A stretch of DNA of 64,000 nucleotides from Microvirga splendida (GTDB taxonomy: Bacteria; Pseudomonadota; Alphaproteobacteria; Rhizobiales; Beijerinckiaceae). The notes under the pieces are model-generated. The model ran no database searches. It was given only the letters and a program-made list of their open reading frames with translations, and was not told where the DNA came from. Below, one piece after another: positions 1 to 64,000 of the stretch. Numbering within the stretch: the first letter of the stretch is position 1; every line of letters begins with the position of its first letter. The position numbers and the translations under genes are program-made. The DNA lies in NCBI RefSeq assembly GCF_016427565.1, contig NZ_JAELXT010000001.1:124001-188000 (forward strand). Reading direction: 5' to 3'.

Positions 1-453
1 TCCCACCAGCAACCCCTCGGCATCGTTCTCCTGGTCGAAGACGAACCGCTCGTGCGGCTCGTTACGGCCGACATCCTGATGGAGGCGAACTTCCGGGTCA
101 TCGAGGCCGGGGACGCCGAGGAGGCCCTGCGCGTCCTGAAGGCCGAGGTCGCGGTCGACGTGCTGGTCTCGGACGTGGAGATGCCGCCGGGCATGAACGG
201 CTATGAGCTGGTGGGCCATGTCCACCGGGGCTGGCCGGAGGTGGCGATCATCGTCTCATCGGGCCGCGAATGGCCCAAGGAGGACGACCTGCCGCCGGGG
301 GCGGTCTTTCTCGCCAAGCCCTATTTGAATGCCACCCTGCTGTCGCACGTCCAGGCGGCCGCCGCGAGGGCGCAGGAGGCACGCCGCCTCAGGCGCGAGG
401 CCGGCACGGCGGGCGGGAGCGCTCCCGTGGCGGATATTTCCAAGACGGCCTGA
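1..453 (+). CDS. Single-domain response regulator, 5' end cut by the window
   Basis: Receiver-only CheY-like protein. The reading frame is open from base 1, and the conserved acidic pair (VEDEP) lies before the first in-frame start candidate (GTG at 52), so the true start is upstream of the window. Visible receiver landmarks are E13/D14, the phospho-acceptor D58 in VSDVEMP, the Ser in VSSGRE and the Lys in LAKPY (numbered from base 1). There is no output domain; the C-terminal 25 residues are Ala/Arg-rich and probably disordered. It resembles the receiver at 59398-59784 in its VEDEPLVR start and its KPY loop, so the two are likely paralogues of a stand-alone family. The partner kinase cannot be told from the sequence. 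Confidence 0.85.
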   Translation, partial: SHQQPLGIVLLVEDEPLVRLVTADILMEANFRVIEAGDAEEALRVLKAEVAVDVLVSDVEMPPGMNGYELVGHVHRGWPEVAIIVSSGREWPKEDDLPPGAVFLAKPYLNATLLSHVQAAAARAQEARRLRREAGTAGGSAPVADISKTA

Positions 454-478
454 GACCTCCCCGAGGATCCCGGCGAAA

Positions 479-504
479 AAAGGCGCAGCCGAAGCTGCGC
501 CTTT
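479..504. terminator. Bidirectional intrinsic terminator
   Basis: A perfect 11-bp stem (AAAGGCGCAGC / GCTGCGCCTTT) closes a CGAA tetraloop. It is flanked by an A-run on the left and a T-run on the right, so it can work in both directions. It lies between the convergent receiver gene and the MCP gene. Confidence 0.85.
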
Positions 505-539
505 CGATTCGCGTGATTGAGGCTGATCGGGCCGCAGCG

Positions 540-2210
540 TCAGGCCGCCCGGACACCCTGCAGGAAGCCTTCCACCTCCCGGGTCAGGGCAGACGAGTTG
601 GTGGCCAGCTCCCCGGCGGCCGCCAGCACCTGGGAGGCCGCCGAACCGGCATGGGTGGCCGCTCCTTGGACCTGGACGATGCTCTGGGTCACCTCCTGGG
701 TGCCGCGCGCCGCCTCGCTCACATTGCGGGCGATCTCCTGCGTGGCCGCCTGCTGCTCCTCGACCGCAGCCGCCACGTTGGTGGCGATCTGGTGCACCTC
801 CTCGATGGTCAGGCCGATCTCCCGGATGGCGTCCACGGCGCCCCTGGTGGATTGCTGGATCTGGTTGATGTGCGAGGTGATCTCGTCCGTGGCCCGCGAG
901 GTTTGGTTTGCCAGTTCCTTCACCTCGGCGGCCACCACGGCGAAGCCCTTTCCGGCCTCCCCGGCGCGCGCCGCCTCGATGGTGGCGTTGAGCGCCAGCA
1001 GGTTGGTCTGGCTCGCGATGCTGTTGATGAGGGCGACCACCTCGCCGATCTTCTGCGCGCCGTCGGCGAGCGTCTCGACAAGCTCGTTGGTCCGGCGCGC
1101 GTTCTGCACGGCCTTGGCCGCGGCCGCCGAGGTCTGCGACACCTGCGTGCCGATCTCGTTGGACGATGCGGCGAGCTCCTCCGTGGCGGCGGCGACCGCC
1201 TGGACGTTGCTGGAGGTCTGCTCGGCCGCGGCCGCCACCGAGTTCGACTGCTGGTTCGTCTGCTCGGCCGTCGTGGCCATCGAGCGGGCCGTGGCTTCCA
1301 TCTGCTGGGCGGCGACCGAGAGATGCTGGACGAGACCGCCCACGCTGCCCTCGAAGCTCTGAGCGAGCGCGACCATCTCGTGCCTGCGGCGCTCGGCGGC
1401 CTGCTTTTCGGTTTCCGCCTGCTGGCGCCGAAGCCCCTCCGCCTCGTGCATGGTGGCGGCGAAGACCTGCGTCGCCTTCCAGATGTCGCCGATCTCGTCG
1501 CGCCCGGCCTTCGCCTGCGGCAGGTTGTAGTCGCCGGATGCGAGCTTCTGGATCGCCTCGGTGACGATCTTCAGCGGACGGGCGATCTGCCGGTGCCCCA
1601 CGAGCCAGCCGATCAGAAGCGCCAGGATGGAGCCGCCGAGCGCGATGGAGACGAGAAGCATGAAGCGCTCGGCGTAGAGTTCCTCGGCCCTCTTCTCCAC
1701 CGCCGCGATGTCTTCGCTGCCCTTCTTCGTCAGGGCATCGATGCTGACCTGGAAAGCCTTCCTGTTCGCCCGGTTGGCGTCGTTGTTGCCCTGCGCGTTG
1801 GCGGCCTCGGGCGACACCTCGGCGCCGAGGCGCACGGTCTCGGACCGGAACGCCTTGAAGCCGGCGGCATCCTTCACCACCGCGTCGAACAGCGCCCTTT
1901 GCGTGCTAGGGACGACCGGCTCCCATTCCTTCAGGAGCGCGTCGATTTCCTTCAGGCTCGCGGTCAAACCGTCGCCGAACTTGCGGGCTTCCGTCGTATT
2001 CGCGGAGGCATAGATGCCGCGCGCTTCCATGACCACGTGCGTCACCAGCCGGTTCAGGCGCTCGCCGTAGAGCGCGCGCGTGGCTGCGAGCCTCACGTCA
2101 TCGACCGCCTGATTGTAGCTCTGCAAGGTGCTGATGCCGACTGCGGCAATGACCACCGCAACGAAGCTCAAGGCAGCCACAAGCGCAAATATCTTCGTCC
2201 TGATCTTCAT
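540..2210 (-). CDS. Methyl-accepting chemotaxis protein
   Basis: Transmembrane chemoreceptor of 556 residues. The start is ATG at 2210 (MKIRTKIF), because the open frame upstream to 2357 does not look coding and a GGGGG tract precedes this ATG. Order: TM1 (about 8-28), a helical periplasmic sensor of about 160 residues, TM2 (about 190-214), HAMP, then a long MCP signalling coiled coil whose hairpin tip contains the conserved [16 protein letters not shown] stretch. No NWETF-like CheR/CheB-tethering pentapeptide is visible; the protein ends GFLQGVRAA. The ligand is unknown; the four-helix-bundle-like sensor does not reveal it. It probably works with the CheA/CheW encoded at about 50 kb. It is divergent from the gene at 2396. 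Confidence 0.93.
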
Positions 2211-2395
2211 GCATCCCCCGGAATGATTTGGTCCGCAATATCGGTGAGTACAGGCAGCAGTATTCACAGGATGCTTGCGCCGGGCTTGCTCCGGCTGTTC
2301 AGAGTTTTCAACAGGCTTTCTCTGCGGGAGGTCACGGATTGTTAAGCATAACCCCATAGGAATGATTGCAGTCGATTTTCAGAGCGGCGGATTCC

Positions 2396-2998
2396 ATGGG
2401 CGTACGGTTCGATAAAGTGTTGGAGCAGGTGGCCAGGGCAGGACAAGCCGGGCGCGGGGCCGCCGCCGAGTCCCAGGACCGCAAGGTGCGGCGCCTGGAG
2501 GAACTGATCCGCGCGCGCGAGGCCGTGGGCGACCGCATCGTCATGTGCCTCGGACTGGCGCTCACCCTCTCGGCGGTGGCTCTTCCGGTCTATGCGGTCT
2601 ATCTCAGCGACGGCTACGCCTATCTCCAGAGCGCCGGAAACGGCCTGATGATGAGCAAGGGCTCGGAGGTGAGCCAGGCACGGGCGGCCGATCTCAGCCC
2701 GACGACGACGGGCTCTTTGAACCGGCAGAAGAATGTGGAGCCGGTTCTGGAGGCCAGAAGCGACCGGGCGGCGCTGGCCATCGACCGGCAGAGCCGGTTT
2801 CAGCGCTACGTGATTCACCGCGCCACGAGCGAATCCGCCCTCATCGAGGGCCCCGAAGGCGTCTGGTGGGTCACGCCCGGCATGACGCTCCCCGGCATCG
2901 GCCAGATCATCTCGATCGAGCGTTCCGACAACGGCTGGGTGGTTCTGACATCCGAGACCATGATCAGCCAGCGGCCGACCGCGAAGGCGTCGAGCTAA
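2396..2998 (+). CDS. Inner-membrane anchored hypothetical protein
   Basis: About 200 residues, function not recognised. A short cytoplasmic N-terminus rich in Arg/Glu leads to one membrane segment (about 49-70, MCLGLALTLSAVALPVYAVY). A periplasmic part follows, ending in a compact domain around EGPEGVWWVTPGMTLPGIG. That last stretch resembles the short beta domains of PilP- or GspC-like proteins that bind partners across the periplasm, but this is only a resemblance. ATG 2396 is chosen as the start; an in-frame TTG at 2366 is the alternative. It is divergent from the MCP gene and ends at a terminator. Not obviously flagellar. Confidence 0.65.
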   Translation: MGVRFDKVLEQVARAGQAGRGAAAESQDRKVRRLEELIRAREAVGDRIVMCLGLALTLSAVALPVYAVYLSDGYAYLQSAGNGLMMSKGSEVSQARAADLSPTTTGSLNRQKNVEPVLEARSDRAALAIDRQSRFQRYVIHRATSESALIEGPEGVWWVTPGMTLPGIGQIISIERSDNGWVVLTSETMISQRPTAKASS

Positions 2999-3019
2999 AA
3001 ACCGCTTGGCCCTTGCCTG

Positions 3020-3047
3020 AAAGCGCTGCCCTCCCGGGCGGCGCTTT
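3020..3047. terminator. Intrinsic terminator between convergent genes
   Basis: Stem AAAGCGCTGCCC / GGGCGGCGCTTT (one T-G wobble) around TCCC, followed by TTTT. It serves the hypothetical gene on the left and probably also the protease gene on the minus strand. Confidence 0.8.
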
Positions 3048-3055
3048 TGTCGTTT

Positions 3056-3715
3056 CTATTTGGTGGCGGTCACGATGGGCGCAGCCTGGTTGCCGAGCCA
3101 CACCCATGCGGCGTTCTCCGAACCTTCCCGCTTCACATAGCGGTAGCCGGTCTCCTGCCAGGGGAGGACGACTGAGCGCTTGTTGTCCAGGATGTAGTCG
3201 CCGCGATCGGTGCGCACCATCAGAACCGCGTGACCTGCGCCGAGTTCGTCGATGACCACCGTCATACGCAGGGCGCGGCGCGGCAGGCCCGCCTCGATGA
3301 GCACGCGGCGCTTCAGGATCTGAATGTCCTCGCAATCCCCGACCCCGTCGTCCGGATAGTCCCAACGGTCGGCCACGCCCCAATGATCCTGATCGGTCAC
3401 CGGGACGATCGTGGCGTTCACACGCTCGTTGACCTCGGCGAGAAGCTTCCAGGTCTCCGAATTCAGCGTGATGACGGCAGGCTCGGATGCATCGAGCGCG
3501 CACTCCGCGGGCATCTGCTTGCAGAAGGCGATCCAGGCCGGCGTCGGCCCGGCCCCTCCGGACGACAGGATGGCGGCACTCATCACCGGAAGGTTCAACT
3601 GCGGGAACGCATGGGCCGAATGTGTTGCAGCGACAGTCGACAGGATCGCACCGCCGATTCCAGCAGCGGCCAGTAACCGCCTCTTCGTCTGCTTTAAGAA
3701 ATCGATCCTGCTCAT
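3056..3715 (-). CDS. Bacterial transglutaminase-like cysteine peptidase (BTLCP)
   Basis: Exported 219-residue protein of the BTLCP/DUF920 family. An N-terminal signal or anchor segment (about 14-37, ending SAHAF) precedes the catalytic domain. A papain/transglutaminase-like triad is visible: Cys128 in GVGDCED, His162 in GAGHAVL and Asp177 in YILDNK. In other bacteria such periplasmic proteases (the LapG type) process surface adhesins; no adhesin or LapD partner is seen here, so the substrate is unknown. The start at ATG 3715 is preferred over GTG 3724, because a GGTGCGGGG stretch precedes it. It is flanked by its own terminator. Confidence 0.85.
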   Translation of the reverse strand: MSRIDFLKQTKRRLLAAAGIGGAILSTVAATHSAHAFPQLNLPVMSAAILSSGGAGPTPAWIAFCKQMPAECALDASEPAVITLNSETWKLLAEVNERVNATIVPVTDQDHWGVADRWDYPDDGVGDCEDIQILKRRVLIEAGLPRRALRMTVVIDELGAGHAVLMVRTDRGDYILDNKRSVVLPWQETGYRYVKREGSENAAWVWLGNQAAPIVTATK

Positions 3716-3932
3716 GCCCCGCACCTATTCGCTTCTTTTGATCAAAGCTGTCAGCCGCACGAGATCTGTGCAAGCGCGATTGTGAGGAAGATGACAGAAC
3801 GATGTCGCAGTGTTGACTTCAAGCAACAGGCCGGTGCGCAGACAATAAGCGGAGCGTTGATACTCTCCGAACGAAGAGGAACGCGACGGCCGCAAGGTCG
3901 ACCCCGAAGACTTGCCGGCGCCGGCGGAAACG

Positions 3933-3957
3933 GCCTGGTCCGCTCACACGACCAGGC
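3933..3957 (-). terminator. Terminator-like hairpin
   Basis: Perfect 8-bp stem GCCTGGTC / GACCAGGC with a 9-nt loop, immediately downstream of the small minus-strand ORF at 3996-4133. On the minus strand it is followed only by a weak T stretch (CCGTTTCC), so termination is inferred. Confidence 0.45.
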
Positions 3958-3995
3958 GAAAAGGCCGCCTTCATCGCCGCCCGGCCCGCGCTTCG

Positions 3996-4133
3996 TCAGT
4001 AGCGGCGCAGCACCCCGCTCTGGCTCTTCGCCCAGCTCCTGGCCCGTTTCGACGAGGCCATGAGACGAACAGCGGGAGTCCCGACAAGACCGATCAGCGA
4101 TGCAACGATAACCGGCAGCAGAATGACACTCAT
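3996..4133 (-). CDS. Small single-pass membrane protein (45 aa)
   Basis: Unrecognised micro-protein. ATG 4133 is preceded by a strong AGGAG (CGAGGAGAGGTGC then ATG), which supports translation from here rather than from the longer frame that opens at 4265. Residues 2-20 (SVILLPVIVASLIGLVGTP) form one hydrophobic helix. The rest is short and basic (SSKRARSWAKSQ), giving an N-out, C-in prediction. A hairpin follows the stop. No function is assigned. Confidence 0.5.
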   Translation of the reverse strand: MSVILLPVIVASLIGLVGTPAVRLMASSKRARSWAKSQSGVLRRY

Positions 4134-4343
4134 GCACCTCTCCTCGAAACCGACGGCTCTGTCGTTCGGATGCATCATGCGCCGGGAGCCTTGTGCGAGC
4201 CTGACAGGAGCGGGTGAAGCGTGGTTCGCGACAAGACGTCGAACGGCTGGAGCGGTCTTTACCAAAGCACGCGAAGGCTCATGGCGATGGATCGGAGCGG
4301 CGGGAATTTCGTGATACGTTCAGCCCGTCACTGGGAGGCCTGC

Positions 4344-4715
4344 TTGAAACCCACTCTCGCTCTATCGGCGCTTGCGCTCAGCCTTGGCGGATGCACGACG
4401 GCCACCTATGAGGCGGCCGAGATGTCGTGCTCGGAATACATCGGGAAGCCGATCGCATCGCGCATTGCAGCCTACGGACCTCCCACATCCGTGTACCGCA
4501 TCAACGGCAGTCAGGTCGGCTACGTGTTCAAGACCAGGACGACGGCCTATGTCGGCGGGGAGCCCTACTACACCGTCAACTACCTGACGGGAGCCGACAG
4601 GCATCGCACCCCCGTCCGTAGGATCACGCGGATCTGCCACGGCACCTATGTGGTCCACGCTCCGTCGGACGCCATGCCGGTGTCCGAGCGCGTCATCGTG
4701 GGCGTTCTGCCTTAA
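4344..4715 (+). CDS. Putative lipoprotein
   Basis: Unrecognised 123-residue lipoprotein. A TTG start at 4344 is chosen because GGGAGG lies 5 bases upstream and the protein then begins directly with a short signal peptide and a lipobox (LSLGGC, Cys17). The longer frame from GTG 4221 would place 41 unlikely residues before it. The mature part has an SmpA/BamE-like feel (SEYIGKPIASRIAAYGPPTS followed by a Tyr/Val-rich beta stretch), typical of small outer-membrane lipoproteins, but assignment to that family is not safe. Confidence 0.7.
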   Translation: MKPTLALSALALSLGGCTTATYEAAEMSCSEYIGKPIASRIAAYGPPTSVYRINGSQVGYVFKTRTTAYVGGEPYYTVNYLTGADRHRTPVRRITRICHGTYVVHAPSDAMPVSERVIVGVLP

Positions 4716-4735
4716 ATCAATTTCGTCGCGGCGGT

Positions 4736-4757
4736 GCCGCGCCCAAATAGGCGCGGC
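4736..4757. terminator. Inverted repeat between convergent genes
   Basis: Perfect 8-bp stem GCCGCGCC / GGCGCGGC with loop CAAATA. It sits in the 49-bp gap between the lipoprotein gene and the DUF1217-like gene. No clear T-run on either side, so terminator function is inferred from position. Confidence 0.5.
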
Positions 4758-4764
4758 TCACGGG

Positions 4765-5553
4765 TCAGAACCCGCCCGGACGGAGCTTGGCGATGCTCAT
4801 CATCAGGTCCACGCTGAAGCCCTGCTGAGCCGATGTGGGGTCGAAGAGCGTCAACGTGGGCGATGCCGTCATCGTGCTTTGATTATTGACGTCCCACATG
4901 GCGCTGAACCGCTGGATCAGCTTGTCCACCTTCTTCGGATCCTGCAGATCCTTGACGTTGATATGCTTCTCCAGGTTTCGCACCTGGATGTCGAGATCGG
5001 CCTTTGATGCGGTCTCCGGGATGCCGAACGTCGTCTGAACGAACTTAAGGAGCGCCTTGTCAGCGAGCAGCCCCATGGTCTTCGTGACGGTTGGAGCCTT
5101 GCGCTTGAAATACATGGCCAGCTGGACGCCCTGGTTCTGCTCGCCCTCCCTCTTCTCGAGCGACATCTGGACATATCGCGCAACCGTATCGGTGGTCAGG
5201 CTCGGCTCCCAGGTCGTCGCCTCGCCCTTGGTCCTGAAGTCGAAGGCTTTGGCGAACTCCTTGTAGAGCGGATTGGTCATCTTGTTCGCCATGCTGAAGG
5301 GGTTCGTCACACCCTCCTGGAGCATCTTCCTGATGAGCCCCTTGCCGAAGATCATGTCTTCGAGGCCGAAGGCCTTCATGGCGTACTTGTAGAGACGGTC
5401 GTCCTTGAGAAATTCGTCGATGTTCTTGACGTTCTGGATGTTGGCCTTGAAGTAGTCGGTCTCCCGCTTGACCGTTGGATCCTTCTCGATTTGCGCTTTG
5501 GTCTGCGCAATGTTCTTCGAGATCATCTGGTAACGGACCGATGTGCTGATCAT
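4765..5553 (-). CDS. DUF1217-like flagellar-associated protein
   Basis: Protein of 262 residues, mostly alpha-helical, matching from memory the DUF1217 family found in rhizobial flagellar clusters. It begins MISTSVRYQMISKNIAQT, has a central helical region with repeated F/Y-containing turns (NPLYKEFAKAFDF), and ends AKLRPGGF. No signal peptide or membrane segment. Start at ATG 5553 with GGAAAG upstream. It lies close to the flagellin gene. The biochemical role is unknown; a structural or assembly role in the flagellum is inferred from family context only. Confidence 0.7.
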   Translation of the reverse strand: MISTSVRYQMISKNIAQTKAQIEKDPTVKRETDYFKANIQNVKNIDEFLKDDRLYKYAMKAFGLEDMIFGKGLIRKMLQEGVTNPFSMANKMTNPLYKEFAKAFDFRTKGEATTWEPSLTTDTVARYVQMSLEKREGEQNQGVQLAMYFKRKAPTVTKTMGLLADKALLKFVQTTFGIPETASKADLDIQVRNLEKHINVKDLQDPKKVDKLIQRFSAMWDVNNQSTMTASPTLTLFDPTSAQQGFSVDLMMSIAKLRPGGF

Positions 5554-5608
5554 AGTGCAGCTTTCCAATGCTCAGTGACGGTGGGGCCGGTTGCGACGCC
5601 GACGGGAG

Positions 5609-6193
5609 TCAATTGCGGTTCTCGCGCAGGATACTCCTGCAATCCTGCTTGAACCTGTCGGCGACGTTCCTGGTGTCGCCGGGATCGAGCTGGAACTGGA
5701 GCTTCCGGGTTTCATAGCGGTAGTTCGAGAGCTCGACGGTCAGGTTCTGCGCCTCGGCCAGTCTGTCCACGAAGGCATGAACCTGATCGGGTTCCGGGAT
5801 CTGCCCGTGCCGGTCGCGATAGATCCAGTGACCGACCTCGGGAGAGCCGCCGTCGAACCAGTAGACGGTGCTTCTTCCGCGGGAATCGCTGCGGCCGAGA
5901 TACTGCTTTTGGAGAACGGCCGCCGTGATGAAGGACACCGCCGGCAGATCGCCGTCCGTCACCTGGCGCTGACAGGTCAGCCAGAGGAGCGAGCCGCCCT
6001 CCCCGTAAAGGCGGGCAAATGCCGCTTGCGGTTGTCCGTCTGCATCGTGCCTAAGAACGTAGTCCCATGACCCGAACCGGTTCGCCACGGCGCCGGCCTT
6101 GCTCGGCACAGCGAGCAGGGCCGCGAGGGACATGAGGCCTGCCGCCAGCCCTGCGATGCGGGAGCGGGTGTGAAACGATGGCTTCTTCAGCAT
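5609..6193 (-). CDS. Exported hypothetical protein
   Basis: About 194 residues with a Sec-type signal peptide (basic start MLKKPSFHTRSR, hydrophobic 15-34, then PSKAGAVA). The mature part has a beta-rich segment (NRFGSWDYVL) and one Cys pair candidate (LTCQRQ and KQDCRS). The FGSWDY opening is reminiscent of invasion-associated locus B type secreted proteins, but the match is weak. Start ATG 6193 is chosen over the upstream in-frame codon at 6235 because the signal peptide then sits at the N-terminus. It follows the flagellin terminator, so it is probably transcribed separately from fliC. Confidence 0.55.
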   Translation of the reverse strand: MLKKPSFHTRSRIAGLAAGLMSLAALLAVPSKAGAVANRFGSWDYVLRHDADGQPQAAFARLYGEGGSLLWLTCQRQVTDGDLPAVSFITAAVLQKQYLGRSDSRGRSTVYWFDGGSPEVGHWIYRDRHGQIPEPDQVHAFVDRLAEAQNLTVELSNYRYETRKLQFQLDPGDTRNVADRFKQDCRSILRENRN

Positions 6194-6219
6194 CGCGATC
6201 CTCCTTTCCAACGAAAGAA

Positions 6220-6243
6220 GCCTCGCCCTTTGCAAGGCGAGGC
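6220..6243 (-). terminator. Flagellin terminator
   Basis: 8-bp stem GCCTCGCC / GGCGAGGC with a short loop, 26 bases after the flagellin stop on the minus strand, followed by TTCTTTCG. Good intrinsic-terminator shape for an abundant transcript. Confidence 0.75.
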
Positions 6244-6268
6244 TCCCTTCAGGTGGATGCTGGAACTC

Positions 6269-7447
6269 TTACTGGAAGAGCTTCAGGATCATCTGGCTGT
6301 TCTGGTTAGCCATCGAGAGAGCCTGCACGCCGAGCTGCTGCTGGGTCTGCAGAGCCTGGTAGCGGGTCGATGCCTCGTTCATGTCGGCATCGATGTAGGC
6401 GCTCACGCCGGCGGTCAGCGAGTCGGACAGGACACCGATGAACTCTTCCTGGGTCTCAAGGAGAGCCTTGGTGGCGCCGAGCATCGAAGAGCCCTTCGTC
6501 ACGGCTTCGATAGCGCGCTCAATGGTCGCCAGAGCTGTGTCAACCGAGGTTCCGACACCAGCGCCAGCATTGACGGTAGCGCCGCTCTTGGTCGCGCCAG
6601 TGAGGCTCGAGACGGTGGTGCCATCAGCCATGCTCTTGCCGTCCAGCTTGGACACAAGGCGCAGGTCGCCATTCACTACCTGAGCATCAACCAGGGCGCT
6701 CATGGCGCTGTCGCCATTGATCTTATTGACAACGTCATTGAGCGTCTTGGCTTCACCAGCAGCGAAGGTTACCGTTGCCGCCGTGCCGCCACCAAAGTCG
6801 ACAGTGATTGCACCAGCAGAGGCTGCGGTCAGCGTAGAGCTGCCGTCAGCAGCGGTCACGTCAATGTTGACATGGCTGGCCTTGGGGGCTGCTGCGACGT
6901 TGATCGTCGCCACGTTGCCCAGCAGGCCGCCGGTGCCGGCGGTGGCGTTCTGGAACAACTGCACAGCACCGGTGTCGATGCCCAGCTTGCCGAGCACGCC
7001 GTTGTCATAAGACGTGACGAGCTGCACGCTTTGGGGATCGCCCTTCAGCCAGTTCTGGCCGTTGATCGTGGCCGAGTCAGCCGTGCTCTTGAGACCAGCA
7101 ATGCGCTGGTTCAGTTCGGTCTGGATCGCGTTGAGGTCAGCACCCGGATTACCGCCGGTGGCGACCTTCTTCTTCATCTCGTTGAGATGCGTCAGAGCCT
7201 TGTCCATCGCGGAGCTGAAGGTGTCGATCATGGACTTCGACTGCTTGATGGAGTCCTTTACGGAGCCGAGGGCGCCGTTGTCGGACTTCATCTGGGTGGC
7301 AATCGACCAGTACGACGCATTGTGCGAGGCCTCGCCGACGCGCAGGCCGGACGAGATCTGGTTCTGGGTCTTGTTCATGGCCGTCTGGGTCGACTTCAGC
7401 GACTGCAGGGCGGTCATGGCGGAGAGGTTCGTGTTGATCGAAGACAT
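6269..7447 (-). CDS. fliC: Flagellin
   Basis: Filament subunit, 392 residues. The N-terminal D0/D1 region (MSSINTNLSAMTALQSLKS... about 1-140) and the C-terminal D1/D0 region (about 300-392, ending NQNSQMILKLFQ) are canonical. The middle 150-290 is a Thr/Ala/Gly-rich variable domain exposed on the filament. ATG 7447 is preceded by AAGGAAGA. It is the only flagellin in the window. FlbT and FlaF, encoded at 15.7-16.4 kb, are known in alphaproteobacteria to control flagellin mRNA or translation, and the unusually long upstream region could be their target. A terminator follows. Confidence 0.95.
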   Translation of the reverse strand: MSSINTNLSAMTALQSLKSTQTAMNKTQNQISSGLRVGEASHNASYWSIATQMKSDNGALGSVKDSIKQSKSMIDTFSSAMDKALTHLNEMKKKVATGGNPGADLNAIQTELNQRIAGLKSTADSATINGQNWLKGDPQSVQLVTSYDNGVLGKLGIDTGAVQLFQNATAGTGGLLGNVATINVAAAPKASHVNIDVTAADGSSTLTAASAGAITVDFGGGTAATVTFAAGEAKTLNDVVNKINGDSAMSALVDAQVVNGDLRLVSKLDGKSMADGTTVSSLTGATKSGATVNAGAGVGTSVDTALATIERAIEAVTKGSSMLGATKALLETQEEFIGVLSDSLTAGVSAYIDADMNEASTRYQALQTQQQLGVQALSMANQNSQMILKLFQ

Positions 7448-7857
7448 GTGCTTCTTCCTTGAATGATGTGATTGTTCAGGGAATGTCGGGATCTAACCGA
7501 CCCAGCGGAGTGGCTTCATGCCTCGAGGGAATCTCGATCCGCTGCTCACATGACATCCGGGCTTTTACCGGCAAAATGGAATGGCATCATGCCTGGCCTT
7601 CTTACGAAGGCGTACCATAGTGCTTTCTCTGCACCTGGAGAGCTTGCGATCTCCGTCTGCGGTGCTTGCATGTCTTGTCTACCAATCCCCTCCCCCAGCG
7701 TCAAGCATCAAGATCGACTTTGGAGAAGAATTTTTGCTGTTAATCTTTCATTAACTATAAGCGGCAGAGCGGTTTACTGTTCAAGCGCGCGGTACAGACG
7801 ATGCAGAACGTCTGCGAGAAAGTGATACTTAAGATGAGCGCCTCTTCTCACTCCGGT
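7448..7857. other. Flagellin upstream region (410 bp, no gene)
   Basis: No convincing gene. On the minus strand, TTGAAC near 7777 followed after 18 bases by TTATAG (part of CTTATAGT) is a possible sigma-70-type promoter; it would give a leader of about 300 nt. A second option is TTGACG-N17-TAGACA near 7680-7705. The leader contains small dyads: TCGAG/CTCGA at 7523-7537, GGCAT-C-ATGCC at 7583-7593 and GGAGA/TCTCC at 7637-7654. It also has a 13-base direct repeat (TGGCTTCATGCCT at 7511, TGGCATCATGCCT at 7582). Promoter positions are inferred. Confidence 0.4.
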
Positions 7858-8709
7858 TTACCGCGCACCGACGGCGAACATCTTCGGCGCGGCGCTTGAA
7901 CCGTTCTTGGAATACAGGCCGCGATGAGCGGGATCGAGGGTCAGCGCGTCGGTCACGCCGAGCACCGTCTCGGACGCGCCGAGCAGCAGCGCTCCGTCGG
8001 GCGCCATGACGTTCGCGATCCGGCGCAGCACGTCGGCCTTCAGGGTGGCGTCGAAATAGATCAGCACGTTGCGGCAATAGACGATGTCGAACTGGCCTAG
8101 GCGATTGAAGTCCTCGATCAGGTTCAGGTAACGGTAGTCCACCATCGCGCGGATCTCGGGCGCGATCTGCCACTGGTCGCCGACCTGCGTGAAGTATTTG
8201 ACCAGAAGGCGGATCGGCAGGCCGCGCTGCACCTCGAACTGGTTGTAGAACCCGGCCTTCGCCTTCTCCAGAACCTCGGTGGAGATGTCGGACGCCACGA
8301 TGTCGATGTGCCAGCCCGGCATGCGCGGCGCTGCCTCCTTGAGCAGCATGGCGAGGGAATACGGCTCCTGTCCGGTGGAGGCTGCCGCACACCAGATGCG
8401 CAGACGGCGGGACGAGGCGCGCTCCTTCAGGTATTTCGGCAGCAGCACGTCCTGGAACAGATCGAAGGGCGCCTTGTCCCGGAAGAAGAAGGTCTCGTTC
8501 GTGGTCATCGCCTCGACGACGGCCTTCTCCAGGGCGATCGACCGCCCTGCCCTGATCTCGCGCACCAGATGCGACAGGCTGTCGATCTTGAAGCGCGTGC
8601 AGACCGACGAGAGACGGCTCTCGACGAGGTATCGCTTGTCCGGGGACAGCGCCAGGCCCGAGCGGGTCTTGAGGAAAGCGCGCAGGGCGTCGAATTCGGC
8701 CTCGGTCAT
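7858..8709 (-). CDS. cheR: Chemotaxis protein methyltransferase CheR
   Basis: SAM-dependent glutamate O-methyltransferase that methylates chemoreceptors for adaptation. 283 residues: N-terminal helical CheR domain (about 1-75, including the SRL stretch), then the Rossmann methyltransferase domain with TTNETFFFRD, the SAM-binding AASTGQEPYSLAM and DIVYCRNVLIYFD. No TPR extension. Its start overlaps the cheB stop by 4 bases, indicating translational coupling; it is the last gene of the flhA-cheR run. Confidence 0.95.
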   Translation of the reverse strand: MTEAEFDALRAFLKTRSGLALSPDKRYLVESRLSSVCTRFKIDSLSHLVREIRAGRSIALEKAVVEAMTTNETFFFRDKAPFDLFQDVLLPKYLKERASSRRLRIWCAAASTGQEPYSLAMLLKEAAPRMPGWHIDIVASDISTEVLEKAKAGFYNQFEVQRGLPIRLLVKYFTQVGDQWQIAPEIRAMVDYRYLNLIEDFNRLGQFDIVYCRNVLIYFDATLKADVLRRIANVMAPDGALLLGASETVLGVTDALTLDPAHRGLYSKNGSSAAPKMFAVGAR

Positions 8710-9821
8710 TTCGAAGATCCGGTGATGTGGCCCTTCAGGGAGCGGCCGATGGATTCCAGGGGAAGGATCTCGTGGGCCAGGCCGGCCTTCACGATGCTTC
8801 CCGGCATTCCCCAGACGATGCTCGTGGCTTCGTCCTGCGCGATGATCGTGGCGCCCGCCTTGGCGAGGTGGCGCGCGCCTTGCGTTCCGTCGGATCCCAT
8901 GCCCGTGAGCACCGCCGCAATGACGGCGCCGCCGAACACGCCGGCCGCTTCGCGGAAGAGCACGTCGACGGCGGGGCGGCAGAAGTTTTCAGGAGGTCCG
9001 TCGTTCAGCCGGATGACGGCCCGGCCGCCCGACGAGACCACACCCATGTGGCGCCCGCCGGGAGCCACGAGGATCGTGCCGGGATTGACGGGATCGCCAT
9101 CCTTGGCTTCCCGGGCCGGCATGGAGAGGAAGGATTGCAGGTGCTCGGCGAAGACCGCCGTGAACATCGCGGGCATATGCTGCACGATCAGCACCGGGAT
9201 GCTCGCAAGGGCGGGCTTGAGATCGAGCAGAACCCGTTCGACCGCCCGGGGACCGCCGGTGGAGGATCCGATCAGCAGGCATTGCGGCCTGACCGTGCCG
9301 GGCTTCACGGCCAACGGAGTGGCCGGCGTCGGCAGGACAGGGATAGGCGCCGCCGCGAACCGCGCCTGGCGACTCTTGGCCTCGCCGAGCGCGCGCAGCT
9401 TCTCGATCAGGTCGCGCCGGAAATCGGCCGCAGCTCCCGCCGCACGGGCGCTTTCCGGCTTTGCCAGGTAGTCGACGGCTCCCAGCGACAGGCACTTCAG
9501 CGAGATTTCCGCATTTCTCTGCGTCAGCGTCGAGATGACGATGACCTTGCTCGCCGGCTGAACCTTGAGGATCATGGGAAGGGCCGCGAGCCCGTCGACC
9601 TCCGGCATTTCGATGTCGAGGAGGATAATCTCCGGCTTGGACCGTTCGGCCGCATCGACCGCCATGCGCCCATTGGACGCCGTGGCGACGATGTCGAAAC
9701 CTCCGGCCTCGGTGAGCCAGCGCGCGATCATCCCGCGGATGACGGCACTGTCGTCGACGATCATGACGCGGGTCGGCCTGCCGGGAGCCGGACCGGGTTG
9801 AATGACAGGAGCTATCGACAT
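8706..9821 (-). CDS. cheB: Chemotaxis methylesterase/deamidase CheB
   Basis: Response-regulator methylesterase, 371 residues, opposing CheR. Receiver domain about 17-135 with D23/D24 and acceptor D69 (ILLDIEMP). The catalytic domain from about 180 shows the active-site Ser in IGSSTGGP, His in VQHMP and Asp in LTGMGSDG. The overlap with cheR (ATGA) supports coupled expression. Phosphorylation presumably comes from the CheA encoded 40 kb away in this window. Confidence 0.95.
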   Translation of the reverse strand: MSIAPVIQPGPAPGRPTRVMIVDDSAVIRGMIARWLTEAGGFDIVATASNGRMAVDAAERSKPEIILLDIEMPEVDGLAALPMILKVQPASKVIVISTLTQRNAEISLKCLSLGAVDYLAKPESARAAGAAADFRRDLIEKLRALGEAKSRQARFAAAPIPVLPTPATPLAVKPGTVRPQCLLIGSSTGGPRAVERVLLDLKPALASIPVLIVQHMPAMFTAVFAEHLQSFLSMPAREAKDGDPVNPGTILVAPGGRHMGVVSSGGRAVIRLNDGPPENFCRPAVDVLFREAAGVFGGAVIAAVLTGMGSDGTQGARHLAKAGATIIAQDEATSIVWGMPGSIVKAGLAHEILPLESIGRSLKGHITGSSK

Positions 9822-9825
9822 GGCG

Positions 9826-10209
9826 TCACGCTGATTGGGAGGCGGGAAGGACGCCGAGTTCCTGGAACTTGGCTGCGAGGATGTCCCGGTCGAACGGCTT
9901 CATGATGTACTCGTTCGCTCCGGCCTCCAGGGCCCGCGTGATGTGGTCGACATCGTTCTCGGTCGTGCAGAACACGACCTTCGGAGCCTGCCCCTCGGGC
10001 GTGGCGCGCAGGTGCTTGAGGAAGCTGTATCCGTCCATGACGGGCATGTTCCAGTCCAGGAGGATCACGTCCGGCATCTCTGCCCGGCACGCCTCAAGCC
10101 CCACCTCCCCGTTCTCCGCTTCTGCAACGCGGAAAGCCAGTCCTTCGACGATATCGCGGGAGACTTTCCGGATGACGCGAGAGTCATCGATGATCAAGCA
10201 ATAATTCAT
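9826..10209 (-). CDS. cheY: CheY-type response regulator (flhA-operon copy)
   Basis: 127-residue receiver with D8/D9, acceptor D52 (LLDWNMPVMDG), Thr in CTTEND and Lys in MKPFD. LLDWNMP and the lack of an output domain are typical of motor-binding or sink CheY proteins. It lies 4 bases upstream of cheB. A second CheY (49365-49748) is in the cheA cluster, and which of the two binds FliM cannot be decided from sequence. Confidence 0.9.
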   Translation of the reverse strand: MNYCLIIDDSRVIRKVSRDIVEGLAFRVAEAENGEVGLEACRAEMPDVILLDWNMPVMDGYSFLKHLRATPEGQAPKVVFCTTENDVDHITRALEAGANEYIMKPFDRDILAAKFQELGVLPASQSA

Positions 10210-10244
10210 GAAAAAACTTCCTGCCCCTGAACCGTTCTTTTCGA

Positions 10245-10694
10245 CTAGGAGCGAATGGCGGACTTGTCGACGAAGTTGAAATTTTCGACCAGGATTTCCT
10301 TGACGATCTCGGCACCCAGACGCTTGTTGATTCTGTCACGTACGCTGCCGATCATCCCGTTGACGTTGTACCGGGACAGCTTCTTGAAATCGAGGGTTTC
10401 GTCGGCATAGACATACCGGAAGACCTCGTCCTGAATGAAGGCCTCCGGAGGAACCGAGATCTCCCGCAGCGTCTTGGCGTCGGCCGTGAAGACCAGGTTG
10501 GCGATCACGTAGCCCTGGACGGCCCCCTCGGCGATGATCGGGATGTTCATGGCCGGCAGCTTCTTGTACTGCAGGCCCTCATAGCTTCCCTTGTCCTCGA
10601 CAGGCGCCTTGCCGACGGTCCAGGTCACCGCCGCATAGCATGAGGCCAGCGTGACGGCGCAGACCCAAAAGCCCGCCATGACGTTCCTGATCAT
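10245..10694 (-). CDS. FliL-like single-pass membrane protein
   Basis: 149 residues: one N-terminal membrane segment (about 5-28) and a periplasmic alpha/beta domain with VQGYVIANLVFT, then a helix IGSVRDRINKRLGAEIVKEIL. This topology and the strand-then-long-helix end match FliL, the stator-associated protein, but it is distinct from the canonical fliL at 36662-37171. Start ATG 10694 overlaps the upstream gene stop by 4 bases (ATGA); the longer frame from 10925 is only a shadow of that gene. The role is inferred to be near the motor or export gate. It could also be an unrelated SPFH-like periplasmic protein. Confidence 0.6.
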   Translation of the reverse strand: MIRNVMAGFWVCAVTLASCYAAVTWTVGKAPVEDKGSYEGLQYKKLPAMNIPIIAEGAVQGYVIANLVFTADAKTLREISVPPEAFIQDEVFRYVYADETLDFKKLSRYNVNGMIGSVRDRINKRLGAEIVKEILVENFNFVDKSAIRS

Positions 10695-11035
10695 GCGCCG
10701 TAACCTGCTCTGGCGACATGAGCCGAATAGGTGCTGTCGGACTCGGCCTTCTGGATCGCGCTCGAGATGATGCCGGCTACCTCCTGAACGGCCTGCATGT
10801 GCCGCCGGAGAATGTCCTGGTTCTGCTCGATCTTGCCCTGCAGACCTTGAAGACGCCTGGTCGCGTTGGGATCCAGCGCGCTGATCTCGGCCGTCCGCAC
10901 GATTCGGCTGATCTCCAGAAGGCACTGGCTCTTGCGGCGGTTGAACTCGTCAAGATTGGAGAGGTCCCGCGCCATGAGCGCCGACGTTTCCATGTCGAGC
11001 GTTTCTTCAAGGCGGTCCAGCGATTTCATCAGCAT
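10691..11035 (-). CDS. FlgN-like helical chaperone candidate
   Basis: About 114 residues, all helical with heptad-like pattern (SLDRLEETLDMETSALMARD, then LQGLQGKIEQNQDILRRHMQ). Size and helical-hairpin pattern fit FlgN, the export chaperone for hook-junction proteins FlgK and FlgL, which are encoded nearby; the assignment is by pattern and context only. The second ATG (11035) is favoured because AGAGGA then lies 8 bases upstream; the first ATG at 11041 would be too close. Overlaps the FliL-like gene by 4 bases. Confidence 0.55.
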   Translation of the reverse strand: MLMKSLDRLEETLDMETSALMARDLSNLDEFNRRKSQCLLEISRIVRTAEISALDPNATRRLQGLQGKIEQNQDILRRHMQAVQEVAGIISSAIQKAESDSTYSAHVARAGYGA

Positions 11036-11075
11036 GAGCATGTTCCTCTGTTCGAATAATCTCTCGCGGCCGATG

Positions 11076-11579
11076 TCATACCTTGCCGAGCAGGCTGTTC
11101 ATCGATGGGCCTGACGTCGCCGGAGCGGCTGCAGAAGGGCCATGCCTACGGGCGTCGAGAAGCCTATCCGCGATCCCGATGCCGCCGGCCTTCGCCAGCT
11201 GCCCGCCGATCTGCTCCGCCAGCATGGATTTCCAGATCGAGCCCGCATTGCCCTTGCCGTAGGTGTTCTCGGCATCCTTGGGCAGCATCGACTCGACGAA
11301 GGTCTGCAGAATGTACGCCTCGAACTCCTGATGGGCTTTCCGCACCTTGTCGGCATTCGCGGTCTCGGCATCGTTGCGAAGCGAGTTGCGGAGGGAATAG
11401 ATGTCGGCGCCGGGCATCATGAGGGGCCTGTCCGCGACCTCCTTCACGGCATCGTCGAAGCTGGCGCCCTCGGCGGGCGATGCGCCTTCCATGAGCTTGC
11501 GCGACGCCGCCTGAAGGCGGGTCGGGTCGGCTGCTCGCGCAACGTCGTTGATAATGTCTGAGGGCGGGCTGATCGCCAT
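11076..11579 (-). CDS. flgJ: Rod-binding protein FlgJ, N-terminal domain only
   Basis: 167 residues matching the rod-capping half of FlgJ: KVRKAHQEFEAYILQTFVES followed by AGSIWKSMLAEQIGGQLAKA and GIGIADRLL. The muramidase domain of enterobacterial FlgJ is absent, as is usual in alphaproteobacteria. The separate transglycosylase at 28996-29622 probably supplies the wall-cutting activity. Sits in the flhA operon between the FliJ-like and FlgN-like genes. Confidence 0.85.
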   Translation of the reverse strand: MAISPPSDIINDVARAADPTRLQAASRKLMEGASPAEGASFDDAVKEVADRPLMMPGADIYSLRNSLRNDAETANADKVRKAHQEFEAYILQTFVESMLPKDAENTYGKGNAGSIWKSMLAEQIGGQLAKAGGIGIADRLLDARRHGPSAAAPATSGPSMNSLLGKV

Positions 11580-11626
11580 CGCATCACTCTCGTTTCTTGC
11601 GTTCGGCTTTTTCTACATCGGCTAGC

Positions 11627-12025
11627 TTACGGGAAGCTTGCGCCGCGGCCCCTCGCCAGGGTCTCGAGGATCGAGGCGAGATCCTTCTTCTCCGTCTCGC
11701 GCCGGTCCTGGCCTTTCAGGTTCGTCAGCATCTTCTCCGTCCGCTTCGCCTGCATGGCTTTGTCCAGAGCGATCGCCTTCTGCCTGACCTTCGCCTTCTC
11801 GACATGGCTCTCCTGCGTCGAGAGCGCCTGCAGCCGCCTGGCCGCAACATCCACGAACAGGCCGTGAAGCGTGTCATGATCGTTCATCGACTGAATGATC
11901 ATCTCCTGCGAAGTCCTCAGCTCCGCAGCCTCCCGCTCGAGAAGCGAGACCCTCAGCTCGGCCTCCTGCTTGAGACGCTCCTGGACCTTCAGGATGCGGT
12001 CGATCTTGCGAATGCGCTGTTTCAT
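11627..12025 (-). CDS. FliJ-like coiled-coil export protein
   Basis: 132 residues, almost entirely charged coiled coil (MKQRIRKIDRILKVQERLKQ, then KVRQKAIALDKAMQAKRTEK). FliJ, a two-helix stalk that links the FliI ATPase to FlhA, has the same length and character. The location directly after fliR, and with no other FliJ candidate in the window, supports the call. Sequence identity in FliJ is low everywhere, so the name is inferred. Confidence 0.6.
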   Translation of the reverse strand: MKQRIRKIDRILKVQERLKQEAELRVSLLEREAAELRTSQEMIIQSMNDHDTLHGLFVDVAARRLQALSTQESHVEKAKVRQKAIALDKAMQAKRTEKMLTNLKGQDRRETEKKDLASILETLARGRGASFP

Positions 12026-12031
12026 TTCCGC

Positions 12032-12787
12032 TTACCCGTTCTTGAGCCAGGTCGAGAAGGCATCCATGAAGAGCAGGACGTAATCCTGAGCGGCGAAGTA
12101 CATGATGATCAGGCCGCCCAGCATGATGAAGGGCGTCGCCAGGAAGTAGACCGGGATCTGCGGCGTCAGCTTGTTGGTAAGCCCCACGGCCAGATTGACG
12201 ATGACGGAGTATAGAATGAACGGGCTGCTGATCCTCAGCGCCAGGACGAAGGCCGCGGAAATCTGGTCGACGAGCTGCGTCAGCGACAGGCGGGCCCCGA
12301 AGCCTTCGCCTATGGGCAGCCGCGAGTAGGACTCCACGATGCCGCGATAGAGTTCCCAGTGCAGGTCGGAGAAGAACAGGATCGCCGTTGCCGCCATCAT
12401 GATGAAGGAACTGATCGGCGGGAGAGGCTCGGCCTCGTCGATGGGGACGCCTGGCATGCCGCCAAGGCCCAAGGCCATGGCGACGCCGCTCAGCATGGTC
12501 TGCAGGGCGAGGAAGTAGACCCGCCCCAGCAATCCGATCAGGAGGCCGGTCAGCAGTTCGGTGCCGATTGCAGCCAGCATCGCGGCGGGCACCAGAGACG
12601 TTGCCCCGTCCCGCATCTTCGTCAGCAGAACGGGAGCGAGGGCCAGGCTCGTGGTCAAGGCAATGAACAGGCGAACCTGGAGCGGGATGCGGAAGCTCGA
12701 GAAGCCGGGCGCGATGAGCAGGCAGCCACCGACCCGGCAGAAGATGAGAAAGATTCCGAGCAGGATCTCGGAACTCGCCTGGGTCAC
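12032..12787 (-). CDS. fliR: Flagellar export gate protein FliR
   Basis: Inner-membrane export-gate component, about 251 residues with six or so hydrophobic segments, e.g. [20 protein letters not shown] at the start and [20 protein letters not shown] near the end. GTG 12787 is chosen as the start because it overlaps the flhA stop by 4 bases and removes about 90 charged, non-membrane residues that the longer frame would add. Works with FliP, FliQ, FlhB and FlhA. Confidence 0.9.
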
Positions 12788-14859
12788 GAGATCGTCCCGA
12801 GGGAGTTGACCTCCACGCCGCGCGCGATCTCGAGATGAGACAGGACGGGCAGTGAGGAGAACATGCGCTCGATGATCATCCGCACGTAGGGGCGGGCGTC
12901 CGGCGCGGTGACGATGGCGAAGCTCTGAACCTGCCCCATCCGGGCCTTGATCGCCTCGGAGGCTTCGGTGCCGAACTGCTCCACGAGGCGCGGGTCGATG
13001 TCGAACTCGACCACGTCGCCCTTGGCATCCCGCTTCAGGCTCTGATGGAAGGCGATGTCCCATTTGTTGCCCAGGCGCAGCACGTTGAGGGCGCCCCCTT
13101 CCGCGAGATCGCCGCAGATCTGCTGCGCAATGCGCACCCGCACATGCTCCACCAGCTGCTCGGCGCGACGGGCATGCGGAGCAATCTCGGCGATGGCTTC
13201 GAGGATCAGGCTGAGATTGCGGATCGAGACCCGCTCCGCCAGCAGGAGTTTCAGCACCGCCTGGAGTCCCGAGTAGGAAATCTGCGAAGGGCAGATATCG
13301 TCAAGCAGCCGCTTGTACTCCGTGTCGAGGCCGTCCAGGAGATTGCGGACGTCCTTGTAGGAGAGAAGCTGCGGCAGGTTGTTGCGGATCACCTCGCTCA
13401 GATGCGTGAGGAGGACCGAGGCTCCATCGACCGCCGTGAAGCCCTGCCGCTTGATCTCGCTCACGTACACGTCGGAAATCCATAGGGACTTCATGCCGAA
13501 GGCGGGCTCGCGCACCTCGTCGCCTGGAACGTCCGGCATGGGGCCGTCGCCCAGCACGACGAGAAGATCGCCCGGCCGGATCTCCTGGGTCGCCACCACG
13601 GTTCCGTGGATCTTGATCTGGTAGCTCTTAGGCGGAATCATCAGGCTGTCGGAGAGCTTCACGTCCGGCAGGACGAAGCCGTAATCCTGCGCGAACTTCT
13701 TGCGCATCTTGCTGACGCGGTGGGCAAGATCGCCGTGCGAGCTTGAGAGGTACGAGGCAAGATGCTTGCCGAGGCACACCTCGATTTCCGCGAGCTTCAG
13801 GGATTCCTTCACCGAGTCCCGCGATTCCAGAAGGTTCTTCTGCTGCTCCTCGGCGAGCTTCATCTTGACCTTCTCTTCCTGGTCGGCCCGCTGCTTCGGG
13901 ATCGCATAGGCGATGAAGCCCATGCAGCCGCCCAGCACAAGGAAAGGGATCATCGGCAGGCCGGGCATGATGGCGAACACGAACATCAGGCCCGAAGCCA
14001 TCATCAAGGCGCGGGGATAGGCGCCGAGCTGATCGAGAACCGCCTTCTGCGCCTGACCGCGCGTGCCGCCCTTCGAGACGAGAAGGCCCGCCGCGAGGGA
14101 GACCACCAGCGCCGGGATCTGGCTGACGAGACCATCGCCCACGGAGAGCTGCGTGAACACGTCGGCGGCCTTGGACAGCGGCATGCCGTGCCGGGTCACG
14201 CCGATGATGATGCCGCCGAAGATGTTGACCGCAATCGTGATCAAGCTCGCGATGGCCTCGCCGCGGACGAACTTGGAGGCGCCGTCCATGGAGCCAAAAA
14301 AGGCGCTTTCCTCCTCGAGCTCCCGCCGCCGGTGCTGCGCTTCCTTCTCGTCGATCAGCCCTGCAGAGAGGTCTGCGTCGATCGCCATCTGCTTGCCCGG
14401 GATGGCATCGAGGGTGAAGCGGGCGCCGACCTCGGCGATTCGGGTGGCGCCCTTGGTGATGACCAGGAAGTTGACCGTGATGAGGATGATGAAGACGACG
14501 ATGCCGATGACGAAGTCACCGCTCATCACGAATCGGGAGAAGCCGCTGATCACATGCCCGGCCGCATCGATGCCCTTGTGGCCGTCGGAGAGGATCAAGC
14601 GGGTCGACGCGATGCTCAGGGCAAGGCGCAGCAGGGTCGCAATGAGGAGAACGGTCGGAAAGGCCGAGAATTCGAGCGGCTTCTGAATCCAGAGAGCCAC
14701 CATCAGGATCAGGACCGACATGGCGACCGAGAGGGCGAGGCCCATGTCGATCAGCAGAGGAGGTATCGGCAGGAACAGGATGGCCAGGATGCCGATCACG
14801 CCCCCGGCGAAAGCCAGATCTCTGCCGCGGCTCAGCGCTGTTGTTTGAACTGCTTCCAT
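12784..14859 (-). CDS. flhA: Flagellar export protein FlhA
   Basis: Export-gate protein of 691 residues. The N-terminal half has eight predicted membrane helices and the conserved FHIPEP-family loop ([20 protein letters not shown]). The C-terminal half (about 360-691) is the cytoplasmic platform that receives chaperone-substrate complexes. It heads the run flhA-fliR-FliJ-like-flgJ-FlgN-like-FliL-like-cheY-cheB-cheR. A hairpin and a variant of the flagellar dyad lie 52-84 bases before the start. Confidence 0.95.
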
Positions 14860-14910
14860 GTGCCTGTCAGCTCACCGAATGAACGTTGAGCCTGACAGAT
14901 GCACTATGAA

Positions 14911-14942
14911 GCTTGCGCGGAGGTCGCAAGCCTTCCGGAAGG
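14911..14942. repeat. Inverted repeat and palindrome between fliQ and flhA
   Basis: A perfect 7-bp stem GCTTGCG / CGCAAGC (14911-14931, spacer CGGAGGT) is directly followed by a perfect 12-bp palindrome CCTTCCGGAAGG (14931-14942). It may terminate the flgE-fliQ transcript. Its left part (GCTTGCGCGGAGG) also resembles, with one inserted base, the dyad found before flgB, fliF and flgE. Confidence 0.55.
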
Positions 14943-14983
14943 GGAAGCTCGCGGCTCCTCGCGACCCAGCATTCCGGCCGACA

Positions 14984-15250
14984 CTAGAACCCTGTTACAA
15001 TTCGGCCGTAGACGAGTTCCGTGAAAGCGAAGATCTGAGACCCCACGAACGAGCCCGTCACCAGTGCGACGACGAGGATCGCGATGATCTTCGGGATGAA
15101 CGTGAGGGTGACCTCCTGGATCTGGGTCAGCGCCTGAATGAGGGCAATGCCGATGCCGATGACCATGGCAACGGCCACGGCCGGTCCTGCTCCGATGATG
15201 ACGGTCCAGATCGCGGCGCGGACCAGTTCCAGGGCGTCGACCTCGTTCAT
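14984..15250 (-). CDS. fliQ: Flagellar export gate protein FliQ
   Basis: 88-residue protein with two membrane hairpin helices, typical of FliQ (AVAMVIGIGIALIQALTQIQ, then IIAILVVALVTGSFVG). It forms part of the FliPQR gate. Last gene of the flgE operon; starts 1 base after the flgD stop. Confidence 0.93.
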   Translation of the reverse strand: MNEVDALELVRAAIWTVIIGAGPAVAVAMVIGIGIALIQALTQIQEVTLTFIPKIIAILVVALVTGSFVGSQIFAFTELVYGRIVTGF

Positions 15251-15251
15251 G

Positions 15252-15647
15252 TCAGCTCACCACGATCCCTGGGCCGAGCAGGACGTTGTCGCCGCTTGTC
15301 AGCCTCGCCACAGCCCCTTCGTTGGTGATGATCACAGAATTCACCTGACCGGAGATTTTGCCGTCAGCCGTGGTCACCGTGCGGCCGATGACGCCGTCCG
15401 CCTGGGACAGGGCCGATGAGGCCAGAAGCGCATCGAGCTTGGCGTTGCTCTGCACCGTCTGCTCGACCTGGGAGAAGGTGGCGAGCTGGGCCATGTACTC
15501 GGTGGACTTCATGGGCTCCGTGGGGTCCTGATTCTTCATCTGGGCCATCAGAAGCTTGAGGAAGTTGTTGTAGGTCGCGGTGGCGGTCGACTGGCCGGTC
15601 GCGGCCTGGCGGCTCGCAAGCGGCGAGGCAACGGAGGTCACATTCAT
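15252..15647 (-). CDS. flgD: Hook assembly scaffold FlgD (short form)
   Basis: 131 residues. The conserved N-terminal part (NFLKLLMAQMKNQDPTEPM, EYMAQLATFSQVEQ) is intact. The C-terminus ends soon after one beta segment and lacks the Ig/FnIII-like and Tudor-like domains of enterobacterial FlgD (about 230 residues); short FlgD is normal in rhizobia. FlgD caps the growing hook while FlgE polymerises. Confidence 0.9.
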   Translation of the reverse strand: MNVTSVASPLASRQAATGQSTATATYNNFLKLLMAQMKNQDPTEPMKSTEYMAQLATFSQVEQTVQSNAKLDALLASSALSQADGVIGRTVTTADGKISGQVNSVIITNEGAVARLTSGDNVLLGPGIVVS

Positions 15648-15661
15648 CGCAGGGCTCCCGG

Positions 15662-16078
15662 TTAGGCGGCCTGAACCGCTTCGGAGGGTGGGGTGACGGA
15701 GCGTGCGTCCGGCTCGAACAGGGTTCTGATGACCTTGAGGGCCTCGAAGATCCGGTCCGCTTCAACCAGATCGCCGGCCCGGCGAAGCGCTTCCTTCGTG
15801 GGCTCGTCGGCTGTGATCAGCAGAATCGACTCGTACAATTTGCGGAAGGCGCCCATCACCTTGTCGGCGTCCTGGGGGTTGATCAGGATGGACTGTGCGA
15901 CGAAGTAGAGCTGGCGCATGGGCGTGGTCGCCTCGGCGACCTGAAGCACGTGGCTCTCGAGGAGGAAACGCGCCTCGTTGAGAAGGCTCAAGGTGACCTT
16001 CTGGCTCACGGTGAGAACCGCGCCGTTGATGAAAATCCGCTCGCCCGCCTTGAGGGAAAACCGCATCTTCGCTTTCAT
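15662..16078 (-). CDS. flbT: Flagellin regulator FlbT
   Basis: 138-residue post-transcriptional regulator specific to alphaproteobacteria (MRFSLKAGERIFINGAVL at the start). In Caulobacter FlbT binds the flagellin 5' leader and represses translation, while FlaF has the opposite role. It overlaps flaF by 4 bases here, so the pair is co-translated. The likely target is the fliC leader at 7448-7857. Confidence 0.93.
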   Translation of the reverse strand: MKAKMRFSLKAGERIFINGAVLTVSQKVTLSLLNEARFLLESHVLQVAEATTPMRQLYFVAQSILINPQDADKVMGAFRKLYESILLITADEPTKEALRRAGDLVEADRIFEALKVIRTLFEPDARSVTPPSEAVQAA

Positions 16079-16422
16079 TTCAGGCCTTCCTGGATCATGG
16101 CATTGATATCGATCAGAGCTTCGAGATTGTTGTGTTCGCCCCTGATCACGCGGTCGGATTCACGCATGACCCAGAGGCCGATGGAGATGAGCTGACCCTT
16201 CAGCTTGTCCGGAAGACCGTTGTCGGGATGGCCGATATCCTTGATCAGAAAGGTCCAGAGACGCTGAACGAAGACGATGGCCTCTATCATGTCCAGAGAC
16301 TGGGACGGCTTGCCGTTGGCAGCCTTCATCATCGTGATGGCACGGTCGAAAAGCTGGTATTCGCGGTCGCGGCAATCCCTGGAGGAGTCCTCAATAACTT
16401 CGGCGTAGGAGAAACGATACAT
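16075..16422 (-). CDS. flaF: Flagellar biosynthesis regulator FlaF
   Basis: 115-residue helical FlaF protein (MYRFSYAEVIEDSSRDCRDR at the start). ATG 16422 is used because GGTGGAG precedes it at good spacing; GTG at 16434 is the only alternative. FlaF binds flagellin and, with FlbT, couples flagellin synthesis to assembly. It follows flgL directly. Confidence 0.93.
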   Translation of the reverse strand: MYRFSYAEVIEDSSRDCRDREYQLFDRAITMMKAANGKPSQSLDMIEAIVFVQRLWTFLIKDIGHPDNGLPDKLKGQLISIGLWVMRESDRVIRGEHNNLEALIDINAMIQEGLK

Positions 16423-16437
16423 ACTTGACTCCACCCA

Positions 16438-17787
16438 TTACAGATAATTGATCAGGCTCATGGTCCTGAGTTGTGCGGTCAGGGAGTAGGACGTCTGGAT
16501 CTGCGTCATCAGCCGGTCGACCCTGACCTTCGCTTCAGCCGGATCGACCGCCTCGAGGTGGATGACCTTCGCGTCGAGGATATCCTTCTGCAGGCTCATC
16601 CGCTCGTCGGCCTCCTCGACCTTCTCCTGAACGGCTCCGAGCTTCGACTGCATGGCGGTCACGCCCGTGGTGGCTGCGGAGAAGGTCTCGATCGCCTTGT
16701 GAACGAGAGTCTCCCGCGTCTTCTCGCCAAGACGGTCGAGACCGAGTTCGAAGATCATCGTATAGGCCATCGCCATCTTCTGAATCCCCGACTCATTGGC
16801 GTTGATGGACGACTCCACCTTTTCCCGCACGGAGATTCGGCTCTGGATGTTCTGGCTCGATGCGTTCGACCAGTCCTGCCAGTCGGCTCCCTCGAACAGA
16901 GCCGCGAAAGCCCCGTCCAGGAAGGCCTTCATGTCATCCGGCGCGATCGTCGATACCGCAGCATCATTCACCCCGAACCCGAAGGTCGACCGGAAGGCTG
17001 AATTGATCGCAGCCTGAGGGCTTCGCGTGACGGAACCCGCGACCGGGACGCCGGTGCCGTCCACATCCGTGAAGGAGCCGGTCACGTCGGTTTTGCCCGT
17101 CGGATCGGTCGACTTCAGCACGAGGTTGCCGGTCACCGGATCGCGGGAGGCCTCAACGCCGGTGAGGGTGGTGGCCGTGACGGCTGCATTGATCGACGCC
17201 ACGAGGTCGTCGACGGTTGCTTCCGTGGTCATGGGGAAGACCTGGGCGGGAGCGCCGCCGACGCTGAAGCTGATGACATCGCCCGTGGACAGGCCCGAGA
17301 CGGGAATGCTGACAGCCGCGCGCAGGGGCGGCATGCCGCCCGCATAGTCGTTGAGCGGCTTTTCCTGCGAATTGATGCCCCCGAAGATATACTGTCCGCC
17401 TACGGCGCTGTTCATCGACGAGATCATGCTGTTGAGATTGACCTTCGCCTGATACATGACTGTCGCGAGGCTCGACGAATTCAGGGGCGTCGCAATGAGC
17501 GCGTCCATGAACTTGTCGCCGTTGGTCCTGACCTGATCGAGAGCCGTCGTGCTCGACTTCATCCGGAGCAGGATCGAGGCATTGCTGTCGACCAGGGCGT
17601 CGATCTCGGCACGGTCCTGGCGCAGAGAGAGGGTCTGGCCTGTCTTGTAGCCGAGCTTCAGGCCCACATCCGACTCGCGGCCGGTAACAAGCTCCTTGTT
17701 CGCCTTCACGAGGCCGGTCTGCAGCTTGTCGAGCGACGTCTTGGACGAGTTCCAGAGCGTCAGCGTCGAGACAAAGGTCGTTCTCAT
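16438..17787 (-). CDS. flgL: Hook-filament junction protein FlgL
   Basis: 449 residues with flagellin-like coiled ends: TFVSTLTLWNSSKTSLDKLQ at the N-terminus and YSLTAQLRTMSLINYL at the C-terminus. The middle shows QYIFGGINSQEKPLNDY, the FlgL/HAP3 landmark. It links FlgK to the filament. Starts 2 bases after flgK and precedes flaF. Confidence 0.92.
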   Translation of the reverse strand: MRTTFVSTLTLWNSSKTSLDKLQTGLVKANKELVTGRESDVGLKLGYKTGQTLSLRQDRAEIDALVDSNASILLRMKSSTTALDQVRTNGDKFMDALIATPLNSSSLATVMYQAKVNLNSMISSMNSAVGGQYIFGGINSQEKPLNDYAGGMPPLRAAVSIPVSGLSTGDVISFSVGGAPAQVFPMTTEATVDDLVASINAAVTATTLTGVEASRDPVTGNLVLKSTDPTGKTDVTGSFTDVDGTGVPVAGSVTRSPQAAINSAFRSTFGFGVNDAAVSTIAPDDMKAFLDGAFAALFEGADWQDWSNASSQNIQSRISVREKVESSINANESGIQKMAMAYTMIFELGLDRLGEKTRETLVHKAIETFSAATTGVTAMQSKLGAVQEKVEEADERMSLQKDILDAKVIHLEAVDPAEAKVRVDRLMTQIQTSYSLTAQLRTMSLINYL

Positions 17788-17789
17788 GA

Positions 17790-19253
17790 TTAGCCCACCA
17801 CGCTGAGGAGTGTCTTGAGCATCTGATCGATGACGGAGAGCAGCTTTGCCGAAGCGGAATAGGATTTCTCCAGCTGCAGCATGAGCGCCGTCTCGTCATC
17901 CATGTTCACGTCCGTCGCGTTGGACAGCGCTTCCGATGCATGGCCGAGAAGGGTCGTCTGGTATTCCACCCGCTGATGGGCGCTCTGGCGTGTTGCCTCG
18001 AGCCAGCTGCCCGAGGACGAGGCAAGGCTGAGAAGCGAGGCCTGAGGACCGAATCCGAGTCCGTTATCGATGGGGCGCTGAACCGACATGCCCTCCACGA
18101 GGCCGGAGAGGCGCCCGGAGAACGAGGCATTCGCGCCGCCGGCAGGATTATAGGTATAGTCCGCTCCGTTGATGCCGCCGTCGCGGATCAGCGCGAACGA
18201 GCCGCCCTCGGCCGGGTTGACCGCAGAGTTCACCCGGAGAACCCCGGCGAGGCCTGCCGGAGCCGGCGTGCCGGGCACGCCCGTGGCGGCCGGATAGGTG
18301 AAGATACCGGGCCTGTCGGCCTTTGCAGGCACCGTCTGGTCCTTCTCAGCGAAGGCCTCGACCAGGGTGCGGGCGATCTCGTCGAGCTGTCCCTGGTAGG
18401 TGACGGCGACATCGTCGCGCAACTGCGTCAGGCCCGCGAGGCTGCCGGAATTCAGCGGCATCGGCGCACCCGGCCCCGTGACGCGGATCCCGTCGATCAG
18501 CACATCCGCTCCCGTCACCGCAGGCCCGAACACGGTCGTCCGCGAGAAGGTCACGGTCCGCGGAACCCGGTCGAAGAGCGGAACGCCGCTGTCGGTGTAG
18601 AGAGCGACATCATGGCCCGCGCGGGGCACGACCGTGATGCCGATCTCCTCGGAGAGCTGCGCGATCAGGCTGTCGCGCTGATCCATCGCGTCACTCACGT
18701 CAGCCCCAAGGGCCGATCCGCTCATCACCTGGTTGTTCGCCTTCTCGTACTTGAGAAGGAGGTCGTTGATGCGCGCGACCGAGTCGGCAATCTGGCCGTC
18801 GGCTTCGAGACGGACGGCCTGTACCGCGGCGGTCGCATCGTTGAGGCTCGTCGCCATCTCGGTGGCGGCCTTGATGAAGGCCTGAGCGAGATCGGGATTG
18901 TCCGGCGCATTCGCATACAGCTGGAGCGCGCTGTTCAGGGCTCCCATGCGAGCCGCAGGCGACTGGTCGAGCTCCGTATCGCCGATGGTTGCGCTGAGCT
19001 TCTGCAGCCCGTCCAGCAGCGCCTTCTGGGTTGCGGCGCTGGAGGTGGTCTCCAGCATCTTCGACAGCAGCGCGCTGTCGCTCGCTCTCAGCACCGTAAT
19101 CCGCGCGAACCCGCCCGTCGTGGTGAGAGCCCCGATCTTGCGGGAGTAGCTCGGGTCCGAGGCGCCGGCCGTATTGCGCGACACGAGCGCCATCTGCGAC
19201 TGCGACGCCTGGAGCGATGAACGTGCCGTGTTGTAGGCAACAGACAAAGACAT
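17790..19253 (-). CDS. flgK: Hook-associated protein FlgK
   Basis: 487 residues, shorter than enterobacterial FlgK (about 550) but with the usual ends: SLSVAYNTARSSLQASQSQM near the N-terminus and NMDDETALMLQLEKSYSASA near the C-terminus. It is the first hook-filament junction protein. The Shine-Dalgarno is weak (CCAGGGCC). Follows flgE by 34 bases in the same operon. Confidence 0.92.
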   Translation of the reverse strand: MSLSVAYNTARSSLQASQSQMALVSRNTAGASDPSYSRKIGALTTTGGFARITVLRASDSALLSKMLETTSSAATQKALLDGLQKLSATIGDTELDQSPAARMGALNSALQLYANAPDNPDLAQAFIKAATEMATSLNDATAAVQAVRLEADGQIADSVARINDLLLKYEKANNQVMSGSALGADVSDAMDQRDSLIAQLSEEIGITVVPRAGHDVALYTDSGVPLFDRVPRTVTFSRTTVFGPAVTGADVLIDGIRVTGPGAPMPLNSGSLAGLTQLRDDVAVTYQGQLDEIARTLVEAFAEKDQTVPAKADRPGIFTYPAATGVPGTPAPAGLAGVLRVNSAVNPAEGGSFALIRDGGINGADYTYNPAGGANASFSGRLSGLVEGMSVQRPIDNGLGFGPQASLLSLASSSGSWLEATRQSAHQRVEYQTTLLGHASEALSNATDVNMDDETALMLQLEKSYSASAKLLSVIDQMLKTLLSVVG

Positions 19254-19287
19254 GGATCAATGGCCCTGGGGCAAGAGAGAGTGCAGG

Positions 19288-20778
19288 TTACCGCTTCAGG
19301 TTCATCAGAACGTCGAGCAGTTCCGATCCGGTCTGGAAGACCTTCGAGTTCGCCGTGTAGCTGGTCTGGGCCTCGATCATCGCCGTGAGCTCGGTGCCGA
19401 TATCGACATTCGACCCTTCCAGGGCTCCCGAAGCGATCGAGCCGAAGCCGGACATCTCCGGGAAGCCGACCTGATAGCCGCCGGAGGCCGCCGTCGTCTC
19501 ATAGACGTTGCCGGCCCGTGGGCTCAGGTTGTCCGGGCTCGGAACCGTCGCGAGCGGAATGCGGTACGCGCCGACACGGGTGCCGTCCTCATAGACCGCG
19601 TAGACCGTGCCGTCGGCTGCGAACTCGACGTCCTTGACGGCCGACGGCGCATTGCCGTTGGAGCTGCCGGTGACGTTGTACTCGCCTGCGAGCTGGGTCA
19701 TGCCCGTCATGTCGAGGCTGAACGCCTCGCCGCCGGGGATGTTGAAGCCCAGCACACCCGATCCCATCAGCTTGCCGTCGGCATCGAAGTTCAGCTCCAT
19801 CGAGGTCGTGCCCGTCAGGGGCGCGGCCGGATCGCTGCCGTTGAAGACGCGCACGGTCCAGGTATCGGCATCGACCTTCGAGAGCGAGATATCGATTTTG
19901 ATCGGATTGCCGACCTTGTCGTAGACCTGGAGCGACGATGCCTTGCTCACCGAGGTGAAGGATCCCGTCACATTGGTCGAGAAGGCCGGATCGGTGGAGG
20001 TGAGGATGAGATCGCCGGTGGCATTCGTAGAGGCGTTGACGCCGGTGAGCGTTCCGGCGGTCACGGCGGCATTGATGGCCGTGGCGACTTCGGCCGGAGT
20101 CTTCTGCGTGGTGACCGTGAAGATCTGGTCTGGTCCGCCGCCGACGCTGAACGCAACCTGTGCGCCGCGGCTTACCGTGGGAGCCGAGAACAGAACGTTG
20201 CCAGCGACGGGCGGGGCAGCGCTCGCAGGCGTCGCGGTGCCGGTTGCGAGCGCGACGGGCTGGCCGAACGGAAGATTGCCCTTGAAGGTTCCCAGGGTCG
20301 ATCCTGTCGCCTGCATGCCGAAGGAGGCCATGTTGACCGGCTCGACGCCGTCGAGGCTGTTCAGGGACGGATCGACGGCATTCGCCCCGAGCTTGTAGCC
20401 CATCAGGGTAAAGCCGGCTGCGTTGATCAGGTTGCCGGTTCGCCCGTCCTTCACGAAGTTGCCGGCGCGGGTGAGATAGGGGGAGCCGCTCGGGTCGGTC
20501 ACCACGAAGAAGCCGTTGCCCGAGATCGCAAGGTCCGATCCCGACGTCGTATACGCGATGGGGCCCTGATCCGCGATGGTGTAGCGAACGCGGCTCGTGA
20601 CGGAGCCGGAATTGTAGTTGCCTTCGCTCGAGGGCAGGATGAGCGACGAGAACTCCGTCGAGGCGCGCTTGTATCCGGTCGTGCTCGAGTTCTGGATGTT
20701 CTCGGCGACAGTTCCCAGCTTGTTGGACTGGGCATTCATGCCAGAGACGCCGCTACGAAGAACGCCATAGAGACTCAT
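19288..20778 (-). CDS. flgE: Flagellar hook protein FlgE
   Basis: 496-residue hook subunit. N-terminal SLYGVLRSGVSGMNAQSNKL and C-terminal SYTANSKVFQTGSELLDVL are the conserved axial-protein ends; the middle is a long variable beta-rich region with repeated TGSFT-type strands. ATG 20778 has AGGAGCGATAC upstream. First gene of the flgE-flgK-flgL-flaF-flbT-flgD-fliQ operon. The operator-like dyad at 20819-20830 lies about 46 bases before the start. Confidence 0.94.
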   Translation of the reverse strand: MSLYGVLRSGVSGMNAQSNKLGTVAENIQNSSTTGYKRASTEFSSLILPSSEGNYNSGSVTSRVRYTIADQGPIAYTTSGSDLAISGNGFFVVTDPSGSPYLTRAGNFVKDGRTGNLINAAGFTLMGYKLGANAVDPSLNSLDGVEPVNMASFGMQATGSTLGTFKGNLPFGQPVALATGTATPASAAPPVAGNVLFSAPTVSRGAQVAFSVGGGPDQIFTVTTQKTPAEVATAINAAVTAGTLTGVNASTNATGDLILTSTDPAFSTNVTGSFTSVSKASSLQVYDKVGNPIKIDISLSKVDADTWTVRVFNGSDPAAPLTGTTSMELNFDADGKLMGSGVLGFNIPGGEAFSLDMTGMTQLAGEYNVTGSSNGNAPSAVKDVEFAADGTVYAVYEDGTRVGAYRIPLATVPSPDNLSPRAGNVYETTAASGGYQVGFPEMSGFGSIASGALEGSNVDIGTELTAMIEAQTSYTANSKVFQTGSELLDVLMNLKR

Positions 20779-20818
20779 GTATCGCTCCTAAGTTTCAGGT
20801 CGGACTAAACACCACGAC

Positions 20819-20830
20819 GCTTGTGCGAAG
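20819..20830. promoter_or_regulatory. Operator-like dyad before flgE
   Basis: GCTTGTGCGAAG, a variant of the element before fliF (CCTTGTGCGAGG) and flgB (CCTTGCACGAGG). It is centred about 46 bases upstream of the flgE ATG, at nearly the same distance as the other copies. Protein binding is inferred. Confidence 0.5.
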
Positions 20831-20871
20831 CTGTGCCGGGGATGCAGTCGATGGGATGGAAAGGGGGCATG

Positions 20872-22203
20872 CTATTGTCTCAGAATCTGGGCCAGATCCA
20901 TGAAGGCATCGCGGCTGGCCGGCATCGAGGGATCCTGCCGCAAGGCCTCGTAGATTTTCGGGACGAGCACCACGGCCTGGTCGAGCTCCTGATCGTTTCC
21001 GGCATGATATCCACCCATCAGCCTGAGATCGCGCGTATCCTCGAAACGGGCGATGAGGCTGCGCAGACGGCGGACAAGCTCCTTCTGGTCGGAGGACCAC
21101 ACGTGATCGGCCAGACGCGAGATGGAGCCGAGAACGTTGATGGCCGGATAGCGCCCCTGGTCGGCGATGGCACGGTCGAGAACGATATGCCCGTCGAGCG
21201 TTCCACGGATGTTGTCGGCCACCGGGTCGTTATGGTCGTCGCCGTCGATGAGCACCGAGAAGATGCCCGTGATCGCTCCCTTGCCTTCCTCTCCGGGGCC
21301 GGCCCGTTCGAGAAGGCGCGGCAGCTCGCTGAAGACGCTGGGCGTATAACCGCGCGCGACGGCGGGCTCGCCCGCGGCGAGCGCCACATCGCGGGCCGCA
21401 TGGGCATAACGGGTCACCGAGTCCACGATGAGGAGAACCGATTCGCCGCAATCGCGGAAATATTCCGCCAGGGCCACGGCCGTTCTCGGCGCCTGACGGC
21501 GCATCATCGGGCTCTCGTCGCCGGTGGAGACGACCATGATGGACTTGTGGAGGTTGGCCTGGATCGGCCCCTCCAGGAACTCGCGGACTTCGCGGCCGCG
21601 CTCTCCCACCAGGGCCACGACGATCGTGTCGAAGCCGTCGCACTTCGCCAGCATGGTCAGGAGGGTGGACTTGCCGACGCCGGAACCGGCGAAGATGCCG
21701 ATGCGCTGGCCCTTGCAGATGGGCGTGAACAGGTCGATGGCCTTGACGCCGGTCCTCAGCGGCTCCTTGACCCTGGAGCGCAGCATGGCCGAGGGCGGCT
21801 CGGCATCGTTCCGGACTGTCGTTGCACCCGGGATGAGAGGGCCCAATCCGTCCAGGGGCTCTCCAAGGGCGTTGATCACCCTGCCGCGCCAGCTTTGATC
21901 GGGGCTTAAGCCCACATCGCCCGCAAGAAAGGCCGGCATGCCGAGACCGGCCTCGATCCGTCCATTGAAGGGTTTGACCGTGACGCCGCCACTGTCGATG
22001 CGGACGACCTCGCCGGTTTCCGTCTTGCCGTGAGCCGAGAAACCGACCCGGTCTCCGAGCTTGACGAACTGGGACAGGCCCGCAACCCTGTAATAGCTCG
22101 GCGTGACCTCGTTGATGACGCCGCCGATCCTGACCTTCCGTCGCGCCCCACCTTCGGTGAGGACAAGCTCTTCGAGCGACTGCAGCGCATTCATGGCAGC
22201 CAT
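20872..22203 (-). CDS. fliI: Flagellum-specific ATPase FliI
   Basis: 443-residue export ATPase. Walker A is GSGVGKST (173-180), Walker B lies in ESVLLIVDSVTRYAHA, and the RGYTPSVFSELPRLLERAG stretch is typical. It forms the FliH/FliI/FliJ complex that feeds the export gate. Start ATG 22203 overlaps the flgF stop (TGATG); an internal ATG at 22194 is possible. Confidence 0.95.
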   Translation of the reverse strand: MAAMNALQSLEELVLTEGGARRKVRIGGVINEVTPSYYRVAGLSQFVKLGDRVGFSAHGKTETGEVVRIDSGGVTVKPFNGRIEAGLGMPAFLAGDVGLSPDQSWRGRVINALGEPLDGLGPLIPGATTVRNDAEPPSAMLRSRVKEPLRTGVKAIDLFTPICKGQRIGIFAGSGVGKSTLLTMLAKCDGFDTIVVALVGERGREVREFLEGPIQANLHKSIMVVSTGDESPMMRRQAPRTAVALAEYFRDCGESVLLIVDSVTRYAHAARDVALAAGEPAVARGYTPSVFSELPRLLERAGPGEEGKGAITGIFSVLIDGDDHNDPVADNIRGTLDGHIVLDRAIADQGRYPAINVLGSISRLADHVWSSDQKELVRRLRSLIARFEDTRDLRLMGGYHAGNDQELDQAVVLVPKIYEALRQDPSMPASRDAFMDLAQILRQ

Positions 22204-22928
22204 CAGGAGCTAGGGCCCAGGGTCTTGATCGCCTCCATGAGCGTCGATTCGCTCTCCTGGATGCTCGTCGCCGCGCTCTCGAAGTTTCTCTGAACGGCGA
22301 TCATCTTGGTCATTTCCAGGACAGGATTGACGTTCGAGCCCTCACTGTAGCCCTGCTGAATGCTGTTCGAGTTGAAGTCCTGGACGACATCGCCCGGGAT
22401 GTTCGAGATCACTCCCGAGTTTCCATAGCGGGTGAGCTTGGCGTCGGGGCTCAGGTTGAAGAGACCGATGGCCCCGACCTGGTTGCCGCCCTGGCTGATC
22501 GTGCCGTCCCGGCCGATCGTGGGAGTTCCTTCCATCGGGTCGAGGGCGATGGGAGCTCCGCCCGCATCGAGAACCTGGAAGCCCTCCACCGTCAGCAGAT
22601 CGCCGTTCTCGTTCATCTTGAAGCGGCCGTCACGGGTGTAGACAGGCCCGCTGGGTCCGCTGAAGGAGAACCAGGCTTCTCCCTGGATGGCGACGTCGAG
22701 AGGGTTGTCCGTCTTGATAACGGGCCCCGTGCGCCGGGACACGAAGTTCTGACCGGACGATGTAAAGGAGACGTTCTCCTTGGCCGCCAGGGACAGGATC
22801 TCCTCGAACTTCACCTCGTCTGCGCGAAAGCCGCCCGTGTTGATGTTGGCAACATTGTTCGCAATCGTGCTGAGGCGCTTTTCCATGGCCACTTGAGCGG
22901 ACAGCGCCACATAGAGCGAAGATTGCAT
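22203..22928 (-). CDS. flgF: Proximal rod protein FlgF
   Basis: 241-residue rod protein with the SLYVALSAQVAMEKRLSTIA opening, NNVANINTGGFR motif and NPVLEMTKMIAVQRNFESAA end shared by rod and hook proteins. ATG 22928 is preceded by GGAGGAG, so the longer frame to 23081 is rejected. It forms a two-gene unit with fliI and is divergent from motA. Confidence 0.92.
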   Translation of the reverse strand: MQSSLYVALSAQVAMEKRLSTIANNVANINTGGFRADEVKFEEILSLAAKENVSFTSSGQNFVSRRTGPVIKTDNPLDVAIQGEAWFSFSGPSGPVYTRDGRFKMNENGDLLTVEGFQVLDAGGAPIALDPMEGTPTIGRDGTISQGGNQVGAIGLFNLSPDAKLTRYGNSGVISNIPGDVVQDFNSNSIQQGYSEGSNVNPVLEMTKMIAVQRNFESAATSIQESESTLMEAIKTLGPSS

Positions 22929-23040
22929 CTGAACTCCTCCAGCCTGCGTCCCTGCGGGACACCGATACCACCGGGTGGCGCGCCAGCCTTCAGGATGCGG
23001 CAGCTCCAGGCCCGATGACCCATGCAGGATCGGTAGTCGA

Positions 23041-23062
23041 GCAGCCTTGCATGAGGCTTGCT
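23041..23062. promoter_or_regulatory. Operator-like dyad between flgF and motA
   Basis: AGCAGCCTTGCATGAGGCTTGCT: arms AGCA-GCCT and AGGCTTGCT pair with a one-base bulge. The core CCTTGCATGAGG (23046-23057) matches the elements before fliF and flgB. It lies in the 212-bp divergent gap, about 122 bases from flgF and 90 from motA, so it could serve either or both. Confidence 0.5.
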
Positions 23063-23140
23063 CCCGCGTTTCCAGCTTCACGCAAGCCTCCGCGGTTAGG
23101 ACATCGTCAACAGGTTGGATTTCGATAGGGGACTAAGGCA

Positions 23141-24022
23141 TTGGGCGTCTTGATCGGACTGGCAGTTGCCATCGGCTCGCTCGTCAGCGGCTATGTCGCC
23201 ATGGGCGGGCACTTGGCTGTTATCTGGCAGCCTTGGGAATACGTGATCATCTGCGGCATCGCGATCGGCACCTTCATCATCGCCAACCCCATGTCCCTGG
23301 TGAAGGACACCGGGCGCGCCGCCCGCGAGGCGATCTCCGGTGCCGTCCCGAAGCGGGAACACTACCTCTCGATCCTGGGTCTCCTCTACGCCCTGATGCG
23401 GGAACTGAAGAACAGGCCGCGCAACGAGGTCGAGGGCCACATCGACCAGCCCGAGGAATCGGAGATCTTCAAGTCCTTCCCGAGCGTCCTCAAGGACAAG
23501 GATCTGACGCTCTTCATCTGCGACTATGCCCGACTGATCATCATCGGCAATGCTCGGCCCCATGAGATCGAAGCGCTCATGGAAGAGGAGATCGCGACCC
23601 TCAAGCGCGACCGCGCCAAGCCGTACTACTCCCTCAACACCGTCTCGGAAGCCCTGCCGGCGCTGGGCATCGTGGCTGCCGTGCTCGGAATCGTGAAGGC
23701 GCTCGGCGCCATCGATCAGTCCCCGGCGATCCTGGGCGGCCTGATCGCCTCGGCCCTCGTCGGAACCTTCGTCGGCATCTTCATCTCCTATGCGTTCCTG
23801 TCGCCACTCGCCAACAAGGTCAAGTCGACCCGGGAGAAGCAGACCCGCGTCTACGTGATCGTGAAGCAGGCGCTCATCGCCTACATGAACGGCGCCCTGC
23901 CGCAGATCGCCGTCGAGCATGGCCGCAAGGGCATCTCGGTGGAATACCGCCCGACCATCGACGAGGTCGAAGCCGCCACCACGACGGGCGGCCGGTCCGA
24001 AGAGCTGAAAGAGGCGGCCTAA
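23141..24022 (+). CDS. motA: Flagellar stator protein MotA
   Basis: Proton-channel stator subunit, 293 residues with four membrane helices: about 2-20, about 30-50, about 170-192 and about 202-224. The conserved proline-containing segment EALPALGIVAAVLGIVKALG is present. It starts with TTG (GACTAAGGCA upstream); the protein then begins GVLIGLAVAIGSLVSGYVAM as rhizobial MotA proteins do. It opens the plus-strand operon motA-fliM-fliN-fliG-flhB and pairs with MotB encoded at 32 kb. Confidence 0.93.
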   Translation: MGVLIGLAVAIGSLVSGYVAMGGHLAVIWQPWEYVIICGIAIGTFIIANPMSLVKDTGRAAREAISGAVPKREHYLSILGLLYALMRELKNRPRNEVEGHIDQPEESEIFKSFPSVLKDKDLTLFICDYARLIIIGNARPHEIEALMEEEIATLKRDRAKPYYSLNTVSEALPALGIVAAVLGIVKALGAIDQSPAILGGLIASALVGTFVGIFISYAFLSPLANKVKSTREKQTRVYVIVKQALIAYMNGALPQIAVEHGRKGISVEYRPTIDEVEAATTTGGRSEELKEAA

Positions 24023-24025
24023 GCG

Positions 24026-24955
24026 ATGAGCGGAACACAAAGCGCCAACGATATCCGCGACATGCTGCTGGACTCGGCGGGCCTCTCGCTCGACCGCCTT
24101 CCGATGCTCCATGTCATCTTCGACCGCATGACCACGAGCTGCGCCGAGCACCTGCGCCACATGGCGGCCTCGCCCATGTACTACTCGCTCAGCGGCCTCG
24201 AGAGCGGGCGAGTCAGCGAAATCCTCGAGATGTACGAGGCCAATGCGGTCGCGGGCATCTTCCACGCTCCCGAGTGGGACAGCCACATCCTGATCGGCTT
24301 CGATCGCGACTTCATCTACACAATGGTCGAGGTGCTGTTCGGATCAGACGGATCGGAGGCGCCCGTCGAGGAGGCCCGCGGCTTCTCCACCATCGAGCTG
24401 CGGATGGCCCAGACCCTGTTCGAGCAGGTTGCCAAGGCCCTGCAGGCCTCCTTCGCGCTGGTGGCCGACACCAAGTTCAAGCTCGAGCGCATCGAAACCC
24501 GCATGGACTTCGCGGTCATCGGACGCCGGAACAATCAGGCGATCGCCGCGAAGTTCCTGCTCCAGGCCCTCAACCGCGGCGGCGAGATGTTCGTGGTCAT
24601 TCCGCAATCGGTTCTGAACCCGATGCGCAAGGTGCTCTCCCGCGTGGTCTCCAGCGAATCATCCGGCCGGGATCCTCGCTGGATGAAGCAGATCGCCACG
24701 GAAGTGAAGAAGACGGAAGTGACGCTCAAGGCGGTGCTCGAAGAGCGCTTCCTGTCGCTCGGCGAGATCGCCGACCTGAAGGTGGGCGATGTCATCGAGC
24801 TGCAGGCGACGCCGCGCAGCCGGGTCAAGCTCGAAGGCAATCAGCAAGGCCTGTTCTGGTGCAATATCGGCCAGTCCGACGGCACCTATGTCCTTAAGGT
24901 CGACGAACACATCGACCAAGAAAAGGAATTCCTCGACGATGTCCTCCCTCGCTAA
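24026..24955 (+). CDS. fliM: Flagellar switch protein FliM
   Basis: 309-residue C-ring protein. The N-terminal segment (NDIRDMLLDSAGLS) is where CheY-P would bind. The middle domain carries the FliM core (SILIGFDRDFIYTMVEVLFG-like strand-helix, from about 85) and the C-terminal SpoA domain (VTLKAVLEERFLSLGEIADL) binds FliN. Starts 3 bases after motA and overlaps the next small gene. Confidence 0.93.
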   Translation: MSGTQSANDIRDMLLDSAGLSLDRLPMLHVIFDRMTTSCAEHLRHMAASPMYYSLSGLESGRVSEILEMYEANAVAGIFHAPEWDSHILIGFDRDFIYTMVEVLFGSDGSEAPVEEARGFSTIELRMAQTLFEQVAKALQASFALVADTKFKLERIETRMDFAVIGRRNNQAIAAKFLLQALNRGGEMFVVIPQSVLNPMRKVLSRVVSSESSGRDPRWMKQIATEVKKTEVTLKAVLEERFLSLGEIADLKVGDVIELQATPRSRVKLEGNQQGLFWCNIGQSDGTYVLKVDEHIDQEKEFLDDVLPR

Positions 24956-25250
24956 CATCATCCTCTTCCTGGCTCTCGTGACGACCAGCATCATGGTTGC
25001 GGTCATGTACGTGAAGCTGAAGAAGCTCGACCGGTATCTCGCCGAGTACCAGCAGGTCTTCGACAGGACGGGAGAAGCCCTCAAAGGCGCTCAGACGGCC
25101 GTCATGAGCTTCGGAGCGGAAGGCAAGGAGACGCTCGCCATGCTCGGTGCGCGCATCGAGGAGGCCAAGGCGGTCGCGGCGCAGCTGGAGACCCTCACCC
25201 GGGAGGCCGGCCGGCAGACCCAGTCACGCTCCAATTCCCTTAATTCGTAA
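24939..25250 (+). CDS. Small membrane/coiled-coil protein between fliM and fliN
   Basis: 103 residues; ATG 24939 lies inside the fliM end (17-base overlap). A single N-terminal membrane helix (LANIILFLALVTTSIMVAVM) is followed by a coiled coil (YVKLKKLDRYLAEYQQVF) and a polar tail. I recall a conserved small rhizobial flagellar family here (DUF6468-like), but the name is uncertain. The position and coupling point to a motor or switch accessory; no mechanism is known to me. Confidence 0.75.
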   Translation: MSSLANIILFLALVTTSIMVAVMYVKLKKLDRYLAEYQQVFDRTGEALKGAQTAVMSFGAEGKETLAMLGARIEEAKAVAAQLETLTREAGRQTQSRSNSLNS

Positions 25251-25261
25251 GGTTCGTTCCC

Positions 25262-25618
25262 ATGACAAATCCCTTCGATCCCAAGTCTCACGACAAGGCC
25301 ATCTGGCAGCAGGAGAGTGCCATCTCCTCGCCGGACGACAAGCTCGGCGGCGGCAGGAACCTGGATTCCATCCTGCGCATCCCGGTCACCATCCAGGTGG
25401 TCCTCGGGTCCGCCACCATGCCCGTCGCCAACCTGATGAAGCTCGGCAGGGGCGCCATCGTTCCTCTCGATCACCGCGTGGGCGAGCCTGTCGACGTGGT
25501 CGTCAACGGAAGGATTATCGCTCGCGGCGAGGTCGTCGTGGTCGAAGACGACAACTCCCGTTTCGGGATCTCGCTCACCGAGATCGTCGGACCTCCGAGC
25601 AACGATCTTAACGGCTGA
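25262..25618 (+). CDS. fliN: Flagellar switch protein FliN
   Basis: 118-residue C-ring protein with one SpoA domain: IPVTIQVVLGSATMPVANLM, then VGEPVDVVVNGRIIARGEVV and the RFGISLTEIVG end. N-terminal 30 residues are polar and disordered. Located between the small membrane gene and fliG. Confidence 0.95.
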   Translation: MTNPFDPKSHDKAIWQQESAISSPDDKLGGGRNLDSILRIPVTIQVVLGSATMPVANLMKLGRGAIVPLDHRVGEPVDVVVNGRIIARGEVVVVEDDNSRFGISLTEIVGPPSNDLNG

Positions 25619-25632
25619 AGTGGCATTTCCGC

Positions 25633-26661
25633 ATGGTCGCACCAGTTCCCATGAAGGCGAATGGCTCCAAGGTCCTGAAGGGCCCCGAGCGTGTCGCAAC
25701 ACTGCTTTTTGCAATGGGGAAGCCTGCTGCCAGTAGGATCCTTAAGCATTTCAGCGAGGACGAAATCCGCCTCGTCACCAAGTCGGCTGCGCAACTCGGC
25801 CCCGTCTCGCCGACGCAGATCGACCAGTTGGTGGAGGAGTTCGCTTCCAACTTCACGGACGGGGCGGACCTCATCGGTGGCGCCGCTCACATCGAGAAGC
25901 TGCTGGCCGGCGTTTTGAGCCCCGAGCAGATCGCCAGCATCATGAGCGAGGTGGTCGGCAACGCCAACAGGAGCATCTGGGAGCGGATCTCGACGGTCTC
26001 GGAGAGCGCCATTGCGTCCTATCTGATGAAGGAGCACCCGCAGACGGCGGCGCTGATCCTCTCAAAGGTCAAGCCTTCCTGCGCCGCGAAGGTGATGGCT
26101 CAGCTTCCTCAGCCGCTTCGGAACAACCTCATGCGCCGCATGCTCAGCATGAAGCCGATCGTGGACGAGACCATGAAGAACATCGAGAAGACGCTCCATG
26201 AGGACTTCATGGCGAACTTCTCGAAGAACGCCGGTGCGGACACCCACGCCAAGATCGCCGACATCATCAACAAGATGGAGCGCGATCACATGGAAGATGT
26301 CCTGACCAACCTCTCGACTGTCCGCCCAAAGTCGGCCGAGATCCTCAGAGGCCTGCTCTTCACCTTCGACGATATCGTGAAACTTACGCCGAAGGATCGC
26401 ACGACCCTCTTCGATCAGGTTCCGCCGGATCGGGTCGTCCTCGCGCTCAAGGGCACGAACGAAGAATTCCGCAAGGTCGTGCTTTCGGCTCTCTCGTCGC
26501 GCGTGCGCCGCATGATCGAGCACGAGCTGAACAGCAAGGAGCCCTCGTCGCATCGCGATATCGCGGAGGCCCGCCGGACCATTACGGACCTTGCACTCGA
26601 AATGGCCGGTCGAGGAGAGATCGTCATCAATTCAGAGAACGAGGATGAAGCGTACTTCTAA
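25633..26661 (+). CDS. fliG: Flagellar motor switch protein FliG
   Basis: 342-residue torque-generating switch protein. The N-terminal domain binds FliF (KVLKGPERVATLLFAMGKPA), the middle holds the armadillo repeats with EHPQTAALILSKVKP, and the C-terminal domain has the charged torque helix region (ALSSRVRRMIEHELNSKEPS). ATG 25633 is used; ATG 25651 is possible. Confidence 0.95.
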   Translation: MVAPVPMKANGSKVLKGPERVATLLFAMGKPAASRILKHFSEDEIRLVTKSAAQLGPVSPTQIDQLVEEFASNFTDGADLIGGAAHIEKLLAGVLSPEQIASIMSEVVGNANRSIWERISTVSESAIASYLMKEHPQTAALILSKVKPSCAAKVMAQLPQPLRNNLMRRMLSMKPIVDETMKNIEKTLHEDFMANFSKNAGADTHAKIADIINKMERDHMEDVLTNLSTVRPKSAEILRGLLFTFDDIVKLTPKDRTTLFDQVPPDRVVLALKGTNEEFRKVVLSALSSRVRRMIEHELNSKEPSSHRDIAEARRTITDLALEMAGRGEIVINSENEDEAYF

Positions 26662-26678
26662 AGGCATAGCTTCAGCCC

Positions 26679-27743
26679 ATGTCTGATACGGATGACAAGG
26701 ACAGCAAGACAGAAGCGCCTTCCGAAAAGAAGGTTCGCGATGCCCTGGAGAAGGGAAACATCCCATTCTCCAGGGAAGCGCCTCTGTTCGCCTCTATTCT
26801 GGGCATCCTCATCGGTCTGGCCTTCGCAGTCCGGAGCAACACCAAGACGCTGACGGAGAAGCTGTCGCTTTTCATCAACAGGCCACAGGATTTCCGCCTG
26901 GAGACCGGCGCCGATGCGGCGAACCTGATCCAGGCCGTCGCCATCGAGGTGGGGCAGTGCCTCATCCCCGTCATCGTCATCCTGGCGGCCTGCAGCCTCT
27001 CCGCTTCGATCCTGCAGAACGTTCCATCCGTGGTGGCCGAAAGGATCAGGCCGCAATGGAACAGGGTCTCTCCTGTGGGCGGCTGGAAGCGCATCTTCGG
27101 CCGGCAGGGTCTCGTAGAATTCTTGAAGTCGTTGTTCAAGTTCGGAACGATGACACTGGTCAGCATCCTGCTCCTGAGATCGGAGCAATATAAGGTCTTG
27201 AATGCCATGTTCAGTGATCCGTCCCTTCTTCCGGAGCTGATGTTGACCATGGCGATGCGTCTCGTGTCCGCCATCGCGATCGCAACGATCGTCCTCGTCG
27301 CAGCCGACCTGCTCTGGGCCCGCTTCAAGTGGCACAGCGACCTGAAGATGACCAAGCAGGAGGTCAAGGAGGAGTACAAGCAGATGGAGGGCGATCCCAT
27401 GGTCAAGGCGCGCATGCGCTCCCTGGCCCAGGATCGAAGCCGCAAGCGGATGCTGGCCGCCGTGCCGAAGGCCACCTTCGTCATCGCGAACCCGACCCAC
27501 TACGCGATTGCCCTGCGCTACGAGCGCAGTGAGGCGAGCGCCCCCATCGTGGTTGCCAAGGGCCAGGACCTGATCGCCCTCAAGATCCGCGAAATTGCTG
27601 AGAAGAACGGCGTTCCCGTCATCGAAGACAAGCCTCTGGCAAGATCCATGTACAATCATGTTGAGGTGGATCGAATGATTCCCCCCGACTTCTACAAAGC
27701 TGTCGCGCAGATCCTGTTCTACATTCTCACGAGGTCGAAATGA
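26679..27743 (+). CDS. flhB: Flagellar export switch protein FlhB
   Basis: 354 residues: four membrane helices (about 36-52, 93-112, 150-166, 190-210), then the cytoplasmic domain. The autocleavage site NPTH is intact at 271-274, needed for the change from hook to filament export. N-terminal DKDSKTEAPSEKKVRDALEK is typical. The stop overlaps the next gene by 4 bases. Confidence 0.95.
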   Translation: MSDTDDKDSKTEAPSEKKVRDALEKGNIPFSREAPLFASILGILIGLAFAVRSNTKTLTEKLSLFINRPQDFRLETGADAANLIQAVAIEVGQCLIPVIVILAACSLSASILQNVPSVVAERIRPQWNRVSPVGGWKRIFGRQGLVEFLKSLFKFGTMTLVSILLLRSEQYKVLNAMFSDPSLLPELMLTMAMRLVSAIAIATIVLVAADLLWARFKWHSDLKMTKQEVKEEYKQMEGDPMVKARMRSLAQDRSRKRMLAAVPKATFVIANPTHYAIALRYERSEASAPIVVAKGQDLIALKIREIAEKNGVPVIEDKPLARSMYNHVEVDRMIPPDFYKAVAQILFYILTRSK

Positions 27744-28243
27744 GAAGCATTCGCACCGTGGACATGGTGGCTTCGTCAATCGAGCATCCGAATCTCCAGG
27801 CTTTCGAGGAGGTTCTGGCTTGCAACATCAAGGATGTCATTGCCGATTTCTGCCTCGCGGATGCGGACATCATCAGGTTCTATGCCGACAACCAGCTGCA
27901 TGGGAACATGGATGAGATGCTGACCTCTTCCGCCGAACTGTTCTTCAAGGGCGATACGCTGACATATGGGCATGTCGCGCATGTCAGCACGGGGCGTGAC
28001 GATCATTCCTGCGTCGTCCTCGACATGGAATTCGTGCATGACGCGATGACGGTCTTCTTCCAACTCATCTTCGGCGACTATTACATCGGGGTGAAGATCA
28101 GTAAGGTTCTGCTCGATCCGCCCTTCAGACGATCTGATTTCAACCTGTCCTCCTTCGCGCGCATCCTTTCCTCGGCGCGCCTGCAGCCCGTTCCTCGCCG
28201 CTTCCAGTCCCCCTACTGCCTCGCCGAATCTCCCCGGCATTGA
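27740..28243 (+). CDS. Hypothetical protein coupled to flhB
   Basis: 167 residues, not recognised. Its ATG overlaps the flhB stop (ATGA), so it is translationally coupled to the switch operon. Residues 1-125 look like a real folded domain: helical IEHPNLQAFEEVLACNIKDV, then beta strands in DRDDHSCVVLDMEF-like sequence and a hydrophobic end VFFQLIFGDYYIGVKISKVL. The last 40 residues (Ser/Arg/Pro-rich, ending LAESPRH) look less ordered, which could mean a late frameshift or simply a variable tail. No signal peptide. Could be a flagellar accessory. Confidence 0.6.
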   Translation: MRSIRTVDMVASSIEHPNLQAFEEVLACNIKDVIADFCLADADIIRFYADNQLHGNMDEMLTSSAELFFKGDTLTYGHVAHVSTGRDDHSCVVLDMEFVHDAMTVFFQLIFGDYYIGVKISKVLLDPPFRRSDFNLSSFARILSSARLQPVPRRFQSPYCLAESPRH

Positions 28244-28268
28244 TGGCTGAGCGCCGGCGGCTTTCCTC

Positions 28269-28952
28269 ATGATTCGCAAAGCACCTTCCAAACTCGCCCT
28301 GCTCGTGGCTGCCGGCGCCGTCTCGGCCTGCACCACGGCGGATGGACCCTACCCCCAAGGTCCATGGGGGGCATCCGTCGCTCAGAGAAGCTATCCCGAA
28401 TATTCCGCTCCCTGGGGCCGGCGCCAGGCTGCTCCCGCGTACGGCGTTGCGGTTCAGCCCGCTTATGTGGAAGCGCTCTCGGGACCCACCCGAAGGATTC
28501 ACGAAGTCCATCTGGAGCCGGAGCTGCCTCCCGGGCCTCTCCCGAACGGTCCTACCCTTGAACTCGACCGGGGTCCCGAACCCCTGTCGATGCCGCTTCC
28601 TGAGCAGCCCGTTCCTGTGCAGCGCGAAGCCAGCGCCGATATCCAGGCCAGCGCTCCCGGTGTCTTCACGCCACCCCAGCGGGCATCGTCCTATGCCGGT
28701 TCGTGGAAAGCCAGCGTCGGATCCGCCTCGTGCCGGATCCAGCTCTCGAGCGTTCCGTCGCTCGACCTCTACAAGGCCTCGGCCCAAGGCTGCTCCAGCA
28801 ATGCGCTGAGAACGGTCAACGGATGGAGCCTGCGCGACGGCCAGGTCATCCTGTTCTCCCGCGGACAGGTAATCACCCGGTTGTCTGGCGCCGAGGCGGC
28901 CCTTTCGGGCACGCTGAACGGGTCCGAGGCTGAACTGACGATGACACGCTAG
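28269..28952 (+). CDS. Omp19/Inh-like outer-membrane lipoprotein
   Basis: 227-residue lipoprotein (lipobox VSAC, Cys21). The N-terminal half is Pro/Tyr-rich and disordered. The last 90 residues (YAGSWKASVGSASCRIQLSS, then TVNGWSLRDGQVILFSRGQV) match the AprI/Inh protease-inhibitor fold seen in Brucella Omp19, including the two Cys. Family knowledge: such proteins inhibit proteases in the periplasm or host. It ends the plus-strand motor run, 26 bases after the hypothetical gene, but a flagellar role is not implied. Confidence 0.75.
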   Translation: MIRKAPSKLALLVAAGAVSACTTADGPYPQGPWGASVAQRSYPEYSAPWGRRQAAPAYGVAVQPAYVEALSGPTRRIHEVHLEPELPPGPLPNGPTLELDRGPEPLSMPLPEQPVPVQREASADIQASAPGVFTPPQRASSYAGSWKASVGSASCRIQLSSVPSLDLYKASAQGCSSNALRTVNGWSLRDGQVILFSRGQVITRLSGAEAALSGTLNGSEAELTMTR

Positions 28953-28995
28953 ACCGGCGCGGCTCATCGACCAAGCGCGGTCTTGCGCAGGCGGC

Positions 28996-29622
28996 CTAAT
29001 CTGCCGCGGCCGTCTGCCCGGGGCTGAGGCCAGGAGCATCCGCACAGAACGAGCGCGCCCCGGGAGTCCAGGCGCCGAAGCCCGTGGCGACCATGTTGGC
29101 GATCACCCGGCAGACATAACGCTTCTGCGCCGGATCGTTGTTGGGCCCGGCATGATAGCGCGCGACCGCCATGGTCCATGTGTCGTGGCGCGCCTTCAGC
29201 TCCTTGAGAAAGCGCGCTGCGTATTCCACGTTCATGCGCGGGTTCAGCATGCTCTCCAGCGATGGAAACTTTTCACGGTGGAAGTGATGGTTGATCTGCA
29301 TGCAGCCCATGTCGATCAGCCTTGCGCCGGACCGGCTCGCCTGCTCGAATTTCTGAATCGCTTCGGTCGCGCTGTTCGAGAAGACCGCCTTGCCTTCAAC
29401 GTTCATGGCATAGGGCTGCAGGCTCCCGCGCTTGCCGGTTTCGGTAAGGCCGACGGAATAGAGCATTCCCAACGGAACGCCATACAGGGCAGAAGCCCTC
29501 ATCATCTCCCGCTCGCACAGCCCGGCCTGAGGCTGAGCGAGGGCCGGCAACACACCGACGGCGCTAGAGGTAAACCCCGCCAGAGCTGCTGCGATCGGAA
29601 GTGCGATCCTGCTTCGGCCCAT
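28996..29622 (-). CDS. Flagellum-associated lytic transglycosylase
   Basis: 208 residues: signal peptide (about 1-30, ending PALAQ) and an SLT-type transglycosylase domain with catalytic Glu61 in GLTETGKRG, then DMGCMQINHHFH and VARYHAGPNN, both SLT landmarks. ATG 29622 has GGAG 7 bases upstream. It starts inside fliK (59-base overlap in another frame), the last gene of the fliF run. Because FlgJ lacks a muramidase domain, this enzyme is the likely wall-cutter for rod passage, comparable to SltF of Rhodobacter. Confidence 0.85.
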   Translation of the reverse strand: MGRSRIALPIAAALAGFTSSAVGVLPALAQPQAGLCEREMMRASALYGVPLGMLYSVGLTETGKRGSLQPYAMNVEGKAVFSNSATEAIQKFEQASRSGARLIDMGCMQINHHFHREKFPSLESMLNPRMNVEYAARFLKELKARHDTWTMAVARYHAGPNNDPAQKRYVCRVIANMVATGFGAWTPGARSFCADAPGLSPGQTAAAD

Positions 29623-30940
29623 TGCGGAACTCCGCCTCTTCTCTTCTGTTCGATCCATGATGCTGCCCGGAGGAGTTGCTCTGGCCATTGGCATTGCCTT
29701 GGAAGCCCTGATCCTGCGCTCCCTGCTGCAGGCGCTGGAATGAATTTCGGTCATGGCTGGCGGGCTCAGCGGCCTGGATCGTGATGGCATCGGGCCGGTA
29801 GCCGGAGGCGCGCAGCAGACTGGACAGCTTCTCGGCATCGTTCCTGAGGAGTTCAGCGGTCTCCTGCTTTTCCACCTGAAGCTCCATCTCCAGGCTGTCG
29901 CCCGAAAGGCGCATCTTGACCGTGACAAGCCCCAACTCCACCGGATTGAGCTGAAGGCTGAGGACCCTCAGAACGCCTCCTGAGGCGCGGGCTATGGCAA
30001 CACGGTGCACACCGTCAGCTTGCAAGGACGGCTGATGCGCATTGGAGATCTCTGCCACGTCATCCAGGATTGCTCTGGCCATCTGGTGGAGAGTTCCGGC
30101 CGGCAGTGAAGCGCCATCCGCCTTCTGAAGGCCAGGAGCCGCCTGCTTCTGGATCTCGGCCCGATCGGCCATGCGGCTGGAGGCAATCTTCTCGAAGCTT
30201 CTGTCTTCATCGCCCTGGCGGGTATTGGCCGTCTCGACAGGGGGAGCGACCGTCTTGTCGCCTGATCGCTCATGCAACTCGGCCCCAGGCAGTTTCACTG
30301 CCGGGCCTTTGGCCTCCTTGACGCCAGGATGCCCCGGAAGAGTTCCCACGGGGGCATCGTTCGATGCCTCCGGTGAAGAACCCTGAAGCGCTGTTTCGAA
30401 GCTCTCGACGACCGGGCGGAAATGGGTTTCCTGGTTCTGGACCGTGACCGACAGCTTTGATCCGATGGTAGGGTTCAGGATGCTGTCGGCGGTGGCGTCC
30501 GGCGACAGCATCGGAAGCATCGAGGAGGCACCGTTGCGGGCTTCGGGATCGGCCTCTCCGCCCGCACCATTTGGCGACAGGATGCGGGGCAGAAGGCTCT
30601 CGAGAACGAAATAGGCCTGGCTTCCCGCCGGGGGAGCGGCTGCTCCCGCCGAGGTACCGTCCGGCAGGGTGGCCGAGAGCAGCACCTGCAAGGCCGTCGT
30701 ATCGGCTGTGGGCGCCTCGGCCATCTGATCGTTCAGGTTCAGCAGGCTGTCGTCCTGAAGGAGATCCGCAGCCTCCCGGCTCTGCTCGCGGGAGAACCCT
30801 TCGAGCAGCGTATCGAATCCCGCCATCCCGCTCCCGGCGCCTTTGCCACCCTGCTCGGTCGCGGAGGAAGAACCGCGCGGCGTCTGAGTTGGCTCGGTGA
30901 GGCGCGAGGGTGCTTGGGGCATGAGATCGAGACGGTTCAT
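29564..30940 (-). CDS. fliK: Hook-length control protein FliK (MotD-like)
   Basis: 458 residues. A long low-complexity, Gly/Ala/Pro/Ser-rich N-terminal region (secreted ruler part) is followed by the FliK C-terminal core (VLSLQLNPVELGLVTVKMRL, about 327-380), which signals to FlhB to change substrate. The extreme C-terminus is polar. Overlaps motC by 4 bases upstream and the transglycosylase by 59 bases downstream. In rhizobia this position was first named motD. Confidence 0.87.
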   Translation of the reverse strand: MNRLDLMPQAPSRLTEPTQTPRGSSSATEQGGKGAGSGMAGFDTLLEGFSREQSREAADLLQDDSLLNLNDQMAEAPTADTTALQVLLSATLPDGTSAGAAAPPAGSQAYFVLESLLPRILSPNGAGGEADPEARNGASSMLPMLSPDATADSILNPTIGSKLSVTVQNQETHFRPVVESFETALQGSSPEASNDAPVGTLPGHPGVKEAKGPAVKLPGAELHERSGDKTVAPPVETANTRQGDEDRSFEKIASSRMADRAEIQKQAAPGLQKADGASLPAGTLHQMARAILDDVAEISNAHQPSLQADGVHRVAIARASGGVLRVLSLQLNPVELGLVTVKMRLSGDSLEMELQVEKQETAELLRNDAEKLSSLLRASGYRPDAITIQAAEPASHDRNSFQRLQQGAQDQGFQGNANGQSNSSGQHHGSNRREEAEFRNGPKQDRTSDRSSSGGVYL

Positions 30941-32223
30941 TGAGTCACGGGCGCCTGGTTCTTGATCAACTTGTCGACGCGGCTCAGGGCGTCACGGGCT
31001 TTGGATAAGGCCTGAAGCTGTTCCAGCGCTTGCGCCTGGGAGCTCGCGTCTTCCGTCTTATCGGCTGCCTTCATGAGCAATGGCTTCGGCTTGTCGGCCA
31101 CAACGGCCGGTGCACCGGGCATCGTCTGGATGTGCCCGGCCATTGCGATGGCCGAGTCCAGCAGAGCCGTGTCGCTTTCGGAGAGAAGCGAGCGGTCGAT
31201 CTGGCGGAGATCCTCGACCGCGGCTTTGATGTCCTCGGGCGATGTGATCATGGAGGCCGCACGATAGAGCCTTGCGCGGGCGGCGCCGGCTGGATCGCCT
31301 TCCACCAGATCTTTGACCTTCTCCGCCAGCAGGCGAGCGGATCTGGTAAACCCCTGTTCGACGGATGCGCGGGCGGCAAGAAGGTAAAGGTCCCGCCTTG
31401 CATTCGGCTCCAGCTCCTTCATCATCTCGACGAAGCCGTCGAAGCGGGACTTCTCCTGGCCGAAGTCGATGCGCGTCGCCACGGACGCCAAGCGCTGCCG
31501 GAAGTTGCCGGCATAGACCGAGTGGCGGAAGCGTCTCAGATAACCCGTCGCGAGAAAGTAGAACTTCTCGACGTGATCCGTCTGGCTCGCAACGAAAACC
31601 TGTCGGCGCAGCGCAGCCTCTTCGAGAAGCGTACCCGGAGCCTGGAGCCGCACGAAATCGAGCAGGGCATCGGATTTCGCAGGATCTTTCCGGACGGCGA
31701 GCGCCGATTGAACAAGTGCCAGTTGTGCACTCATGGTCGGCGGAAAGGTCCGCGCATCCAGAGACATGAGAGCATTGTGGGCGGCCTCCTCCCGGCCCTC
31801 GACATAAGCGAGGGCGCCCTCGACGAGGGGCCTATCGTTCTCCGTGACGACGGTGGAGCCCAGCTCCAGAAGCTTGCGCAGGATCGCAGGATTGCCGCCG
31901 CTCAGAACGAACGACACCGCGGCGTGAACGTTCTTGCCGTTCTGCCAAGCCTCGGGGGCGAGCTCCATGAACCGGATGTCGAGCACTCCCAGCAGGCCTC
32001 GCTGCCCGACATGAGCCTCCGTCGAGCCCGTTGCGATCTGATCCTGCATCAGGTGCAGCGTGCGCACCATCTGCAGGGGACTCGGAGCCGCCAACGGCTC
32101 GGCCTCCTGCTCCACGGCAGGTTCCGGCGCAGCATCGGCAGGACGGCTGCTCTCGTTCGCCGCGGCATCCACGGCCAACAGCATCATTCCAAGAGCGGCG
32201 AGCGGGCGCAGGTTCACCGTCAT
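30937..32223 (-). CDS. motC: Periplasmic motility protein MotC
   Basis: 428 residues with a signal peptide (about 1-22, VNLRPLAALGMMLLAVDAAA) and an alpha-helical, TPR-like periplasmic body. MotC is specific to rhizobial-type motors and binds MotB in the periplasm. The start at 32223 (TGATG overlap with motB stop) is used instead of the long frame to 32394. Followed by fliK with a 4-base overlap. Confidence 0.9.
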   Translation of the reverse strand: MTVNLRPLAALGMMLLAVDAAANESSRPADAAPEPAVEQEAEPLAAPSPLQMVRTLHLMQDQIATGSTEAHVGQRGLLGVLDIRFMELAPEAWQNGKNVHAAVSFVLSGGNPAILRKLLELGSTVVTENDRPLVEGALAYVEGREEAAHNALMSLDARTFPPTMSAQLALVQSALAVRKDPAKSDALLDFVRLQAPGTLLEEAALRRQVFVASQTDHVEKFYFLATGYLRRFRHSVYAGNFRQRLASVATRIDFGQEKSRFDGFVEMMKELEPNARRDLYLLAARASVEQGFTRSARLLAEKVKDLVEGDPAGAARARLYRAASMITSPEDIKAAVEDLRQIDRSLLSESDTALLDSAIAMAGHIQTMPGAPAVVADKPKPLLMKAADKTEDASSQAQALEQLQALSKARDALSRVDKLIKNQAPVTQ

Positions 32224-33461
32224 CACTCCTGCAGAAGAATTTCGACGCGGCGGTTCTGGTCGGCGTTGGGATCGAGCGGTATCTTCGGCTCCCGGTCCGC
32301 ATGGCCTTCGACGCGCACGATCCGCTTCTCGTCCAGGCCGCCCCGGACAAGCATGTACAGGGCCATCTGGGCTCTGGCATGGGACAAGCGCCAATTGTCG
32401 TAATTGGCGGACTTGAAGGGCCGGGCGTCGGTGTGGCCGCGAATCACGATCTTGCCCGACCGCGCCTGCAGGATCTTGGCGATCTCAGCCATGGCGCGCA
32501 CGACCTTGGCGTGCGGCTCCGCGGAGCCTACCGCGAACATCGTGAAGTCGAAGTCATCGGTCAGGCTGATCAGGGTTCCCGCACCGGTCCGACGAACCTC
32601 GATATGCGGCTGCGGCGTGGCATCCCTCCCCGGCTGAACGGCCTTGAGGATGTCCCGCTTCAGCTCCGCAGCCTTCTGGTCGGCGGCATTCACCTCCGAG
32701 GCACTCTGCTCTGCGGAAGATCCGGGAGCAGCAGCCTGGCCGCCTGTTGACGGCGCATCCTGCCCTTCCGGAGACGCCACACCGCCCGCAGGCGCCTGCT
32801 GTTGCGCCTTGTGACCTGCCTGCGGCTTCGCGCTCAAGGAGGCGATCGCATCCATGACGGCTTTAGACGGTGCAGAGGGCGCAGTGCCCGGCTTCAATGG
32901 CGTGTCCGTCTTCATTTCCTCGACAGGGGCGACCTGCCAGTAGAGCGGATCGAACGGATCGCGGAAAGCTTCGCCGGCCTTCAGGCCGGGCACGTCGCTT
33001 TCACCGGGAGTCACGTCGGCGCCCAGCGTGTCGTGGGGCGTCGGTTCGATCTCCTCCGCGATTCTGGCGAGCACAGCATAGGGATCCTGGAACAGGGCTC
33101 CCTCCTTGAAGCGCGGCTTCTGCAGCTGGTGGGACTTTCCACCCGTTCCCTCGCCGCTCCCCTTCTCCTTGCCATCCTTCGTGTTGTCGGTCTCGTTGTC
33201 GGGAGGAACGTTCTGCGGATCGTCGAGGCCTTTCTTGTTCGGCGTCGACTCAGCGAGCTGCACCGGGTTGAAGTAATTGGCCACGCCGCTGCGCGTCTCC
33301 TCGTCCGTCAGGCTGATGAGCCACATCACGAGGAAGAAAGCCATCATGGCGGTCATGAAGTCCGCATGAGCGATCTTCCACGCCCCGCCCTTCACGACCT
33401 CCTCGCCATCGTCGCCTCTCCGGACGATGACGATCTCTTGCTTGTCCGACTTCGACATCAT
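32223..33461 (-). CDS. motB: Flagellar stator protein MotB
   Basis: 412 residues. Single membrane helix with the proton-binding Asp34 (AHADFMTAMMAFFLVMWLIS), then a long linker with Pro/Gly/Ala-rich segments, then an OmpA-like peptidoglycan-binding domain near the C-terminus (GHTDARPFKSANYDNWRLSH). The linker is longer than in E. coli MotB (308 residues), as usual in rhizobia. Start at the first of two ATG codons. Confidence 0.94.
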   Translation of the reverse strand: MMSKSDKQEIVIVRRGDDGEEVVKGGAWKIAHADFMTAMMAFFLVMWLISLTDEETRSGVANYFNPVQLAESTPNKKGLDDPQNVPPDNETDNTKDGKEKGSGEGTGGKSHQLQKPRFKEGALFQDPYAVLARIAEEIEPTPHDTLGADVTPGESDVPGLKAGEAFRDPFDPLYWQVAPVEEMKTDTPLKPGTAPSAPSKAVMDAIASLSAKPQAGHKAQQQAPAGGVASPEGQDAPSTGGQAAAPGSSAEQSASEVNAADQKAAELKRDILKAVQPGRDATPQPHIEVRRTGAGTLISLTDDFDFTMFAVGSAEPHAKVVRAMAEIAKILQARSGKIVIRGHTDARPFKSANYDNWRLSHARAQMALYMLVRGGLDEKRIVRVEGHADREPKIPLDPNADQNRRVEILLQE

Positions 33462-34108
33462 GAATCAGCTTTCAAAGCCTGCTCCAGACGATCCGACCAG
33501 GCCCGCAGCTGGGTCTGAATGGTCGTATCGCGGGCGGTGACGCTCACCTCGACATGATCCCCAGGGAGAAACTCGATCGCCTCTCCATGCGGGCCGAGGT
33601 TTTCCTTCAGGACCAGCACGAGATCCTCGGGCCCGGCGATTTTCATCGGTCCGGTCTCATCGCTCAAAAGAAGCGTCGCGAGTGCTTCCCTGAATTCGGC
33701 GATGCTCTGCTGCCGGAAGGCTTCGGAGACGAAAGGCTTCAGGATGTTCGCAATCCTTTCCGAGAGGATGGCTTCGATGCGGCCAATGCCTTCCACGATC
33801 TGCACCGAGAGCTGCGCTGCCTGCTGCTCCACCCAGATGACGCGCTGGGACGCGAGCTCATCCTCATACCGAGCCTTCTCGGCTGCCATCACCTCCTCAA
33901 GCTGCTGCCGGGCGGCTTCCCTCTCCTCGGCCCTCGCCTTCGCCTCGACGGCTTTGACGAGTTCGGCCTGCCGATCCACCGGCGGCGGTGGCGGCGTCAG
34001 ATCCGGCTCGGCGGCGGCCTTGACGGTGCGCAGGGCTCCGATGCCCAGAGGCTCGCTGCGCGGTGCGGGAGAGAAATCCTCCAGCAGACTGGCAATTGCT
34101 CCCGCCAT
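33458..34108 (-). CDS. fliH: FliH-like export ATPase regulator
   Basis: 216 residues. N-terminal region has ALRTVKAAAEPD, then PPPPPV, a long coiled coil (KAVEAKARAEEREAARQQLE) and a C-terminal alpha/beta domain, the FliH plan. It lies between fliF and motB, overlapping both (TGATG at the start, 4 bases at the end). It would dimerise on the FliI ATPase. The call is by architecture and position since FliH is poorly conserved. Confidence 0.75.
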   Translation of the reverse strand: MAGAIASLLEDFSPAPRSEPLGIGALRTVKAAAEPDLTPPPPPVDRQAELVKAVEAKARAEEREAARQQLEEVMAAEKARYEDELASQRVIWVEQQAAQLSVQIVEGIGRIEAILSERIANILKPFVSEAFRQQSIAEFREALATLLLSDETGPMKIAGPEDLVLVLKENLGPHGEAIEFLPGDHVEVSVTARDTTIQTQLRAWSDRLEQALKADS

Positions 34109-35745
34109 CACGCAGCCTCCCGGCCGAGCCATTGCTTGAGCACGGCTGCGGCATGCTCTTCGCTGAGCTCAATGATCTGCTCGAGCTTGCGCTGCGGCGT
34201 ACGCGGCATCTCGATGAGGTTCTGCTCCTCCCTGTCGAGAGCGGCCTGCAGGGCCTGCCGTCCGTTCTCGTTCTCGGCCTCCTCGGCCTCGGCCGCAGCC
34301 AGAGCGGCTGCCTGCTCGCGCTGGAGCTCAAGCTCTGCCTGGTGGCGGGCCATCAGCATTCTCACGGCAGGGCGCAGGCCGAACCAGATCATCATTGCGC
34401 ACAGGGCCAGGATGGTGAGGGCATTCACGACCGTGCCGAATTGGCGCATGAGGATCTCGGTCAGCGACGGCCCCGGAACCGGCTGCAGCATGCCGCCATC
34501 GTCGACGAAGCTGACGGCCGCGACCTTGATCTGGTCACCCCGGGTCTTGCTGAAGCCGGTGGCGGACGAGACCAGCTGCTCGATCTCGGTGATCTTCGCG
34601 TCCATCTCTGCGGGAGTGGCATTCTCCCCCAGCAGGGAAGCGATCCGGGACCGGTTCACCAGCACGGCAACCGAGAGGTTCTTGATCTGGTAGCCGTCGC
34701 TGACGGTCTGGATGGTCTTCGACGAAATTTCGTAGTTGGTCAGCTCTTCGCGGCGCTGGTTGTCCTCGCTCGAGCTGTCACCCGATTCGGCGCGCACGCT
34801 CTCGTCAGGCAGGTTCTGCTGGACCGTGGTCGGCTTTTGCCCGCTCTTGTTCTGCGAGACTTCCGTTTCCTTGATCGTACGGACCGAGCGCTCCACCTTT
34901 GATTCGGGGTTGAAGATCGTCTCGTTGGTGCTGACCTTGTCCGTGCTCAGGCGGGCCGCCACGCTGATTTCGAAATTGCCGGTGCCGAGATAAGGCGTCA
35001 GGGTGCGGCGGACATTGTCCTGGATCTCCAGGCCCACGGTCTTCTCGAGACGGGCCATCTTGCCCGTGGTGGCATTGGCGGCATCATCTCCGGACATGAG
35101 AAGGGTACCGTCGGTATTCATCACGGTCACCTTGTCCACCGCCATGCCGGGGATAGCGGCGGCCACGAGGTGCCGGATCGCCTGCGCCGATGAAGCATCA
35201 TCAGCTGGCGAGGTGCGGATGACCACGGAAGCGGAGGGCGCCTGCTGCTCCCGGCGGAAGGAACCGCGATCGGGCAGGACGATGTGGACTCGGGCGGCCT
35301 TGATTCCCTTCATGCCCTGGATGGTGCGCGCCAGTTCGCCCTCGAGAGCACGAACCTTGGTGACCTCCTGCATGAAGGAGGTCAGGCCGAGCGAGCCGAG
35401 ATCGTTGAAGAGCTCGTAACCGGACTTCGTGCTGTGCGGGAGCCCCTTTTCGGCCAGAAGCATCCTGGCCGAGGCCGTGTTGCCGTAGCTGACCAGAAGG
35501 GCCGTTCCGTCGGCGCTCACATCGAAGGGAATGCCTGCGTCCTTGAGGACGGCGCCCATCCGTCCGACATCCTCGCGATCCAGCCCGGTGTACAGGGTCT
35601 CCTGAGCGGGGCGGCTGAGATAATAGGCTCCGACGCCGACGGACAGGAAGACGGCAAGGCCGATGACAGCCAGGGCAGCCAGGCGACGCGGGCCCAGCAG
35701 CAGCAAACTACTCCAGAGTCTTTCGGCTTGTTGACGACCAGGCAT
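34108..35745 (-). CDS. fliF: Flagellar MS-ring protein FliF
   Basis: 545 residues. First membrane helix about 18-40 (LAALAVIGLAVFLSVGVGAY), ring-building motifs (YTGLDREDVGRMGAVLKDAG, GFEL-like YELFNDLGSLGLTSFMQEV), second membrane helix about 445-465, and a cytoplasmic C-terminal tail (EQIIELSEEHAAAVLKQWLG) that binds FliG. Heads the operon fliF-fliH-motB-motC-fliK-transglycosylase. An operator-like dyad lies about 57 bases before its start. Confidence 0.95.
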   Translation of the reverse strand: MPGRQQAERLWSSLLLLGPRRLAALAVIGLAVFLSVGVGAYYLSRPAQETLYTGLDREDVGRMGAVLKDAGIPFDVSADGTALLVSYGNTASARMLLAEKGLPHSTKSGYELFNDLGSLGLTSFMQEVTKVRALEGELARTIQGMKGIKAARVHIVLPDRGSFRREQQAPSASVVIRTSPADDASSAQAIRHLVAAAIPGMAVDKVTVMNTDGTLLMSGDDAANATTGKMARLEKTVGLEIQDNVRRTLTPYLGTGNFEISVAARLSTDKVSTNETIFNPESKVERSVRTIKETEVSQNKSGQKPTTVQQNLPDESVRAESGDSSSEDNQRREELTNYEISSKTIQTVSDGYQIKNLSVAVLVNRSRIASLLGENATPAEMDAKITEIEQLVSSATGFSKTRGDQIKVAAVSFVDDGGMLQPVPGPSLTEILMRQFGTVVNALTILALCAMMIWFGLRPAVRMLMARHQAELELQREQAAALAAAEAEEAENENGRQALQAALDREEQNLIEMPRTPQRKLEQIIELSEEHAAAVLKQWLGREAA

Positions 35746-35795
35746 GGGAATCTCGGTACTGATAAATGTTCTCGAGATTACTTTTGCGTCGCCAA

Positions 35796-35807
35796 CCTTG
35801 TGCGAGG
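35796..35807. promoter_or_regulatory. Operator-like dyad before fliF
   Basis: CCTTGTGCGAGG inside the longer inverted repeat CAACC...GGTTG (35794-35811). It is centred about 56 bases upstream of the fliF ATG. The same element occurs before flgB and, in variant form, before flgE, flhA and between flgF and motA. Binding of FtcR is a hypothesis. Confidence 0.55.
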
Positions 35808-35866
35808 GTTGCCGCCTCTTCGTGATCGATCAAATCGTCGCTGAAAGGCTCGCGAAATCGGAAAAG

Positions 35867-36604
35867 TCAGAAGTAGGAGCGCACCAGGCCGCTCACGAGG
35901 ATGTTCCAGCCGTCGATGAGAACGAAGAAGAGGATCTTGAACGGCAGCGCCAGGACCGTCGGCGGCATCATCATCATGCCCATGGACATCACCAGGGTGG
36001 CGACGATCATGTCGATCACGAGGAACGGGAGGGCAATGAGGAAGCCGATCTCGAATCCGCGCCTCAGCTCGGAGATCATGAAGGCGGGGATCAGGATGCG
36101 CAGGTCGATCTTCTCGCCCTCTTCCGGCTTCGGGTAGTTGACGGCCGCCAGATCACTGAACATCTGGAGATCCTTCGGCCTCACATGGGTCAGCATGAAG
36201 TCGCGGAACGGCTCCGTCGTCCTGGTGAAGGCCTCCGTCTCGGTGATGCGATTCTCCGTCAGCGGCCGAACACCGTCGTTCCAGGCCTTGTCGAAGGTCG
36301 GTCCCATCACGAAGAAGGTCATGAAGAGGGACAGGCTGATCAGGAAGACGTTGGCCGGCGTGCTCTGAAGGCCAAGACCGGAGCGCAGGAAGGAGAAAGC
36401 CACCACGAAACGGGTGAAGCTCGTCACCATGATCAGAAGACCCGGCGCCAGGGACAGCACCGTCAGGAGCACGACGAGCTGGATGATGCGCCCGCTGACA
36501 GCTCCGTCTCCCGAGGGGATCAGCGCCTGAAGGTCCGCCAGCTGGGCATTCGCGCTGCCCGCCAAGAGGATGAATGCGCCGGTGAGGATCAGACGGAAAG
36601 GCAT
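35867..36604 (-). CDS. fliP: Flagellar export gate protein FliP
   Basis: 245 residues with a signal peptide (about 1-21) and four membrane helices; landmarks are RIIQLVVLLTVLSLAPGLLI, TSFTRFVVAFSFLR, and ITETEAFTRTTEPFRDFMLT near the middle. Last gene of the flgB operon. The 121-bp gap to fliF contains the dyad. Confidence 0.95.
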   Translation of the reverse strand: MPFRLILTGAFILLAGSANAQLADLQALIPSGDGAVSGRIIQLVVLLTVLSLAPGLLIMVTSFTRFVVAFSFLRSGLGLQSTPANVFLISLSLFMTFFVMGPTFDKAWNDGVRPLTENRITETEAFTRTTEPFRDFMLTHVRPKDLQMFSDLAAVNYPKPEEGEKIDLRILIPAFMISELRRGFEIGFLIALPFLVIDMIVATLVMSMGMMMMPPTVLALPFKILFFVLIDGWNILVSGLVRSYF

Positions 36605-36661
36605 GGCAACGGTCTCTCGGGAAAATGGACAGGTGGCTTGAAAACTCAGACTGCGCTCAGG

Positions 36662-37171
36662 CTACTGAACGATAAGGGTTTCGAGGACAAGCTCCTGGAC
36701 GACGCCCTTCGAGCGCAATTTGACGCGCTCGTTGAGGTCCTCCCTGAGATGAAGAAGGCCGCTCGGCCCCTGGATCTGCGCCAGCGACAGGGTGCGCAGA
36801 TAGGCCATAACATCCTGGCGGATCTCTCCGGCCATCACGTCCGGGCTCTGCTCTTCGTTCAGCTTATAGATGATGGAAGCCTCGACCCTCACCCAATCCT
36901 CGTTCGACGCGGCGAGATTCGTGACCACGGGAGCAAGCTTCTTGATTCCGATATTGCCCGCGTAAGGGCTCGCAACTTCGGTTTTCTCGGGCAGAGCCTT
37001 GTATTTCTCCTCCACCCGCTTCTCGATGCCTGAAACCATCACGAGCCCGAAGCCGCCTCCGATGGCCGCCGACAGCAGCGTCAGGAGGCCGAGCGTCAGG
37101 AGCACCCGCAGCGACCCTTCCCGGACGGGCGCGCTGCCGGCTGGAGCAGGAAGTTCCAGTGCCTTGGCCAT
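36662..37171 (-). CDS. fliL: Flagellar protein FliL
   Basis: 169 residues: one membrane helix (about 24-50) and a periplasmic domain ending KLRSKGVVQELVLETLIVQ, typical of FliL, which stabilises stators around the motor. Located between flgH and fliP as in other rhizobial clusters. A second FliL-like protein is encoded at 10245-10694. Confidence 0.87.
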   Translation of the reverse strand: MAKALELPAPAGSAPVREGSLRVLLTLGLLTLLSAAIGGGFGLVMVSGIEKRVEEKYKALPEKTEVASPYAGNIGIKKLAPVVTNLAASNEDWVRVEASIIYKLNEEQSPDVMAGEIRQDVMAYLRTLSLAQIQGPSGLLHLREDLNERVKLRSKGVVQELVLETLIVQ

Positions 37172-37189
37172 TTACCCGATCCTCGTCGT

Positions 37190-37888
37190 CTAGAAGGGAG
37201 TCAGAACGTCGTACAGCTGCTGCCCATAGGCAGGCTGCTGGACTTCCATGAGACGCCCGCGTCCGCCATAGGAGACCCTGGCTTCGGCGATCTTGTCATA
37301 GCTGATGGTGTTCCTCGGCGAGATGTCGCGAGGCCGCACGATGCCGGCGATATTGAGCACGCGAACCTCGAAGTTGACGCGCACTTCCTGCGATCCGCTG
37401 ATCACCACATTGCCGTTCGGAAGAACCTCGTTGACGACCGCAGCAACCGACAGGCGCAGCTTCTCGGAGCGGTCGATGGTCCCCTGCCCGTTTGAGTTTG
37501 ACGAGGAATTGATGCCGGCATCCGCCGTGCCGTCCGCGTTCCAACCCTTGAATGAGAAAGCATAGTCGAGGCCGGCGCTCACCGAGGATCGGCGCGACCT
37601 GTCGCTGGCGTTCTCGAACTCCGCCTTGTCGTCGATCTGGATGTTCACCGTCACGATGTCGCCCACCTGCCGGGCGCGCGGGCTGGTGAAGAGATCGGCG
37701 CTGGCATTGCTCCAGGTGGAGTTCGGCGCGGAGGGACCGGCGCCCTTGAACAAGTACGGCAGCGGTTCGCGCTCGACGGCGATCCCTGAGCCGACCGGCG
37801 TCATGCCCGGCTCGCGGCCGAGATCCTCCGGCCTCGTCGCGCAGGCCGCGAGGAAACACAGGCCGGCAATGGCAATAAGATGTTTCAA
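37190..37888 (-). CDS. flgH: Flagellar L-ring lipoprotein FlgH
   Basis: 232 residues. A TTG start at 37888 places a lipoprotein signal at the N-terminus (KHLIAIAGLCFLAAC, Cys16) with GAGG upstream, and overlaps the motE stop by 4 bases. L-ring landmarks: ADLFTSPRARQVGDIVTVNI, VNEVLPNGNVVISGSQEVRV, RPRDISPRNTISYDKIAEAR. The longer frame to 38380 is shadow of motE. Confidence 0.93.
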   Translation of the reverse strand: MKHLIAIAGLCFLAACATRPEDLGREPGMTPVGSGIAVEREPLPYLFKGAGPSAPNSTWSNASADLFTSPRARQVGDIVTVNIQIDDKAEFENASDRSRRSSVSAGLDYAFSFKGWNADGTADAGINSSSNSNGQGTIDRSEKLRLSVAAVVNEVLPNGNVVISGSQEVRVNFEVRVLNIAGIVRPRDISPRNTISYDKIAEARVSYGGRGRLMEVQQPAYGQQLYDVLTPF

Positions 37889-38397
37889 TTTTGCCTCACG
37901 GGATTCTTTTCGCGCTTGGGAGCGTCGGTGATGACATTGGCCAGCTGTGCGGCGCGGGCCGGCTCCATCTCGTTGAGAACCGCGCTGGCGGCTCGCGGAT
38001 TGAGCTTGGCGATAACGGCCGCCGCGATCTCCTCGTCCATGTTCATGAGCTGGAGAGCCGCCGCATCCGGCCGCATCCGCGCGTAGATCATGACGATCGT
38101 CTCGTCGGCCTTCTCCAGGACCTCGTTGCGGCGCTTGAGCCACTCCTCGTACTCGGCTCGCTTCGCCTCCAGAACCTTGATGCGACCCTCGATCTCCTTC
38201 TCCATATCGGCAAGCGCCTGCTTCTGAAGGGCGAAGCGTGCATCGGAGGCTGCATCGGCAATATTGGTGCAGTACTGGTTGTTCTTGGCGGGCGCATTCG
38301 CTTCCTGCGCCTGAGCACCGCCGAAAGACATGACTCCCAGGAGCAAGGCACCGGCTGCCACTCGCCGCAAATTCCGGCATGTCGTGCGAGACATCAT
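37885..38397 (-). CDS. motE: MotE-like chaperone
   Basis: 170 residues: signal peptide (about 10-31), then coiled coil (MEKEIEGRIKVLEAKRAEYE) and an MgtE-N-like helical end (MIYARMRPDAAALQLMNMDE). In Sinorhizobium MotE is a chaperone for MotC and lies between flgI and flgH as here. Start codon is the first of two ATGs; it overlaps flgI. Confidence 0.88.
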   Translation of the reverse strand: MMSRTTCRNLRRVAAGALLLGVMSFGGAQAQEANAPAKNNQYCTNIADAASDARFALQKQALADMEKEIEGRIKVLEAKRAEYEEWLKRRNEVLEKADETIVMIYARMRPDAAALQLMNMDEEIAAAVIAKLNPRAASAVLNEMEPARAAQLANVITDAPKREKNPVRQN

Positions 38398-39494
38398 TGG
38401 ATCACCAACTCCGCTTGAAGGGCGCCGGCCGTCTTGACCGCCTGGAGGATCGCGATGACATCGGACGGCTTGAGTCCCATCTGGTTCAACCCCTTGACGA
38501 GGGTCTGCAGATCCGAGCCCCGGACGATGGCCAGGGGCACTCGCTCCTCCGCCGCCGTGATCTGCGTGCGCGGCACCACCACGGTCTGACCCATCGAGAA
38601 CGGGTCAGGCTGAGAGACCTCGGGTGTTTCCGTCACGCGGATCGTAAGAGCCCCGTGCGTGATGGCCACGGTCGAGATCTGCACGTTCTTTCCGATCACG
38701 ACCGTCCCGGTCCGCTGGTCGACGACGATGCGTGCAGGCGTATCGGGCCTGATCTCGATATCGCCGAGTTCGGCAATGAACCGGGTCGCCGCAATATTCT
38801 TCGGCTTCTGCAGCACGACGGTCCGGAAGTCGCGGGGGGACGCGACGCGGATGCCGAAACGCTGCTGGGCATATTGATTGATCGCGTCGGTGATCAGCGT
38901 CGCGGTCTTGTAGTCAGGGTTCTTGAGCTCGAAAGCCAGCCCGCCCACCGCATCGAATCCGCCCTGAACCTCGCGCTCGATCAGTGCGCCGTTCGGAATG
39001 CGGCCCGCTGTCGCCACCCCAGAGGTCAGGGTCTCGGCCTGCCCCTGGGCGGAGAATCCCGACACCACGATCGCGCCTTGGGCAACGGCATAGACCTGCC
39101 CGTCGCCGCCCTGCAGGGCGGTCAGCATGAGGGTGCCGCCCTTCAGGGATGTCGCATCGCCCATGGAGGTGACGGTCACGTCGATGCGCGATCCGGTCCC
39201 GACGAAGGGCGGCAGGTCGGCCGTGACGATGACGGCCGCCACATTGCGGGTGCGCAGGTTGATGTCACGGACGTTCACGCCCATGCGGTCGAGCATGGAT
39301 TGCAGGGACTGCTCGGTGAACTGGGAGTTGCGCAGCGTATCGCCGGTGCCCTGAAGGCCCATGACGAGGCCGTAGCCGATCAGCTGGTTGTCGCGGACGC
39401 CCTGAACCGAGGCCACGTCCTTGATGCGGGTGGCAGCGTGCGCCTGTACTGCGAACAGGGCGGCGAAGAAAAAGAGGACAGCGCGGAGCATCAA
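38394..39494 (-). CDS. flgI: Flagellar P-ring protein FlgI
   Basis: 366 residues with signal peptide (RAVLFFFAALFAVQAHAA) and the P-ring body: RIKDVASVQGVRDNQLIGYG, LVMGLQGTGDTLRNSQFTEQ, LVKGLNQMGLKPSDVIAILQ. Overlaps flgA by 4 bases upstream and motE downstream. Confidence 0.95.
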   Translation of the reverse strand: MMLRAVLFFFAALFAVQAHAATRIKDVASVQGVRDNQLIGYGLVMGLQGTGDTLRNSQFTEQSLQSMLDRMGVNVRDINLRTRNVAAVIVTADLPPFVGTGSRIDVTVTSMGDATSLKGGTLMLTALQGGDGQVYAVAQGAIVVSGFSAQGQAETLTSGVATAGRIPNGALIEREVQGGFDAVGGLAFELKNPDYKTATLITDAINQYAQQRFGIRVASPRDFRTVVLQKPKNIAATRFIAELGDIEIRPDTPARIVVDQRTGTVVIGKNVQISTVAITHGALTIRVTETPEVSQPDPFSMGQTVVVPRTQITAAEERVPLAIVRGSDLQTLVKGLNQMGLKPSDVIAILQAVKTAGALQAELVIQ

Positions 39495-39955
39495 TAGACT
39501 CCAATCCGGATCCGGCCATCGGCCTGAACGCGCCCGGTGATGATTCGGCCGCTATCGACGTTCTTTACCTGGATCGTCTCACCCATGGTGCCGGACTGCA
39601 GGGGAATGCCGACGCCCATGATCGAGAGCCCGCCTTCCTCGAAAACGATCTGAGCCTGAACGCCCCGCGTGACGAGCTTGGGATCGTCGACCGCGTTCAT
39701 CGGGATCGGCTCGCCCGGCCGAAGAGTGCGACGTGCCATTTTCCCGGTCAGAACGCGGGGGGATTCGACGACGGCTGTGCGGTAACGGTAGTTCTCGGGA
39801 AAGGCCCTGTCCTTCAGCATCGACTCCTGGATCGTATCGCCTGGATAGATTGTGACGGCAGGAACCGGGAGGATACGCTCCTCGGCAACCGCACCTTGCA
39901 GCGTTCCGACGCTGAGGATGGTTGCCATGAGAGCGAGCTGGACGAAGTTCTTCAT
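39491..39955 (-). CDS. flgA: P-ring assembly chaperone FlgA
   Basis: 154 residues with a signal peptide (FVQLALMATILSVGTLQGA) and a SAF-type domain: VTIYPGDTIQESMLKDRAFP, ARRTLRPGEPIPMNAVDDPK, IQVKNVDSGRIITGRVQADG. Short form without a large N-terminal domain. Coupled to flgI by ATGA. Confidence 0.93.
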   Translation of the reverse strand: MKNFVQLALMATILSVGTLQGAVAEERILPVPAVTIYPGDTIQESMLKDRAFPENYRYRTAVVESPRVLTGKMARRTLRPGEPIPMNAVDDPKLVTRGVQAQIVFEEGGLSIMGVGIPLQSGTMGETIQVKNVDSGRIITGRVQADGRIRIGVY

Positions 39956-39979
39956 GATGAGATCACCCGCATGCCGCCT

Positions 39980-40768
39980 TTAGCGGATGCCCTTTGACAC
40001 GGTTCCGGCCATGTCGTCCGCAGCCTGGATGACCTTGGAATTCATCTCGAAAGCGCGCTGAGCCGAGATCAGGTTCGTGATTTCCTTGATCGGGTCCACG
40101 TTCGAGGCTTCGAGATAGCCCTGGTGGATCTTTCCGTAGCCGGGATCGGACGGGATACCCACGGCCGGCGCGCCCGACGCCAGCGTCTCGCGATAATAGT
40201 TGCCGCCGATGGGCTCCAGGCCGGCATCGTTGGCGAAATTCGCGAGCGTCAGCTGACCCAGGTTCTGAGGCTGAGCCTCTCCGGCGATCTTGGCGAAGAT
40301 CTCGCCCGACTCGTTGATCGTCACGTCGAGCGTGTTGGGCGGAACGATGATGGGCGGGTTGAGGGTGTAGCCGTCGAGGGTGACGAGCTGTCCGTCGCCG
40401 TTCTTGTTGAACGACCCCGCACGGGTATAGACGATCTCGCCGCTCGGCGCATTCACCTGGAACCAGCCGCGCCCGTTGAGAGCGAGGTCGAACTGGTTCG
40501 CGGTGTTCGTCAGGGAGCCCTGTCGGTGGAGGTTGCGGATGGCCGCCGTCTTCACGCCCAGACCCAGCATGGCTCCTTCCGGCACAGGGCTGGAGCCTGC
40601 CTGGTTGGGAATGGCCTGCGAGCGCTCGGTCTGATAGAGGAGATCCGTGAACTCCGCCCGTGCCGCCTTGAAGGCGGTGGTGTTGACGTTCGAGATGTTG
40701 TTGGCAATCACCTCGACATTCAGCTGCTGCGCATTCATTCCGGTTGCGGCAATCGCTAGCGCTCTCAT
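39980..40768 (-). CDS. flgG: Distal rod protein FlgG
   Basis: 262 residues, the usual FlgG length. [20 protein letters not shown] at the N-terminus, [20 protein letters not shown], and C-terminal [20 protein letters not shown]. Fourth gene of the flgB operon. Confidence 0.96.
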
Positions 40769-40780
40769 GGTCTTATCCTC

Positions 40781-41113
40781 TTAGATCGCCATCCGGGCGA
40801 TTTCCTGATAGGCCGCAACCACCTTGTCGCGGATGGCAATCGCGGTCTGAAGCGTCTGTTCGGCGGACATCACGGCCTCGACCACCTGCTGCACCGAGGC
40901 TTTGCCCTGGATGCCGGCAATCGATGCGGCTTCACCCGCCTTCATGGTGTCGACAGCCGACGTGGCCACCTGGGCCATCATGTCGCTGAAGCTCACCGGC
41001 GCAGCGCCGGCGACGGCTCCCGCTGCCGGAGACGTCGTGCCGAAAGCCGGAACGGCCGTGACCGCCGCCGGGCTGTCGATCATTGAGGAGATGGAGGATA
41101 CGGCACTGATCAT
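40781..41113 (-). CDS. fliE: MS-ring/rod adaptor FliE
   Basis: 110 residues. Ala/Ser/Pro-rich start, then helices FSDMMAQVATSAVDTMKAGE and VEAVMSAEQTLQTAIAIRDK ending VVAAYQEIARMAI, the FliE signature. First substrate of the export apparatus, joining FliF to FlgB. Confidence 0.93.
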   Translation of the reverse strand: MISAVSSISSMIDSPAAVTAVPAFGTTSPAAGAVAGAAPVSFSDMMAQVATSAVDTMKAGEAASIAGIQGKASVQQVVEAVMSAEQTLQTAIAIRDKVVAAYQEIARMAI

Positions 41114-41114
41114 A

Positions 41115-41531
41115 TCAGCCTCTCATGAGATCAATGGTTGCGGAGATCATGGCTCTCGCCTGCTTCATCATCTGCAGATTGGCCTGATAGGATCGATTGG
41201 CCTCCCGCATGTCGGCCATTTCGATCAGCATGTTCACGTTCGGCTTCTTGACCATTCCGTTCTCGTCGGCCGCCGGATTGCCGGGATCGTATTCGACCGG
41301 GAAAGGCGCTTCGTCCTGGCCGACGTCCTTCACCGATACCGAGGCTGCGCCGAGCGTCCGTTCAAGCTCGGAGCGAAAGGTGATCGTCTTGCGCGTATAG
41401 GGATCGGACCCGGGAGTCCGCCCGGTCGAATTCGCATTCGCGATGTTCTCGGACACGACGCGCAGGCGCGCCGACTGCGCCTCAAGACCGGCGCTGGACA
41501 GTTTTCCGGAGGCAATCAAAGGATCGATCAT
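41115..41531 (-). CDS. flgC: Proximal rod protein FlgC
   Basis: 138 residues. [20 protein letters not shown] near the N-terminus and [20 protein letters not shown] near the C-terminus are the FlgC landmarks. Overlaps flgB by 4 bases; 1 base separates it from fliE. Confidence 0.95.
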
Positions 41532-41917
41532 GACGGAGTCCTCACGCTGGTCAGCAGCATTCGATGGAATGACTTCACGATGGTCGTGTTCAGGGTATGC
41601 TGGCGGTTGACCTCACCAGCCTTGATGAGCTCCTGCTCAAGGCTCACGGAGTTCTTCGAGTAGACTGTGTCCCAGCTCTCGGACTTCTTCACCTTCGTCG
41701 CCTCGGCGCGCGATGGGGAGATGCCGATGTGGCCGTTGCTGGTCGCCGCCATGACCAACTTGGTCTTGTCCAGCACGTCGGCGAACGGCTCGACATCCCG
41801 GGCGCGGTAGCCGGGAGTGTTGGCATTGGCGACATTGCCGGAAATGGTCGTCTGGCGGGCAGCAAGCCACTGAGCCTGTCGCGATGCCAAATCGAACAAG
41901 TAGACAGGTGCCGTCAC
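41528..41917 (-). CDS. flgB: Proximal rod protein FlgB
   Basis: 129 residues; GTG start at 41917 (CGGAGATTCCT upstream). [20 protein letters not shown] is the conserved rod motif. First gene of the longest flagellar operon in the window (flgB to fliP). An operator-like dyad lies about 51 bases before the start; the divergent neighbour is the FixL-like kinase. Confidence 0.95.
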
Positions 41918-41962
41918 AGGAATCTCCGAGCAAATATGGTAAAGGAGCGTTTAAGCTCCCAA

Positions 41963-41974
41963 CCTTGCACGAGG
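41963..41974. promoter_or_regulatory. Operator-like dyad before flgB
   Basis: CCTTGCACGAGG, differing from the fliF copy at only the two central bases, with AA on the left in both. Centred about 51 bases upstream of the flgB GTG. Function inferred from recurrence. Confidence 0.55.
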
Positions 41975-42100
41975 CTGACTTGACTTCGGCTCATGCCGGC
42001 AGGGCTGGATCTGAGATCGGCTGCGTCTTCAAAATCCAGTCTGCGCCATCAGCCCTGAGCGGCGATCTGCGCTGGATGATACGCAACTCTATTTCATAGA

Positions 42101-42132
42101 CTTGGCAGGTGAACTCATTGGCAGGTAAACTC
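42101..42132. repeat. Tandem 16-bp direct repeat
   Basis: TTGGCAGGTGAACTCA followed at once by TTGGCAGGTAAACTCA (15 of 16 identical). It lies about 190-225 bases before the FixL-like kinase start and 185-215 before flgB. The arrangement suggests a binding site for a regulator acting on one of these genes; a chance duplication is possible. Confidence 0.7.
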
Positions 42133-42324
42133 AGTTGCACTTCACGCCCGGGCGTTACCATGTCGCAACCGAATCAGTTGCTTTTCAGCCAGCTATCCTC
42201 ATGAAGGGCGCGGTCGCCGGAACATTGGCCGATGCGGCATGAGCCCAGTCGGGCTGCTGTTTGCGCGATCATTTGCCAATACGTTAAAAAACTGCAAGCA
42301 ACGCAGCTCTTGGGTTGGGGGGTT

Positions 42325-45063
42325 ATGACTCATACATCTGCGTTAGAGGATCTTGTCGGCAGGGCTGTGGTTCACGCGAACCCTGATCCTGCTCGCGTTC
42401 TCAATGCCGTCACCGATTTTGCTCTGATCACCCTCACTTATTCTGGAAATATTATATCATGGAATGCCGGTGCAGAGCGCATCTACGGTTGGCGATCCGA
42501 TGAGATTTTGAACCGGCACTTTTCCCTTCTCTATTCCTCAGACGAGCAGCTTCGCGGAAAGCCTCTCCAAGATCTCCATACAGCAGCCGCTTCGGGGCAT
42601 TCTGCCGACCAGATCCGCTGCAGGACGAAGCATGGGATTCATATCCTGTGCCGAGTGACGCTTGATGCAATCAACTCCGAAGCCGGCGAGGACCGCAGCT
42701 TCGTTCTCACCGCTCGCGACATCAGCCGCTTCATGGCCGCGGAAGCCGCACTGAAGACCCAGGAGGAGCGTTACCGGGCCCTCATCGAGGCAAGCTCCGC
42801 GATGGTGTGGCGCGCGGATGCCGGGGGGATGATCATCGACGGGTCGCTGAGTTGGGAGGCCTCCCCGCCGACGCCATCCGGGAATGACGGAGATTATGCC
42901 TGGCTCGAAGCCGTTCATCCCGAGGATCGGGAGCGCGCGACGGCAGCCTGGCTGGAAACGCTGGCTTCGGAAAAAGCCGGGATCAACGAGTACCGGGCAC
43001 TTGCGCCCGATGGCCAGTATCGCTGGGTGCTGACGAGGGCCGTTCCTCTTCACGATGCCGATGGCGCCGTTCAGGAATGGATCGGAACCGTCACGGACAT
43101 TCATGAGCAGAAAGTGGCCGCTGAACGGCTGCGCCGAAGCGAAGAGCAGTACCGCGCCCTGATCGAAGCCAGCTCCGCCATTGTCTGGCGCGCGGCAACC
43201 GACGGGGCGATCACAAAGGTCTGGGGCTGGGAGGCCTTCAGCGGTCAGACCAACGAGAACTACACCGGCTTCGGCTTCCTGAATGCCGTGCATCCTGACG
43301 ACAGAGCAGGACTTCTCGCCCACTGGCAGATCATCCGCGCCTCGGAAGAGCCGGGGATGTTCGAGTACCGTGTCCGCCGCCTCGACGGCAAATACCGTTG
43401 GATGCTCGCCCGGGCGGTCCCGCTGCTGAACGAAAACGGTCAGGCTCAGGAATGGGTGGGCACCGTCACGGACATCCATGATCAGCGCCAGGCGGAGATC
43501 AGGCTGCGCAGCAGCGAAGAAAGGCTGCGCCTGGCCATCGAGACGACAGCCCTGGGAATTTGGGACCAGGACCTTGTCACCGGTCGGCGTCAATGGATGC
43601 CGGAGGCGCGCCAGATCCTGGGTTTGACGCCGGACGTCACCATCACGCGCGAGGTTATCCTCGATTGCGTTCACCCCGACGACCGCAGCCGGATGGCGAG
43701 CACGTTTTACGATGACCAGCCGGGCAGCGACCTGACCTACAGCGGCAGCTTCAGGATCATCCGCGCCGATACGGGGGAGGAACGCTGGGTCACGGCCATC
43801 GGCCGCACCCTGGTCGATGACGGCGGCCGGCCCATCCGCAAGATCGGAACCGTTCAGGACATCACGGAGCGCAAGCTGGCGGAGAACGCGCTGCGCTCGA
43901 GCGAGGAGCGCCTGCGGACGAGCGAAGCGCATCTCAGGTCCATTCTCGAGACCGTTCCCGACGCCATGGTCGTGGCCGACGAGAGCGGCATCATTCGCTC
44001 CTTCAGCGCCACGGCCGTGAACATGTTCGGCTATCAGCCCGAAGAGGTCATCGGCACGAACGTCAAGTTCCTGATGCCTCTTCCCTATCGCGAGCAGCAT
44101 GACGGCTATATCCGCCGTTACCGTGAGACGGGAGAACGACGCATCATCGGGAGCGGGCGCGTGGCGGTTGCTCAGCGGAAGGATGGCTCCACCTTTCCCA
44201 TGGAGGTTCAGGTCGGCGAGATGGAATCGGAGGGAGAGCGCTTCTTCACGGCCTTCATCCGCGATCTGACGGAGCGCCAGCGGACGGAGACCCGGATGCA
44301 GGAACTGCAATCCGAGCTTGCCTACATGTCCCGCTTCACGGCCCTGGGAGAGATGGGCTCGACACTGGCTCATGAGATCAACCAGCCCCTGACGGCGATC
44401 ACGAGCTATTTGAAAGGCTGCGGCCTCATTCTCAGCGATGTCGAAGGAGACAAGATCTCCCTCGTTCGCCATGCCGTGAATGAAGCCGCCGAGGAGGCCC
44501 TGCGCGCCGGAGAGGTGATCCGGCAATTGCGGGAGTTCGTATCCAGGGGAGGAAGCGAGCATCAGATCGAGGGGCTTCAGCGCCTCGTCGAGGAGGCGAG
44601 CGCCCTGGCCTTGGTGGGCGCCAAGGAAAAGGACGTGAAGGTCGAATACGATTTTCCGTCCGACAACCCGCTCGTCTTCGTGAACCGCGTTCAGATCCAG
44701 CAGGTTCTGCTCAATCTGATCCGCAACGCCATCGAGGCGATGCAGGAATCGGACCGCCGAGAACTGCTGATCAAGGCTCAGCCTGTTCCCTTCGAGTCCA
44801 TGGTCCAGGTCAGCGTCAGGGACACGGGATCCGGGATTGCCCCGGAGGTCTTGAAGAACCTTTTCAAGCCATTTACCACCACGAAGCGAAGCGGCATGGG
44901 CGTGGGCCTCTCGATCAGCCGGACGATCGTGGAATCCCACGGCGGCAAGATCTGGGCCGAGTCGATTCCCGGTGAAGGCACCACCTTTCATTTTACTTTG
45001 AGAACCGTCGACAAGGAGGACATGGCCAGTGTCGAACACGCCGATCGTGTATGTGGTGGATGA
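42325..45063 (+). CDS. Multi-PAS histidine kinase, FixL-like
   Basis: 912 residues, no membrane helix, so cytoplasmic. Five PAS domains in tandem (about 20-135, 150-275, 280-400, 405-530, 545-665), then HisKA (His683 in LAHEINQP) and HATPase (N box [32 protein letters not shown]). PAS2 and PAS3 are near copies ([10 protein letters not shown] in both). The last PAS plus kinase core closely follows FixL ([12 protein letters not shown], then [19 protein letters not shown]), but the FixL heme-ligand His is Arg606 here, so heme binding is doubtful. Start ATG 42325 after GGGGGG. The FixJ-like regulator overlaps its 3' end by 35 bases. Confidence 0.9.
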
Positions 45064-45649
45064 TGACGTCGGAGTGCGGAAGGCCCTCTCTTTTTTGCTG
45101 GTTTCGGCTGGCCTGAACGTTCGTCTGTATGAATCCGCCAAGGCCTTCCTCGATGAAGTCGGCGATCCCGGGCGCTGTTGCATCGTGACGGACGTGCGGA
45201 TGCCCGGCATCGATGGCCTGGAGTTCATCCGACGCCTCAATGGGCGCGGCCTGAACGTTCCTGTCGTCGTCATGACCGGCCATGCGGATATTCCGCTTGC
45301 CGTGGAAGCCATGAAGGCGGGAGCCATCGACTTTCTCGAAAAACCCTTCCGGGAAGACCGTTTCCTGGAGGTTGTCCGCTTTGCCCTGGTCTGCGACGAG
45401 AAGAGCGTTCGCAGAAATCAGGAGCTTCTTCGGACCCAGGCGCGCCTGCAATCCCTCTCGCAGAGGGAGCGTCAGGTGCTGGACGGCTTGGTCGCCGGCA
45501 AGGCCAACAAGATGATTGCCCATGAGCTGAACATCAGCATTCGCACCGTCGAGATCCACCGCTCGAACGTGATGGCGAAGATGGAGGCCAAAAGCCTTTC
45601 CGAGCTGATCCGCATGGCCCTGTTCCTGGAGGTCGCGACGGGACAGTGA
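45029..45649 (+). CDS. FixJ-like response regulator
   Basis: 206 residues: receiver with acceptor D55 (IVTDVRMPG), [20 protein letters not shown] and KPF, then a LuxR-type HTH (LSQREREVLDG-like [37 protein letters not shown]). FixJ-type proteins activate promoters when phosphorylated by FixL. GTG start at 45029 inside the kinase gene indicates coupling. The targets are unknown; the location beside flgB suggests motility or energy-related control. Confidence 0.9.
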
Positions 45650-45829
45650 CCAGGCGCAGGCGGCACGGTGGCTCACGCAGCTGGACCGATGGAAAAAGGC
45701 GAAGGTCGTATTGACTGACGCCTGGCCGTGCCGGAAGCACTCCAGGCCCGTTGATGCCATTGGTTCCGCACAGAAGTGCGGAAGCCGCCCCTCTCGACAA
45801 CTCCTTCAACCCAGAACTCCGGTGCCGCA

Positions 45830-48547
45830 ATGGCCGATGTCAGACAGATCCTTCCGACGCCTCGGGAACGCGGCGACGGGGCATCCCAGGAAGAAGCCGC
45901 TCCACGGCAGTTCATTGTCTCCAATCAGAATCGGTGGTCTCGAAACACCCTCGACTTCAAGGATCTGTCTCAGGATGCGTGGTGCGAGCTCAGCTTCCAG
46001 ATCTCCTGGCATCCTGAAGAGAAGAACCGGACAGCGCATGACTTCGCGGTCATCGGCGTCGACTTCCTGACCGAAGATGGATCGAGCATCGACTTCGCCT
46101 ATGTTCCGGGTTTGACCAGGGCTCAGATCGACCCTCAGAGCTGCCCCATCGCAGGACCGGACTACTACGACCGGAGCAGCGACCAGACGCATGCAGGCAC
46201 GGTCCAGTGCACATTCCTGGTTCCTGCTCCGGCGAAGCATATCACGGTTACCTTCCGCAGCTGGCGCAACTCTCATCCGTTCACGATCACCGATCCGAAG
46301 ATCCTGCAGGTTGCTGAACATGAAGGCGGCGATGCTGGAGGAGCATCCTCTCCGGCGCCGAATAATCCCTGGCGCCCCTGGATCCGGCTAAACACCGATC
46401 CAGTGTGGCTGACCTATGGGGTAGTTCCAGCCAAGACGCTTTTTGTCAGAGGTCAGTTGATCAAGCCGAACGCAGGCGCCGAAGGTGCCCTGGCGCGTGT
46501 CATCTTCCGCAACAGGAACGGTGAAATCGTCGCCCCGTCGGACGATCTGCCAGCTTCGCCCGTTGTCGGAACCTACATCGATATTCCGGTCAGCCGGCAG
46601 ACGAGGCGCTTCACGCTCGAACTCAACCCACCGGATCAGGCTGCTACGGTCGACCTCGGCTTTCAAGTCTGGCGCGATGAGGCGCAAATCAGCCTTGTCA
46701 CACCCCTTGAGACCTCCCTCAGTGACGATCTCCTGCTGGAGAGCATCCTCAGCGAGGACAAAGCCGATGCCTCTGCGCTCGTTGGCGAGGTTCTCAACCG
46801 CCTTCAGGTTGGAGGTGCCAAGCTGATCGACGCTCTGATCGACAGCAGGACGCTTTCAGCGGCTCCGACGACATTCGATAGATTGCAGGCGGTTCAGCAA
46901 GGTCCATCGGCAGCCCTCGTCGGAAACGAGCTGTCTCTCGGCAGCTTCCAGGCGTGGCCGTTGCCAGAAAGTCCGGACTGGACTGAGGACCCCTACCAGT
47001 CGCCTTCGTGGCGCCTGGAATACCAATCCCTGTCCTGGCTTCTGGACCTTGTGCGCGACCAGGAGGCGAAGGGTGTGCACAGGGCCGTGGATCTCGCGCT
47101 GTCCTGGTCTCGCACCAATCCATGGGGCCAGCCCAAGGATGCACTCAGCGCGTATCCTGCGTCGATTGCCATCCGCACAGAGGTCTTGCTTCGTCTGCTG
47201 GCAGCCGCGAGTTCGGTCAGGGGCAAACCTCTCGAGAAGCTGCGTGTGCTTGGTGCGGAGGTCATTCAGCACAGCTTTGCGCTCGCCGAGATCCTCGGCC
47301 AGAACCTGTTTCTGCAATCCATCCTGCAGGTTCGGATCGCCTGCGCTCTTCTGAGCGCCTCAATCGGCCTCCAGGGATTTCCTCTGTCCGCCTACTGGAG
47401 ATCCGTCGCCCTTGCTCAACTGCGCAACGGCTTCGATCATCTCCTCGGTCCTCATGGATCGTCGAATGAGCAGTCCCAGCATTACCGGCTGGAGCTGATC
47501 TCCATCGGCATGATCCTGTCCCAGCACCTCAAAAATCATCCTGAGGCAGAGGACCTCAGACGGCTCCTCGATATGCGCTTGAAGGACAGTCTCAAAGCTC
47601 TCGTGGCGACGACGGATCCGGCCGGCATGCTTGCTCCGTTCGGGGACACACCGCGCAACCTTCACCATGCCTCCTGGCTCCGACGTATCATTTCCGGATA
47701 CGGGCGACATCTCCTGTCGGACCAAGCTCTGGCGGAAGAATTGGCGTATCCTCCTGGCCCGAGGCTCCATACATCGGATCATGCAGGTCTCATCGCCTTC
47801 CGCAATTATGAGCAGAAGCCGGGCTGGGGCTATCTCTGCGCCTCAATCGGCGAGCAGCGGCATGAGAACGGACATTACGACTGCACCTCCTTCGTCTACT
47901 CCGCCCGTGGCGTGAGATGGATTACGGATTCGGGCGGTTCAGGGGTCATGGAGGCAGGTCCTGCGCGCCAGTATCTGCTCTCGTCGCGGGCCCACAATGT
48001 GGCCATTCCGGATTCCCGCGAGCAGAGCGCAGGCTTCGGCCGGACCGAAGCGACAATCGCGCTCGAGAAGGCTCATGCGGTTCGGGTGGGCACGAACGTG
48101 CATGGCCCCTGCTACGACCATTCACGTGTTTTCGTGTGCCTGGACGACATGAACGCAATCGCGGTCTTCGACCGCTTCAGGTCATCCCGAAGCGCCATCA
48201 GCTTCGAGGCCTGTCTTCACTTCGAGGATGCCATTGCAGTGGCTCTCGCCAACAGCAAGCTTGCCATCGCTTTCCACAAAAGGGACAGGCTGCGGATCAT
48301 CCCGCATCCTGTTGCCGGAACGCTGACTGGTCTGCGGGTCCAAAACGGGCAATCCGGGCGGGCCGGATCCATGCAGGGCTACCTCTCGAGCGGCACGGGC
48401 GGCCTCAAGCCCGCCAATGTGCTGAGCTATGGCTTCGCAGGCGCGTCTGAGGTGTGCGGCGGCGTGATCCTCGCCACCACGGAAGACGGCCTGAAGAGGC
48501 TTGTGAACCTCATTGCCACGCCGCAGGTACAGAAACTGCTGGCCTAA
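45830..48547 (+). CDS. Heparinase II/III-like protein
   Basis: About 905 residues from ATG 45830 (GTG 45776 is an alternative; ribosome sites are weak). Order: N-terminal beta-sandwich-like domains (about 20-300), an alpha-helical toroid with a Y552-containing NEQSQHY segment, then a C-terminal beta domain with GHYDCTSFVYSARGVRWITD (His682, Asp684) and SSRAHNVAIPDS, the Heparinase II/III landmarks. Family enzymes cleave uronate-containing polysaccharides by beta-elimination. No clear signal peptide, so it may act on cytoplasmic or exported glycan by another route. Between the FixJ-like gene and the che operon, on the opposite strand from the latter. The substrate is unknown. Confidence 0.75.
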   Translation: MADVRQILPTPRERGDGASQEEAAPRQFIVSNQNRWSRNTLDFKDLSQDAWCELSFQISWHPEEKNRTAHDFAVIGVDFLTEDGSSIDFAYVPGLTRAQIDPQSCPIAGPDYYDRSSDQTHAGTVQCTFLVPAPAKHITVTFRSWRNSHPFTITDPKILQVAEHEGGDAGGASSPAPNNPWRPWIRLNTDPVWLTYGVVPAKTLFVRGQLIKPNAGAEGALARVIFRNRNGEIVAPSDDLPASPVVGTYIDIPVSRQTRRFTLELNPPDQAATVDLGFQVWRDEAQISLVTPLETSLSDDLLLESILSEDKADASALVGEVLNRLQVGGAKLIDALIDSRTLSAAPTTFDRLQAVQQGPSAALVGNELSLGSFQAWPLPESPDWTEDPYQSPSWRLEYQSLSWLLDLVRDQEAKGVHRAVDLALSWSRTNPWGQPKDALSAYPASIAIRTEVLLRLLAAASSVRGKPLEKLRVLGAEVIQHSFALAEILGQNLFLQSILQVRIACALLSASIGLQGFPLSAYWRSVALAQLRNGFDHLLGPHGSSNEQSQHYRLELISIGMILSQHLKNHPEAEDLRRLLDMRLKDSLKALVATTDPAGMLAPFGDTPRNLHHASWLRRIISGYGRHLLSDQALAEELAYPPGPRLHTSDHAGLIAFRNYEQKPGWGYLCASIGEQRHENGHYDCTSFVYSARGVRWITDSGGSGVMEAGPARQYLLSSRAHNVAIPDSREQSAGFGRTEATIALEKAHAVRVGTNVHGPCYDHSRVFVCLDDMNAIAVFDRFRSSRSAISFEACLHFEDAIAVALANSKLAIAFHKRDRLRIIPHPVAGTLTGLRVQNGQSGRAGSMQGYLSSGTGGLKPANVLSYGFAGASEVCGGVILATTEDGLKRLVNLIATPQVQKLLA

Positions 48548-48574
48548 ATTTTCGGCAGTCCGCCCCGGCGCTGC

Positions 48575-48604
48575 AAAAAAGAGCCCAGCCTTCAGGCTGG
48601 GCTC
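48575..48604 (-). terminator. Intrinsic terminator of the cheA-cheZ operon
   Basis: Perfect 10-bp stem GAGCCCAGCC / GGCTGGGCTC with loop TTCA; on the minus strand it is followed by TTTTTT. It lies 39 bases after the cheZ stop and may also stop the heparinase transcript from the other side. Confidence 0.9.
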
Positions 48605-48642
48605 ACGGCGCTCATGGTCTTCGTGCTGTCTTTTAGATCGAA

Positions 48643-49344
48643 TTAGTTGAACAATGCATCGATGGCGTCCTGGGACGTCACGCCGTTGTCGCAGGCCAGT
48701 GCCGGCCCATTGAGGAGCGCCTTGTCTCCCTGGCGTTTCGGATCGTCGATGGTTTCGACATCCTTGAAGCTTTCCATGCCGCCCCAGATCTCCATCATGT
48801 GGTGGACGCGTTCTTCCACGAACTTCATTGCGCCCACGACCTTGCTGATGCGCTGGCCGGTAATGTCCTGGAAGTTGCAGGCCTCGAAGATACTGATCAC
48901 GTGATCGAGGATTTCGCGGGCGATATCCTGATCGCTTCCGGCCAGTCTGGACGAGAGATTGCTGGAGAGTTCGTCGATCCGTTCAGCCGCAGCCAGAATC
49001 GAGTTCGTAGCGGTCTCCGTTCCAGTCACGATGGCACCGAGCTCATCCGTGACCCGGGTGATCTCCTTCCCCTGGGCGCCGGCATACCGAAGTGTGGCGA
49101 TCTCTCTTTTCGTGCGCTCGATCGCCTCGTAGATCGAATCGAGTTCCGCCTTCAGGCGAAGGGCCTCCTGCATGTCGCGGCGGTGTTCCTCCAGCAGGGA
49201 TGTCGAAATCTCCTTCGCGGGAACGATGGATTCCTTGATGGTCGCCAGCATCCCCATGACTTCGGAATGGCGCTCCAGAACGCTCTCGTCCTGCGAAGCA
49301 ACGCCCAGGCTCGCTTCGATGCGATAGCTCTTTTTGAGGGTCAT
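48643..49344 (-). CDS. cheZ: CheY-P phosphatase CheZ
   Basis: 233 residues, almost all helical. The catalytic motif is present: FQDITGQRISKVV with Asp160 and Gln164, equal in spacing to D143/Q147 of E. coli CheZ. The C-terminal SQDAIDALFN is the CheY-binding tail type. CheZ removes phosphate from CheY-P to reset the motor. Rhizobial systems often lack CheZ and use a CheY sink instead, so it is worth noting. Last gene of the cheA-cheW-cheY-cheZ run, 20 bases after cheY. Confidence 0.9.
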   Translation of the reverse strand: MTLKKSYRIEASLGVASQDESVLERHSEVMGMLATIKESIVPAKEISTSLLEEHRRDMQEALRLKAELDSIYEAIERTKREIATLRYAGAQGKEITRVTDELGAIVTGTETATNSILAAAERIDELSSNLSSRLAGSDQDIAREILDHVISIFEACNFQDITGQRISKVVGAMKFVEERVHHMMEIWGGMESFKDVETIDDPKRQGDKALLNGPALACDNGVTSQDAIDALFN

Positions 49345-49364
49345 GACCGTCGCTCTTTTGTTGC

Positions 49365-49748
49365 TTATCCGCCAAAGACAGCGCTGATCTTCGAGCGCAG
49401 GGTGTCGGCGTTGAAGGGCTTGACGATGTAGTTGTTGACGCCGGCTTGCTTGGCCGCGACCACGTTCTCGGTCTTGGCCTCGGCGGTGATCATGATGAAG
49501 GGCAGGCTGCCCAGCTCCGCGTCGGCCCGCACCTGCTGCAGCAGCTCGAAGCCGGTCATGGGCGCCATGTTCCAGTCGGAGATCACCAGCCCGTACTTCT
49601 TCTCCTTCAGCTTGCCCAGAGCCTCCGAGCCGTCCTTCGCCTCGTCGACGTCGTTGAAGCCGATCTGCTTCAGCAGGTTGCGGATAATGCGCAGCATCGT
49701 CTGGTAGTCGTCAACGATGAGAACAGGGGTGGAAAGATCAAGGCTCAC
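49365..49748 (-). CDS. cheY: Chemotaxis response regulator CheY (cheA-operon copy)
   Basis: 127-residue receiver with D13/D14, acceptor D58 (VISDWNMAPMTG), Thr in MITAEAK and KPFN. This is the closer of the two CheY proteins to E. coli CheY (SDWNMP-like, TAEAKTENVVAAKQAGVNNY). Adjacent cheZ suggests that this is the motor-binding CheY. Confidence 0.94.
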   Translation of the reverse strand: MSLDLSTPVLIVDDYQTMLRIIRNLLKQIGFNDVDEAKDGSEALGKLKEKKYGLVISDWNMAPMTGFELLQQVRADAELGSLPFIMITAEAKTENVVAAKQAGVNNYIVKPFNADTLRSKISAVFGG

Positions 49749-49806
49749 GGCAAAATTCCTGTATTCTGATTACACAACTGAAGTATATGCGATGGGCGAA
49801 CAGGGC

Positions 49807-50295
49807 TTACGCAGCCTCCCGCTCCGTCTCGAAGGCAAGAACGGCATCGACATCGAGAACGATCAGCAGTTGGTCCCGCAACTGGTGGACGCCCTGCGAC
49901 AGTCCCACCCAGCCCCGGTCCATATGAACCGGGTTCGGTTGCATCTCGTCCGGGTCGAGCTTGAGAACCTCGCCGACGTCATCAACGAGCAGCCCATAGG
50001 CCTCGCCCTGGTTCTCGAGGCCGACAGCCATGCGACGCCCTGCTTCGCCGCTATCGCCCAGTCCGAGCCGGCGGCGCAGCGACACCGCAGTAACGACGCG
50101 GCCACGGAGGTTCAGGAGGCCAGCGATTTCTCCTGGCGCGAGAGGAACGGTCGTCATCTCGCTTACGACGAAGACATCGTGCACGCGGCTGATCGGCAGC
50201 CCCAGCAGTTGTCCGGCCACCGTGACCGTCACGAACTCCATCTGCTTGGAGGCCGCCTTCACGTTTCCCGAAGGGTTTGTTTCTATGAGCTTCAT
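49807..50295 (-). CDS. cheW: Chemotaxis coupling protein CheW
   Basis: 162 residues, a single CheW domain (VTVTVAGQLLGLPISRVHDV, IAGLLNLRGRVVTAVSLRRR, YGLLVDDVGEVLKLDPDEMQ). It joins receptors to CheA. Two bases separate it from the cheA stop. Confidence 0.94.
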   Translation of the reverse strand: MKLIETNPSGNVKAASKQMEFVTVTVAGQLLGLPISRVHDVFVVSEMTTVPLAPGEIAGLLNLRGRVVTAVSLRRRLGLGDSGEAGRRMAVGLENQGEAYGLLVDDVGEVLKLDPDEMQPNPVHMDRGWVGLSQGVHQLRDQLLIVLDVDAVLAFETEREAA

Positions 50296-50297
50296 GA

Positions 50298-53099
50298 TCA
50301 GGCAGCCTCTTCGAGCGTTCCATTGAGCTCCGCGAGAGCGGAGAGCAGGCCTCTGCGGTCGATTTTCGAGACGATCTCGGAAATGCGCAGCTTTCTTGCC
50401 AGGGCAATCTGCTGCGGATCAGGCTTGACGGTCAGGCCGATCACGGGCGTCGTGCTGTGATGCGGATCGGCCCGCAGGGATGCAACCAGGGCGAAGCCGG
50501 AGTGCCCTGAGAGCTCGAGGTCCGTGACGACCACGTCGACGTGGAGACCGTTGGACAGGAGGCGAACCGCCTCCTGGGCTGTCGAAGCGGTCTGGACGCG
50601 ATACCCGGACGCCTTGAGGACCGGCACAAGCATGTCCCGGAAGAAGGTCGAGCTGTCGACGAGCAGCAGTGACCGATCGGGCCCGCCCTTTCGCTCCTTC
50701 CGCGACCAGGTCTCCAGAACCATCGGCAGGTAATGCGCAACGTTGACGATCTCGGTGGTGCGCCCCCTCACGACCGCAGAGCCGACGAGGTCGGAGCGCT
50801 CGGCGAGGAGCTCGATGTCCAGCTTGTCCTCCACAATGTCGACGATCTCGGCCACTGCGAGGCCCATCGACACGTCACCGTCCGAGAACACCAGCAGAGA
50901 CTGCATGCCCTCGCGCTTGATCGTGAGCTCTTCGTCGCATGAGACCAGCGGCATCAGTCGTCCGCGGTACTGAACGACCGGGCGTCCGCTCGACCATTCG
51001 ATCGTCGAGGCCTCGATATCCTCAAGGCGCGTTACCAGGGACAGCGGGACAGCCTTCAGGCTCTCGCCCCCGCCGCGGAAGACCAGCAGGCTCGTCAGCT
51101 CGTCCGCCGCAACGACGGTCTGTTCGGGACCCGCGTCGTTCTGGAACTCGTTGCGGTCAGACTCGGAGCCCACCATACGGGCAAGACCATTGGGATCAAT
51201 GATCAGCACGACGGCACCGTCGCCCAGAATGGTGTTGCCGGAGAACAGCTGGATGTGCCGCAGCTTCGAGGACATCGGCTTCACGACGATCTCTTCGGTA
51301 TGGAAGACGCCGTCCACGAGAATGCCGAAACGCTGGTGCGCAACCTGCGTTACCACCACGAAGCCGTGGTTGGCATCCTCGTTTCCGGACAGCCCCATAA
51401 CCTTCGACAGCGGCACGATCGGCAGCAGGCGGTCGCGCAGGCGCAGGATCGGCGTTCCGTTGATGCGCTCGATCGAGTGCTCGGAGGTGGGCGACACCCG
51501 CACGAGCTCCGATACCGCAACCTGCGGAATGGCGAAGCGCTGGTCCTTCGACGACACAATGAGCGCCGCCACAATGGCGAGGGTCAGCGGGATCTTGATC
51601 GTGAAGGTCGTTCCGCGTCCCTGCTCGGAGCGGATGTCGACCGTTCCGCCGATCAGCTCGATGTTGGTTTTGACCACGTCCATACCGACGCCACGGCCCG
51701 ACACGGATGTGACCTTTGCGGCTGTCGAGAAGCCAGGATGGAAGATGAACTTCGCCACCTGGGCGTCGCTCATCCGCTCCAGCTCGGCGTCGCCTGCAAT
51801 CCCGCGCTCGGCGGCCTTCTTGCGAATGGCCGCAAAGTTCAACCCCTTGCCGTCATCGGCAATCTCGATCGTGATCGAACCACCTTCATGATAAGCATTG
51901 AGGCGGATCGTGCCCTTCTCGGGCTTTCCGGCCGCCTTTCGGTCTGCCGGGTTCTCGATGCCATGATCCGCGGAGTTGCGGACCATGTGGGTGAGAGGAT
52001 CCTTGATGACCTCCAGGACCTGCCGGTCGAGCTCAGTGTCCGCACCCTGCATCACGAGCTCGATCTTCTTCGAGAGCTCGTTCGAAAGATCGCGCACGAC
52101 GCGGGGCAGTTTCTGCCAGGCATTACCGATCGGCTGCATCCGGGTCTTCATCACCCCGTCCTGCAACTCCGCCGTCACCTGCGAAAGACGCTGCAGCGGA
52201 ACTTTGTAGCCGTGGTCCTCCGAGCTGCGCCGGGCGATCTCCAGCAGCTGGTTCCGCGTGAGGACGAGCTCGGACACCATCGTCATGAGATGCTCGAGAG
52301 TGTCCACGTTGACGCGGATCGTCTGAACCTTGCCGGAGATGCCTTCACCCCCGTCCCCGCCTTCCGATGTCTCGGCATTCTTCTTAGGGGGCGCAGCCGG
52401 CGAAGCGGTCGCCACAGATTTCTGGCTCGGCGCCTGCTCCTCAAGCTTTTCAATCACGAGCGGAACCGGCCCCGGCGCTTCGCGGAATGCACGCTCCAGT
52501 TCATCCAGCGAAACCTCGCCCGGCTTCAGAGGGCGCTCGAGTATCTGGTACGTCAGGGTGCCGGCGGTGACAGCCTTCTCCGGGCCGGGAGCCTCCTGGA
52601 AGGCGCGCTCCAGCTCGTCGAGCGAGACCTCGCCTGGCTTCAGCTCCCTCTCGAGCACCTGAAAGACCGTCGAGCCAGAGCTTTGGACTGGCTTTGGAGT
52701 CGGAGTGGCTTCGGGAGCAGGCGGCTCCTGGGTGGCCATCTTGTCCAGCAATGCGATAAGATCACCGTCGGAGCCCGCTGGCTCGGCGCCCTGACGCTCG
52801 AGTTCTCCGAGGATCTCCTTGATGCGGTCGAGGGTGCTGAGGATCAGCGAAACGGCAGGAGTCGTCACCGGCATTCCATCGCGGAACTTGCCCATGAGCG
52901 TTTCGGCTGCATGAGCAAGGGCCTCGAGCCGGGGCAACCCAAGGAAGCCGCAGGTTCCCTTGATGGTATGGACCAAGCGGAAGATGTTGCTGAGAATAGC
53001 CTCGTTGTTCGGATCCTGCTCGAAACGGACCATCTCCACGTCGACCGTTTCGAGGTGCTCGTTGGTCTCCGTAAGAAACTCAAGAAGAAGGTCGTCCAT
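50298..53099 (-). CDS. cheA: Hybrid chemotaxis kinase CheA with C-terminal receiver
   Basis: 933 residues, larger than E. coli CheA (654). Order: HPt (phospho-His44 in RLVHTIKGTC), acidic Pro/Glu linker with a 27-residue unit occurring twice (148-174 and 186-212) where P2 would be, dimerisation and HATPase core (about 258-530), CheW-like domain, a second CheW-like domain (about 660-790) and a receiver (about 805-925, LLLVDSSTFFRDML, VVTDLELSGHSG). The receiver may act as a phosphate sink or feedback. First gene of the cheA operon. Confidence 0.92.
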   Translation of the reverse strand: MDDLLLEFLTETNEHLETVDVEMVRFEQDPNNEAILSNIFRLVHTIKGTCGFLGLPRLEALAHAAETLMGKFRDGMPVTTPAVSLILSTLDRIKEILGELERQGAEPAGSDGDLIALLDKMATQEPPAPEATPTPKPVQSSGSTVFQVLERELKPGEVSLDELERAFQEAPGPEKAVTAGTLTYQILERPLKPGEVSLDELERAFREAPGPVPLVIEKLEEQAPSQKSVATASPAAPPKKNAETSEGGDGGEGISGKVQTIRVNVDTLEHLMTMVSELVLTRNQLLEIARRSSEDHGYKVPLQRLSQVTAELQDGVMKTRMQPIGNAWQKLPRVVRDLSNELSKKIELVMQGADTELDRQVLEVIKDPLTHMVRNSADHGIENPADRKAAGKPEKGTIRLNAYHEGGSITIEIADDGKGLNFAAIRKKAAERGIAGDAELERMSDAQVAKFIFHPGFSTAAKVTSVSGRGVGMDVVKTNIELIGGTVDIRSEQGRGTTFTIKIPLTLAIVAALIVSSKDQRFAIPQVAVSELVRVSPTSEHSIERINGTPILRLRDRLLPIVPLSKVMGLSGNEDANHGFVVVTQVAHQRFGILVDGVFHTEEIVVKPMSSKLRHIQLFSGNTILGDGAVVLIIDPNGLARMVGSESDRNEFQNDAGPEQTVVAADELTSLLVFRGGGESLKAVPLSLVTRLEDIEASTIEWSSGRPVVQYRGRLMPLVSCDEELTIKREGMQSLLVFSDGDVSMGLAVAEIVDIVEDKLDIELLAERSDLVGSAVVRGRTTEIVNVAHYLPMVLETWSRKERKGGPDRSLLLVDSSTFFRDMLVPVLKASGYRVQTASTAQEAVRLLSNGLHVDVVVTDLELSGHSGFALVASLRADPHHSTTPVIGLTVKPDPQQIALARKLRISEIVSKIDRRGLLSALAELNGTLEEAA
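52464..52658 (-). repeat. Duplicated 27-residue unit in the CheA linker
   Basis: Residues 148-174 and 186-212 of CheA share LKPGEVSLDELERAF and EAPGP with period 38 residues; only a few positions differ (ERE/ERP, FQE/FRE). The unit has the look of an amphipathic helix docking motif. The copies differ at many third codon positions, so the duplication is not recent. Confidence 0.85.
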
Positions 53100-53853
53100 T
53101 GCCGTGTCTCAACTCTTACTATGTGAACTGAACGGCACCGGTCATCGGGCGTTTCAGATTGAGAGAATCACGCGGCCTTCACGCCGGCAATAAAGCGCTG
53201 AACCTCATGTTCACGCGTGGGAGCTGAAAGTCGATTTTCGACTCAAGAGCGGGAAGCCTGGAGACACCTGCCGTGCATGAGCTGCATGCAGACGGCAGTC
53301 CGCGAAATCATCATCGTCATGGCAGTGCCCCCAATACGCCTCGTCCACCCCGTCACTTTGTCGATTATCAAGGCTGAGCGGCCGGACCTGATCGTTGCTT
53401 CGACTTTTTAAGACGAAGAACTGATCCGTTGAGCCTCGCGCCTCTTCAACTTCATCAGTGACGTTGGGGAAGAATAAGTCGACGTTTCCTGCAATAGAGT
53501 TAACGCCCGGAAGAGACGAAGGCCGAATCGACTGAATTTCAGATAAAACTGCGCAGCCGAGCAGCATCAATGTTGCAATTTGCAACGCTGCTGCATCTGC
53601 GAACCTGCGCATTGCATTCAACACCAGCGCCTGCGCTGCACGCATGATGCCTAAGAACATTCGATCATGAGCGTTGCATGACCCTGTCGAAAACATCGGA
53701 GAAGAGCAGCCGGATCTGCCTTGGACGTTGGCAACTCCAACGCGCCTCAAACGGTCGATGACCGGATGCGAGCAGGAGAGAAAGGTCGCCCGGCACCAAA
53801 AGCAAATGGCTGCCCCAGTTCCTTAGGGCAGCCATCTATCGCACCGACGAGAA
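53100..53853. other. Region between cheA and ftcR (754 bp)
   Basis: Weak coding potential. A minus-strand open frame (53211-53750, 179 codons) has one hydrophobic stretch (ALQIATLMLLGCAVLSEI) but low GC at third positions, no good ribosome site and no recognisable domain, so I do not call it a gene. Near the cheA start is a small dyad TGAAC-CTCAT-GTTCA (53199-53213). The right end holds the ftcR terminator. Confidence 0.5.
53806..53835 (-). terminator. Terminator of ftcR
   Basis: Perfect 10-bp stem ATGGCTGCCC / GGGCAGCCAT with a 10-base loop, 19 bases after the ftcR stop, followed on the minus strand by TTTGCTTTTGG. Confidence 0.8.
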
Positions 53854-54540
53854 TTAAGAGGCAACTCCTACATAGGAGTAGCCGATATATCGCTTGGCAT
53901 CGATCGGATCATACCCGAGGCGCTGCCGCAGCTTCTTGCGCAGCTTGCTGATGTGCCCCTCGACGACGCTGTCCTCGACATCGTCGCTGTAGATTCCATA
54001 GACGGCGTCGAAGATCTGCTTCTTGGTCAGACGGTGCCCCTTCTTGCGCACGAGGTACTCGAGAATGTGCCTCTCGCGGCGCGGGAGAGAGAGTGGGAGA
54101 CCGTCGATCTCAGGATCGCGGCCATCAAAGAAGACCTTGAGTCTGTCGCTGTCATCCTGAGACTTCTTGCCCAGGCTTGCGTTCACGCGGCGCCAGACGG
54201 CTTCGGCCCGGGCGAGGATCTCCCGCACGTGAACGGGCTTGCGGACGACATCGTCAAACTTCGCGGTGAAGAGTTCGAGGGTTTCCTCGAGGGAGCGAAC
54301 ATCGCTCAGGGCAATGATGGGTGCCTTGGAGTAGCGCCGGATGCTTTCGGCGGAGTGAACCCGCTCCTCGAAGCTGCCCAGCACGAAGCCCTGCACGGCG
54401 TCCAGATCAGAATCGGAAGCCGTCTCAAGCCAGTCGCTGAATTCATCTGCGTATAAGCCAAGGGAGGATATGCCTTCACGTTTGAAGCTCGCAACATATC
54501 CAGACGTAACCATCTGCCGGTCATCGACGACGATATACAT
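53854..54540 (-). CDS. ftcR: Flagellar transcriptional regulator FtcR/Rem
   Basis: 228 residues: receiver-like domain (about 1-120) and OmpR-type winged helix (about 135-225: LSLPRRERHILEYLVRKKGH, EDSVVEGHISKLRKKLRQRL, YIGYSYVG). It matches Brucella FtcR / Sinorhizobium Rem, activators of mid-class flagellar genes, through VVDDRQMVTSGYVASFKREG and DDVVRKPVHVREILARAEAV. The phospho-Asp position is uncharged (QGFVLGS), so phosphorylation is unlikely. Single gene with its own terminator; CtrA-like sites lie upstream. Confidence 0.93.
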   Translation of the reverse strand: MYIVVDDRQMVTSGYVASFKREGISSLGLYADEFSDWLETASDSDLDAVQGFVLGSFEERVHSAESIRRYSKAPIIALSDVRSLEETLELFTAKFDDVVRKPVHVREILARAEAVWRRVNASLGKKSQDDSDRLKVFFDGRDPEIDGLPLSLPRRERHILEYLVRKKGHRLTKKQIFDAVYGIYSDDVEDSVVEGHISKLRKKLRQRLGYDPIDAKRYIGYSYVGVAS

Positions 54541-54610
54541 TTTTTCTGCCCCGCCTTAGTAATTAAGTGCGTCTCGTGTTTTTATGCTTGCCGCTCACTG
54601 TTATTTACTT

Positions 54611-54728
54611 TGTTAAACATCGTTAAGCGGCTGAGGCAAAAACTATATTCTGAGGACTCGGCGGACAATACGTAAATAATGGGAGCTGTTACTCGCTTAT
54701 GGTTAATGCTCCTTAACCATCGTTAACC
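54611..54728. promoter_or_regulatory. TTAA-N6-TTAA cluster (CtrA-like sites) upstream of ftcR
   Basis: Three pairs with the same spacing: TGTTAAACATCGTTAAGC (54611-54628), GGTTAATGCTCCTTAACC (54701-54718) and CCTTAACCATCGTTAACC (54711-54728). CtrA of alphaproteobacteria binds TTAA-N7-TTAA and TTAACCAT; the latter is present exactly. The N6 spacing is one short, so the assignment is tentative. About 70-190 bases before the ftcR start. Also in this 813-bp gap: a CGGGCGCGCCCG palindrome at 54766-54777. Confidence 0.5.
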
Positions 54729-54791
54729 AAAGCTTTCAGGAGCAAAATGCCCCGCCCACCCGGGACGGGCGCGCCCGATCAAAGAACCCAA

Positions 54792-54901
54792 AGGTTTGTC
54801 AAACCTGAAGTTTTCCAAGTGCCGGAACTTTCGGCTCACTCCTCCGCTCAGCTGGGGAGGCGTTATGCTTTCACATAACTACGTGGTTCCCGAAAGTCCG
54901 G
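54792..54901 (+). other. Nested-hairpin element over the start of a small ORF
   Basis: Sequence-visible pairings: AGGTTTG-T-CAAACCT (54792-54806); an outer stem CCGGAACTTTCGG (54822-54834) with CCGAAAGTCCGG (54890-54901, one bulge); inside it CCTCC (54841-54845) with the ribosome site GGAGG (54856-54860), and GTTATG (54862-54867) with CATAAC (54874-54879), which buries the ATG. This would be a three-way junction hiding the translation start. Could be a leader switch, an sRNA or coincidence in GC-rich DNA. Confidence 0.45.
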
Positions 54902-55071
54902 AATACGTAGAACCACCTACGCGACCTGCGAAGAGGGCAGCCATGCGAGGTCGGCCCGGCCCTCCTGTCGTTTGGGGAGACAAAGCTCTTCCGGGCGCGA
55001 CTGAGCAGCGGATTGCCATGCCGGAAAACATGAACTTGCAGCGGGCATACCAGACAGGAACCCTCTGTTAA
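54865..55071 (+). CDS. Small ORF, 68 aa, hypothetical
   Basis: ATG 54865 has a strong GGGGAGG 5 bases upstream. Product is Pro/Arg-rich (YVVPESPEYVEPPTRPAKRA, then RGRPGPPVVWGD) with no membrane helix or known motif. Upstream in-frame codons (from 54796) lack a ribosome site. The start lies inside the nested-hairpin element. Followed by a GCCTGG/CCAGGC hairpin. Could be non-coding. Confidence 0.4.
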   Translation: MLSHNYVVPESPEYVEPPTRPAKRAAMRGRPGPPVVWGDKALPGATEQRIAMPENMNLQRAYQTGTLC

Positions 55072-55078
55072 CTATGAA

Positions 55079-55095
55079 GCCTGGTGCCGCCAGGC
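55079..55095 (+). terminator. Hairpin after the small ORF
   Basis: GCCTGG-TGCCG-CCAGGC, 8 bases after the stop, then CTGTCCTTG; weak T content, so only a possible terminator. The 258 bases from here to the GGDEF-EAL gene show nothing clear. Confidence 0.35.
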
Positions 55096-55353
55096 CTGTC
55101 CTTGACCTCAAGCAGTGCGGCAAGTACCTCATATGGTTCAAGATCGCTCAAGTATTGCGAATAGGAAGCGATCAGCACTATGGCGGGTCCTCTCTGAGGA
55201 CTGGCATGATGCACTGCCATTTTACCGGTCAGCCCGGATCATAGGTTTCCATCGGATCGAGTAACTGCTCGAAGGCATGATGCCGCTCCGTGGGGTCGGC
55301 TGCAGTCCGACATTCCTGAAAAGCTCCTGTGCATCCCAACGAGCAGTTTCTTC

Positions 55354-58353
55354 ATGTTAGAGCGCCCTGGCCACAGCGAACTGCCTCAATGGAAGGAAGT
55401 CGAACGTCTTGCTGCGCTCCGGAGCTTCGACATCCTTGATACTGAGCCGCAAATCGAATTCGACAGCATTGCGAAGCTCGCGGCTCAGATCTGCAACACG
55501 CCGGTCGCTTGCATTTCGTTCCTCGACGAACAACGACAATGGTTCAAGGCCAGGGTCGGACTGGATCTCGCAGAGACTCCGCGTGAGAACTCCGTCTGCA
55601 ATCATGCCATCCTGCAGACAGGGCTTTTCGTCGTCTCCGATTTGAACCTCGACCCGCGTTTCAAGGACAGAGTCCGTGTCGAAGGTGGGCCCGACCTGTC
55701 CTTCTATGCAGGCGTTCCGCTCAGAACGCAGGATGGTCTGCCTCTCGGGATGCTCTGCGTTCTCGATTACGTCGCTCGCCCTGATGGCCTCACCGAGCAG
55801 CAGGCAGAAGCGCTTTTCACGCTTGCTCAGGCGGTCATGTGCCAACTCGAGTTGAAGCTCACCAGCAAGAATGCAGCGGAAAACGAGGAGTTTACACGAC
55901 GCCTTCTGGCAAGCTCCGACGATTGCATCAAGGTCTTCGACCTGAAGGGGCGTCTCCGCTTCATGAGCCAGGGCGGCATGCGTGCCATGGATGTCGAGGA
56001 CTTCCGCACGATTGAGGGCCGCCACTGGACCGAGATCTGGAGCAGCGTCACCGGGAAGGACGCCGACGCGGCCGTTGAAGCTGTCAAATCCGGCGGCATC
56101 GGGCGCTTCCAGGGATCGTGCGCAACGATGGCGGGAACCCAGAAGTGGTGGGATGTGGTCGTCACCCCCATCATGGGGCACGACCGCGCCCCCCAGGGCT
56201 TTCTGTGCATCTCACGGGACATCACGGAATTTCGCGCGACTGAGGAGCGTCTGCGCAGAAGCGAGAGGCGCCTTCGCACCCTTGTCGATGCCATGCCTGC
56301 ATCCGTCAGCTCCCCGCAGGTCGTCTGGTTCAGCGACCCGGATGGAGATTTCACCTATTGCAACGACATCTGGTACGAATATACCGGCCTGCGCTCCGAG
56401 GACGGGCTGACCGGAAGCTGGGCCTCGGCGATCCATCCCAACCACCGTGCGAGGATCCTCGGCAACTGGAGTGCCGCCCTCGGCAAAGATGCATCCTTCG
56501 AAATAGAGATGCCCTTGCGGCGAGCCTCGGATGGCATGTACCGCTGGTTCATCGTCCGTGGCCAGCCTCTGAAGAACGAGCAGGGCAAGATCGAGCAATG
56601 GTTCGGCATTGCCATGGACATCCACGAACGCAAGCAGTCGGAGCAGGCTCTGAGGGAAAGCGAGGAGCGTCTGCAGCTTGCGCTCAAGGCCGCCCACATG
56701 ATTGCGTGGGAGTTCAACCCGCAGTCCGGGGCAACCACCCGCTCCGAGAATGCCCTCGCGCTTCTTGGAATCAGGCCGGGTGTCGACGGAACCTTCATGA
56801 CAGGCATTCACCCCGATGACCACGAGAAGGTGGAGGGATTCTTGCGGGACATCCGGGCAGATGGGGCCAGTTCCGTTGAGTGCCGCTATGTCTTGCCCGG
56901 CGGAGAGACCCGGTGGCTCCGGGCCCGTGGTGAGCGGGCCGGTCCCGATCGCATTGTTGGCGTCACCTGCGACATCAGCGAGCAGAAGGAAGCGGAACAG
57001 GAGATCTGGCGCTCAGCCAACCACGATGCCCTGACCGGTCTTCCCAACCGCACCCTGTTTCAGCATCGCCTCGACGCCGCTCTCGACCATGCCCGGCAGA
57101 ACGGCACGAGCGTCAGCCTTCTCCTGATTGACCTCGACGACTTCAAGGACATCAACGATACCCTCGGCCATGATGCCGGAGATGCTCTGCTGCAGGAAAC
57201 GGCCCGTCGCCTGTCGACGATGGTCCGGGGGTGCGATACCGTGGCGCGGATCGGCGGCGACGAATTCGCAGTGCTTGTCGTGGACCCGTTGAAGCTGGAG
57301 AACGCGACCAGACTCGGCTCTTTGATTGCCGAGATGCTTCGGCAGCCGTTCATCTATCAGAAGCGGACGCTGATCAGCCGGGTGAGCATCGGCATCGCCG
57401 CCTATCCCGATCATGATGGGAATCCGTCGGAACTCATCAAGGATGCCGACATTGCGATGTACCAGGCCAAGTCTCAGGGACGGAACCGGGTCATCACGTA
57501 CTCGCCCGAGATGCGGAACGCCATCGAGCAACGCGTCTCCCTCGGGCGGGGCATGCGCGAGGCCATCTCCAACGATGAGATTGTCCCCTTCTATCAGCCG
57601 AAGATTTGCCTCACCACAGGAGAGATCATCGGCCTCGAGGCGCTGGCACGGTGGCAGCACCCGACCGAGGGCATCCTCACACCGGCATACTTTGGCGCGG
57701 TCTTCGAAGACCACGACATCGCCGCGTCCATCGGCAAGCAACTGATTACAAAAGTTGCCGCAGATGTCCGCTCTTGGCTCGATCAGGATCTTCGGGTTGG
57801 ACAAGTCGCCCTGAACCTTTCACCGGCTGAGTTCAGCCAATTGGGCATTGTCGACAATCTGCTGCGGGCGCTCGACCGGTTTGGGGTACCGGCCTCCTGT
57901 TTCGAGGTGGAGGTCACGGAAACCGTTCTTCTCGGCCGAAACTCGGACAACGTATCCTCGGCCCTCGCCCAGTTCCGCCGTCACGGAATTCAGATCGCCC
58001 TGGATGATTTCGGAACCGGATACGCTTCACTGACCCATCTGAAGCAGTTTCCCGTGGACCACATCAAGATCGACCGGAGCTTCGTGCGGGATCTTGAACA
58101 GGACTCCGATGACGAAGCGATCGTCGCGGCGGTCATCGGCCTTGGAAAGAGCCTGCAGCTTCAGGTGACGGCCGAGGGAGTAGAGACGCATGGTCAGGCT
58201 CGTCGTCTGCGCGAATTGGGTTGCGATCATGCTCAGGGCTACCTTTATGCAAAGCCCATGGCGGCTTCGCAGGTTCCGGATCTCGTGAGCCGGTGGAATT
58301 CCATGCTCATCAGGCCTCGCCCCGACAAGGCGGCAATGCTGCCCGGCGAATAG
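55354..58353 (+). CDS. GAF-PAS-GGDEF-EAL protein (cyclic di-GMP turnover)
   Basis: 999 residues, cytoplasmic. Order: GAF (about 25-165), three PAS (about 175-290, 300-425, 430-550), GGDEF (motif intact at 634-638, with the inhibitory RxxD site RGCD just before) and EAL (E762-A-L, plus LNLSPAEF, EVTETVLL, DDFGTGYAS, KIDRSF, EGVET). All catalytic landmarks of both a cyclase and a phosphodiesterase are present, so it could act either way. Family knowledge: c-di-GMP sets the switch between motility and attachment. Possibly acts on the flagellar cluster, by context only. ATG 55354 used. Confidence 0.93.
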   Translation: MLERPGHSELPQWKEVERLAALRSFDILDTEPQIEFDSIAKLAAQICNTPVACISFLDEQRQWFKARVGLDLAETPRENSVCNHAILQTGLFVVSDLNLDPRFKDRVRVEGGPDLSFYAGVPLRTQDGLPLGMLCVLDYVARPDGLTEQQAEALFTLAQAVMCQLELKLTSKNAAENEEFTRRLLASSDDCIKVFDLKGRLRFMSQGGMRAMDVEDFRTIEGRHWTEIWSSVTGKDADAAVEAVKSGGIGRFQGSCATMAGTQKWWDVVVTPIMGHDRAPQGFLCISRDITEFRATEERLRRSERRLRTLVDAMPASVSSPQVVWFSDPDGDFTYCNDIWYEYTGLRSEDGLTGSWASAIHPNHRARILGNWSAALGKDASFEIEMPLRRASDGMYRWFIVRGQPLKNEQGKIEQWFGIAMDIHERKQSEQALRESEERLQLALKAAHMIAWEFNPQSGATTRSENALALLGIRPGVDGTFMTGIHPDDHEKVEGFLRDIRADGASSVECRYVLPGGETRWLRARGERAGPDRIVGVTCDISEQKEAEQEIWRSANHDALTGLPNRTLFQHRLDAALDHARQNGTSVSLLLIDLDDFKDINDTLGHDAGDALLQETARRLSTMVRGCDTVARIGGDEFAVLVVDPLKLENATRLGSLIAEMLRQPFIYQKRTLISRVSIGIAAYPDHDGNPSELIKDADIAMYQAKSQGRNRVITYSPEMRNAIEQRVSLGRGMREAISNDEIVPFYQPKICLTTGEIIGLEALARWQHPTEGILTPAYFGAVFEDHDIAASIGKQLITKVAADVRSWLDQDLRVGQVALNLSPAEFSQLGIVDNLLRALDRFGVPASCFEVEVTETVLLGRNSDNVSSALAQFRRHGIQIALDDFGTGYASLTHLKQFPVDHIKIDRSFVRDLEQDSDDEAIVAAVIGLGKSLQLQVTAEGVETHGQARRLRELGCDHAQGYLYAKPMAASQVPDLVSRWNSMLIRPRPDKAAMLPGE

Positions 58354-58496
58354 GCCTTGCGCACAGCCTCATGGCGGGCCGGAGGAGCGGTCCGGGTCTC
58401 TACGGATCTGGCCGTCTGACTTGTCCATCCTGCTTTAAGCTCCATCTGCCCCTCCGCATCGTCGAAGGCCCGCATCCGGTAAAGGGAACTTGAGGA

Positions 58497-59372
58497 ATGA
58501 GCGTTACCATCTCCAGTCCGCAGCTGCGCGCTGAAGTGTCCGCCCATGGAGCCGAACTCATCCGGCTTCAGGATGACCAGGGACGCGATTGGTTGTGGGA
58601 CGGCAATCCCGCCTTCTGGACCGGGCGCTCTCCCCTGCTGTTTCCGATCGTCGGGCGCGTCAGGAATGACCGCATCCGTGTCGGCGGCCTGGAATACGAA
58701 CTGCCCCGGCATGGTTTCGCCCGTACGTCCCGCTTTGAGATCGAAGAGGCAAACCCCTCCCAATGCCGCTTTCGGCTCTCCTCCAGTGAAGCCACGCTGC
58801 AGCGCTATCCCTTTCCATTCCGGCTCGATGTGAGCTATGCGGTCGAAGGCGCCACTTTAAACATCACGGCGGCCGTCGCGAATACCGGCTCCGCCGGCAT
58901 GCCCGTCTCGTTCGGCTTTCATCCGGCCTTTCGATGGCCACTGCCCTATGGCGCCCCGCGCGAAGCCCACGAGATCCGCTTCGAGCAGGAGGAAACGACG
59001 CCGATCCGTCGCCCTATCGAGGGCCTTCTCAGGAGAGACGCCGAGCCCAGCCCTGTGCAGGGTCATGTGCTCGCTCTGCGCGATCGCCTGTTCGAGGCAG
59101 ACGCGCTTGTCTTCGATCAGCCGAGAAGCCGTTCCGTGGAATATGGTGCGGATGGCGGCGCTTCGCTCCGCGTCGACTTTCCCGGCATGCCGCATCTGGG
59201 AATCTGGACCAAGCCGGGAGCAGGCTTCATCTGCATCGAGCCCTGGCAGGGCCATGCGGATCCGCAAGATTTCGCAGGCGATTTCTCCGACAAACCAGGG
59301 AGCGTCGCCGTTCAGCCCGGAGAGACGCGCCTCTTCTCTATGACCGTAACGCTTAAGCCGCCAACCCGATAG
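58497..59372 (+). CDS. Aldose 1-epimerase family protein
   Basis: 291 residues of the galactose mutarotase-like fold. His in SFGFHPAF and Glu in ICIEPWQG are the catalytic pair positions. RSPLLFPIVGRVRNDRIRV and LPRHGFAR fit the LacX/YeaD-like subgroup, which may act on hexose or hexose-6-phosphate. Convergent with the receiver gene that follows. The substrate cannot be told. Confidence 0.85.
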   Translation: MSVTISSPQLRAEVSAHGAELIRLQDDQGRDWLWDGNPAFWTGRSPLLFPIVGRVRNDRIRVGGLEYELPRHGFARTSRFEIEEANPSQCRFRLSSSEATLQRYPFPFRLDVSYAVEGATLNITAAVANTGSAGMPVSFGFHPAFRWPLPYGAPREAHEIRFEQEETTPIRRPIEGLLRRDAEPSPVQGHVLALRDRLFEADALVFDQPRSRSVEYGADGGASLRVDFPGMPHLGIWTKPGAGFICIEPWQGHADPQDFAGDFSDKPGSVAVQPGETRLFSMTVTLKPPTR

Positions 59373-59397
59373 CCGGCATGACACTCACGGACGGGAC

Positions 59398-59784
59398 TCA
59401 GTGGCTCGTCACGAGGTCGCGGATCTGCTGGACGACATCGTCGCTGCAGTAGGGTTTCGGCACGAACCGCCCGTCATAGGGGAGAGCTTCGGGAGCCGGA
59501 CGATGATAGGCGGAGGAAATCAGGAGCGAGATGTGCGGCCAGCGCTGCTGCACATTCTCGGCCAGAACCAGCCCATTCATGGAGCCGGGCATGTCGATGT
59601 CCGTAAAAAGGACCTGCACGTCTTCGGAGCACGATTCCAAAACCGCCAGCGCGACATCGGCATTGGCGGCCTCCAGAACATGAAACCCGGCATCCTGCAG
59701 GTCGTCGGCTGCGGCCATGCGCACAAGAGGCTCATCTTCAACCAGCAGAACGACAGGTAACCGATGTGAATAGCTGTTCATCAT
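59398..59784 (-). CDS. Single-domain response regulator
   Basis: 128 residues, receiver only. LLVEDEPLVRMAAADDLQ, acceptor Asp in FTDIDMPGSMNG, Ser pair in LLISSAYH and Lys in VPKPY. It resembles the receiver at the left end of the window (same VEDEPLVR and KPY loops). No kinase next to it. The start could be either of two adjacent ATGs. Confidence 0.87.
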   Translation of the reverse strand: MMNSYSHRLPVVLLVEDEPLVRMAAADDLQDAGFHVLEAANADVALAVLESCSEDVQVLFTDIDMPGSMNGLVLAENVQQRWPHISLLISSAYHRPAPEALPYDGRFVPKPYCSDDVVQQIRDLVTSH

Positions 59785-59854
59785 GAGGCGTGGAACGAAA
59801 GTAACCTATGTTAGTTCCTACTGCTCAGGTGGTTTTCGAGCGGGGGATAGTGCC

Positions 59855-60091
59855 ATGACGTCGCACAAGTTCAGAATCGGGGATCGGGTGCGTCTGGTCA
59901 GGCAAGCAAGCACCAATACGGTGGAAGCGTTTCTCAACATGGTGACGACCATCGATACCACCCGCCCCGAAGACATATGGGAGGTCACCCGCCTGCTTCC
60001 TGCAGACCAGGCAGGCTTTCAGTACCATGTCCGAGGAAGCCATGACGGCGCCGCACGCCTCGTGCGCGAGGAGCAGTTGCAGCCTGCCTGA
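59855..60091 (+). CDS. Conserved hypothetical small protein
   Basis: 78 residues, no TM or signal. FRIGDRVRLVRQ and DIWEVTRLLPADQAGFQYHV, then ARLVREEQLQPA suggest an SH3-like beta barrel. ATG 59855 has GGGGGATAG upstream; the longer frame from 59783 is unlikely. Its stop codon lies in a strong hairpin. Confidence 0.65.
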   Translation: MTSHKFRIGDRVRLVRQASTNTVEAFLNMVTTIDTTRPEDIWEVTRLLPADQAGFQYHVRGSHDGAARLVREEQLQPA

Positions 60092-60108
60092 TGCTTCGGC
60101 TGCAACTG
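60074..60108. terminator. Long perfect hairpin over a stop codon
   Basis: 11-bp perfect stem CAGTTGCAGCC / GGCTGCAACTG, loop of 13 that contains the TGA of the upstream gene. No T-run after it. Between convergent genes, so a Rho-dependent or mRNA-stability role is possible. Confidence 0.5.
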
Positions 60109-60179
60109 TACGGGCCAAGCTTGTCCGATCACCGCTTCGACCTTCACGGGTGATTTCGGCAGACCGCCTGCAGGGCGCC

Positions 60180-60395
60180 TTATCCTGCCTTTCGGAGGAG
60201 TTCCCCAGGCTCATGCTCGACCGGCCCGGCCACTGAATGCCGGCGCTGGAAGTCGTGAAGCTCCTGCCTCACCGTCTCCAGGACGGGATCGAAGGTGGGC
60301 CCATGCTCCTTGGCGATGTCGACGAGCACATCGATTGCCCGGAGCAGGCGCTCCTCGGTAACAGGCTCCCACTTGCGTCCCGACCACTCGTCCAT
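60180..60395 (-). CDS. Small hypothetical protein (71 aa)
   Basis: Soluble, helical (EERLLRAIDVLVDIAKEHGP, FDPVLETVRQELHDFQRRHS). ATG 60395 is preceded by GAGGAGGATCTGAG, a strong ribosome site. No domain recognised. Confidence 0.6.
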   Translation of the reverse strand: MDEWSGRKWEPVTEERLLRAIDVLVDIAKEHGPTFDPVLETVRQELHDFQRRHSVAGPVEHEPGELLRKAG

Positions 60396-60757
60396 CTCAG
60401 ATCCTCCTCATGGATGGAGACAAACACTGATCCAACATCCTTGAAGCCTAGTTAAGGGCGATGGTTAACGTTTTCCAACTGAGCAGACACCCTGTTGCTT
60501 CGTCGGCTTCGACTTTCAGGCCACCGAACAAACCCGTTCATGAAACTTTTCAAAGCCGCGTTTGTTGATTTGCCGTCAAGTTCTGCCCGACTGCCGTGAA
60601 ACAACGAATCCTGATCAGCCGGTAACGATTTTCATCGGCTGAAAGGGACAATATCCGCTTGGCGCGGAGAAGCTGTGCTCCATGTACACCGCGGCAGAAT
60701 GAGCGACCACCAGTAACGCAATTTCTTTGATGACTTTCTGAAAGGGAGCGTGGGCTC
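60396..60757. other. Intergenic region (362 bp)
   Basis: No gene. Contains GTTAAGGGCGATGGTTAACG (60451-60470), whose reverse complement includes TTAACCAT as at ftcR, and a hairpin TCAGCCG / CGGCTGA (60615-60642). Probably holds divergent promoters. Confidence 0.5.
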
Positions 60758-62308
60758 TTGGCGCAATCTGAACTCAAATCGCAGACCCTGCCCCACCGTT
60801 CCCGCACCCTCCGCCCTCACGAGCGTCCTGAGCGCCGGTACGAGAAGGGTGAGGCGCACTGGACGACCCTCGAGATCGAAACGCCCCGGCAGGAGACGTC
60901 CCCTCCCCTCGTCGTGGACCTCGACGGCACCCTGATCGCCTCCGACCTGCTGATCGAGACCGCCTTCTCGGAGCTGGGCCGCCGGCCGCAATCCGTTTTC
61001 GACATGCTGACGGCGCTCTCCCATGGCAAGGCGGCCTTGAAGCACCGCCTGTCCGAACCGGTCGATTTCGATCCGGGAACGTTGCCGTACGATCCCGAAG
61101 TCCTGTCCCTGATCCGGCAGGCCAGAGCTGCAGGGCGTCCTGTTTATCTCGCCTCCGCCAGCCATGAGCGTCTGGTGAGGAGCATCGCCGACCACCTCGG
61201 CCTCTTCACCGGATGGTTCGCCTCCAACGAGACCACCAACCTGGCCGGTCACAGGAAAGCCCAGAAGCTCGTCGAGGCCTTCGGGGAGCGCGGCTTCGAC
61301 TATATCGGCAATGACGCCGCAGACCTGCCCGTCTGGGAGAAAGCCGCCAAGTCCATTGCCATCCGCACCCCTGCCGGGGTGAGGCGAAGGCTTGCCCGCC
61401 AGTGCCCCGATGCAGAGCACCTGAACCATGAGCGCCCGACGTGGCGGACCTGGGCCAGGATGCTGCGCGTGCATCAATACGCCAAGAACGTGCTCATCTT
61501 CCTCCCGCTCCTGGCGGCCCATCTGTTCACGCTGGAAGCCATCACCCAGGCCGTTCTGGCCTTCATTGCGTTCTCCCTCTGCGCCTCGAGCATCTACATC
61601 CTCAACGACCTCGTGGATCTGCAGGATGACCGCGGGCATCGCAGCAAGTGCAGGCGGCCTTTGCCCAGCGGGGCCATTCCCCTGATGCATGGCGTGATCG
61701 CCATTCCCATTCTCTTTCTGGCCGCTCTGGCGGTAGGCTCCCTCGTATCGCTGCAGTTCCTGGGCGTTCTGCTCGGCTACTTTGCCCTCACTACCGCCTA
61801 TTCCTTCGTGCTCAAGCGCATGATGGTGGTCGACGTGATTACCCTGGCAGGCCTTTACTCGGTGCGTGTGGTCGGTGGCGCTGTTGCGGTATCCGTGCTC
61901 GTGTCAGAATGGCTGATCGCCTTCAGCATGATGATCTTCATGTCGCTGGCCCTGATCAAGCGCTACGTGGAACTGGCGGCCCGTCGCGACGCCAACCTCC
62001 CGGATCCGACGAGCCGCGATTACAAGAACAGCGATCTGGACATCGTGGCGGCCTTGGCCGCGGCTGCGGGCTTCAACGCGGTCACGATCCTGGCGCTGTA
62101 CATTTCCAGCGACAGCGTCAACGAACTCTATTCGCGGCCTCAGCTCCTCTGGCTCGTGGGCCCGCTTCTCATGTTCTGGATTGCGCGTGCGCTGATGTTG
62201 GCCGGGCGCCGGATCATGGATGACGATCCCGTGGTGTTCGCTCTCAAGGACAGGGGCAGCCTTCTGACAGTGGCGGCCGCAGTCGCCCTGATCATGGCTG
62301 CCGTCTAA
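60758..62308 (+). CDS. HAD-UbiA fusion, decaprenyl-phosphate phosphoribosyltransferase-like
   Basis: 516 residues. N-terminal HAD phosphatase (D54/D56 in VVDLDGTL, SASHERL, GNDAADLPVWEKA), then about nine membrane helices of a UbiA prenyltransferase with the Asp-rich site NDLVDLQDD (N283-D291). This fusion resembles Azorhizobium NoeC and mycobacterial DPPR synthase plus phosphatase, making decaprenyl-phospho-ribose in two steps. TTG start with GGGAG upstream. Heads a run with gtrA-like and dprE1-like genes. Confidence 0.85.
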   Translation: MAQSELKSQTLPHRSRTLRPHERPERRYEKGEAHWTTLEIETPRQETSPPLVVDLDGTLIASDLLIETAFSELGRRPQSVFDMLTALSHGKAALKHRLSEPVDFDPGTLPYDPEVLSLIRQARAAGRPVYLASASHERLVRSIADHLGLFTGWFASNETTNLAGHRKAQKLVEAFGERGFDYIGNDAADLPVWEKAAKSIAIRTPAGVRRRLARQCPDAEHLNHERPTWRTWARMLRVHQYAKNVLIFLPLLAAHLFTLEAITQAVLAFIAFSLCASSIYILNDLVDLQDDRGHRSKCRRPLPSGAIPLMHGVIAIPILFLAALAVGSLVSLQFLGVLLGYFALTTAYSFVLKRMMVVDVITLAGLYSVRVVGGAVAVSVLVSEWLIAFSMMIFMSLALIKRYVELAARRDANLPDPTSRDYKNSDLDIVAALAAAAGFNAVTILALYISSDSVNELYSRPQLLWLVGPLLMFWIARALMLAGRRIMDDDPVVFALKDRGSLLTVAAAVALIMAAV

Positions 62309-62388
62309 GCCATGTCCCACAAGCAAGCGATTGAGAGTGCCACCCCTCCCCGCAGTCTCCTCCAGATCCGAATGGGAGAGCGGGGCCG

Positions 62389-62784
62389 ATGATGTTCGTC
62401 CGTTATGTCCTGTTCGCCATCGTCGCGACCCTGGTCAATCTGCTCACCCAGGAAATCGTCATTCGGATCGCGCCGGTTGCCCCCCTGGCCCTGTCCATCC
62501 TGATGGGAACGGTCGCGGGCTTCATCCTGAAATACGTGCTCGACAAGAAGTGGGTGTTCGAGGATGACTATGGCGGCCACCGGCAGGAGGTTCAGAAAAT
62601 CACCCTCTACGGTGCCTTCAGTGTTCTGACCACGCTGGTCTTCTGGAGCTTCGAGGTGACTTTCTGGATGGTCTGGCAGACGGATCTGGCCAAATATACC
62701 GGTGCGGTGCTCGGACTTGCGATCGGCTATGCCGCCAAGTTCGTTCTGGACCGAACCTTCGTGTTCAAGGAGCGGCAGGCATGA
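62389..62784 (+). CDS. GtrA-like membrane protein
   Basis: 131 residues, four membrane helices (RYVLFAIVATLVNLLTQEIV, LSILMGTVAGFILKYVLDKK, LYGAFSVLTTLVFWSFEVTF, LGLAIGYAAKFVLDRTFVF). The GtrA family is linked to flipping of polyprenyl-linked sugars. In mycobacteria a GtrA-like protein (Rv3789) lies beside dprE1 and functions in the arabinose donor pathway. Overlaps the next gene by 4 bases. Confidence 0.87.
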   Translation: MMFVRYVLFAIVATLVNLLTQEIVIRIAPVAPLALSILMGTVAGFILKYVLDKKWVFEDDYGGHRQEVQKITLYGAFSVLTTLVFWSFEVTFWMVWQTDLAKYTGAVLGLAIGYAAKFVLDRTFVFKERQA

Positions 62785-64000
62785 CGGAACTCTCCGGTTG
62801 GGGACGCTATCCCCGCCATCCGTCAGAAACGCTCACCCCTCCGTCCCCCAAAGCCCTCTCGTCCCTTATGGCCTCCCGGACCGGGCTGGTGGCTCGCGGC
62901 AACGGCCGCGCCTATGGCGATGCCGCCATCGGAGAACGGGTCACCCTCGTGGCCCGGGGACTCGATCGCATCCGCGCCTTCGATCCGGCCACAGGCCGCA
63001 TTCAGGTGGAAGCGGGCGTCCTTCTCTCCGATCTGCTCGATACCATGGTCCCGAAGGGCTTTTTTCCCCCTGTTGTGCCGGGCACCAAGCTTGTCACCAT
63101 CGGCGGCATGATCGCGTCGGACATTCATGGCAAGAACCACCACCGGGACGGCGGCTTCGGCGACCACGTGGAGAGCCTGACCCTGGCCCTGCCGGACGGC
63201 AGCATCATCATCTGCTCTCGTGACGAAAATTCCGAACTCCTGCTCGCCACCATCGGCGGGATGGGGCTCACAGGCACGATCCTCGATGCTACGTTCCGCC
63301 TCCGGCCCATTGAGACCGGATGGATGCGCCAGACAACCACCGTCGCCCGCAATCTCGACGGTGCCATTCATGCCCTTCAAGCCACCAGTCGCGCAACCTA
63401 TTCGGTGGCCTGGATCGATTGTCTGGCCCGCGGCGCGTCCATGGGCCGTTCGCTGGTCTTCGCAGCCGAGCATGCCACCCACCGGGACCTGGAAGCCCTG
63501 CAGCCTGGGGGCGAGCCCTATCCGTCCTCCAAGCTCGGACGGCTGGGCGTTCCGCTCGACCTGCCCTCCTTTACTCTCAACCGACTGTCGGTATCCGCTT
63601 TCAACGAGCTCTACTTTCGGGCAGGAGCCGTGAAATCCGGCTATCCATTCCTGGTTCACTGGAATCCCTATTTCTTTCCCCTCGACGGGATCGGCAACTG
63701 GAACCGAATCTACGGGCGGCGCGGGTTTCTTCAGTATCAGTGCGTCATCCCTACCGCGCAGGCGCAGGCTGTGCTCGGCGGCATCCTCGAGCGCATATCC
63801 AAGCACGGCAACGCATCCTTCCTGGCCGTGCTCAAGCAGCTGGGCCAGAGCCATGGCGATCTCTCGTTCCCGCTCGAGGGCTTCACCCTGACCCTCGATC
63901 TGCCCGTCAGCGATGATGTCTTTCCCCTGCTCGACGAGCTTGACCGCATGGTGGTCGAAGCCGGAGGCCGGCTCTATCTAGCCAAGGATGCAAGGCAATC
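62781..64000 (+). CDS. DprE1-like FAD-dependent oxidase, 3' end outside the window
   Basis: ATG 62781 overlaps the gtrA-like stop (ATGA); open to the window end (406 codons). VAO-type FAD-binding domain: ARGNGRAYGDAA, VPGTKLVTIGGMIASDIHGKNHH (His116), ATIGGMGLTG. C-terminal part shows FLQYQCVIPTAQA (Cys321) and GGRLYLAKDAR, as in DprE1, which oxidises decaprenyl-phospho-ribose on the way to decaprenyl-phospho-arabinose. A DprE2-like reductase is expected to follow. The Cys may match the benzothiazinone-target Cys, but needs alignment. Confidence 0.85.
   Translation, partial: MTELSGWGRYPRHPSETLTPPSPKALSSLMASRTGLVARGNGRAYGDAAIGERVTLVARGLDRIRAFDPATGRIQVEAGVLLSDLLDTMVPKGFFPPVVPGTKLVTIGGMIASDIHGKNHHRDGGFGDHVESLTLALPDGSIIICSRDENSELLLATIGGMGLTGTILDATFRLRPIETGWMRQTTTVARNLDGAIHALQATSRATYSVAWIDCLARGASMGRSLVFAAEHATHRDLEALQPGGEPYPSSKLGRLGVPLDLPSFTLNRLSVSAFNELYFRAGAVKSGYPFLVHWNPYFFPLDGIGNWNRIYGRRGFLQYQCVIPTAQAQAVLGGILERISKHGNASFLAVLKQLGQSHGDLSFPLEGFTLTLDLPVSDDVFPLLDELDRMVVEAGGRLYLAKDARQ

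Follow-up and report, generated by a model that had tools for sequence, protein, structure and literature searches.

Eight copies of one promoter element were found in the window, the 64,000-nucleotide stretch of Microvirga splendida DNA analyzed here. They precede flgB, fliF, flgE, flhA, flgJ, flgF, motA, and an unannotated, conserved 45-aa gene (Table 1). The full element is approximately CAAGCTT-N4-CAAGCTT, a direct repeat with a period of 11 bp that occurs in a single orientation, and a -10-like TAnnnT lies 7 bases downstream of the repeat at fixed spacing. All eight sites are on the same strand as their own gene. The element is very probably the operator-promoter of the FtcR/Rem/LafR family, which FtcR would bind as a tandem dimer to activate the eight promoters. 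In Hyphomicrobiales, FtcR/Rem/LafR acts as a master regulator for one type of flagellum, and we found no operator of such a form for it in the accessible parts of the open literature.

Sites in the window

The original prediction had described a 12-bp palindromic dyad before fliF, flgB, and flgE. The three 12-mers are present at 35796-35807, 41963-41974, and 20819-20830, with centres 56.5, 51.5, and 46.5 bases before the first bases of fliF (35745), flgB (41917), and flgE (20778), respectively. Four occurrences of the degenerate 12-mer were counted in the window, where 0.45 are expected, and none of 100 shuffles reached four. The fourth match (4189-4200) is part of a real site too, and the sites of flhA, flgJ, flgF, and motA had been overlooked. 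The 12-mers proved to be slices of a longer element rather than the whole unit. At fliF, the 12-mer falls within or across the box, and 60 nt separate the box T (35805) from the start.

Scored with a matrix not trained on them, the flgF, motA, and flgJ boxes reached 19.3, 15.9, and 13.8, the last against a reversed maximum of 12.6; the E value of the flgJ box in Table 1 was obtained with the site in training. The motA and flgF boxes are divergent, and this divergent pair was seen in 20 of 20 Microvirga regions. A ninth, weak candidate before a DUF1217 gene scored 15.0 when the non-Microvirga matrix was used, which falls short of the maximum of 16.1 reached by the reversed control; DUF1217 genes in FtcR-linked stretches of other genomes had a box in 9 cases. 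Within the window, no box was found upstream of ftcR or of the flagellin gene.

Table 1. Putative FtcR-type boxes and associated genes in the window
Feature	Position	Strand	Box	E value	-10-like hexamer	Remarks
Unannotated 45-aa frame	3996..4133	-				MSVILLPVIVASLIGLVGTPAVRLMASSKRARSWAKSQSGVLRRY; behind box 4187..4204; membrane-like by eye
Putative 45-aa-gene box	4187..4204	-	TCAGGCT-CGCA-CAAGGCT	0.006	CATGAT 4174-4179
Weak candidate box before DUF1217 gene	5641..5658	-				CAGG replaces CAAG; 99 nt to start
Putative flgJ box	11623..11640	-	CAAGCTT-CCCG-TAAGCTA	0.013	11610-11615	flgJ identified by Pfam Rod-binding
flhA	12784..14859	-				Pfam FHIPEP
Putative flhA box	14909..14926	-	CGACCTC-CGCG-CAAGCTT	0.044	14896-14901
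flgE	19288..20778	-				Pfam
Putative flgE box	20817..20834	-	ACAGCTT-CGCA-CAAGCGT	0.026	TTTAGT 20804-20809
Putative flgF box	23043..23060	-	CAAGCCT-CATG-CAAGGCT	0.026		126 nt to start
Putative motA box	23072..23089	+	CCAGCTT-CACG-CAAGCCT	0.002	23097-23102
fliF	34108..35745	-				Pfam; first gene after its box
Putative fliF box	35794..35811	-	CAACCCT-CGCA-CAAGGTT	0.004	35781-35786
flgB	41528..41917	-				Pfam Flg_bb_rod; name by position and resemblance
Putative flgB box	41961..41978	-	TCAGCCT-CGTG-CAAGGTT	0.002	41948-41953
ftcR	53854..54540	-				OmpR/PhoB-type regulator, proposed binder; Pfam Trans_reg_C; orthologues found

The 45-aa frame had matches at E<=0.001 in 22 of 48 Microvirga genomes, with a pooled pN/pS of 0.28 in seven of the matching genomes. 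Its box scored at least 15.8 in 20 of the 21 loci examined (out of 22). The frame had no match in Pfam.

Form and register of the element

For a palindromic dyad, the best symmetry would be inverted and orientation free. We compared columns in two sets of sites, and the 11-bp direct register came out on top in both. In the Microvirga set it reached 8.7 bits, against 2.6 for the next-best direct offset (offsets 4-18) and 4.3 for the best inverted register. In the non-Microvirga set it reached 9.0 bits, against -3.6 for the next direct offset (offsets 7-12 only) and 6.7 for the best inverted register. An 11-bp direct repeat followed at constant spacing by a -10-like hexamer is therefore a better description than the predicted dyad. 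Because AAGCTT equals its own reverse complement, a portion of the repeat can be read as a dyad as well. An 11-bp direct repeat is the usual register of OmpR/PhoB-type sites. Operators of that type have tandem direct repeats of 10-11 bp in a fixed place and orientation beside a -10, and the element agrees with this in its 11-bp register and in its constant placement beside a predicted -10. The last -10 position is T in 76% of 94 non-Microvirga sites, and this column was unused when the sites were picked.

Microvirga sites were chosen by taking the best match within 130 nt, CAAG being preferred, and 5 of 171 without CAAG were dropped before the matrix was made. Non-Microvirga sites were picked by score, so that their core columns are biased. 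The species of the Microvirga genomes counted here overlap in part. Two of 56 training rows had the motA and flgF labels swapped, which is harmless because the rows were pooled. A 19-bp palindrome upstream of fliF in Microvirga, CAACCTT-N5-AAGGTTG, was rejected since its outer arms are missing at other promoters. A sigma-54 promoter has the form TGGCAC-N5-TTGC and was rejected by eye because the spacing does not fit.

Scans of the Microvirga splendida genome

The original prediction had proposed a genome-wide count of the motif. The short motif is not enriched: an 11-base form was found at 62 places against 97 in the backwards control, and a 13-mer with one mismatch allowed at 187 against 237. 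Three of the ten exact 13-mer matches are flagellar sites, and the other seven were read over about 75 nt of sequence each. The 12-mer alone is too poor in information, since the 11-base form is unenriched genome-wide, and the longer element does better. When the 5.2-Mb genome was scanned with a profile of Microvirga sites and the best 150 of 1960 first-look candidates were scored, nine places had E<0.05 and eight of them were the window sites, a result that is partly circular because the profile was built from Microvirga sites. The motA box was the top match. One strong match (C41) lies outside the flagellar cluster. The full element is thus concentrated at flagellar promoters.

Conservation outside Microvirga

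The element is kept far beyond the genus, as a conservation check suggested with the original prediction now shows. In 40 FtcR-linked stretches (760 kb, 21 FtcR-positive genomes) there were 124 matches against 12 in the reversed sequence, and 66 against 0 at scores above 20; these stretches were centred on ftcR, flhA, and partly on profile matches and are biased towards matches, which the reversed control leaves uncorrected. Of the 124 matches, 94 precede a flagellar gene by 15-330 nt; among these, 59 fall at 44-70 nt, and 6 are situated inside the preceding matched gene. Seven others are inside flagellar genes only, and 23 are without a matched gene. In 398 kb of other flagellar or type III loci there were 10 matches. 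The box is found at fliF in the window and in many relatives. In the FtcR-linked stretches of three genomes (G048, G062, G106), no match lies upstream of any flagellar gene. Upstream of flhA, a match of at least 12 was found for 8 of 21 non-own genes of this type and for none of the eight other-type genes, a comparison that is weak alone because many flhA genes seemingly sit inside operons.

Company with FtcR

We scanned 119 genomes of the order, the own genome excluded, scoring the best 59 first-look candidates per genome with filters stricter than in the own-genome scan. FtcR-positive genomes were those with an FtcR match over 140 bits, our own cut (25 genomes plus the own, out of 34 matched). 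Rows with E<=0.05 were transferred by hand for the test. At E<=0.02, the element was matched in 18 of 25 FtcR-positive and 6 of 94 FtcR-negative genomes (Fisher test, 5e-11), and 7 of the 25 FtcR-positive genomes were without any match at this cut-off. At cut-offs of 0.005, 0.01, and 0.05, the counts were 14, 15, and 19 of 25 against 3, 4, and 13 of 94. Four FtcR-negative genomes with strong matches (G085, G088, G091, G146) were taken as chance, the downstream frames being ordinary and non-flagellar by eye. G114 and G150 are also FtcR-negative with good matches, and the frame downstream in G150 is an unassigned one.

The element is thus present in flagellar promoters of FtcR-positive genomes and rare elsewhere, a distribution that is confounded with flagellar type. 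FtcR is present in all 21 non-own genomes that have this type of FlhA (at least 58% identity). Four FtcR-positive genomes lacked this type in the FlhA survey: in G152 and G110, parts of a flagellar system of the same type were found, and flgB and flgJ there have boxes; in G062 and G115, boxes are present, but the retrieved stretches contain hardly any flagellar genes or none. G155 and G079 carry a second flhA of another type, and six stretches around these gave one match (14.0), in a stretch without a matched flagellar gene. By co-occurrence, FtcR is inseparable from its flagellar type, so that a site of FtcR and a site of any regulator of this type look alike on this measure.

Proposed mechanism and alternatives

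LafR, a rem homologue, governs the lateral and not the polar flagella of B. diazoefficiens, according to excerpts of PMC8429497. FtcR of B. melitensis reportedly binds upstream of fliF (PMC9456535), and flgE and fliF are reportedly acted on by FtcR (PMC8781033). From the sites and their company we infer FtcR as the binder, activation as the effect, and a contact with polymerase. FtcR, an OmpR/PhoB-type activator, would land as a tandem dimer on two 7-bp half-sites of about CAAGCTT, offset from each other by 11 bp, or one helical turn. With the -10-like hexamer as reference, the two half-sites would span about -37 to -20, the usual place of the -35. FtcR would thereby take the role of the -35 contact in bringing RNA polymerase to the eight promoters, so that basal body, rod, hook, export, motor, and the 45-aa protein may be turned on jointly.

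Alternatively, the element might be bound by a different OmpR-type regulator of this flagellar lineage, either CtrA-like or unknown, with FtcR acting upstream of it. The same geometry is expected of other OmpR-type proteins, of which there are several per genome, and in a related family of promoters outside the cluster the box is combined with TTAACC. We nevertheless regard this as unlikely: box matches are few among the FtcR-negative genomes, although 70 of these 94 have an FlhA-family match, and many box matches cluster around ftcR (20 of 44 in the order-wide scan were within 70 kb of it). Moreover, the CtrA site is TTAA-N7-TTAA, which is unlike the element. A plain sigma-factor promoter element without a regulator site would explain the single orientation and the constant distance to the -10-like hexamer, but the 18-bp repeat ends 7 bp before this hexamer, a gap too short for a -35/-10 pair, and this together with the 11-bp register makes it quite improbable. 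That the LuxR-type VisN/VisR bind the element as a dyad is hardly credible despite some inverted symmetry (4.3 and 6.7 bits), since the direct register outscores the inverted one and since A. caulinodans and B. diazoefficiens lack visNR according to excerpts of PMC8429497, yet a box precedes flgB in Azorhizobium (A. doebereinerae, L066).

With FtcR as the probable binder, the matrix with its fixed -10 spacing makes candidate direct targets readable from the sequence of relatives. It already adds the conserved 45-aa gene, and the relation to the tts box becomes testable.

Comparison with known systems

In the pho box of PhoB, 7+4+7 bp form direct repeats with an 11-bp period that precede the -10 and take the place of the -35. 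The flagellar element shares the 7+4+7 layout, the 11-bp period, the position over the -35 region, and the single orientation. The half-sites differ (CTGTCAT in the pho box, CAAGCTT here), and the distance to the -10 is about 10 bp in the pho box and 7 bp in the flagellar element, depending on the half-site frame chosen.

The proposal that FtcR is the regulator behind these sites is supported circumstantially by co-occurrence, conservation, and placement, whereas the published Brucella motif differs. For B. melitensis FtcR, the available text of PMC9456535 gives TGTGGGCA from ChIP/EMSA, the ChIP being from biofilm with 118 of 363 peaks. The regulator family is the same and fliF is a target in both, but the sequence is unlike the flagellar element, and TGTGGGCA has 0 copies in the window. 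If FtcR binds the element, the Brucella ChIP motif deserves re-examination.

The rhizobial tts box is bound by TtsI, and its NGR234 consensus is tcGTCAGcttntcGaaAGctnngccncnta, as quoted in an excerpt of PMC3009519. It lines up with the flagellar element without gaps, with CAG(C)TT, the second AAGCT, and the final TA at identical spacings. This consensus scored 20.6 bits with the flagellar matrix, which none of 20,000 letter shuffles reached (maximum 20.0), and the B. japonicum tts consensus scored 13.9. In the type III locus L342 the flagellar matrix picked two tts-like boxes, and the one at 10230 agrees by eye with the pattern of PMC5748692. In stretches of pNGR234a, three tts-like boxes scored only 10-15, among other places scoring alike. 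The two differ in that CGCRCAAG of the flagellar sites is replaced by NTCGAAAG in tts boxes, and by eye the window sites have the register and half-sites alone in common with the tts pattern. TtsI and FtcR are 31% identical over 151 residues (69 bits), about the level of the weakest FtcR matches in the genome survey (60-69 bits, with another program). Tentatively, the FtcR box and the tts box may be one operator type of OmpR-type activators with an AG-N9-AG-N10-TA layout; the type III secretion regulon would have retained the flagellar operator or taken it over, and cross-binding would be possible. Two export machines that descend from a common ancestor would then share one operator layout within a single bacterial order.

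Architecture of the element

Aligned over Microvirga loci (two sets of 28 and 34 loci, overlapping in species), the conserved unit on the gene strand is approximately GC(C/A)AGC(C/T)TCGCRCAAGSYT; the window itself is Microvirga DNA, its FliF being 98% identical to FliF of named members of the genus. CAAG was found at a fixed place in 166 of 171 regions upstream of fliF, flgB, flgE, flhA, and the 45-aa gene from all loci, other families included, an upper figure since the best place within 130 nt was taken. The three 12-mers of the original prediction, before flgE, flgB, and fliF, were exact in letters and positions, with centers 46.5–56.5 bases upstream of the first gene base. The window contains four copies of their pattern (0.45 expected), of which the fourth, at 4189, had not been listed. 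Genome-wide, the shortened form was found in 62 places and backwards in 97, and thus the short motif as first stated fails the enrichment test.

The 12-mers had been described as a dyad. They can be read as one because AAGCTT is self-complementary, which explains that reading, but the column similarity was highest for an 11-bp direct repeat, at 8.7 bits, compared with 2.6 for the runner-up direct register and 4.3 for the strongest inverted register. The corresponding values for 94 sites of other genera were 9.0, −3.6, and 6.7 bits. The half-site is CAAGCTT, clearest in flgF (CAAGCCT-CATG-CAAGGCT) and flgJ. Seven bases downstream of the repeat is a −10-like hexamer, whose first three positions are part of the score; its last T, in a column outside the score, is present in 76% of the 94 non-Microvirga sites. 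If the hexamer is numbered −12 to −7, the half-sites extend from roughly −37 to −20 and occupy the −35 region. Most window sites then have a predicted leader of about 20–35 nt; that of flgF is about 95 nt.

The matrix derived from the 166 CAAG-bearing upstream regions, not trained on flgF, motA, and flgJ, ranked them next in the window (19.3, 15.9, and 13.8; reversed maximum, 12.6). All 20 additional Microvirga regions contained the divergent flgF/motA pair, in 18 cases with a separation of 24 bp. With a matrix from non-Microvirga sites only, the eight window sites took ranks 1–8 (16.3–24.7; reversed maximum, 16.1), flhA and flgE being near noise. A sequence-only profile built from 56 Microvirga sites gave nine places at E<0.05 in the 5.2-Mb own genome; eight were the window sites, and since these were in the training set the result is partly circular.

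Two other features were observed in the window (Table). Directly 5' of the fliF start codon is an inverted repeat, AATCTCG...CGAGATT (fold, −7.8 kcal/mol, z −3.2); of 28 fliF leaders from Microvirga, 20 contain its ATCTC...GAGAT part. Translation control is possible. Divergent from flgB are genes for a multi-PAS histidine kinase and a FixJ-like LuxR-type response regulator, which may link the flagellar cluster to another signal.

Table. Coordinates of features discussed in the text (G, genome; C, contig; L, locus stretch)
Feature	Location	Strand	Remark
45-aa frame, unannotated, membrane-like	window 3996-4133	-	behind 4187-4204 box
fliF leader inverted repeat	window 35749-35779	-	
PAS kinase and response regulator	window 42232-45649	+	
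Box-like promoter before 71-aa gene, outside cluster	L230 1500-1790		own genome C41:22295-22581
Paralogue of 71-aa gene	window 60231-60395	-	
Box and hairpin	L160 ~780-890	-	
Box and hairpin	L161 17329-17430	+	
Box and hairpin	L163 ~1365-1475	-	
tts-like box	L342 4698	+	type III locus
tts-like box	L342 10230	+	type III locus
Second FtcR-like gene	G126:C1:2871716		49%
Second FtcR-like gene	G089:C1:968632		43%

Distribution and the proposed regulator

Unlike the own-genome search, a scan of 119 genomes of the order, own genome excluded, is not circular. Matches at E<=0.02 were found in 18 of 25 FtcR-positive and 6 of 94 FtcR-negative genomes, and 20 of the 44 matches were within 70 kb of ftcR. 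FlhA matches form two groups, and all 21 other genomes with an FlhA at least 58% identical to that of the window encode FtcR. Proteins matching the FlhA family occur in 70 of the 94 FtcR-negative genomes, and a small number of these may belong to type III secretion.

Forty FtcR-linked stretches from 21 genomes, chosen around ftcR, flhA, and partly around already known matches, contained 124 matches, compared with 12 in reversed sequence. Ninety-four were upstream of flagellar genes (flgE 16, flgJ 13, flgB 12, motA 10, DUF1217 9, fliF 9, flhA 8, flagellin 7, others 10); two of the ten others precede ftcR itself. Within these stretches, genomes G048, G062, and G106 had no match upstream of a flagellar gene. 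Ten matches were found in twenty stretches (398 kb) covering type III loci or flagellar loci of the other type. Genomes G079 and G155 have a second flhA, and the six stretches surrounding it contained one match, at a place where no flagellar gene was matched. Two genomes carry second FtcR-like genes (Table); in G126 a box match is 12 kb away.

The window FtcR is an OmpR/PhoB-type protein. According to published work, FtcR binds upstream of fliF in Brucella (PMC9456535) and acts on flgE and fliF (PMC8781033), and Rem is presumed to be a direct activator of flagellar genes (PMC4018554). LafR, a rem homologue, is described in another paper as controlling lateral but not polar flagella, phosphorylation not being needed, and visNR as absent from both B. 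diazoefficiens and A. caulinodans (PMC8429497). The Brucella FtcR motif given in PMC9456535, TGTGGGCA, has no copy in the window, which counts against FtcR as the binder. The place, repeat, spacing, orientation, and conservation of the element were observed, as was its company with FtcR, and FtcR is a strong candidate for the protein that binds it. Bound FtcR would activate the flagellar promoters, replacing the −35 contact.

Candidate regulon members

The 45-aa frame has no Pfam match, is present in 22 of 48 Microvirga genomes, and shows signs of purifying selection (pN/pS 0.28 over seven genomes). The box precedes it in 20 of 21 cases examined, eight such sites being in training. We predict that it is a new member of the flagellar regulon, expressed with the flagellum.

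A box-like promoter (E 0.007) also precedes a 71-aa gene outside the cluster, reaching a score of at least 14 at 12 of the 30 loci inspected, with the own genome counted. Its leader runs into TTAACC, while the window paralogue has TTAACC...TTAAC instead, and thus two OmpR-type regulators (FtcR and perhaps CtrA) may share or divide this promoter family. In three Microvirga, the box is followed about 64 nt on by a hairpin, recognized by eye, with a variable stem and the near-constant loop CTGCGGATG(T/G)ACCAG, possibly a small RNA of the flagellar regulon.

Comparison with the tts box and pho box

Two of the ten control matches are tts-like boxes (Table). The published tts box consensus of NGR234 fits the flagellar matrix ungapped at 20.6 bits, a score reached by none of 20,000 shuffles (maximum, 20.0). 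The B. japonicum consensus gave 13.9 bits, and the tts-like boxes of pNGR234a scored only 10–15. We take TtsI of NGR234 to be the product of the response-regulator gene found in the position known for ttsI (the record says 'response regulator'). It is 31% identical to FtcR over 151 residues (69 bits); therefore, no special kinship of the proteins is established. The pho box covers the −35 region, and the element resembles it in the predicted place of its half-sites.
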